Origin: Candidatus Dormiibacterota bacterium
GTDB taxonomy: Bacteria; Chloroflexota; Dormibacteria; UBA8260; Bog-877
Length of the DNA stretch: 24,309 nt
Assembly: GCA_003164475.1 (NCBI GenBank)
Contig: PLTL01000390.1
Coordinates: forward strand, 1-24,309
Direction of reading: 5' to 3'
The position numbers and the translations under genes were made by a program. The notes under the pieces were generated by a model. The model had not been told where the DNA came from and searched no databases. It was given only the letters and a program-made list of their open reading frames with translations. Each line of letters opens with the position of its first letter. The first letter of the stretch is position 1. Positions 1 to 24,309 of the stretch are shown here, piece by piece.

Positions 1-475
1 GGCGGGGATCGACCGAGCCCAGCACCGCGCATCCGAAGATCGGCTCGGGACTGCGGATGGAGTGGCCGCCGGCGATCGCGCAGCCGGCTTCGGCCGCCAC
101 CTCCGCGCCCCCCTCGAGGATCTGCCGGAGGATCTGCCCGTCGAGGTTGGCCAGGTCGAAGCCCACCAGGTTCAGGAGCAGGAGGGGAGTGCCACCCATC
201 GCGTAGATGTCGGAGAGGGCGTTGGCGGTGGCGATGCGACCGTAGTCGCGGGGATCGTCGACTGGGGGCGGGAAGAAGTCGGTGGTGGCGACCACGGCCA
301 GGCTGTCGCCAACCCGGTATACGGCTGCATCGTCCATGGTCTCGGCCGAGACCAGCAGGTCGCCGCTCGCCGGGGAGGCGATCCCGGCCAGGATGGAGGC
401 CAGGTCGGCCTGGGCGATCTTGGCGGAACACCCGCCCTGCCCGGTGAGCTCTGTCAGTCGCACGGATCCCGCCAC
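1..475 (-). CDS. selD: Selenide, water dikinase (selenophosphate synthase), 3' end outside window
   Basis: SelD makes selenophosphate from selenide and ATP in the cytoplasm; it supplies selenium for selenocysteine, selenouridine or the labile selenium of some molybdenum hydroxylases. About 158 N-terminal residues are visible. The start RLTELTGQGGCSAKI matches the SelD opening, with Cys16 and Lys19 at the places of E. coli Cys17 and Lys20. They are followed by the MDDAAVY metal/ATP segment, TTDFFPPPVDDP, the YGRIATANALSDIYAMGG core, and AGGHSI. I chose the GTG at 475 because AAGGAG lies five bases upstream; an ATG just before it is in another frame and stops after eight codons. The gene lies 53 bp after the upstream deaminase, so it is probably the distal gene of the leftward operon. 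The catalytic position is a plain Cys codon (TGT), not a selenocysteine TGA. The family call is firm; whether this SelD serves only the hydroxylases depends on the rest of the genome. Confidence 0.95.
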   Translation of the reverse strand, partial: MAGSVRLTELTGQGGCSAKIAQADLASILAGIASPASGDLLVSAETMDDAAVYRVGDSLAVVATTDFFPPPVDDPRDYGRIATANALSDIYAMGGTPLLLLNLVGFDLANLDGQILRQILEGGAEVAAEAGCAIAGGHSIRSPEPIFGCAVLGSVDPR

Positions 476-528
476 GCCATCTCCTTCACCCTCGCACAGG
501 ACGGCACCCGCAGCCGTGGCCCAACCGG

Positions 529-1911
529 CTACAGCACCGGCCAGCGTGGGCCGGGGTCGATTCCGGTGGACCGGTAGAGCCGCCCAGCTCGCTCCCGGGC
601 CTGAGCCACCGCTCTCTCCTCGTCGATGGTGAGCAACCGCCCATCCCGGACCAGCCACCTGCCATCGACCATCACCGAGTCCACGTCAGCCCCGGTGGAG
701 GCGTAGACCAGCGAGGAGACCGGGTTGAGGCCGGGCGCCATGTGGGCGCGCTCACGGTCGACGACCACCAGGTCAGCCTTCTTGCCCACCTCGAGCGAAC
801 CGATCTCGTGCTCCCAGCGCAGCGCCTTGGCTCCATTGATCGTGGCCATCTCCAGCACCGTCTCCGCGGGCACGACGGTGGGGTCCCGTGAGACCGCCTT
901 GTGAACCAGGGCCGCCAGCTTCATCTCCGCGAGGAGGTCGTAGGTGTTGTTGCTGGGACCTCCGTCGCAGCCGAGGGCCACGTTCACCCCGGCTGCCAGC
1001 AGCTTGGGGACCGGGCAGACCCCCGAGCCCAGCTTGGAGTTGGAGGAGGGGTTGTGGGACACGCTGGTGCCGGTCTCGGCCAGGATGCGAATGTCCTGGT
1101 CATCGATCCACACCATGTGCACCAGGACCACGTCAGGACCCACCAGGCCCACGCTGCGGGCGAACTCCACGGGAGACATCTGGTACGTCTGGCGCAGGAA
1201 CTGGCGGTCCGCCTCGATCTCGGCCAGGTGCATGGTGATCTCCATGCCCCGGCTCCGGGCCTCGGACACCATCTCCCGGTAGAGCTCGGGAGACACCCCC
1301 CCCGGGGTCCGGGGGCCGAAACCGACGTGGATCCGGCCGTCGGCCGCCCCGTCCCAGCGGTCGAACATGTCGAGCGTGGTCAGCAGGCTCTCCTCGCGGG
1401 TCTCGCGCAGCCCCATCGGCATGGCGTTGTCCTGGGTTGCGTAGGTGGCGATGTCCATCACCTTCTTGGTCAGGCAGGCGCGGATGCCGGTGTCGACGAC
1501 CACTTGGGCCACTCCGTCGAAGCCGTACCGATGCGCCAGGCCCGACTCCAGAAACGTGGTGGTGCCGGACCTCAACATCTCGGCGATGCAGAGGCGGGCG
1601 CTGACCACGCCATCCTCGTGGTCATAACTGCCCTGCAGCACCCACACCCGCTCGCAGAGCCATTGGACCAGCGCCATGTCGTCAGCGCAATCGCGGATCA
1701 TCGCCTGCGCTTCGTGGACGTGGGTGTCGACCAGCCCGGGGATGATCAGCTTGCCGGCGAGGTCGATCTGCTCCTCATCAGGATAGGCGCGCAGAACCTC
1801 GTCGGCCGGGCCCACCGCCGCGATGCGGTCCGCCCGCGCCACCAGCGCGCCGCGGCGAAAGATCCTGCGCCCGGGATCCACCGTGATGATCGTCGCCCCG
1901 TTCAAGAGCAT
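529..1911 (-). CDS. COG0402-type amidohydrolase, probable purine (guanine-like) deaminase
   Basis: A 460-residue protein of the ATZ/TRZ/guanine-deaminase superfamily, metal-dependent TIM-barrel enzymes that deaminate heterocycles. Visible ligands are His64 and His66 (DTHVHEAQ), His228 and the proton-shuttling Glu231 (MHLAEIEAD), His265 (LVHMVWID), the HNPSSNSKLGSG loop at about 286, and Asp316 (ALGCDG). The C-terminal composite beta domain ends the protein (GSLEVGKKADLVVVD). I chose the ATG at 1911, which follows AGGAGG by six bases; the frame remains open to 2007 but that extension has no family similarity. It lies 64 bp after ssnA and 53 bp before selD in the same direction. Substrate cannot be read from sequence: guanine, 8-oxoguanine, an adenosine-like base, or a ring-opened purine intermediate are all possible. 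Family call firm, substrate open. Confidence 0.88.
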   Translation of the reverse strand: MLLNGATIITVDPGRRIFRRGALVARADRIAAVGPADEVLRAYPDEEQIDLAGKLIIPGLVDTHVHEAQAMIRDCADDMALVQWLCERVWVLQGSYDHEDGVVSARLCIAEMLRSGTTTFLESGLAHRYGFDGVAQVVVDTGIRACLTKKVMDIATYATQDNAMPMGLRETREESLLTTLDMFDRWDGAADGRIHVGFGPRTPGGVSPELYREMVSEARSRGMEITMHLAEIEADRQFLRQTYQMSPVEFARSVGLVGPDVVLVHMVWIDDQDIRILAETGTSVSHNPSSNSKLGSGVCPVPKLLAAGVNVALGCDGGPSNNTYDLLAEMKLAALVHKAVSRDPTVVPAETVLEMATINGAKALRWEHEIGSLEVGKKADLVVVDRERAHMAPGLNPVSSLVYASTGADVDSVMVDGRWLVRDGRLLTIDEERAVAQARERAGRLYRSTGIDPGPRWPVL

Positions 1912-1975
1912 GCCCGACCTCCTGGCCGATTCGACCCGGGCGCGCGGATGGGCCCGGGGACGCCCCTGCCGCTGG

Positions 1976-3346
1976 TCAATCCATGACCGCCCGGTGCCAC
2001 AGGGCACCGGCGCGCTCCCGGCTGCGGGCGGCGATCTCCTCCTCGTCGAGGCCGACCAGCTCCCGCCGTCGCATCAGCCACCGCCCCGCCACCATCGTGT
2101 CGGAGACCTGGCAGCCATCCGCTCCGGCGACGATATGTCCGCCCACGTTGCTGGCGGTGAGCGGCGTGGGCGCCCGGTAATCCAGGAGCACCAGGTCCGC
2201 TGGTCCTCCCACCCGCAGCTGCCCCAGCGGCCCCAGTTGGGGGACGAAGGGAGCGAAGAGCGAGTCGCAGATCCGCCCGCCGCCGGAGAAGGCGAGCGCC
2301 ACCACCTCATCCGGCGGCAGCAGCCGGGGATCCCGGCCGGTCAGCCGGGCCTGTGACTGAGCGGCGCGCATCTCCTCGAACATGTTCATGCTGACGCCGT
2401 CGGTGCCCAGCCCGATCGTCACCCCGGCCTGGCGGAGCGCGGTGATCGGGGCGCTGCCCACCGCGTTGCCCATGTTGGAGCGGGGGTTGTGCGCGACCGC
2501 CACCCCGGCCTGGGCCAGCTCGGCGATCTCGCGGCCGTCGACGTGGACGCAGTGGGCGGCGAGCGACCCGGGGCCCAGCACGCCGTGGGCCACCAGGTGC
2601 GGTACGACGCGACTGGCGAAGCGACGCTGACAGTCCTCCTGATCGACCGGGCCCTCGGCGACATGCACGTGGCAGCCCACCCCCTGCGCCGCGCCCAGGT
2701 CAGCGCAGGCGGACAGGGTCGCGGGGCTCAGGGTGAATGAGGCATGCAGCCCCACGGCCGCGGCCAGGCGGCCCCCCGGAGCGGCGGTTGGGGAGCGCAG
2801 GGAACTAATGAAACGCGCGTTCTCACGGATCCCCGCCTCGGTGTCGGCCGTGCCGTTGCGCGCCGACACCTCGTAGGCGAGGCACGCGCGCAGCCCCGAG
2901 GCCTCCACCGCGGTGGCGATCACGTCCAGGCTGCCGTCCACGCAGGATGGGCTGGCATGGTGGTCGACCAGGGTGGTGACGCCGTGCCGAATCGCGTCGA
3001 CCAGACTCACCTCGGCGCTGGAGGCGATGTCCGCCGGGGTGAGGAGGCGGTCCAAGCGCCACCACAGCCCTTCCAGGATCTCCTGGAAATCCCGCGGCGG
3101 GTCCCCGGGAAGGGCCATGCCGCGGGCGAACGCGGAGTACAGATGGGTGTGCGTGCAGAGCATCCCCGGCAGGCACAGGCCGCCCTCCGCATCCACCAGC
3201 TCGGCCTCCGGATGTTCGGCCGTCAGTGAGCTCGAACCGATGGCCCCGATCCGGCCATCCGCCACCAGGATCGCCCCGTTCTCCACCAGGGGGGCGCGCT
3301 CGTCCATGGTCACCACGGTGGCATTGGCGATGCAGATCGGCTTCAC
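1976..3346 (-). CDS. ssnA: SsnA-family aminohydrolase of the selenium-dependent purine locus
   Basis: A 456-residue COG0402 aminohydrolase close to E. coli SsnA (about 442 aa). SsnA-specific stretches are LCTHTHLYSAFARGM, LWWRLDRLLTPADI, LVDHHASPSCVDGSLDVI, HNPRSNMGNAVG and DYRAPTPLTASNVGGHI. Metal and catalytic residues are His66, His68, His228, Glu231, His265 and Asp316. SsnA genes occur beside xdhD, ygfM, ygeX and yqeB, and the family is a marker of selenium-dependent molybdenum hydroxylase loci. It is required in the anaerobic urate-degradation cluster of gut bacteria, probably as a ring hydrolase or deaminase; the exact reaction here is inference. I chose the GTG at 3346: homology begins there ([10 protein letters not shown]) and an AGGGGG lies six bases upstream. 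The reading frame stays open to 3628, but that part is low-complexity Arg/Pro/Gly sequence without family similarity. Confidence 0.92.
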   Translation of the reverse strand: MKPICIANATVVTMDERAPLVENGAILVADGRIGAIGSSSLTAEHPEAELVDAEGGLCLPGMLCTHTHLYSAFARGMALPGDPPRDFQEILEGLWWRLDRLLTPADIASSAEVSLVDAIRHGVTTLVDHHASPSCVDGSLDVIATAVEASGLRACLAYEVSARNGTADTEAGIRENARFISSLRSPTAAPGGRLAAAVGLHASFTLSPATLSACADLGAAQGVGCHVHVAEGPVDQEDCQRRFASRVVPHLVAHGVLGPGSLAAHCVHVDGREIAELAQAGVAVAHNPRSNMGNAVGSAPITALRQAGVTIGLGTDGVSMNMFEEMRAAQSQARLTGRDPRLLPPDEVVALAFSGGGRICDSLFAPFVPQLGPLGQLRVGGPADLVLLDYRAPTPLTASNVGGHIVAGADGCQVSDTMVAGRWLMRRRELVGLDEEEIAARSRERAGALWHRAVMD

Positions 3347-3576
3347 CGCGGCCCCCTGGGGATCGTGACCGGAGATCGCAGGGGTGGCGGAGGAGCGGGC
3401 CAGCGGGTGTCGACCTGGTCGCAGGAAGATGCGGCAGACCGCGCCGGCCGCCCCTCCCCCTCCCGGCTGGAAGCGGTTGGCGCTGCCCTTGTCCAGGCTG
3501 CAGCGGGCGGCGCCCCGCGATGGAGCCGGACGGGCTCCACCGCCTCCTGGCGGCGTATGTCGCGGTCCGAACTCAT
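3343..3576 (-). CDS. Possible 77-residue small ORF bridging the LLM gene and ssnA
   Basis: This open frame fills the 226-bp gap between the LLM oxidoreductase and ssnA exactly. Its ATG overlaps the LLM stop as ATGA (3576-3573), and its TGA overlaps the ssnA GTG as GTGA (3346-3343). That is the same coupling style used elsewhere in the locus, for example at 9147 and 14391. The product would be basic and rich in Arg, Pro, Ala and Ser, with no domain, signal peptide or membrane segment that I recognise. Against it: 17 of 77 codons end in A or T, clearly more than in neighbouring genes, and long stop-free frames are common at this GC. It could equally be an untranslated spacer with hairpins. Confidence 0.25.
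3521..3553 (-). other. Adjacent hairpins in the LLM-ssnA spacer
   Basis: Two stem-loops lie back to back, starting about 20 nt past the LLM stop on the transcribed strand. One has a 5-bp stem (3540-3544 with 3549-3553, loop TCCT on the + strand). The other has a perfect 7-bp stem, TGGAGCC with GGCTCCA (3521-3527 with 3533-3539, loop GGACG). A weaker GCGGG/CCCGC pairing follows near 3503-3518. No U run follows, so this is not a standard intrinsic terminator. An mRNA-processing or stability element within the operon is possible, as is chance in GC-rich DNA. Confidence 0.35.
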
Positions 3577-4625
3577 GGCGCCGGGTTCGCCTGACCGCCG
3601 GCCCCGGAACCGGGGGTGACACCCTCAAGGCCGCCGGCGAAGAGGTCGATCATGGCCCGAACGTCCGGACCCAGCGGGTACAGCACCGGGCAGGTGCAGC
3701 CGCTGGCGACGTACTCGGCAACCTTGGCCCGGCACTCGTCGGGCGTCCCGGAGGCGCTGAGCATCTGCACCACGTCATCGGGCACCAGGTGGGCGGCCTC
3801 CACCACCTCCGCATGGGTGGCCGGCCAGTGCAGCACCGCGGCGATGCGGTCGAGCAGGTCCTGGGGTACGCCCGACGCCTTCATGAGATGGGGCTGCTGG
3901 CCCAGGTACTGGGTGATCAGCAGGCGCGCCGCATCCAGCGCCACCCGGCGGTCCCGGTCCAAGGAGCAGATGACCAGCTGGGGACGGTCGACGTCCGCGA
4001 CCCCGCGGCCGGCCCGCGCCGCCCCTTGTTGCAACTGCTCCAGCGCCTGGCGGGTGTAGCCGGGTGACACCAGGTAGTTGAGCAGGACCCCATCAGCTAT
4101 CTCCCCCGCCAGCTCCATCATCCGCGGCCCGGTGGCGCCGATGTAGATCGGTACCGCCTTGGGTCGCCGCTCCTGATGCACGTAGTCCAGCTCCACCGCG
4201 TCGAGGTGGACGAACTCTCCCTGGAAGGTCACCGACCCGCCCGCCAGCAGAGCTCGGACCGTGGTCACCGTCTCTCTCATGGCGACCACCGGCCGGGAGC
4301 GCTGGATGCCGACGCGGCTGGCCAGGGGGTCCCACCAGTCACCGATCCCGAGCATGACCCGACCCGGCGCCAGGTCGTCCAGGGTGGAGAAGGTGGAAGC
4401 CAGCAGCGCGGTGTTGCGCGTCCACCGGTTGACCACGCCGCTGCCCACCAGGATCCGCTCGGTCGCGGTGAGGAACGCGGCCATGGGTACCGTCGCCTCC
4501 CGGGCCAGCCGGCTCTCGGCCTGCCATACCGCGGAGAAGCCATTGGCTTCGGCGTACTGGGCCAGGGTGATCCCCTGGCGCACGGAGTGGGCGTCCTGAA
4601 GGTAGAGGGCGACGGGGACGGTCAC
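3573..4625 (-). CDS. LLM class (luciferase-like, F420/FMN-type) oxidoreductase
   Basis: A 350-residue TIM-barrel flavin/deazaflavin enzyme of the bacterial luciferase-like family, nearest in feel to the Mer-like F420-dependent reductases. Family features are the N-terminal ALYLQDAH strand, [15 protein letters not shown] at about 34-48, the [18 protein letters not shown] segment at about 60-77, [16 protein letters not shown], and the cofactor-phosphate region [20 protein letters not shown] followed by [10 protein letters not shown]. The GTG at 4625 is the only good start near the homology; a purine-rich GGGGGAAG lies about eight bases upstream. It sits between the ygeX-type lyase and ssnA, so it probably acts on a purine-ring intermediate. 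LLM enzymes can cleave or reduce heterocycles: RutA opens uracil and Mer reduces a methylene-pterin. Cofactor (F420 or FMN) and substrate are not determined by what I can see. Confidence 0.88.
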
Positions 4626-4738
4626 GACCGCTTCCCCCTACGCGGGCGCTGGCCCGGCCGGCGGCGGCCGCCGAGTGGCTCTGGGGATCCGTGGTGGTGC
4701 CCGCCGGCACCACCGAGAGATTGGGTGTCTGATCTCAT
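4622..4738 (-). CDS. Possible 38-residue leader ORF coupled to the LLM gene
   Basis: ATG at 4738 follows AAGAAGG by eight bases, and the frame ends in a TGA that overlaps the GTG of the LLM gene (GTGA, 4625-4622). The peptide is Gly/His-rich in the middle and Arg/Pro-rich at the end, with no recognisable domain. Ten of 38 codons end in A or T, more than in the flanking genes, and a 9-bp hairpin lies inside it. A translated leader controlling the LLM gene is possible; a chance open frame is at least as likely. Confidence 0.22.
4693..4714 (-). other. Perfect 9-bp stem-loop upstream of the LLM gene
   Basis: GGTGGTGCC (4693-4701) pairs with GGCACCACC (4706-4714) across a four-base loop. It lies in the 189-bp gap between the diaminopropionate lyase and the LLM oxidoreductase, about 70 bp before the LLM start. 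On the transcribed strand no U run follows, so it does not look like a terminator. It may be a processing or stability element, or part of the putative leader ORF. Confidence 0.4.
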
Positions 4739-4814
4739 GAAATGCACCTTCTTGGGACGCGCCGACGGTTCCGGTCGCCAATTGTGCGGATGGGTCGCAC
4801 CGTCCTTGCTTCTC

Positions 4815-5960
4815 CTAGTTCCCCGGGCTGTCTCCGACCACCGCCCGGTAGCCGGCCGGATCGGTGGCCCCCTCGGTGTTCACGATCAGCACCCGCGCCT
4901 TCCGGCCCAGGCCCAGCGCCAGGCGGGCCTGCCGCTGCTCTGCCAGAGCCAGCAGTCCCGCCAGGCCCGCGGCGCCTGACTCCCCGGATTCGACGCCGGC
5001 GGCCGCCAGATCGCGCATCGCCTTCCGGGCCCACTCATCATCGATGGCGCAGAAGACGGTGGCGAGCGCCTGGACGTAGGGCCAGGCCACCAGGGACGGT
5101 GTTCCGCAGTTCAAACCGGCCATGATCGAGTCCTGGGTGGCATCGACACTGGTGCGCCGGCCCGCGCGTGCCGAGGCCAGGCAGCAGGCGGCGGTCAGGG
5201 GCTCGACGACGGCCATTCGAGGCGGCCGGGGGACGCTCAGGTAGTACCTGGCGGCCGCCCCGGCCAGGGCCCCGACGCCCGCCTGGATCAGCACCACGTC
5301 CACCGGTCCGGGAAGCTGGTCGGCGCACTCCGCAAAGATGGTCTGGTAGCCATCCATGACCCAGCCGGGGACGGTCACGTCCGTCCCGATGGCCACGTCG
5401 ACCACCAGCAGCCATCCCTGGCTCGCGGCGGCGGCGGTGGCGGCCTCCACCGCCTGGTCGAAGGTGCCCGGTTCCACCCGCACCACCGCGCCCTCGCCCT
5501 CGAGGGCCTCGATCCGGGCGGGTACGGTCTCGTCGGGGACATACACGACCGCGTTCAAGCCGAGCTCGCGAGCCATGTGAGCCACGCCTCGGCCGTGGTT
5601 GCCGTCGGTGGCGGTGACCAGGGTGAGGTCGCCCATGCCGGCGGCCGCCGACTGCAGCTGGGCCCAGCCCGATCCGGCGAAGGGCAGGCCCGCTCGTCCC
5701 AGGATCAACCGGTTGACGGCCCAGGAGCCACCCAGGATCTTGAAGGAGGGGAGGCCGAGGCGCTCGCTCTCGTCCTTGATCCAGAGCTCGCCAACTCCGA
5801 GCTCCTCCGCAAGCTTGGGGAGGAGGTGCACGGGCGTGGGCGCGTAGCCCGGGATGGTGCGGTGGAAGGGCCTCGGATCCCGGACACCCTCGACGGGCTC
5901 GCTCGGATGCGGTCCCGCGTCCAGCACCAGCACCTCCGGGGGGGTGGCCGCAGGACTCAT
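4815..5960 (-). CDS. dpaL: 2,3-diaminopropionate ammonia-lyase (YgeX type)
   Basis: A 381-residue fold-type II PLP enzyme that splits D- or L-2,3-diaminopropionate to pyruvate and two ammonia (E. coli YgeX, about 398 aa). The PLP lysine is Lys74 in LPSFKILGGSW. The substrate loop TATDGNHGRGVAHMA supplies Asp119, and Asp188 sits in LLVVDVA; these match the two acid/base aspartates described for the E. coli enzyme. QAGVGALAGAAARYY and SGESGAAGLAGLLAL form the phosphate-binding glycine loop and the C-terminal region. The ATG at 5960 is the only start near the N-terminus, with GGGGAG about ten bases upstream. ygeX lies beside xdhD and ssnA in the anaerobic urate-degradation clusters, where it is thought to release pyruvate from the last ring fragment. 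The 217-bp gap upstream (5961-6177) shows no gene or clear signal. Confidence 0.9.
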   Translation of the reverse strand: MSPAATPPEVLVLDAGPHPSEPVEGVRDPRPFHRTIPGYAPTPVHLLPKLAEELGVGELWIKDESERLGLPSFKILGGSWAVNRLILGRAGLPFAGSGWAQLQSAAAGMGDLTLVTATDGNHGRGVAHMARELGLNAVVYVPDETVPARIEALEGEGAVVRVEPGTFDQAVEAATAAAASQGWLLVVDVAIGTDVTVPGWVMDGYQTIFAECADQLPGPVDVVLIQAGVGALAGAAARYYLSVPRPPRMAVVEPLTAACCLASARAGRRTSVDATQDSIMAGLNCGTPSLVAWPYVQALATVFCAIDDEWARKAMRDLAAAGVESGESGAAGLAGLLALAEQRQARLALGLGRKARVLIVNTEGATDPAGYRAVVGDSPGN

Positions 5961-6177
5961 GCGCGCGCGCTCCCCGGCTCCACCTGAAGCGGAGCCTCCT
6001 CAGCCTGCCCAGCCTCCGGGCTCACCGGCCGGCCGCCCCCGCCACCCTTCGTCCCCCCCCCGGAGCGCTGGGCCGCTCGCGTAGGTCCGGTGGGCGCGCC
6101 GAGAAGCCATGCCCTGTCCAGGCCACCGGATCAAGATGGCCGTCCGCACCCACTGCCGCGGCTGTCAACCGCACCCG

Positions 6178-9147
6178 CTACCCGTCCTCGCCGGCGGGCG
6201 CCGCGGCCGCGCTCTGGAGCGCAGCCCACACCCGCGGTGGGGTGAGCGGGATCTGGCGGATGCGGACGCCAGTGGCATCAGCCACCGCATTCGCCACCGC
6301 CGGGGCCACCCCGTCCAACGGGATCTCGGCGACCGCCTTGGCCCCGTAGGGACCGAAGGGGTCATGGGTCTCGACCAGATAGGTATCCATCGAGGGCATG
6401 TCCTGGGCGCCGAAGATCCGGTACTCGGCCAGATCGGTGGTCAGCAGTCGGCCGGCGCCGTCGTAGAGCATCTCCTCGCTGACGGCGTAGCCGAGCGCCT
6501 GGGTGACGCCGCCGTCCACCTGGCCCTCGGCGGTGGCCGGGTTGATGGCGCGCCCGCAGTCGACCGCGGACACCACCCGCAGGACCGTCACCGCCCCGGT
6601 CTCGGTGTCGACCTCGACCTCAACGAACTGGGCCGCGAACGGCGGCGGCGAGTTGTTGCTCATGTAGGAGGCGGTGGCCATGATCTGATGCTGGTCCTCG
6701 ACGTGCAGGGAGTGCAGCGCGACCTCTGAGACACTGACCCCCGGCCCTTCCGGGCTGCTCACGATCCGGTTGGCGCACTGCAGCCGGTCCGGGGCAGTGC
6801 CGAGCATGGCGCCGGCCACCGCGAGGATCTGCGTCCGCGCCCGTTCCGCCGCCAGCTTCACCGCTCCGCCGGAGATGTAGGTGGTGCTGGAGGCGTAGGC
6901 CCCGGTGTCGAAGGGGGTGAAGTCGGTGTCGGAGGAATGGATGATGATGTCCTCGAGCGGGACCCCGAGAACCTCGGCGGCGATCTGGGCCAGCACCGTG
7001 TCGGATCCGGTGCCGAGATCGGTCGCCCCCACCAGCAGGTTGAAGGACCCGTCGTCGTTGAGCTTGATGCTGGCGGCACCCATGTCCAGGCCGGCGATGG
7101 CGGTCCCGTGCATGGCGATCGCCATGCCGATCCCGCGTCGGAGGGGCCCGCGATCGGCTCCTTTCCGCCTGCGCTCCCAGCCGATCGCCGCCGCCCCCTT
7201 CTCCATGCAGTCCACCAGCCCACAGCTCTCGATGATCTGAGGCAGGCCCTCCTTGCCCTCGCCGAGCGCCTCCGCCAGGATGTTCTGGTCCCCCACGCGC
7301 ACGCAGTTCTGGAGGCGCAGGACCAGCGGATCCATTCCCAGGCGGCGCGCCACCTCATCGATCTGGCTCTCCAGGGCGAAGAAACCCTGGGGCGCGCCGT
7401 AGCCCCGAAAAGCACCGGCGGGGGGAAGGTTGGTGTACACGACGTCGGCCACGAAGCGCACGTTGGGGACTCGGTAGATGGGAAGCGACTTGGAGCCGGT
7501 GTTGCCCTGCACGGTGAGGGCGTGAGTCCCGTAGGCGCCGGTGTTGCCGAGGACGTACATGTCGTTGGCCACGATGGTGCCGTCGCGGTTGGCCCCGGTG
7601 CGCAGGCGGATGCGCTGCGGGTGGCGCGAGCGGCTGCTGCGGAACTCCTCAGCCCTGGTGTACTCGAGCCGCACCGGCCGGTTGGTCGCCATGGTCAGGT
7701 GGGCGCAGATGTCCTCGATCAGCACCTCCTGCTTGACCCCGAAGCCACCGCCGATCCGTGGCTTGATGACCCTGATCCGCCGCGGTGGCAGGCCGATCAC
7801 GGGCGCGATGATGCGGCGGACGTGGTAGGGCACCTGGGTGCTGGTGCGCACCACCATGCGCTCATCCTCATCCCAGTAGGTGATGACGATGTGATTCTCC
7901 AGGGGAGTCTGCTGTACCTGGGGCACCAGGTACTCCGCCTCGACCACCAGGTCGGCCTCCGCCAGCGCCTTCTCCACATCCCCCACCTCGGCCTCGATGC
8001 GGGCGGCGAGGTTCCGGTCTCGGTCCTCGATGTGATAGGCCTCCGGCTCGGGATGGATGCAGGGCGCCCCGGGCCGCATCGCCTCTTGCGGATCCAGGAC
8101 TGCGGGCAGGATCTCGTAGTCCACCTCTATCAGCTGGAGCGCCCGCTCGGCGATCTCCTCGGTGTCGGCGGCGACCGCGGCGACGCGATCTCCGACGAAC
8201 CGGACCACCGAGTCCAGGCTGAACTGGTCATGAGGGCCCGGTTCGGGCCAGGACTGGCCCGCAGAGGTGTACACGACGCGGGGCAGGTCCGCGTAGGTGA
8301 GCACGGCGTGGACGCCGGGCAGGCCCCGGGCGGCGCTGACGTCGATTCGGCGCAGGCGCGCGTGGGCATGGGGGCTGGTCAACAGCTTGGCGTGGAGCAG
8401 GCCCCGGAGCTCGACGTCGTCCACGAAGCTGGGACTGCCCGCGGTCAGCTTGGGGGCGTCGACCTTGCGCTCGCGCTTTCCCACCACCTGCAGCTGCTCG
8501 GCCGGACGGGCCGGGGGCGCGCCCGACTCCGGCTGCCGGTTGCGGCCCTGTCGGTCGCCCGGCCCGGTGGAGCCGTCATCCCCGTCATCCCCGCCGTCCG
8601 GCTGCCGCGGATCGGCGATACGGGGAGCCCACGGGTGCCCCGCATCCAGTGGCCTGAGGGCACCTGGCGGCCCCGCGCCGGGAGCATCTCCCCGCATCAC
8701 CGCCGCCGCCTGGAGAATCGCCTCAACCGGCTTGAGGTAGCCGGTGCACCGGCAGAGGTTGCCTGACAGGGCGTCCCGGACCTCGGCCTCGGAGGGGTTG
8801 GGCTCGCGGTCCAGCAGGGCCTTGGCCCCGAGGACCATCCCGGGGATGCAGAAGCCGCACTGCACCGAGCCGTTGTCCACCAGAGCTTGCTGGATCGGGG
8901 TCAGCCCCGTGGACCGTCCCAGGCCCTCGACCGTGGTCAACCGGCGCCCCTGGGCCTGGGCCGCCAACATGACGCAGGTCACGCGCGGCACCCCGTCGAC
9001 GAGGACGGTGCACACACCGCACTCCCCGGTCTCGCATCCGTGCTTGACACTGAAGACGCCGGCGGAGCGCAGAGCCTTCAGCAGGGAGGTGTTGGGGGCG
9101 ACCTCAAGCTCCAGGGAGCTGCCATTGAGCTCGCAGCGGAGCTTCAT
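6178..9147 (-). CDS. xdhD: Fused 2Fe-2S/molybdenum hydroxylase, XdhD-like (selenium-dependent xanthine dehydrogenase type)
   Basis: A 989-residue fusion of the iron-sulfur and molybdenum-cofactor parts of the xanthine dehydrogenase family, the same layout and about the same size as E. coli XdhD (956 aa). Residues 1-150 bind two 2Fe-2S clusters: Cys38, 43, 46 and 58 (plant-ferredoxin type), then Cys97, 100, 132 and 134 (CGFC...CRC). Residues 155-225 form a Gly/Asp/Arg/Pro-rich linker. The molybdopterin part follows with RIGGGFGVKQE, AFRGYGAPQGFFALE, DLGTGSDTV and the active-site GAKAVAE with Glu941. The loop AFRGYGAPQG is not that of CO dehydrogenase. Its ATG overlaps the upstream FAD-subunit stop (ATGA), so the two are coupled and likely form one enzyme. 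The likely reaction is hydroxylation of purines such as xanthine or hypoxanthine. A labile selenium at the Mo site is inferred from selD and yqeB nearby, not visible in the protein. Confidence 0.92.
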   Translation of the reverse strand: MKLRCELNGSSLELEVAPNTSLLKALRSAGVFSVKHGCETGECGVCTVLVDGVPRVTCVMLAAQAQGRRLTTVEGLGRSTGLTPIQQALVDNGSVQCGFCIPGMVLGAKALLDREPNPSEAEVRDALSGNLCRCTGYLKPVEAILQAAAVMRGDAPGAGPPGALRPLDAGHPWAPRIADPRQPDGGDDGDDGSTGPGDRQGRNRQPESGAPPARPAEQLQVVGKRERKVDAPKLTAGSPSFVDDVELRGLLHAKLLTSPHAHARLRRIDVSAARGLPGVHAVLTYADLPRVVYTSAGQSWPEPGPHDQFSLDSVVRFVGDRVAAVAADTEEIAERALQLIEVDYEILPAVLDPQEAMRPGAPCIHPEPEAYHIEDRDRNLAARIEAEVGDVEKALAEADLVVEAEYLVPQVQQTPLENHIVITYWDEDERMVVRTSTQVPYHVRRIIAPVIGLPPRRIRVIKPRIGGGFGVKQEVLIEDICAHLTMATNRPVRLEYTRAEEFRSSRSRHPQRIRLRTGANRDGTIVANDMYVLGNTGAYGTHALTVQGNTGSKSLPIYRVPNVRFVADVVYTNLPPAGAFRGYGAPQGFFALESQIDEVARRLGMDPLVLRLQNCVRVGDQNILAEALGEGKEGLPQIIESCGLVDCMEKGAAAIGWERRRKGADRGPLRRGIGMAIAMHGTAIAGLDMGAASIKLNDDGSFNLLVGATDLGTGSDTVLAQIAAEVLGVPLEDIIIHSSDTDFTPFDTGAYASSTTYISGGAVKLAAERARTQILAVAGAMLGTAPDRLQCANRIVSSPEGPGVSVSEVALHSLHVEDQHQIMATASYMSNNSPPPFAAQFVEVEVDTETGAVTVLRVVSAVDCGRAINPATAEGQVDGGVTQALGYAVSEEMLYDGAGRLLTTDLAEYRIFGAQDMPSMDTYLVETHDPFGPYGAKAVAEIPLDGVAPAVANAVADATGVRIRQIPLTPPRVWAALQSAAAAPAGEDG

Positions 9148-10082
9148 CCGGCGGCCCCGCGGGAGGGGTCCGCGCGGTCGGTGGCGGCGCGTTGGGCGGC
9201 TTGGCGGATGGCCCGCCGCAGGAGCACGCAGCTCACCGCCCCCCGGTAGCGCCTCGAGGCCCGGAAGTCGTCGCCAGGCAGCACCGCCTCAAGGCCCCGG
9301 TCCAGCGCCCGGTCCACCGCGGCGGCGGCGAGGTCGGTCCCGCGCAGCTCCGCCTCTACCCCCGCAAGCCGGACCGGTGCCCATCCGGCCCCGCCCAGCG
9401 CCAGCCGCACGACACAGCCACCGCCGGCGCAGGGCTCCACCACGGCCACCGCGTGGAGCAGCGCCGGGTCGCTGGCTGTGCGCGCCACCCGCAGGAAGGA
9501 GGCCCCGCGCCCGGGTCCGACGGCGGACCCCGACGGGGCTCGGCCGGTGACCAGGCCGGTTTGATCCGGATGGGGGACCTGGACCTGGAGGAGGATGCCC
9601 GGCGTCGGGAGCCCGTCCCTGCAGTCCGCCATTGCCAGCTCGTGCTCCCGGCCTTCCAGGCCCATAACTCTCACCCTGGCCTCAAGCGCCAGCAGCACCA
9701 CCGCCAGGTCGGCTCGGGAGGCGCTCCCCAGCGCCAAGGTCCCCCCGAGGGTGGCGGCGTTGCGCAGCATTCGGGTGGCGGAGCTCTGCGCGGCGGCCGC
9801 GATCACCCCCCACCACAGTGCCCGGCTGGTGCGGTCCTCGGCCAGGGCCTGCAGGGTCGTCGTGGCCCCGATCACCAGGCCGTCGGGGTCGAAGCGGATG
9901 AAGTCGAGGCCGAGGCCGCCGAGGTCCACGACGGCCTCCACTCCGGCGGCCGGGCCGCCGCTGAGAGCCGTGGCACCGCCGAGTGGCACCGTGCGAGGCC
10001 GCACCCGAGACAGGAGCCTCAGGGCCTGCGCCATCTGGATGGGGCGGTCGTACTCGAGCAGGTCGGCGAGCATCCGCTCCAC
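9144..10082 (-). CDS. FAD-binding subunit of molybdenum hydroxylase (CoxM/XdhB/YgfM type)
   Basis: A 312-residue flavin subunit that passes electrons from the 2Fe-2S clusters of the fused XdhD-like partner to an acceptor. The N-terminal FAD motif is degenerate (VPLGGATALSGG). The second FAD segment, ATRMLRNAATLGGTLALGSA at about 122-141, is the typical family signature, and the C-terminal CO-dehydrogenase flavoprotein domain follows (SFLRVARTASDP). The GTG start at 10082 shares one base with the adenine deaminase stop (TAGTG), and its own stop overlaps the XdhD-like start, so the three genes are translationally linked. In E. coli the equivalent neighbour of xdhD is ygfM. It differs from the second FAD subunit in this window at 12981, so each hydroxylase appears to have its own. 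Confidence 0.88.
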   Translation of the reverse strand: MERMLADLLEYDRPIQMAQALRLLSRVRPRTVPLGGATALSGGPAAGVEAVVDLGGLGLDFIRFDPDGLVIGATTTLQALAEDRTSRALWWGVIAAAAQSSATRMLRNAATLGGTLALGSASRADLAVVLLALEARVRVMGLEGREHELAMADCRDGLPTPGILLQVQVPHPDQTGLVTGRAPSGSAVGPGRGASFLRVARTASDPALLHAVAVVEPCAGGGCVVRLALGGAGWAPVRLAGVEAELRGTDLAAAAVDRALDRGLEAVLPGDDFRASRRYRGAVSCVLLRRAIRQAAQRAATDRADPSRGAAG

Positions 10083-11800
10083 TATGCCTGAATCGGGATC
10101 AGGCGGCCGGCCTCAACGTCGACCAGCCCCTGGTCGGTCAACTTCAACGCCGGGATCACCGACAGGCAGAGGAAGCTGAGGGTCGAGCAAGGGTGCGCCA
10201 GCCGGCAGCCCAGCGCCGCGGCGGCCTGATCCAGCGCCCCCAGCTGGGCCACGAGCACCGCCGCCGGGGCGTTCGACACCAGGCCCGCGACGGGCAGGGG
10301 GACGGTGGCCAGCACCCGGCCGCCGGCCGCCACCGCGAAGCCGCCCTTGGCATGGATCACCGCCTCCATGGCCAGCAGCATGTCGGCGTCGTCGACCCCC
10401 ACCGCCAGCAGGTTGTGGGCGTCGTGGGCCACCGTGGAGGCGATCGCCCCCTGGCGCAGGCCCATCCCCCGTACCAGGCCCAGGCCCGCACGCCCGCTCC
10501 CGTGGTGGCGATCCACCACGATCATCTTGCAGAGGTCGCGCGCCGGGTCGGCCACCACCTGGCCGTCGCACCAGGGGGCCTCCTCGGTGAGGTGCCGGGT
10601 GGTGACCGTCCCGTCCTCCACCCCGATGACGGCGGCCGGCCCGGGCCGGCCCCGGATCATCAGCATCTCGGCCGTGAGCGGCGCCACCCGCAGCCCCTGC
10701 CAGGTCGGAGGCGGATCGCTGGCGGGGACAGCGAAGAGCGGCCGGCCCTGGTCCGCCACCAGGACCCCATCCTTGTAGACGGACTGGACCTGGAAGCGCT
10801 CCAGGTCCTCCACCACCACCAGGTCCGCCACGTACCCGGGTGCCACCACCCCGCGATCCCGGAGCCCGAAATACTGGGCGGTGTTCAGGGTCGCCATCCG
10901 CACCGCCTCGATGGGATCGAGCCCGGCCGCGATCGCCTCCCGCACCACTGAGTCGATGTGGCCCCGGGTCATGAGGTCAACGGGGTCGCGATCGTCGGTG
11001 GCGAACAGGGCCCGGGGCGGATGCAGCTCCTGGATGACCGGCAACAGGGCGTGGAGGTTGCGGGTGGCGGATCCCTCGCGCACCATCAGCCACATCCCCA
11101 GACGCAAGCGCTCCCGGGCCTCCTCCGGGGTAGTGCACTCGTGGTCGGACATGGGGCCGGCGGTCGCATAGGCGCAGAGGTCACGGCCGCTGAGTCCCGG
11201 CGCATGCCCATCGACCACTCCCCCCCGCGCGCGCACCGCCTCAATCTTGGCGAGCACGTCGGAATCGCCCGCCAGCACCCCGGAAATGTCCATCATCTCG
11301 GCCAAGCCGAGCACCTTGGGGTGCTCCAGAAGCGGCACCAGGTCCGCCGCACTGAGTGGTCTTAGCGGGGTCTCGAAGGGCGAGGCCGGCACGCAGGACG
11401 AGAGCATCACGTAGGTGGAGAGGGGCACGTCGCGGCCCGAATCGAGCACGTAGCGGATCCCGTCGATGCCCAGGACGTTGGCGAATTCGTGAGGATCCAG
11501 GACGACCGTGGTGGTCCCGTGGGGCACCACCATCTGGGCGAACTCGGCCAGCACCATCATCGTGCTCTCCAGATGCATGTGCGCGTCGATCAGCCCGGGT
11601 ACCAGGAAGCGTCCCTCCAGCTCGACCTCGCGGATCGCCCGGTAGCCCGGTCCCAGTGCCACCACCCGGCCCTCGGCCACCACCACATCGGTGGGCTCGA
11701 CTCTCCCAGTACACACGTTGACCAGGTTGGCGCCTCGCAACAAGAGATCGGCGGGTTCGTGTCCGCGGGCGACCGCAATGCGATGACCGAGACCCATCAT
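10082..11800 (-). CDS. ade: Adenine deaminase
   Basis: A 572-residue adenine deaminase of the amidohydrolase superfamily (B. subtilis AdeC about 577 aa) converting adenine to hypoxanthine and ammonia. Motifs are IDAHMHLEST with His74, His76 and Glu78; LDPHEFANVLG; GHAPGLSG; SDHECTTPEEA; FATDDRDP; and the C-terminal adenine-deaminase domain with STVAHDAHNLLAVG and GGFAVAAGG. The first of two adjacent ATGs (11800) follows AAGGAGG by five bases. It is the first gene of the leftward operon, so it sits directly downstream of the divergent control region and presumably feeds hypoxanthine to the hydroxylases behind it. Nothing is missing or fused. The call is secure. Confidence 0.95.
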   Translation of the reverse strand: MMGLGHRIAVARGHEPADLLLRGANLVNVCTGRVEPTDVVVAEGRVVALGPGYRAIREVELEGRFLVPGLIDAHMHLESTMMVLAEFAQMVVPHGTTTVVLDPHEFANVLGIDGIRYVLDSGRDVPLSTYVMLSSCVPASPFETPLRPLSAADLVPLLEHPKVLGLAEMMDISGVLAGDSDVLAKIEAVRARGGVVDGHAPGLSGRDLCAYATAGPMSDHECTTPEEARERLRLGMWLMVREGSATRNLHALLPVIQELHPPRALFATDDRDPVDLMTRGHIDSVVREAIAAGLDPIEAVRMATLNTAQYFGLRDRGVVAPGYVADLVVVEDLERFQVQSVYKDGVLVADQGRPLFAVPASDPPPTWQGLRVAPLTAEMLMIRGRPGPAAVIGVEDGTVTTRHLTEEAPWCDGQVVADPARDLCKMIVVDRHHGSGRAGLGLVRGMGLRQGAIASTVAHDAHNLLAVGVDDADMLLAMEAVIHAKGGFAVAAGGRVLATVPLPVAGLVSNAPAAVLVAQLGALDQAAAALGCRLAHPCSTLSFLCLSVIPALKLTDQGLVDVEAGRLIPIQA

Positions 11801-11828
11801 CGGCGCCTCCTTGCAGTCGGACGGTCAC

Positions 11829-11840
11829 TTCTGGCCAGAA
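11829..11840. promoter_or_regulatory. Perfect 12-bp palindrome, candidate operator
   Basis: TTCTGGCCAGAA is a perfect inverted repeat ending about 29 to 40 bases upstream of the adenine deaminase start, close to its Shine-Dalgarno. The same half-sites recur 72 bp further on as TTCTGG, eight bases, CCAGAG. Two copies in one divergent promoter region suggest a dimeric regulator, but which one is not shown by the sequence. Confidence 0.4.
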
Positions 11841-11906
11841 TCGACCAGTGCCACTCCGGCGGCACAGGCGTTCGTCGTGGGTGACCCCTCGGTTGAAGCC
11901 GATCAG

Positions 11907-11912
11907 TATAAT
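11907..11912 (+). promoter_or_regulatory. Consensus-like -10 box (TATAAT)
   Basis: A perfect TATAAT stands out in otherwise GC-rich DNA in the divergent gap, reading toward the yqeB operon. No convincing -35 lies at 16-18 bp: TTGAAG is only eight bases away, and GTGACC is 20 bases away. The opposite strand reads TATACT at nearly the same place, which could serve the adenine deaminase operon. A promoter with an activator or a non-standard -35 is plausible. Confidence 0.4.
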
Positions 11913-12063
11913 TCTGGGATGTCTGCCAGAGGATCGCGGGCTGCCTCCGGGAATTGGTGGCGCGCCCTCGGGTCGGCCAGCATCACGCGGGGCTGGTGGC
12001 CCTGGCGGGTGGCGTCGGCAGGGCCGCCTTGGCGTCGGTCGCGACTCACAAGGTGGCCATGAC

Positions 12064-12987
12064 TTGACGGCTGCGGTCGGCGAGATCTATCTCGACCGAG
12101 GCCGGGCGGCAGCACCAGTTTCCCCAACCACCGTGCTGGTGGGGGTGCGCGGTGCGGGGGAGATGGCCACCGGGGTCATCCACCGCCTGCGCCGGTCGGG
12201 GTTCCCCGTGGTGGCTGCGGAGATGGAGCAGCCGACGGTCGTTCGCCGCTCGGTGGCCTTCGCCAGCGCGGTCTGGGAGGGCCGCGTGGAGGTGGAGGGA
12301 GTCACCGCGGTGAGGGTCGACGACGGTGAGGGTGCGGCGGCGGCGTTGGGCTTGGGGCAGGTGGCCATCCTCGTGGACCCCAGCGCGGAGCTGCTGCTGG
12401 GGCTTCGCCCCCAGGTGCTGGTGGACGCCATCCTCGCCAAGCGCAATTGCGGCACCCGGCGGGCCGACGCTCCGCTGGTGATCGGGCTCGGCCCGGGGTT
12501 CACCGCCGGGGACGATGTCGACGCCGTGGTCGAGACCAATCGGGGCCATCACCTCGGCCGTGTCCTGCTTCGGGGCAGCGCCCAGCCCAACACCGGGGTC
12601 CCCGCGCCTGTCGGCGGGCACAGCGCTGACCGGGTCCTGCGGGCGCCGCGCCCGGGCCGCCTGCTGGGGTGCCAGCGCATCGGCGATGAGGTGGCGGCCG
12701 GCACCGTGGTGGCAAGCGTGGATGGAGAGCCGGTGGTTTCGAGCATCGCGGGGACGCTGCGGGGCCTCCTGCATGACGGGGTGGAGGTCAGCAGCAACAT
12801 GAAGGTCGGCGACGTCGACCCCCGCGCCGTCCCCGAATACTGCTTCACGATCTCCGACAAGGCCCGCGCCCTGGGGGGGGCGGTGCTGGAGGCAATCCTG
12901 ATGCTCTATCCTCTCGCCGCCCAGCGCCCGGCCGGCGAGGTCGATGCCCTGACGGTGGCCGGCGGCGGGTGGCCAGGAACATGTTGA
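12064..12987 (+). CDS. yqeB: YqeB/EF2563-family selenium-dependent molybdenum hydroxylase system protein
   Basis: A protein of about 307 residues of the EF2563/YqeB family, found almost only in genomes with selD and selenium-dependent molybdenum hydroxylases. It is thought to help insert or handle selenium for these enzymes; the reaction is not known. Family stretches are VRGAGEMATGVIHRLRRSGF, EQPTVVRRSVAFASAVWEG, VDAILAKRNCGT, PLVIGLGPGFTAGDDVDAVV, ETNRGHHLGRV, GSAQPNTG and SDKARALGGAVLEAIL. Homology starts at about 12133. I chose the TTG at 12064 because AAGGTGG lies seven bases upstream; the in-frame GTG at 12133 has no ribosome site but would give a protein nearer the usual 265 residues. 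It heads the rightward operon and overlaps the next gene by a few bases. The function is certain only at family level. Confidence 0.88.
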   Translation: MTAAVGEIYLDRGRAAAPVSPTTVLVGVRGAGEMATGVIHRLRRSGFPVVAAEMEQPTVVRRSVAFASAVWEGRVEVEGVTAVRVDDGEGAAAALGLGQVAILVDPSAELLLGLRPQVLVDAILAKRNCGTRRADAPLVIGLGPGFTAGDDVDAVVETNRGHHLGRVLLRGSAQPNTGVPAPVGGHSADRVLRAPRPGRLLGCQRIGDEVAAGTVVASVDGEPVVSSIAGTLRGLLHDGVEVSSNMKVGDVDPRAVPEYCFTISDKARALGGAVLEAILMLYPLAAQRPAGEVDALTVAGGGWPGTC

Positions 12988-13853
12988 GAATCGACGCCTA
13001 CCACCGGCCTGCCACGCTCGACCTGGCGCTGGCACTGATGACGGAGGGCCGGACCGTCGTGGCGGGCGGGACCGACCTCCTGGTCAATCCTCGCTACCTG
13101 GTTGGGGTCACCGAGGTGGTGGACCTCGGTGACCTGCCGCTGGACTTCGTGGAGGTGGAACCGGACCTGATCCGCATCGGCGCCAATGCCACCATGGCCA
13201 GGGTGGCCGCCTCGCCGGAGGTTCGTGCCCTGGCTGACGGCATCGTCAGCCGGGGAGCGGCGGTCTGTGGGTCGCCCAACATCCGCAACATGGCGACCCT
13301 GGTCGGCAACGTGGCCTCCGCGCTTCCGTCCTCCGACACTCCGCCACCCCTCCTGGTCCTGGGGGCCCGGGTGGTGCTGCGGAGCCGCAGCGCCACCCGC
13401 CGGTTGGCGCTGGAGGAGTTCTTCCTCGGACCGGCGGTCAGCGCGCGTCGCCCGGATGAGCTGGTCGAGAGTGTGGAGATTCCCCGTCCGCGGCCCGGCA
13501 CCAGGGGTGGCTTCTACAAGGTAAAGCGCACCGCCGACGACATCGCCATCGTCAACAGCGCGGCCTGCCTGTGTGTCGAAGAGGGGCGGATAGCCTTCGC
13601 CCGAGTGGTGGTGGGAGCGGTGGCGCCCGTCCCGCTGGGGATTGCGGCTGCGGAGCAGCACCTGCTCGGTCGGCAGCCAAGCGAAGAGGTGCTCGCGGAG
13701 GCCGGCCGCCTCGCGGCCGCCGCCGCCCGGCCCATCACCGACCAGCGGGCGACGGCGGAGCATCGACGCCATCTGGCCGGGGTCTGCGCGACTCGTGCCC
13801 TGCGCCAGGCGGCGGGGCTGGATCCCCACGGCGCGGAGCTGGAGCATGCCTGA
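12981..13853 (+). CDS. FAD-binding subunit of the second molybdenum hydroxylase
   Basis: A 290-residue flavin subunit of the CoxM/XdhB family. The FAD motifs are clear: VVAGGTDLLVNPR at about 26-38, and GSPNIRNMATLVGNVASALP at about 97-116 followed by SSDTPPPLLVLGA. The C-terminal flavoprotein domain carries GGFYKVKRTADDIAIVNSAA. The ATG at 12981 is preferred over an in-frame GTG four codons upstream because AGGA lies just before it; either start overlaps the end of yqeB. Its own end overlaps the 2Fe-2S gene by eight bases. The operon order FAD, FeS, Mo is that of three-subunit hydroxylases, so this should be the electron-output subunit of a complex with the next two products. Confidence 0.92.
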   Translation: MLRIDAYHRPATLDLALALMTEGRTVVAGGTDLLVNPRYLVGVTEVVDLGDLPLDFVEVEPDLIRIGANATMARVAASPEVRALADGIVSRGAAVCGSPNIRNMATLVGNVASALPSSDTPPPLLVLGARVVLRSRSATRRLALEEFFLGPAVSARRPDELVESVEIPRPRPGTRGGFYKVKRTADDIAIVNSAACLCVEEGRIAFARVVVGAVAPVPLGIAAAEQHLLGRQPSEEVLAEAGRLAAAAARPITDQRATAEHRRHLAGVCATRALRQAAGLDPHGAELEHA

Positions 13854-14394
13854 GCCGACCCCGGTCACCATCGAGTGCACGGTCAACGGCCGGCTGCACC
13901 GCTGGCAGTCGCCGCCCGGGGCCACCCTGCTGGAGGCCCTCCGGGAGGCCCACGTGCGGGGGCCCAAGCTGGTGTGTGGCACCGGCGACTGCTGCGCCTG
14001 TGGAGTCATGCTCAACGGGCGTTCGGTGAACTCCTGCTGCACCCTGGCGGCCCAGGCCGCGGGGGCGACCGTGCTCACCGTGGAGGGTTTGGCCGAGGAT
14101 GGCCAGCTTCATCCCCTCCAGGCTGCCTTCCTGGAGACCGGCGCGGCCCAATGCGGCTTCTGCACCCCCGGCCTCCTCATCCGCGCCTACGCGCTCCTGC
14201 AGGCCCAGCCCGATCCTGACGAGGCGGCGGTGCGGGTCGCCCTCGGTGGCAACATCTGCCGCTGCACCGGCTACGTCAAGCCGGTGGAGGCCGTGTTGGA
14301 GGCAGCCAGGCGGATGCGGGCGGCGGCGGCGGATGCCACCCGCCAGGGGTCGGTCGAGCCCGGACTGCCCGCCTCGGACTCCGCCCTCCGATGA
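13846..14394 (+). CDS. 2Fe-2S subunit of the second molybdenum hydroxylase
   Basis: A 182-residue iron-sulfur subunit (CoxS/XdhC-small type) that carries electrons from the Mo site to FAD. Residues 1-80 form the ferredoxin-like domain with Cys44, Cys49, Cys52 and Cys64. Residues 85-155 form the four-helix domain with Cys103, Cys106, Cys138 and Cys140 (CGFCTPG and ICRCTGY). The first cluster motif contains extra cysteines (GDCCACG, NSCC) next to the ligands. A 25-residue low-complexity tail follows. The ATG at 13846 lies within the last codons of the FAD gene, after GGAG, and the stop overlaps the next start as ATGA. The family call is certain. Confidence 0.94.
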   Translation: MPEPTPVTIECTVNGRLHRWQSPPGATLLEALREAHVRGPKLVCGTGDCCACGVMLNGRSVNSCCTLAAQAAGATVLTVEGLAEDGQLHPLQAAFLETGAAQCGFCTPGLLIRAYALLQAQPDPDEAAVRVALGGNICRCTGYVKPVEAVLEAARRMRAAAADATRQGSVEPGLPASDSALR

Positions 14395-16868
14395 GCACCC
14401 GCACGCCACCACGCAGCGCCCCGCCGGGCGCGCCGGGCGTCGCCCCGCCCCTGCGCGTGGTCGGCAGGGGGCTGCCCCGGGTCGACGGGCGGGCCCTGGT
14501 CACGGGCAGCCCCGTGTACACGGCGGACATGGACGTGCCGGACATGCTCCACGGCAAGATCCTGCACTCGCCGCTGGCCCATGCCCGGATCGTGGCCATC
14601 GACACCGGCGCCGCTCGGGCCCTGCCGGGGGTTCGCGCGGTGCTGACCCACTTAGACGTGCCCGCGATCCTTCACGCCACCGCCGGCCAACCCTTCCCGG
14701 AGCTATCGCCCTACGACACCCGACTGCTCGATCCCCACCTGCGCTATGTCGGGGACTGGGTCGCCCTGGTGGCGGCCGAGAGCGAGGCCATCGCGGAGGC
14801 GGCGCTGGCGCTGATCAAGGTGACCTACCAGGAGCTGCCGGCAGTGTTCGACCCCGTCGAGGCGATGCGCGACGGCGCCCCTAAGCTCCACGAGCCCGAC
14901 GTCGCCCACCCGCTCTTCGAGCGGTCGCCCGGGCCCACCTATGACGCGCGGCACAACATCGCCGGCCACGAGGAGATCTGGCGCGGGGCCGACTTCGCGA
15001 CCACCATGGCCGCGGCCGACCACATCGTCACCGGGACCTACCACACTCCGCGGATCGCCCACTGCGCGCTGGAGCCCCACGTGGCGATCGCCCACGCCGA
15101 CGGATACGACCGGCTCAACGTTTGGAGCAGCACCCAGGTCCCATACCACACCCGCCGTCAGCTGGCCCGGGTCCTCCAGTGGCCGGTCTCGCGCATCCGC
15201 GTGATCAAGCTGCGCGTGGGCGGCGGCTTCGGCGGGAAGCAGGAGATGGTGCTCGAGCCCGCGGTCGCGGTCCTGGCGATGGCCACCGGACGACCGGTGC
15301 GGATCCTCTACAGTCGCCAGGAGGAGTTTGCCGCCAGCCGGGTCCGGCACCCGATGACCATTCACATGCGCTCTGGGGTGGCCAGCGACGGGACCCTTCT
15401 CGCCCTGGAGATGCGCGTCATCTCTGACACCGGGGCCTACGGGGGGCACGGTCTGACGGTGGCCCAAGGGGCTGGTCACAAGACGCTCTGTCTCTACCGG
15501 GCCCGCGCCTATCACTTCGTGGCCGACGCGGTCTACACCAACTCGCCGGTGTCGGGAGCGATGCGCGGCTACGGGGCACCCCAGGGGTACTTCGCACTGG
15601 AGTCGCACATGGACGAGATCGCGGCCAGGCTGGGGCTGGACCCCCTCGACTTCCGCCGCCGCAACCATGTCCGCCGGGGCGACTACGACCCCATCAATCT
15701 GGACTCCTCCTCAGGAGCGCCGCGGTCACAGCGGCACTTTCGCTCCTGTGCCCTGCCGGAGTGCCTCACCCGGGGCGCCGAGGCGATCGGCTGGGACCTG
15801 CCGTTCGATCGTGGTCAGGGGGTCGTGCGGCGCGGCCGTGGCCTGGCCACCGCCATGCAGGGCAGCGGCGTCGCCGGTTCAGAGCTGGGCGGGGCTAGCA
15901 TCAAGATGAACGAGGACGGCTCCTTCAACGTGATGACCGGGGCCACCGACATCGGCCAGGGCAGCGACACCGTCCTGGCTCAGATCGCGGCCGAGACCCT
16001 CGGCGTCGGGCTGGACAAGATCATCATGCACTCGTCCGACACTGACATCGACGTGTTCGACTACGGCTCCTACGCCTCCTCCACCACCTTCGTCACCGGC
16101 ACCGGGGTGCGGCTGGCCGCCGAGGCGGTCCGGGACCAGATCCTGGCGGTGGCGGCCCGGATGACGGGGTGCCCCGCCGCCGACCTGCACCTGGAGGATG
16201 GGCGTGTCCACGCCGCCGGTGGGCCCCTCGGGCTCACCCTGGCCGAGGTGGCGCTAGAGACCCTCTACGGTTCCCGGCGACAGCAGATCATGGCCAGCGG
16301 GCACGCCTCCTGCCATGACTCGCCTCCACCCTTCCACGCCCAGTTCGTGGAGATTGCCGTCGACTGCGAGACGGGCCAGATCCGGGTTGAACGCTCCGTC
16401 AATGCCATCGACATGGGTCGGGCCATCAACCCCCGCCTCGCCAGCGGCCAGGTGGAGGGGGCGATCGCGATGGGGCTGGGATTCGCGCTCAGCGAGGAGC
16501 TGCTGATGGACGAGCGCGGGCAGGTCCGCAATCCCGCCTTCGTCGATTACAAGGTGCTCTCCTGCCTCGACATGCCCGCCATGACCACCATCCTGGTGGA
16601 CGACCCTGAGCCCACCGGTCCCTTCGGGGCGAAGTCCTGCGGCGAGGTCCCGATCAACACCCCGGCTCCGGCCGTGGCCAACGCCCTCTTTGATGCGCTG
16701 GGCATCCGGGTGCGCAGTCTGCCGATCACCGCCGAGAAGGTGCTGGCCGCCCTCCGGGCCAGGGACTCTGCGCCGACCGGGCCGGTCGCTCACCCCGGTG
16801 GCCCCTTCGCTCCTCAGGACGGCGCGAGGCACCAGTCGGTGCCCGGGGGCCCCGGCCCGGGATCGTGA
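14391..16868 (+). CDS. Molybdenum-cofactor subunit of xanthine dehydrogenase-family hydroxylase
   Basis: An 825-residue molybdopterin subunit. The N-terminal aldehyde oxidase/xanthine dehydrogenase domain (RVDGRALVTGSPVYTADM) is followed by the large Mo domain with LRVGGGFGGKQEM, AMRGYGAPQGYFALE, GATDIGQGSDTV, and GAKSCGE with active-site Glu752. The loop AMRGYGAPQG rules out CO dehydrogenase. Overall it resembles the molybdenum half of the XdhD-like protein in the facing operon (for example IIMHSSDTD against IIIHSSDTD), so the two are paralogues. The last 45 residues form a Pro/Gly-rich tail unlike the family. The ATG overlaps the 2Fe-2S stop. The substrate is likely a purine or related N-heterocycle. 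Dependence on selenium is inferred from yqeB and selD. Confidence 0.92.
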   Translation: MSTRTPPRSAPPGAPGVAPPLRVVGRGLPRVDGRALVTGSPVYTADMDVPDMLHGKILHSPLAHARIVAIDTGAARALPGVRAVLTHLDVPAILHATAGQPFPELSPYDTRLLDPHLRYVGDWVALVAAESEAIAEAALALIKVTYQELPAVFDPVEAMRDGAPKLHEPDVAHPLFERSPGPTYDARHNIAGHEEIWRGADFATTMAAADHIVTGTYHTPRIAHCALEPHVAIAHADGYDRLNVWSSTQVPYHTRRQLARVLQWPVSRIRVIKLRVGGGFGGKQEMVLEPAVAVLAMATGRPVRILYSRQEEFAASRVRHPMTIHMRSGVASDGTLLALEMRVISDTGAYGGHGLTVAQGAGHKTLCLYRARAYHFVADAVYTNSPVSGAMRGYGAPQGYFALESHMDEIAARLGLDPLDFRRRNHVRRGDYDPINLDSSSGAPRSQRHFRSCALPECLTRGAEAIGWDLPFDRGQGVVRRGRGLATAMQGSGVAGSELGGASIKMNEDGSFNVMTGATDIGQGSDTVLAQIAAETLGVGLDKIIMHSSDTDIDVFDYGSYASSTTFVTGTGVRLAAEAVRDQILAVAARMTGCPAADLHLEDGRVHAAGGPLGLTLAEVALETLYGSRRQQIMASGHASCHDSPPPFHAQFVEIAVDCETGQIRVERSVNAIDMGRAINPRLASGQVEGAIAMGLGFALSEELLMDERGQVRNPAFVDYKVLSCLDMPAMTTILVDDPEPTGPFGAKSCGEVPINTPAPAVANALFDALGIRVRSLPITAEKVLAALRARDSAPTGPVAHPGGPFAPQDGARHQSVPGGPGPGS

Positions 16869-18058
16869 CCAGCCCGCACCCGGATGGTGCTGCCGTCTTC
16901 GCCGTCCTCGGTGAGTTGCTGGCCCGGGGGGAGGCGGTGGCCCTGGCCACTATCGTCGGGCAGCGCGGCTCGACGCCGCGCGAGATCGGAACCAAGATGT
17001 TGGTCCGCTCGAACGGGGCCATCGTCGGCACCGTGGGCGGTGGAGCGGCCGAGGCGGAGGTCTGCCGGCAGGCGGCGGTGGTGCTGGAGAGCGGTCGGTC
17101 CCAGCTCCTCACCCTCGACTTCAACGGCACCCTGGAGCAGCCGGGGCTGGGCATCTGCGGGGGCAGCGTCGACGTGTTCATCGAGTCCTGGAGCAGCTGT
17201 CCCCCCCAGGCCGCGCCCGGCCCAGAGGCGGTCGGTGGGGCCGCGGAGGTTGTCCGCGCCGCAGTGGGCGCCCTGGAGGAGGGCCGTCCCGTCACCCTGG
17301 TCACGGTGATTGACGCCGAGGGCCGCTGGGCGGCCGCTGCCGGCGCGCGGATCCTTTTCGGCGACCGCGGGCCAGTCAGTGCGGTCACCGCCCCGGAGGA
17401 GCTGATGGCCCAGGCGGCGCTGGCCACAGTCGGCCCGCGGCCCGGGCCGACGGCAGGGACCTGGGTCCGGACGCTTACCGCGGGGGACGGCGCCGCGCAG
17501 GCCCGGGTCCTGGTCGAGCCGCTGCGCCCGCCGGAGGCGCTCCTCATCATGGGTGGCGGGCACATCGCCCAGCCCTTGGCCGCGATCGCCACCATCTGCG
17601 GCCTCGCCGTGACCGTTGTCGACGACCGCCCGGGCCTTGCCACCCCGGCCCGCTTCCCGGCGGCTCGAGCCGTGACGGCCGATGCGGCCAGCTTCCTGGC
17701 CCAGCGCCTCCCCGGGGCCGAGACCCATGTGGTGTTCGTGAGCCGGGGGCCAGCGCAGGACATGGCCGGGCTGCGGGCTCTCCTGAACTCCGCCGCCGGC
17801 GGTTACGTGGGGCTGATCGGCAGTGAACGCCGGGTCTGGTCCGTGCTCACGGCGCTCCGCGCCGAGGGCGTGCCAGCGGAACAGTTGGCCCGGGTCCACG
17901 GGCCGGTGGGGCTCGCCCTCGGCGGCACGTCACCGGCGGAGATCGCCCTGGAGATCATGGCCGAGATGCTGGGGTGGCGGCACCAGAGCACCGGTCAGGA
18001 GCGGTCGGCCCGCCTGCGCCGGCGCCTCCTCAGTCCGGTGGCGCCGGCCTCAGGCTGA
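16865..18058 (+). CDS. xdhC: XdhC/CoxI-family molybdenum hydroxylase maturation factor
   Basis: A 397-residue XdhC-family protein that binds molybdenum cofactor and delivers it, in sulfurated or here possibly selenated form, to the hydroxylase. The N-terminal XdhC/CoxI domain shows GQRGSTPREIGTKMLVRSNG and GTVGGGAAEAEV, with GICGGSVDVFIE. The C-terminal Rossmann-like domain shows LLIMGGGHIAQPLAAIA, VTVVDDRPGLATPARFP and HGPVGLALGGTSPAEIALEI. The GTG at 16865 overlaps the stop of the molybdenum subunit (GTGA), which makes this the last gene of the rightward operon. Its 3' end overlaps the convergent universal stress protein gene by 29 bp. No MocA-type cytidylyltransferase is in the window. Confidence 0.92.
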   Translation: MTSPHPDGAAVFAVLGELLARGEAVALATIVGQRGSTPREIGTKMLVRSNGAIVGTVGGGAAEAEVCRQAAVVLESGRSQLLTLDFNGTLEQPGLGICGGSVDVFIESWSSCPPQAAPGPEAVGGAAEVVRAAVGALEEGRPVTLVTVIDAEGRWAAAAGARILFGDRGPVSAVTAPEELMAQAALATVGPRPGPTAGTWVRTLTAGDGAAQARVLVEPLRPPEALLIMGGGHIAQPLAAIATICGLAVTVVDDRPGLATPARFPAARAVTADAASFLAQRLPGAETHVVFVSRGPAQDMAGLRALLNSAAGGYVGLIGSERRVWSVLTALRAEGVPAEQLARVHGPVGLALGGTSPAEIALEIMAEMLGWRHQSTGQERSARLRRRLLSPVAPASG

Positions 18059-18539
18059 TCACCTGCGATTCGGGACGGGCGACCACCGCCGGGCAGTGGG
18101 CGTGGGTCGCGCAATGCTGGGAGACCGACCCCAGCAGGAGGCCGACAACCCCTCCGTGCCCCCGCGAGCCGACCACCCGCCGCGAGGCCCGTTCGCTGGC
18201 ATCGGTCAGGAGCTGGGCGACTGAGCCCTCGACCGTCCTGCCCTCGATCTGAACCGCGGGGTGCTCCTGGGAAGCCGCGGCGATTTCCGTCGCCAGGACC
18301 TTCTGGTGGTAGTCGGTCAGCTCTTCCACGTCGGCGGGGTCGAAGAGGAAGCCGGGAGCTGCCGTGCCCAGGGTAGGGATGAGGTAGGAGCTGATCGCCA
18401 GGACCCGCTGGCCGCGGACCTCCGCCTCTCGGCCCGCCCACTCCAGGGCCTTGCGCGAGGCCTCTGAGCCGTCGACTCCGACCACGATCGGAAGGGGCTG
18501 GCTCTCCGTTTCCGAGATGGTGTTCGGAGTTCTGGTCAT
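18030..18539 (-). CDS. Universal stress protein (UspA family)
   Basis: A 169-residue single-domain Usp protein. It shows the nucleotide-binding pattern of ATP-binding members: VVGVDGSEASRKALEWA at the N-terminus and GSRGHGGVVGLLLGSVSQH near the end, the G-2x-G-9x-G-S/T type motif. It is convergent with xdhC, overlapping it by 29 bp, and divergent from the sensor kinase next door. Mycobacterial DosR regulons contain many Usp proteins, so a place next to a DevS-like kinase is suggestive of control by oxygen or redox, but no clear operator lies in the 185-bp gap. The ATG at 18539 has only a weak ribosome site. The role is probably in dormancy or stress. Confidence 0.9.
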   Translation of the reverse strand: MTRTPNTISETESQPLPIVVGVDGSEASRKALEWAGREAEVRGQRVLAISSYLIPTLGTAAPGFLFDPADVEELTDYHQKVLATEIAAASQEHPAVQIEGRTVEGSVAQLLTDASERASRRVVGSRGHGGVVGLLLGSVSQHCATHAHCPAVVARPESQVISLRPAPPD

Positions 18540-18724
18540 CGGACCCGGTGGCTTTATGCGGCGGTCGGGACGATGGCTGAGACGTCTTGTGCAACCGCCT
18601 CCACCATCAGCCTCAGCTGGCGGCGCGGCAAAGATGTGACCCTGGCGCGCACCTCAGTTGGGGGGCGCTCCCTAGCGGCAGCGCCGATCCCGGCCGGTCT
18701 GGAAGGGGAGAGGGCGGCGCTACC

Positions 18725-20455
18725 ATGGGCGGCCAGGACATGAGCGCAGGTACGGGAAGGGCGGACGCGAATCCGCAATCACCGCCCGCCGAGGACTTGG
18801 AGGCCGCCCTGATCGAGGCCGGGGTGCTGCTGGCCTCGGAGCTCACCCTCCCCGCAGTCCTGCGCCGGCTGGTTGAGATAGCGGTCCGGATCACCCACGC
18901 TCGCTACGGGGCCATGGGGGTGACCGGTCCCCACGGTGAACTCGTGGAGCTCATCACCGTCGGGCTCACCGACCAGGAGCGAGCCGCCATCGGTCCCGCC
19001 CCCCGGGGGCTGGGGATCCTGGGAGCTCTGCTCCACGATCCCCACCCGCTGCGGCTGAGCCGGCTTCAGGACGACCCCCGCTCGGTGGGCTTTCCTCCCC
19101 ATCACCCCCCCATGACCTCCTTTCTGGGGGCCCCAGTCCGCGCCCGGGGCCAACTGGTGGGCAACCTGTACCTGACCGATAAGGAGGGCGGTCGGCCCTT
19201 CGACGGCGCCGACGAGGGCGCGGTGGCCACCCTGGCGACCCAGGCCGCAGTCGCCATCGCCAACGCCCAGACCTACCGGGAGCTGCGTCAGCGAGAGCGC
19301 TGGTTGGGGGCCCTCCACGAGATCACCGCGGCGCTGCTGGCCGGTGAGCCGCAGCAGACTCTGATGAACTCGATCGTGCGCAGCGCTCGGGAGGTGAGCG
19401 GAGCCGACCTGGCCGCGATCGCGCTGGCGGTGGGCGGGGGGTCGAGCGAGCTGCGCGTCGCCGCCGCCGACGGTGCCGGGGCGGACCGCATCCTGGGCAC
19501 CCCCGCGATGGCGTCGCGTACCACCTTCCACAGCGTGCTGGGCACGGGGCGTCCGTTGATCGTCCGGCCCTCGCCGGGCGACCGCTTCACCCAGTCTCTG
19601 CAGGGCGCCGGCATCCCGGTCGGGGTCCTGATGGTCGTCCCCCTGCTCATCCGCGAGCGCGCCAGCGGGGCGATCGTCCTGATCCGCTCCGCCCCGGATG
19701 CCAACTTCAACTCCGAGGACCTCAGCCTGCTCGAGAGCTTCGCCAGCCAGGCGACCCTGGCGCTCGACTACGCCGCCGTCCAGGTCCAGTCCCGGCGCCT
19801 GGCGGTGATCGAGGAGCGCCATCGAATCGCCCGTGACCTCCACGACGAGCCGGTCCAAGCTCTGATCTACCTGGCCCGGCGGCTGGAGGCGATGGCACTG
19901 GAGGCGGCCGCCACCGGGACCGCCGCCACCCAGTTGGAGGACACCATGCAGCTGGCCGTGGCGGTGGCTGACGGCCTGCGGCAGCTCACCGAGGGGCTGC
20001 GGTCCGAGATTCTCGAGTACGAGGGTCTGCCGGCCGCCCTGGGTGACTTGGCCGAGCGCTTCAGCGCCCGGGTGGGGATCCCGGCCGAGGTGTCGATTCG
20101 AGATGAGCTCCAGCGCTCGACGCCGGAGGTGGAGCGCGGCCTGCTCCGGGTGGCTCAGGAGGCGCTCAGCAACGTCGAGCGGCACGCCCAGGCCCGGCGG
20201 GTCCGGCTGGACCTGGCCGTGCGAGCCGGCCAGCTCAGTCTCCGGGTGGCTGACGACGGGGTCGGGTTCCTCGTCTCCGGAGAAGGCGCGGTCAGGCCGG
20301 GACTGGGGACGATCGGCATGCGCGAGCGGATGGAGCTGATGGGCGGCCGGCTCCTGATCTGGTCCCGACCACGCCGCGGAACCCTGGTGGTGGCCAGGCT
20401 CCCCAACGACGTGTACCAGCGGGCCGGTGGCAACCACGCCGGTGGCAATAGGTGA
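18725..20455 (+). CDS. Two-GAF sensor histidine kinase, DevS/DosS-like
   Basis: A 576-residue cytoplasmic kinase without membrane segments. GAF 1 (about 40-185) is very like mycobacterial DosS/DevS: ARYGAMGV, HDPHPLRLSRLQDDPRS, GFPPHHPPMTSFLGAPV, GNLYLTDKEGG. His127 stands where the haem-ligand His149 is in DosS. GAF 2 covers about 200-350. A HisKA_3 dimerisation helix follows with RIARDLHDEPVQAL and phospho-acceptor His373. The HATPase ends the protein, with LRVAQEALSNVERHAQ, ADDGVGF and GLGTIGMRERMELMGGRL. I took the ATG at 18725; the frame is open from 18587 and an ATG at 18740 is also possible. The response regulator start overlaps its stop. The ligand sensed is an inference from one conserved histidine. 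Confidence 0.9.
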   Translation: MGGQDMSAGTGRADANPQSPPAEDLEAALIEAGVLLASELTLPAVLRRLVEIAVRITHARYGAMGVTGPHGELVELITVGLTDQERAAIGPAPRGLGILGALLHDPHPLRLSRLQDDPRSVGFPPHHPPMTSFLGAPVRARGQLVGNLYLTDKEGGRPFDGADEGAVATLATQAAVAIANAQTYRELRQRERWLGALHEITAALLAGEPQQTLMNSIVRSAREVSGADLAAIALAVGGGSSELRVAAADGAGADRILGTPAMASRTTFHSVLGTGRPLIVRPSPGDRFTQSLQGAGIPVGVLMVVPLLIRERASGAIVLIRSAPDANFNSEDLSLLESFASQATLALDYAAVQVQSRRLAVIEERHRIARDLHDEPVQALIYLARRLEAMALEAAATGTAATQLEDTMQLAVAVADGLRQLTEGLRSEILEYEGLPAALGDLAERFSARVGIPAEVSIRDELQRSTPEVERGLLRVAQEALSNVERHAQARRVRLDLAVRAGQLSLRVADDGVGFLVSGEGAVRPGLGTIGMRERMELMGGRLLIWSRPRRGTLVVARLPNDVYQRAGGNHAGGNR

Positions 20456-21162
20456 TTTCTCGGAGCCCCGGGCCGGACGAAGCGGGTAGCCTCGACCCCG
20501 TGACGGGTGCGGGCGTGACCACCATCGTGCTGGCGGAGGACCACGCCCTGGTGCGTGAGGGCACCAGGCAGATCCTCTCGGCACAGAGCGACCTCAGGGT
20601 CGTGGGGGAGGCCGCCAGGGGCGACGAGGCGGTGCGGGTGGTCCTGGAACTGCGTCCGGACGTGGTCCTGATGGACATGCGCATGCCGGGGATGAACGGG
20701 ATCGAGGCGACGCGCCAGATTCTGGCCCGGGCACCGGCCACCAAGGTCGTCATCGTCAGCGCCCATGAGGACGCCGACTACGTTCGCGAGGCGCTGGCCG
20801 TGGGAGCGGCCGGCTACATCCTCAAGACGGCGCCGGCCCGGGAGCTGGTGGAGGGCATCCGTGCGGTGGCCGTGGGTTCGCTGGTGCTCTCGCCCAGCCT
20901 CTCCCGGCGTCTGGCCCAGTCCCGCGACGAGCCCGCCAGGGCCAGCGACCGGCTGAGCGCCCGGGAGCTGGCGGTGCTTCGTGAGATCGCCCTGGGTCAC
21001 GGGAACAAGGAGATCGCCCGCGACCTGGGCATCAGCCTGCGCACGGTCGAGGGCCATCTCCACAACATCTTCGAGAAGTTGCGGGTCACCTCCAGGACCG
21101 AGGCGGTGGTGTACGCGGCCAACCGCGGGATCGTCTCCATCGAGTCGACCGAGGCCAGATGA
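20452..21162 (+). CDS. NarL/FixJ-family response regulator, partner of the GAF kinase
   Basis: A 236-residue DNA-binding regulator. The receiver domain has acidic pair Glu29-Asp30, phospho-acceptor Asp75 in LMDMRMPGMNG, Ser103, and Lys125 in YILKTAPA. A LuxR-type helix-turn-helix follows at about 165-225 (LSARELAVLREIALGHGNKEIARDLGIS is split here: LSARELAVLREIALGHG and NKEIARDLGIS, then TVEGHLHNIFEKL). The GTG at 20452 overlaps the kinase stop (GTGA), the coupling style of this region. GTGs at 20500 and 20515 also fit, and the last puts the homology right at the N-terminus, so the true start is uncertain. It is a cognate pair with the kinase. Its targets are unknown; the Usp gene and the purine operons are candidates only by position. 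Confidence 0.92.
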   Translation: MISRSPGPDEAGSLDPVTGAGVTTIVLAEDHALVREGTRQILSAQSDLRVVGEAARGDEAVRVVLELRPDVVLMDMRMPGMNGIEATRQILARAPATKVVIVSAHEDADYVREALAVGAAGYILKTAPARELVEGIRAVAVGSLVLSPSLSRRLAQSRDEPARASDRLSARELAVLREIALGHGNKEIARDLGISLRTVEGHLHNIFEKLRVTSRTEAVVYAANRGIVSIESTEAR

Positions 21163-21235
21163 GCCTCCCGTCGGCTCGTTCCGGCAGGTACCGGACGGAG
21201 TTGGTGCGACTCGTGGCCTAGGGGACGGCGGCCGA

Positions 21236-21806
21236 GTGGCTGCGATCTTTCGGGCGATCGAAGCCGAGCGGAGTCAGCTGGCCGAGCTGCTCAACGACGA
21301 GCCGGTCCAGACCCTGGCCCACATCTCCCGGGTCCTGCAAAGCCTGGATGACATCCCGGACGCAGCGGCCCCGGCGGCTGCGGCCTTCGATCCTCGACGA
21401 CCTGGGGTTGGGGGCCGCACTCCGCCAGCTGGCCGGGGATTTCGCCGTGGCCTCGACACTCACCGTCCGGGCCGACCCGGGGGCTGTGACGGGGACCGGG
21501 CTCGCCGAGGCGGATCTCGCGCTGTTCCGGGTGGCTCAGGAGTCCCTGCGGAACACCGAGGTCCATGCTGCGGCGACCGAGGTCGACTTGCGGCTGCGCC
21601 GGCGGGGCGCCCGGGTGAGCCTCACTGTGGGTGACAACGGCATCGGTCTGGCGGCGTGTTCCCAGATGGCTGGCTCCGGCACTGGCTTCCCGGACATGTG
21701 GGAGCGGATGCGGTCGGTCGGGGGCAACCTGACGGTGCGCTCGAGGCCGAGCGTGGGGACGGTGGTGCTGGCCACGGTGCCAAGCTCGGCTCCGCCCCGC
21801 CCTTAG
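21236..21806 (+). pseudogene. Decayed NarL-type histidine kinase core (frameshift, His to Asn)
   Basis: Two reading frames together give the end of a HisKA_3/HATPase kinase. From a GTG at 21236 one frame reads AIEAERSQLAELLNDEPVQTLAHI, a match to the kinase upstream (RDLHDEPVQAL), except that the phospho-acceptor His is Asn (AAC at 21293-21295). Near 21360-21390 the similarity jumps to another frame, which reads RPSILDDLGLGAALRQLAG, LFRVAQESLRN, GDNGIGL and GFPDMWERMRSVGGNL to 21806. About 25 residues between the two parts are missing, and there are no GAF domains. It looks like a partial, broken duplicate of a neighbouring-type kinase. The HATPase half could be expressed alone from an ATG at 21348, but that is speculative. 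Confidence 0.7.
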
Positions 21807-21996
21807 GGATCGGGTCGGGTCGGCTCAGCGCCGGCGGCCGAAGCCTTCGAGGGCTGGCCCCGGCCTGGCTAGGCTCTGGCGCCGATGGGTGCGAACGCTC
21901 GGCGGTCCCGAGGAGTTCAGGGCCCCTCCCTGCGCTCACCGCCCCCGGGCGTGGTCTCGGTGGCGGAAGGCCGCCGGCGGGACTGCCGTCGAGCGC

Positions 21997-24309
21997 CTAG
22001 CGGACCCGCTTGGCGCCCACCAGGGCAGGCAGCTGCGCCTGGGTCACCCGGACGCGAACGTCGACCGCGCGAGACCCACTGGCGCCGGCGATGACCGGGT
22101 TGGCTTCGATCTCCGCGATGGCGCTGTGGGCCTCGGCCATGGCCGCCAGCCTGACGATGACGTCGCAGAGTGCCTTGAGGTCCACCTTGGCGGCACCCCG
22201 GAACCCGTCGAGCAGGGGGAATGTGCTCAGCTTCCGGAGCATCTCCTCGGCTTCGCCAGGCCCGATCGGCGCCAGCCGGACGGTCATGTCGCGGACCAGC
22301 TCAACTGCCGTCCCCCCGGCCGCGACCACGACCACGGTCCCGTAGGCGGGGTCGTTGGTCGCCCCGACCAGGACCTCGACTCCGGTCGGCGCTTGCTCCT
22401 GGAGCAGGAATCGCGTCACCGGAGTCGCGGTGCCCGCGAGCCGCGCCTGCATCTGCCGGGCGGCCAGCTCCACCTCAGGCCCTGCCTCCAGCCCGACCAC
22501 CACAGCCCCCAGCTCACTCTTGTGCAGGATGCCCGGGCCGACTCCCTTCAGCACCACCTTGGCGCCCAGGTCCAGCGAGGCTTGAGCCGCCTGCTCGGGG
22601 GTCTCAACCTCGGCCGAGCGCAGAACCGGAATTCCGTAGGCCCGCATGATCGAGTCGGTCTCGGCACTGTCGAGCCACGCGCGCTTCTCCAGTAGACAGT
22701 GAGCCACCGTGGTCGCCACCGCCACCGGATCGACCCCGGCCGGGACCGCGGGCTCGCTCCGGGGACGCTTGCGCCACTCCGCCAGCCGGCAGGTGCCGGC
22801 CAGGGCCCGGACGGCGTTCTCGGGGAGTAGGAAAGTGGGGATGCTCACATGGTCCGACTTCACATGCCCCGTGATCCCCGAGTTGGCCATGAACACCCCG
22901 ATGATCGGGATCGGCTGCTTGAACCTGGCCACTGCGTCCGCCAGAGCCTGGGCCACGTCCTCGGCCCGGGTCAACATGGGAGGGATGAAGATGACCACGA
23001 TGGCGTCCACGTTCTCGTCGGCGGCCACCATGTCGATCACCGCGCCGTAGTCCTCGGCGGAGGCCGAGGCGATCATGTCAATCGGGTTGCGGACGGAGGC
23101 GTGGGGGGAGGAGAGTCGCGCGGCCAGCTGGGTCCGGGTGGCAGCGGCCAGCTCGGCGACCTGGAGGCCATTCGACTCGCAGGCATCGGCGCAGAGGATC
23201 CCGGGACCGCCCGCGTTGGTGATGATGGCGACACGGTTCCCCTGGGGAAGCGGCTGGGTCGACAGCAGCGCCATGAGGTCGAACATTTCGCCCAGGCTGT
23301 GGGCTCGGAGCGCTCCGGTCTTCTCGAAGAGGGCGTCGACGGCGGCATCGGAGGCCGACACCAGGGCGGCGGTGTGGGAGGCCGCGGCTCGTTGCGCAGC
23401 GACGCCGATCGCGCTCTTGACCACCACGATCGGCTTGGTCCGGGAGACCCGCTCGGCGATCTGGGCGAACTTGCGGGCGTTGCCGAACGATTCCAGGTAG
23501 AGCGCGATCACCTCGGTGCGCGGGTCCCCATCCCAGAAGCTCAGCAGGTCGTTTCCACTGATGTCGGCCTTGTTGCCCACCGAGATGAAGGCGCTGAGCC
23601 CGAGGCCGAGCCGGCGAGTGGCGTCTATCACTGCTAGCCCCAGGGCACCGCTCTGGGAGAGGAACCCGATCTGGCCCCGATCTGGTGGCACCGGCGCGAA
23701 GGTCGCGTTGAGGCCGACCTCTGGGCTGGTGTTGATGATGCCCATGCAATTCGGCCCCACGATGCGCATCCCTGAAGAGGAGCAGATCTCGAGGAGCTCA
23801 TCCTGGAGGCCCCGCCCCCGCTCACTCTCCTCGGCAAACCCGGCGGAGATCACCACCAGGGATCGGACCTCCTTGGCGGCGCATTCTCGTGCCACGGCGA
23901 TCACCGCCGACACCGGGACCGTCACCACGGCCAGATCCACAGGGCCCTCGATGTCGGTGACGTGCCGGTAGGAGCGGACCGATTGAATGAACTCGGCCTC
24001 GGGGTGGACGGGATAGACCGGGCCCTGGAATTCGCCCTCCAGAAGGTTGTGGAAGATCGTGCCGCCGATCGTGCGGCGCTGACGCCCGGCGCCGATCACC
24101 GCCACCGACTTGGGGTTGAGGAGCATCCGGACAGCCGAGGCCGAGGCCTGCTCCTCGCGCTCCTCGAAGCGGTGCATCGCCTCGGGGGTCAGCTCGGTGG
24201 GGAACTCCAGTCTCACCAAGCCCGGCTGTGAGTAGGTGTGAATCGCGAATCCACTGTGCGCGAACACGTCCAGCATGGCCGCGTTCTCCGGCTGGACGGC
24301 GGCTTCGAA
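21997..24309 (-). CDS. GNAT acetyltransferase / ADP-forming acyl-CoA ligase fusion, 5' end outside window
   Basis: At least 770 residues; the frame is open to the right edge. The first 45 or so visible residues (VQPENAAMLDVFAHSGF, then LVRLEFP) are the end of a GNAT domain, so the gene continues outside. The ADP-forming CoA-ligase part follows: the CoA-binding domain (NPKSVAVIGAGRQ, VYPVHPEAE, VISAGFAEE), the ligase domain with GPNCMGIINTSP and LSQSGALGLAVID, the phospho-histidine SHTAALVSASD (His codon 23374-23376), and the ATP-grasp domain with GIPVLRSAEV, KVVLKGVGPGILHKSELGAVV and EIEANPVI. Such fusions are protein-lysine acetyltransferases or acyl-CoA synthetases. Because the catalytic His is kept, the ligase half may be active. 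It is convergent with the broken kinase across a 190-bp gap that shows no clear terminator. Confidence 0.92.
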   Translation of the reverse strand, partial: FEAAVQPENAAMLDVFAHSGFAIHTYSQPGLVRLEFPTELTPEAMHRFEEREEQASASAVRMLLNPKSVAVIGAGRQRRTIGGTIFHNLLEGEFQGPVYPVHPEAEFIQSVRSYRHVTDIEGPVDLAVVTVPVSAVIAVARECAAKEVRSLVVISAGFAEESERGRGLQDELLEICSSSGMRIVGPNCMGIINTSPEVGLNATFAPVPPDRGQIGFLSQSGALGLAVIDATRRLGLGLSAFISVGNKADISGNDLLSFWDGDPRTEVIALYLESFGNARKFAQIAERVSRTKPIVVVKSAIGVAAQRAAASHTAALVSASDAAVDALFEKTGALRAHSLGEMFDLMALLSTQPLPQGNRVAIITNAGGPGILCADACESNGLQVAELAAATRTQLAARLSSPHASVRNPIDMIASASAEDYGAVIDMVAADENVDAIVVIFIPPMLTRAEDVAQALADAVARFKQPIPIIGVFMANSGITGHVKSDHVSIPTFLLPENAVRALAGTCRLAEWRKRPRSEPAVPAGVDPVAVATTVAHCLLEKRAWLDSAETDSIMRAYGIPVLRSAEVETPEQAAQASLDLGAKVVLKGVGPGILHKSELGAVVVGLEAGPEVELAARQMQARLAGTATPVTRFLLQEQAPTGVEVLVGATNDPAYGTVVVVAAGGTAVELVRDMTVRLAPIGPGEAEEMLRKLSTFPLLDGFRGAAKVDLKALCDVIVRLAAMAEAHSAIAEIEANPVIAGASGSRAVDVRVRVTQAQLPALVGAKRVR

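What the first reader, a model, noticed from the sequence alone, without database searches (positions are those of the whole stretch)
1..18058. Selenium-dependent purine-degradation locus rebuilt as two divergent operons in a GC-rich bacterium
selD, yqeB, ssnA, an xdhD-type fusion, FAD subunits, ygeX and xdhC all occur in one run, with adenine deaminase added. selD plus yqeB plus ssnA is the recognised signature of labile-selenium molybdenum hydroxylases, mainly known from Clostridia, Enterococcus and enterics. Here it lies in a lineage with LLM/F420-type and DevS-like proteins, with different gene order and without HyuA, YgeY, YgeW or YgfK in the window. That points to a variant of the urate/purine pathway.
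Basis: partly seen in the sequence, partly recalled or inferred. Interest (0 to 1): 0.75.

Follow-up and report, generated by a model that had tools for sequence, protein, structure and literature searches.

The report
Selenium, molybdenum and F420 urate-degradation genes
A stretch of DNA from an uncultured bacterium, probably a relative of the Dormibacteria, carries a conserved pair of gene blocks that most likely breaks down purines and uric acid without oxygen, using a selenium-linked molybdenum enzyme and, at the key reducing step, an enzyme that seems to run on the rare cofactor F420.

Summary
The gene list holds and the locus is conserved. Two other genomes (the only 2 of 110 in their class with yqeB) show the same divergent blocks: aminohydrolase-ssnA-LLM-ygeX-xdhD-FAD-adenine deaminase against yqeB-FAD-FeS-Mo-XdhC. 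Best reading: a variant of the published reductive uric acid pathway. The fused Mo protein falls in the XdhD clade and has the glutamate (EcXdhD Glu606) proposed to orient urate; the second Mo protein lacks it. Li et al. 2025 already predicted an F420-type yanthine reductase in Chloroflexota; I found no print of the F420-biosynthesis linkage. The relatives also hold YgeY, a putative UacY and a nucleobase permease; the window lost YgeY, leaving a remnant. Orphan selD is not supported: both relatives have tRNA-Sec and selB next to selD, one has selA. In the window selD sits in the purine block; its own genome is not held. Bound selenium and F420 use are untested. New variant of a known kind.

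The parts
2..463 (-). selD, 5' part only (selenophosphate synthetase; Cys in LTELTGQGGCSAKI; GTG start assumed), downstream of the aminohydrolase gene
   Evidence: TIGR00476 199 bits over 125; 84% identical to G433 selD, which there lies behind selB
529..1911 (-). PF01979 aminohydrolase (guanine/8-oxoguanine/5'-deoxyadenosine-deaminase-like)
   Evidence: PF01979; best NCBIfam hits under cut-off; 83-88% in both relatives
1976..3349 (-). ssnA, aminohydrolase of the reductive uric acid pathway (start approximate)
   Evidence: NF005540 459 over 444; TIGR03314 429 under 455.5; 33% to E. coli SsnA
3573..4625 (-). LLM-class protein, putative F420H2-dependent yanthine reductase
4626..4814 (-). spacer holding a decayed remnant of the start of ygeY
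   Evidence: 68% over 110 bp to G433 ygeY leader and first codons
4815..5960 (-). ygeX, diaminopropionate ammonia-lyase family
   Evidence: NF006058 357 over 276; 38% to E. coli YgeX
6178..9147 (-). XdhD-type fused [2Fe-2S]+Mo subunit, putative urate dehydroxylase; Glu630 (nt 7258-7260) aligns with EcXdhD Glu606
9144..10082 (-). FAD subunit (YgfM position)
   Evidence: PF00941 and PF03450
10082..11800 (-). adenine deaminase
   Evidence: TIGR01178 556 over 472.5
11801..12132 (.). divergent intergenic region; both relatives have an IclR-like regulator gene here
12133..12987 (+). yqeB, putative selenium-cofactor maturation protein
   Evidence: TIGR03309 349 over 220; 284-aa homologue listed for this window
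12969..13853 (+). FAD subunit of the second Mo hydroxylase
   Evidence: PF00941, PF03450
13849..14394 (+). [2Fe-2S] subunit of the second Mo hydroxylase
   Evidence: best NCBIfam hit NF041020 172 bits, under its cut-off of 290
14391..16868 (+). Mo subunit of the second hydroxylase, XdhA-like (Ser at the Glu606 column)
   Evidence: PF02738, PF20256
16865..18058 (+). XdhC/CoxI-family maturation protein; matches the N-terminal half of E. coli YqeB
   Evidence: PF13478, PF02625

Best explanation
The locus is a purine and urate degradation unit of the reductive, oxygen-independent type. Adenine is deaminated by Ade; the three-subunit XdhA-like hydroxylase links hypoxanthine/xanthine with urate; the XdhD-type enzyme with its FAD subunit reduces urate to yanthine (2,8-dioxopurine); the LLM protein, using F420H2, reduces the ring in place of YgfK/UacX; SsnA opens it; and YgeX ends the route by cleaving diaminopropionate to pyruvate. 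The hydantoinase and ureido-cleaving steps are not in the window: relatives keep YgeY and a putative UacY in the locus and a D-hydantoinase elsewhere. SelD and YqeB (with the separate XdhC part) probably put labile selenium on one or both Mo enzymes. Shown here: gene content, conservation, clade membership, the Glu606 column, the F420-type fold, linkage of LLM and F420 genes to ssnA in other Chloroflexota. Inferred: every reaction, the substrate, F420 use and selenium.
For: Same two blocks in G433 and G403. The window XdhD lies in a clade with E. coli XdhD (SH-aLRT 98) and has Glu at the 606 column, as do both relatives' XdhD; the three second Mo proteins have S, S and A. Glu in 19 of 54 Mo proteins examined, 18 of those 19 in loci with ssnA against 13 of the other 35 (Fisher p 3e-5). 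LLM: Mer is the best sequence and fold match; the 15 best rows by Z are F420 enzymes. In one draw of 400 Chloroflexota-phylum genomes ssnA and LLM occur together in 53, ssnA alone in 14, LLM alone in 6; within 20 kb on one contig in 31 genomes. Of 13 genomes fetched with LLM near ssnA, 11 have cofC, cofD, cofE and npdG-like genes there too (over cut-offs in G059); the two that do not are G403 and G433, which have cofD elsewhere (2 of 2 over cut-off). YgeY over cut-off in both relatives. dN/dS 0.09-0.57 in the 11 genes compared with G433. Nucleobase permease (PF02133) beside the locus in both relatives. Pathway chemistry: PMC12507026 (parts 1-3 of 7 read). yqeB deletion mimics selD loss for urate and xanthine growth in C. 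difficile (PMC11448449, passages).
Against: XdhD misses the TIGR03313 cut-off and SsnA misses TIGR03314. HyuA, YgeW/UacY and YgeY are not in the window, and ygeY is a remnant, so the route may be incomplete. No F420 biosynthesis gene is in the window or in the fetched G403 and G433 loci, and the window's genome is not held. YqeC, a proposed partner of YqeB, was not found in 2 of 2 relatives. Seven other ssnA loci have Mo proteins without the Glu. 14 ssnA genomes lack LLM. The co-occurrence test is not corrected for kinship.
Confidence: 0.6

Rival explanations
1. Only the oxidative half works: adenine to urate through two ordinary xanthine-dehydrogenase-type enzymes for nitrogen, with LLM an unrelated FMN monooxygenase (RutA-like) and SsnA a plain deaminase.
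Against: LLM is nearest to F420 enzymes, not RutA; LLM and ssnA travel together and with F420 genes; YgeX has no known use in the oxidative route (recalled); Glu606 column.
Confidence: 0.15
2. The Mo enzymes carry ordinary sulfur, and selD serves selenocysteine only; yqeB does something else.
For: Relatives have tRNA-Sec, selB and, in one, selA, with selD behind selB; active E. coli XdhD-YgfM was described in a paper whose main text has the word selenium only in a reference title (PMC12507026); YqeC missing.
Against: In the window selD lies about 65 bp behind the aminohydrolase gene in the purine block, away from any selB; YqeB is over cut-off in the window and divergent with the locus in 3 of 3 genomes; yqeB loss mimics selD loss in C. 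difficile.
Confidence: 0.25
3. Orphan selD: the window organism has no selenocysteine or selenouridine system and selD serves the hydroxylases only.
For: selD sits in the purine block here but behind selB in both relatives; selU not found in 2 of 2 relatives.
Against: Both relatives have tRNA-Sec and selB; 14 of 14 other yqeB genomes searched have selB over cut-off.
Confidence: 0.15
4. A decaying locus: after loss of YgeY and the UacY candidate the organism no longer degrades urate and keeps the hydroxylases for another N-heterocycle.
For: ygeY remnant; absence of ygeY, the UacY candidate, the cytosine-deaminase-like gene, the IclR-like gene and the permease from the window.
Against: The kept genes compared are intact and under purifying selection, LLM most of all; missing steps may be encoded elsewhere.
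Confidence: 0.15

Closest known systems
Reductive uric acid degradation cluster of E. coli (xdhD-ygfM-ygfK-ssnA-hyuA-ygeW-ygeY-ygeX; PMC12507026; MG1655 locus L114)
   Same: XdhD-type fused Mo protein with the Glu606 residue, FAD subunit, SsnA, YgeX, YqeB, an aminohydrolase of the guanine-deaminase kind
   Different: LLM protein in place of YgfK; no HyuA, YgeW, YqeA or intact YgeY in the window; YqeB and XdhC parts are separate genes; adenine deaminase and selD added; two divergent blocks
Chloroflexota variant predicted by Li et al. 2025 (SsnA with a luciferase-family, putative F420-dependent dehydrogenase)
   Same: ssnA with LLM, no YgfK or UacX
   Different: here with yqeB and selD, adenine deaminase and a second three-subunit hydroxylase; the paper's main text has no YqeB, and its four F420 mentions name no F420 biosynthesis genes
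Selenium-dependent molybdenum hydroxylase loci (Haft and Self 2008, PMC2276186, parts 1-2 of 4 read; C. difficile, PMC11448449, passages)
   Same: selD, YqeB, SsnA, YgeX and XDH-type subunits together
   Different: YqeC not found in the window or in 2 of 2 relatives; XdhC and YqeB are separate genes; bound Se untested
F420-dependent methylenetetrahydromethanopterin reductase, Mer (1z69, 8qpl)
   Different: bacterial, linked to purine genes; substrate predicted to be yanthine

Membership tests
Reductive uricolytic pathway | XdhD-type Mo protein with the Glu606 residue | tested here: met
   Glu630 aligned; XdhD clade SH-aLRT 98
Reductive uricolytic pathway | XdhD over the TIGR03313 curated cut-off | tested here: not met
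   725 against 1101.9; so called XdhD-type only
Reductive uricolytic pathway | YgfK or UacX as ring reductase | tested here: not met
   no YgfK match in the window and no DHO_dh among the Pfam hits; LLM in its place
Reductive uricolytic pathway | SsnA | tested here: inconclusive
   over NF005540, under TIGR03314
Reductive uricolytic pathway | HyuA, YgeW or UacY, YgeY | tested here: not met
   not found in the window; in relatives YgeY over cut-off, putative UacY, D-hydantoinase elsewhere
Reductive uricolytic pathway | YgeX family lyase | tested here: inconclusive
   over NF006058, under TIGR03528
Reductive uricolytic pathway | urate consumption, yanthine as intermediate | not testable with these tools
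   needs enzyme or culture
Selenium-dependent molybdenum hydroxylase trait | YqeB (TIGR03309) | tested here: met
   349 over 220
Selenium-dependent molybdenum hydroxylase trait | selD in the genome | tested here: met
   partial selD at 2-463, 199 over 125
Selenium-dependent molybdenum hydroxylase trait | YqeC together with YqeB | tested here: not met
   0 of 2 relatives, none in the window (rest of its genome not held); no phenotype alone in C. difficile
Selenium-dependent molybdenum hydroxylase trait | labile selenium in the purified enzyme | not testable with these tools
   needs purified enzyme
F420-dependent LLM enzymes | sequence and fold nearest to F420 enzymes | tested here: met
F420-dependent LLM enzymes | F420 biosynthesis in the same genome | tested here: inconclusive
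   cofD in 2 of 2 relatives; none in the window; window genome not held
F420-dependent LLM enzymes | F420 binding and hydride transfer | not testable with these tools
   needs purified enzyme
Orphan selD | no selA, selB, selC or selU in the genome | tested here: inconclusive
   relatives: tRNA-Sec 2 of 2, selB 2 of 2 (one a contig-edge piece), selA 1 of 2, selU 0 of 2; own genome not held

The most novel reading that the evidence does not exclude
Dormibacteria-like and other Chloroflexota run reductive uricolysis on three rare cofactors at once: a labile-selenium molybdenum enzyme turns urate into yanthine and a Mer-like, F420H2-dependent yanthine reductase breaks the aromatic ring. Other Chloroflexota make and recycle F420 from the same gene run (ssnA-npdG-cofE-cofD-cofC-LLM, often followed by FAD, xdhD and yqeB), and in the window lineage selD has been moved from behind selB into the purine block, tying selenium activation to purine use.
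Probability: 0.4. Interest if true: 0.72.

Novelty: new variant of a known kind. Interest (0 to 1): 0.55.

Why it matters
The reductive uric acid pathway was worked out only in 2025, and its F420 variant rests on a short prediction in that paper. The conserved gene runs found here give that prediction independent genomic support, name concrete genes to test (LLM with F420H2, yanthine and SsnA), place the pathway in a Dormibacteria-like lineage, and offer natural systems with yqeB but apparently no yqeC for asking how selenium gets onto molybdenum enzymes.

Tried and rejected
In-frame TGA in YqeB as selenocysteine: some Chloroflexota YqeB matches reported one stop inside; in the three checked (L085, L093, L094) it lies past the aligned YqeB body and is the ordinary stop. 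Viral contigs with YqeB: nothing. Among the 80 genome contigs fetched by YqeB none had the window's gene order. Remnants of the cytosine-deaminase-like gene, the PLP gene or the permease in the window: none. Remnant of the UacY candidate or the IclR-like gene: not clear. YgfK hidden in the window: no match. RutA as a model for LLM: fits less well than Mer. An Rfam scan and promoter scans of the window were not done. Two of three protein searches and one of two structure jobs were not used.

Alignment A2 held rows read on the wrong strand and was thrown away; A3 replaces it. The co-occurrence count took ssnA at E <= 1e-80 (67 of the 70 genomes) and LLM at E <= 1e-70 (59 of the 64); the dropped ones are weaker matches. 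That the three 400-genome draws are the same set is inferred from the handles, which lie in G001-G411. In one search loci L101 and L105 were marked as having ssnA by hand, because the ssnA of those contigs lies on L103 and L104; only ORFs of 500 codons or more with a long match to a window Mo protein were taken. The 11 loci of the F420-gene linkage were picked because ssnA (L163) or LLM and ssnA together (the ten others) had been found there. One of the 11 (L204) also shows a weak 26% YgfK match.

Full report
What is there. The window (71% G+C) holds two divergent gene blocks. On the minus strand, in reading order: adenine deaminase, FAD subunit, fused [2Fe-2S]+Mo subunit, YgeX-type lyase, LLM protein, SsnA, a PF01979 aminohydrolase and the first ~150 codons of selD. 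On the plus strand: yqeB, FAD, FeS and Mo subunits of a second hydroxylase, and an XdhC/CoxI-family maturation protein. Genes overlap at ade-FAD-xdhD and throughout the plus block, as in operons (coordinates). No whole genome is held for the window.

Source. The best named YqeB homologues are from Candidatus Dormibacteria MAGs at 72% (names cut in the listing). A draw of 400 genomes of the Chloroflexota phylum found G403 at 66%, and its class of 110 genomes holds yqeB in only two, G403 and G433 (73%).

Conservation. G433 and G403 show the same two blocks in the same order: protein identities to the window (G433/G403) are 93/83% LLM, 88/83% aminohydrolase, 85/79% Ade, 85/80% XdhD, 84/81% second Mo protein, 80/70% SsnA, 77/72% YgeX, 74/67% YqeB, 61/54% FAD1. 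The 11 genes compared with G433 are under purifying selection (NG86 dN/dS 0.09 for LLM to 0.57 for FAD1; dS 0.43-0.60; no internal stop in the window). The relatives have more genes inside the blocks: a cytosine-deaminase-type amidohydrolase (NF006685 493 and 498 over 483) and YgeY (TIGR03526 428 and 434 over 321.5); an amidohydrolase between ygeX and xdhD that looks by eye like the D-aminoacylase-type UacY but matches only a general family under its cut-off (NF006560 204 and 183 under 340); an IclR-like regulator between ade and yqeB (matches under cut-offs); and a permease convergent with xdhC (PF02133 in G433; 79% identical in G403; TIGR00800 116 under 353). At the first four places the window has spacers of 223, 189, 217 and 332 bp, and at the last a universal stress protein. 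The spacer at the ygeY place still matches the ygeY leader and first codons of G433 (68% over 110 bp, E 6e-6 against five relative loci; 5e-8 in the direct comparison; MRSDTQSL against MRAATPFL), so ygeY was probably lost by deletion in the window lineage. This also argues against a simple assembly gap.

XdhD type. Li et al. 2025 (PMC12507026; parts 1-3 of 7 read, and passages) showed that E. coli XdhD-YgfM reduces urate to yanthine, and suggested that XdhD Glu606, absent from XdhA, helps to orient urate. In an alignment, the window's fused Mo protein (Glu630) and those of G433 and G403 have Glu at that column, in LGEGK as against E. coli IGEGK, while the three second Mo proteins have Ser, Ser and Ala and E. 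coli XdhA has a gap. Among 54 Mo proteins from the window and fetched loci, 19 have the Glu; 18 of these 19 lie in loci with ssnA, against 13 of the other 35; of those 13, six are second Mo proteins of a locus that also has a Glu type and seven are exceptions (Fisher p 3e-5, not corrected for kinship or for how the loci were chosen). A maximum-likelihood tree (quick mode, SH-aLRT) puts the window XdhD with G433 (97) and G403 (100), then with other Chloroflexota (99, 97), and with the enterobacterial and Aeromonas XdhD proteins at 98; one truncated Coriobacteriaceae protein without the Glu falls in that clade on a long branch; the second Mo proteins form their own clade (100) beside it (98). 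Both window Mo proteins keep the STQ, FRGYG/MRGYG and C-terminal Glu motifs of the family (their roles are recalled). The nearest solved chain to the window XdhD is 4-hydroxybenzoyl-CoA reductase (406 bits), ahead of xanthine dehydrogenases (278 bits); that enzyme is itself a reductive dehydroxylase (recalled).

Selenium. Both relatives have a tRNA-Sec by ARAGORN. G433 has selA and selB twice, and on contig C36 selD follows selB directly; G403 has the C-terminal part of selB at a contig edge with selD directly after it, and no selA found. selU was not found in 2 of 2. The 14 other yqeB genomes searched have selB over cut-off, 14 of 14. So in the lineage selD serves selenocysteine at least. In the window selD, 84% identical to that of G433, lies about 65 bp behind the aminohydrolase gene; its similarity to the relatives stops at its own start. 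Whether the window organism also has Sec genes cannot be told. YqeC was not found in 2 of 2 relatives (E. coli control positive). Reviews call YqeB plus YqeC the marker of the trait (PMC5029168 and PMC9312934, passages), but in C. difficile yqeB and not yqeC loss mimics selD loss on urate and xanthine (PMC11448449, passages), so this does not exclude it.

Missing steps. A D-hydantoinase (TIGR02033 583 and 575 over 393) is encoded elsewhere in both relatives. In G433 it lies beside an N-carbamoylputrescine-amidase-like protein (246 under 410), a TIGR03842 F420-LLM (570 over 295) and an NCS1 permease (TIGR00800 375 over 353); G403 has the first three by tblastn. This looks like a reductive pyrimidine route in which an F420 enzyme replaces PydA, and could lend its hydantoinase to uricolysis. 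Both points are inference.

Novelty. Li et al. [quoted passage not shown] A comment paper (PMC12990295, part 1 of 2 read) describes the pathway without this variant in the part read. Searches for F420 with uric acid and Chloroflexota (that one paper), F420 or yanthine (8 listed of 1,604), F420 with dihydropyrimidinase or luciferase-like (10 listed of 29), F420 biosynthesis with ssnA (none), coenzyme F420 with selenium and molybdenum hydroxylase (4 listed), Dormibacter with selenium (none) and Dormibacter with purine showed no other paper on this in the listings; an F420 review has no purine or xanthine (PMC8498797, passages). The library lacks most subscription journals. So the kind is known, the variant was predicted, and the linkage to F420 biosynthesis genes, the Dormibacteria-like locus, the selD placement and the ygeY loss seem unreported in what I could search.

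Verdict. A real, conserved, selenium- and F420-linked variant of the reductive uric acid pathway, shortened in this organism. Reactions, F420 use and selenium binding remain to be shown.

Noticed in passing
L163, L200-L209 (Chloroflexota G genomes): Gene runs ssnA-npdG-cofE-cofD-cofC-LLM, in seven loci with FAD and XdhD: F420 biosynthesis encoded with uricolysis genes.
   Followed up: partly
L110 4643-9871 (G433), L199 6800-10100 (G403): Conserved amidase-hydantoinase-F420-LLM (TIGR03842) set, with an NCS1 permease in G433 just upstream of selA-selB-selD: candidate F420-dependent reductive pyrimidine pathway.
   Followed up: partly
window 21237-21806 +: Second histidine-kinase piece whose ATPase part is in a different frame from the stretch before it: pseudogene or sequencing error.
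   Followed up: no
window 18030-18539 -: Universal stress protein (PF00582) sits where the relatives have the nucleobase permease.
   Followed up: no
window 18725-21162 +: GAF-GAF-HisKA_3 kinase and LuxR-type response regulator (DevS/NarX-like), not found next to the locus in the relatives.
   Followed up: partly
window 21997-24309 -: ADP-forming acyl-CoA synthetase, 5' cut by the window edge, with an N-terminal stretch that looks by eye like the end of an acetyltransferase domain.
   Followed up: no
G433 contigs C17 and C36: Two selA-selB pairs in one genome; mixture or duplication.
   Followed up: no
L150 13151-14266 - (G129): Alpha-hydroxyacid-oxidase-like FMN protein (by eye) between xdhD and the PLP genes of a uricolytic cluster that lacks LLM nearby.
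   Followed up: no
L113 576-2366 + (G433): Second XdhC and a MocA-like nucleotidyltransferase (under cut-off) beside another FAD-subunit-like gene.
   Followed up: no
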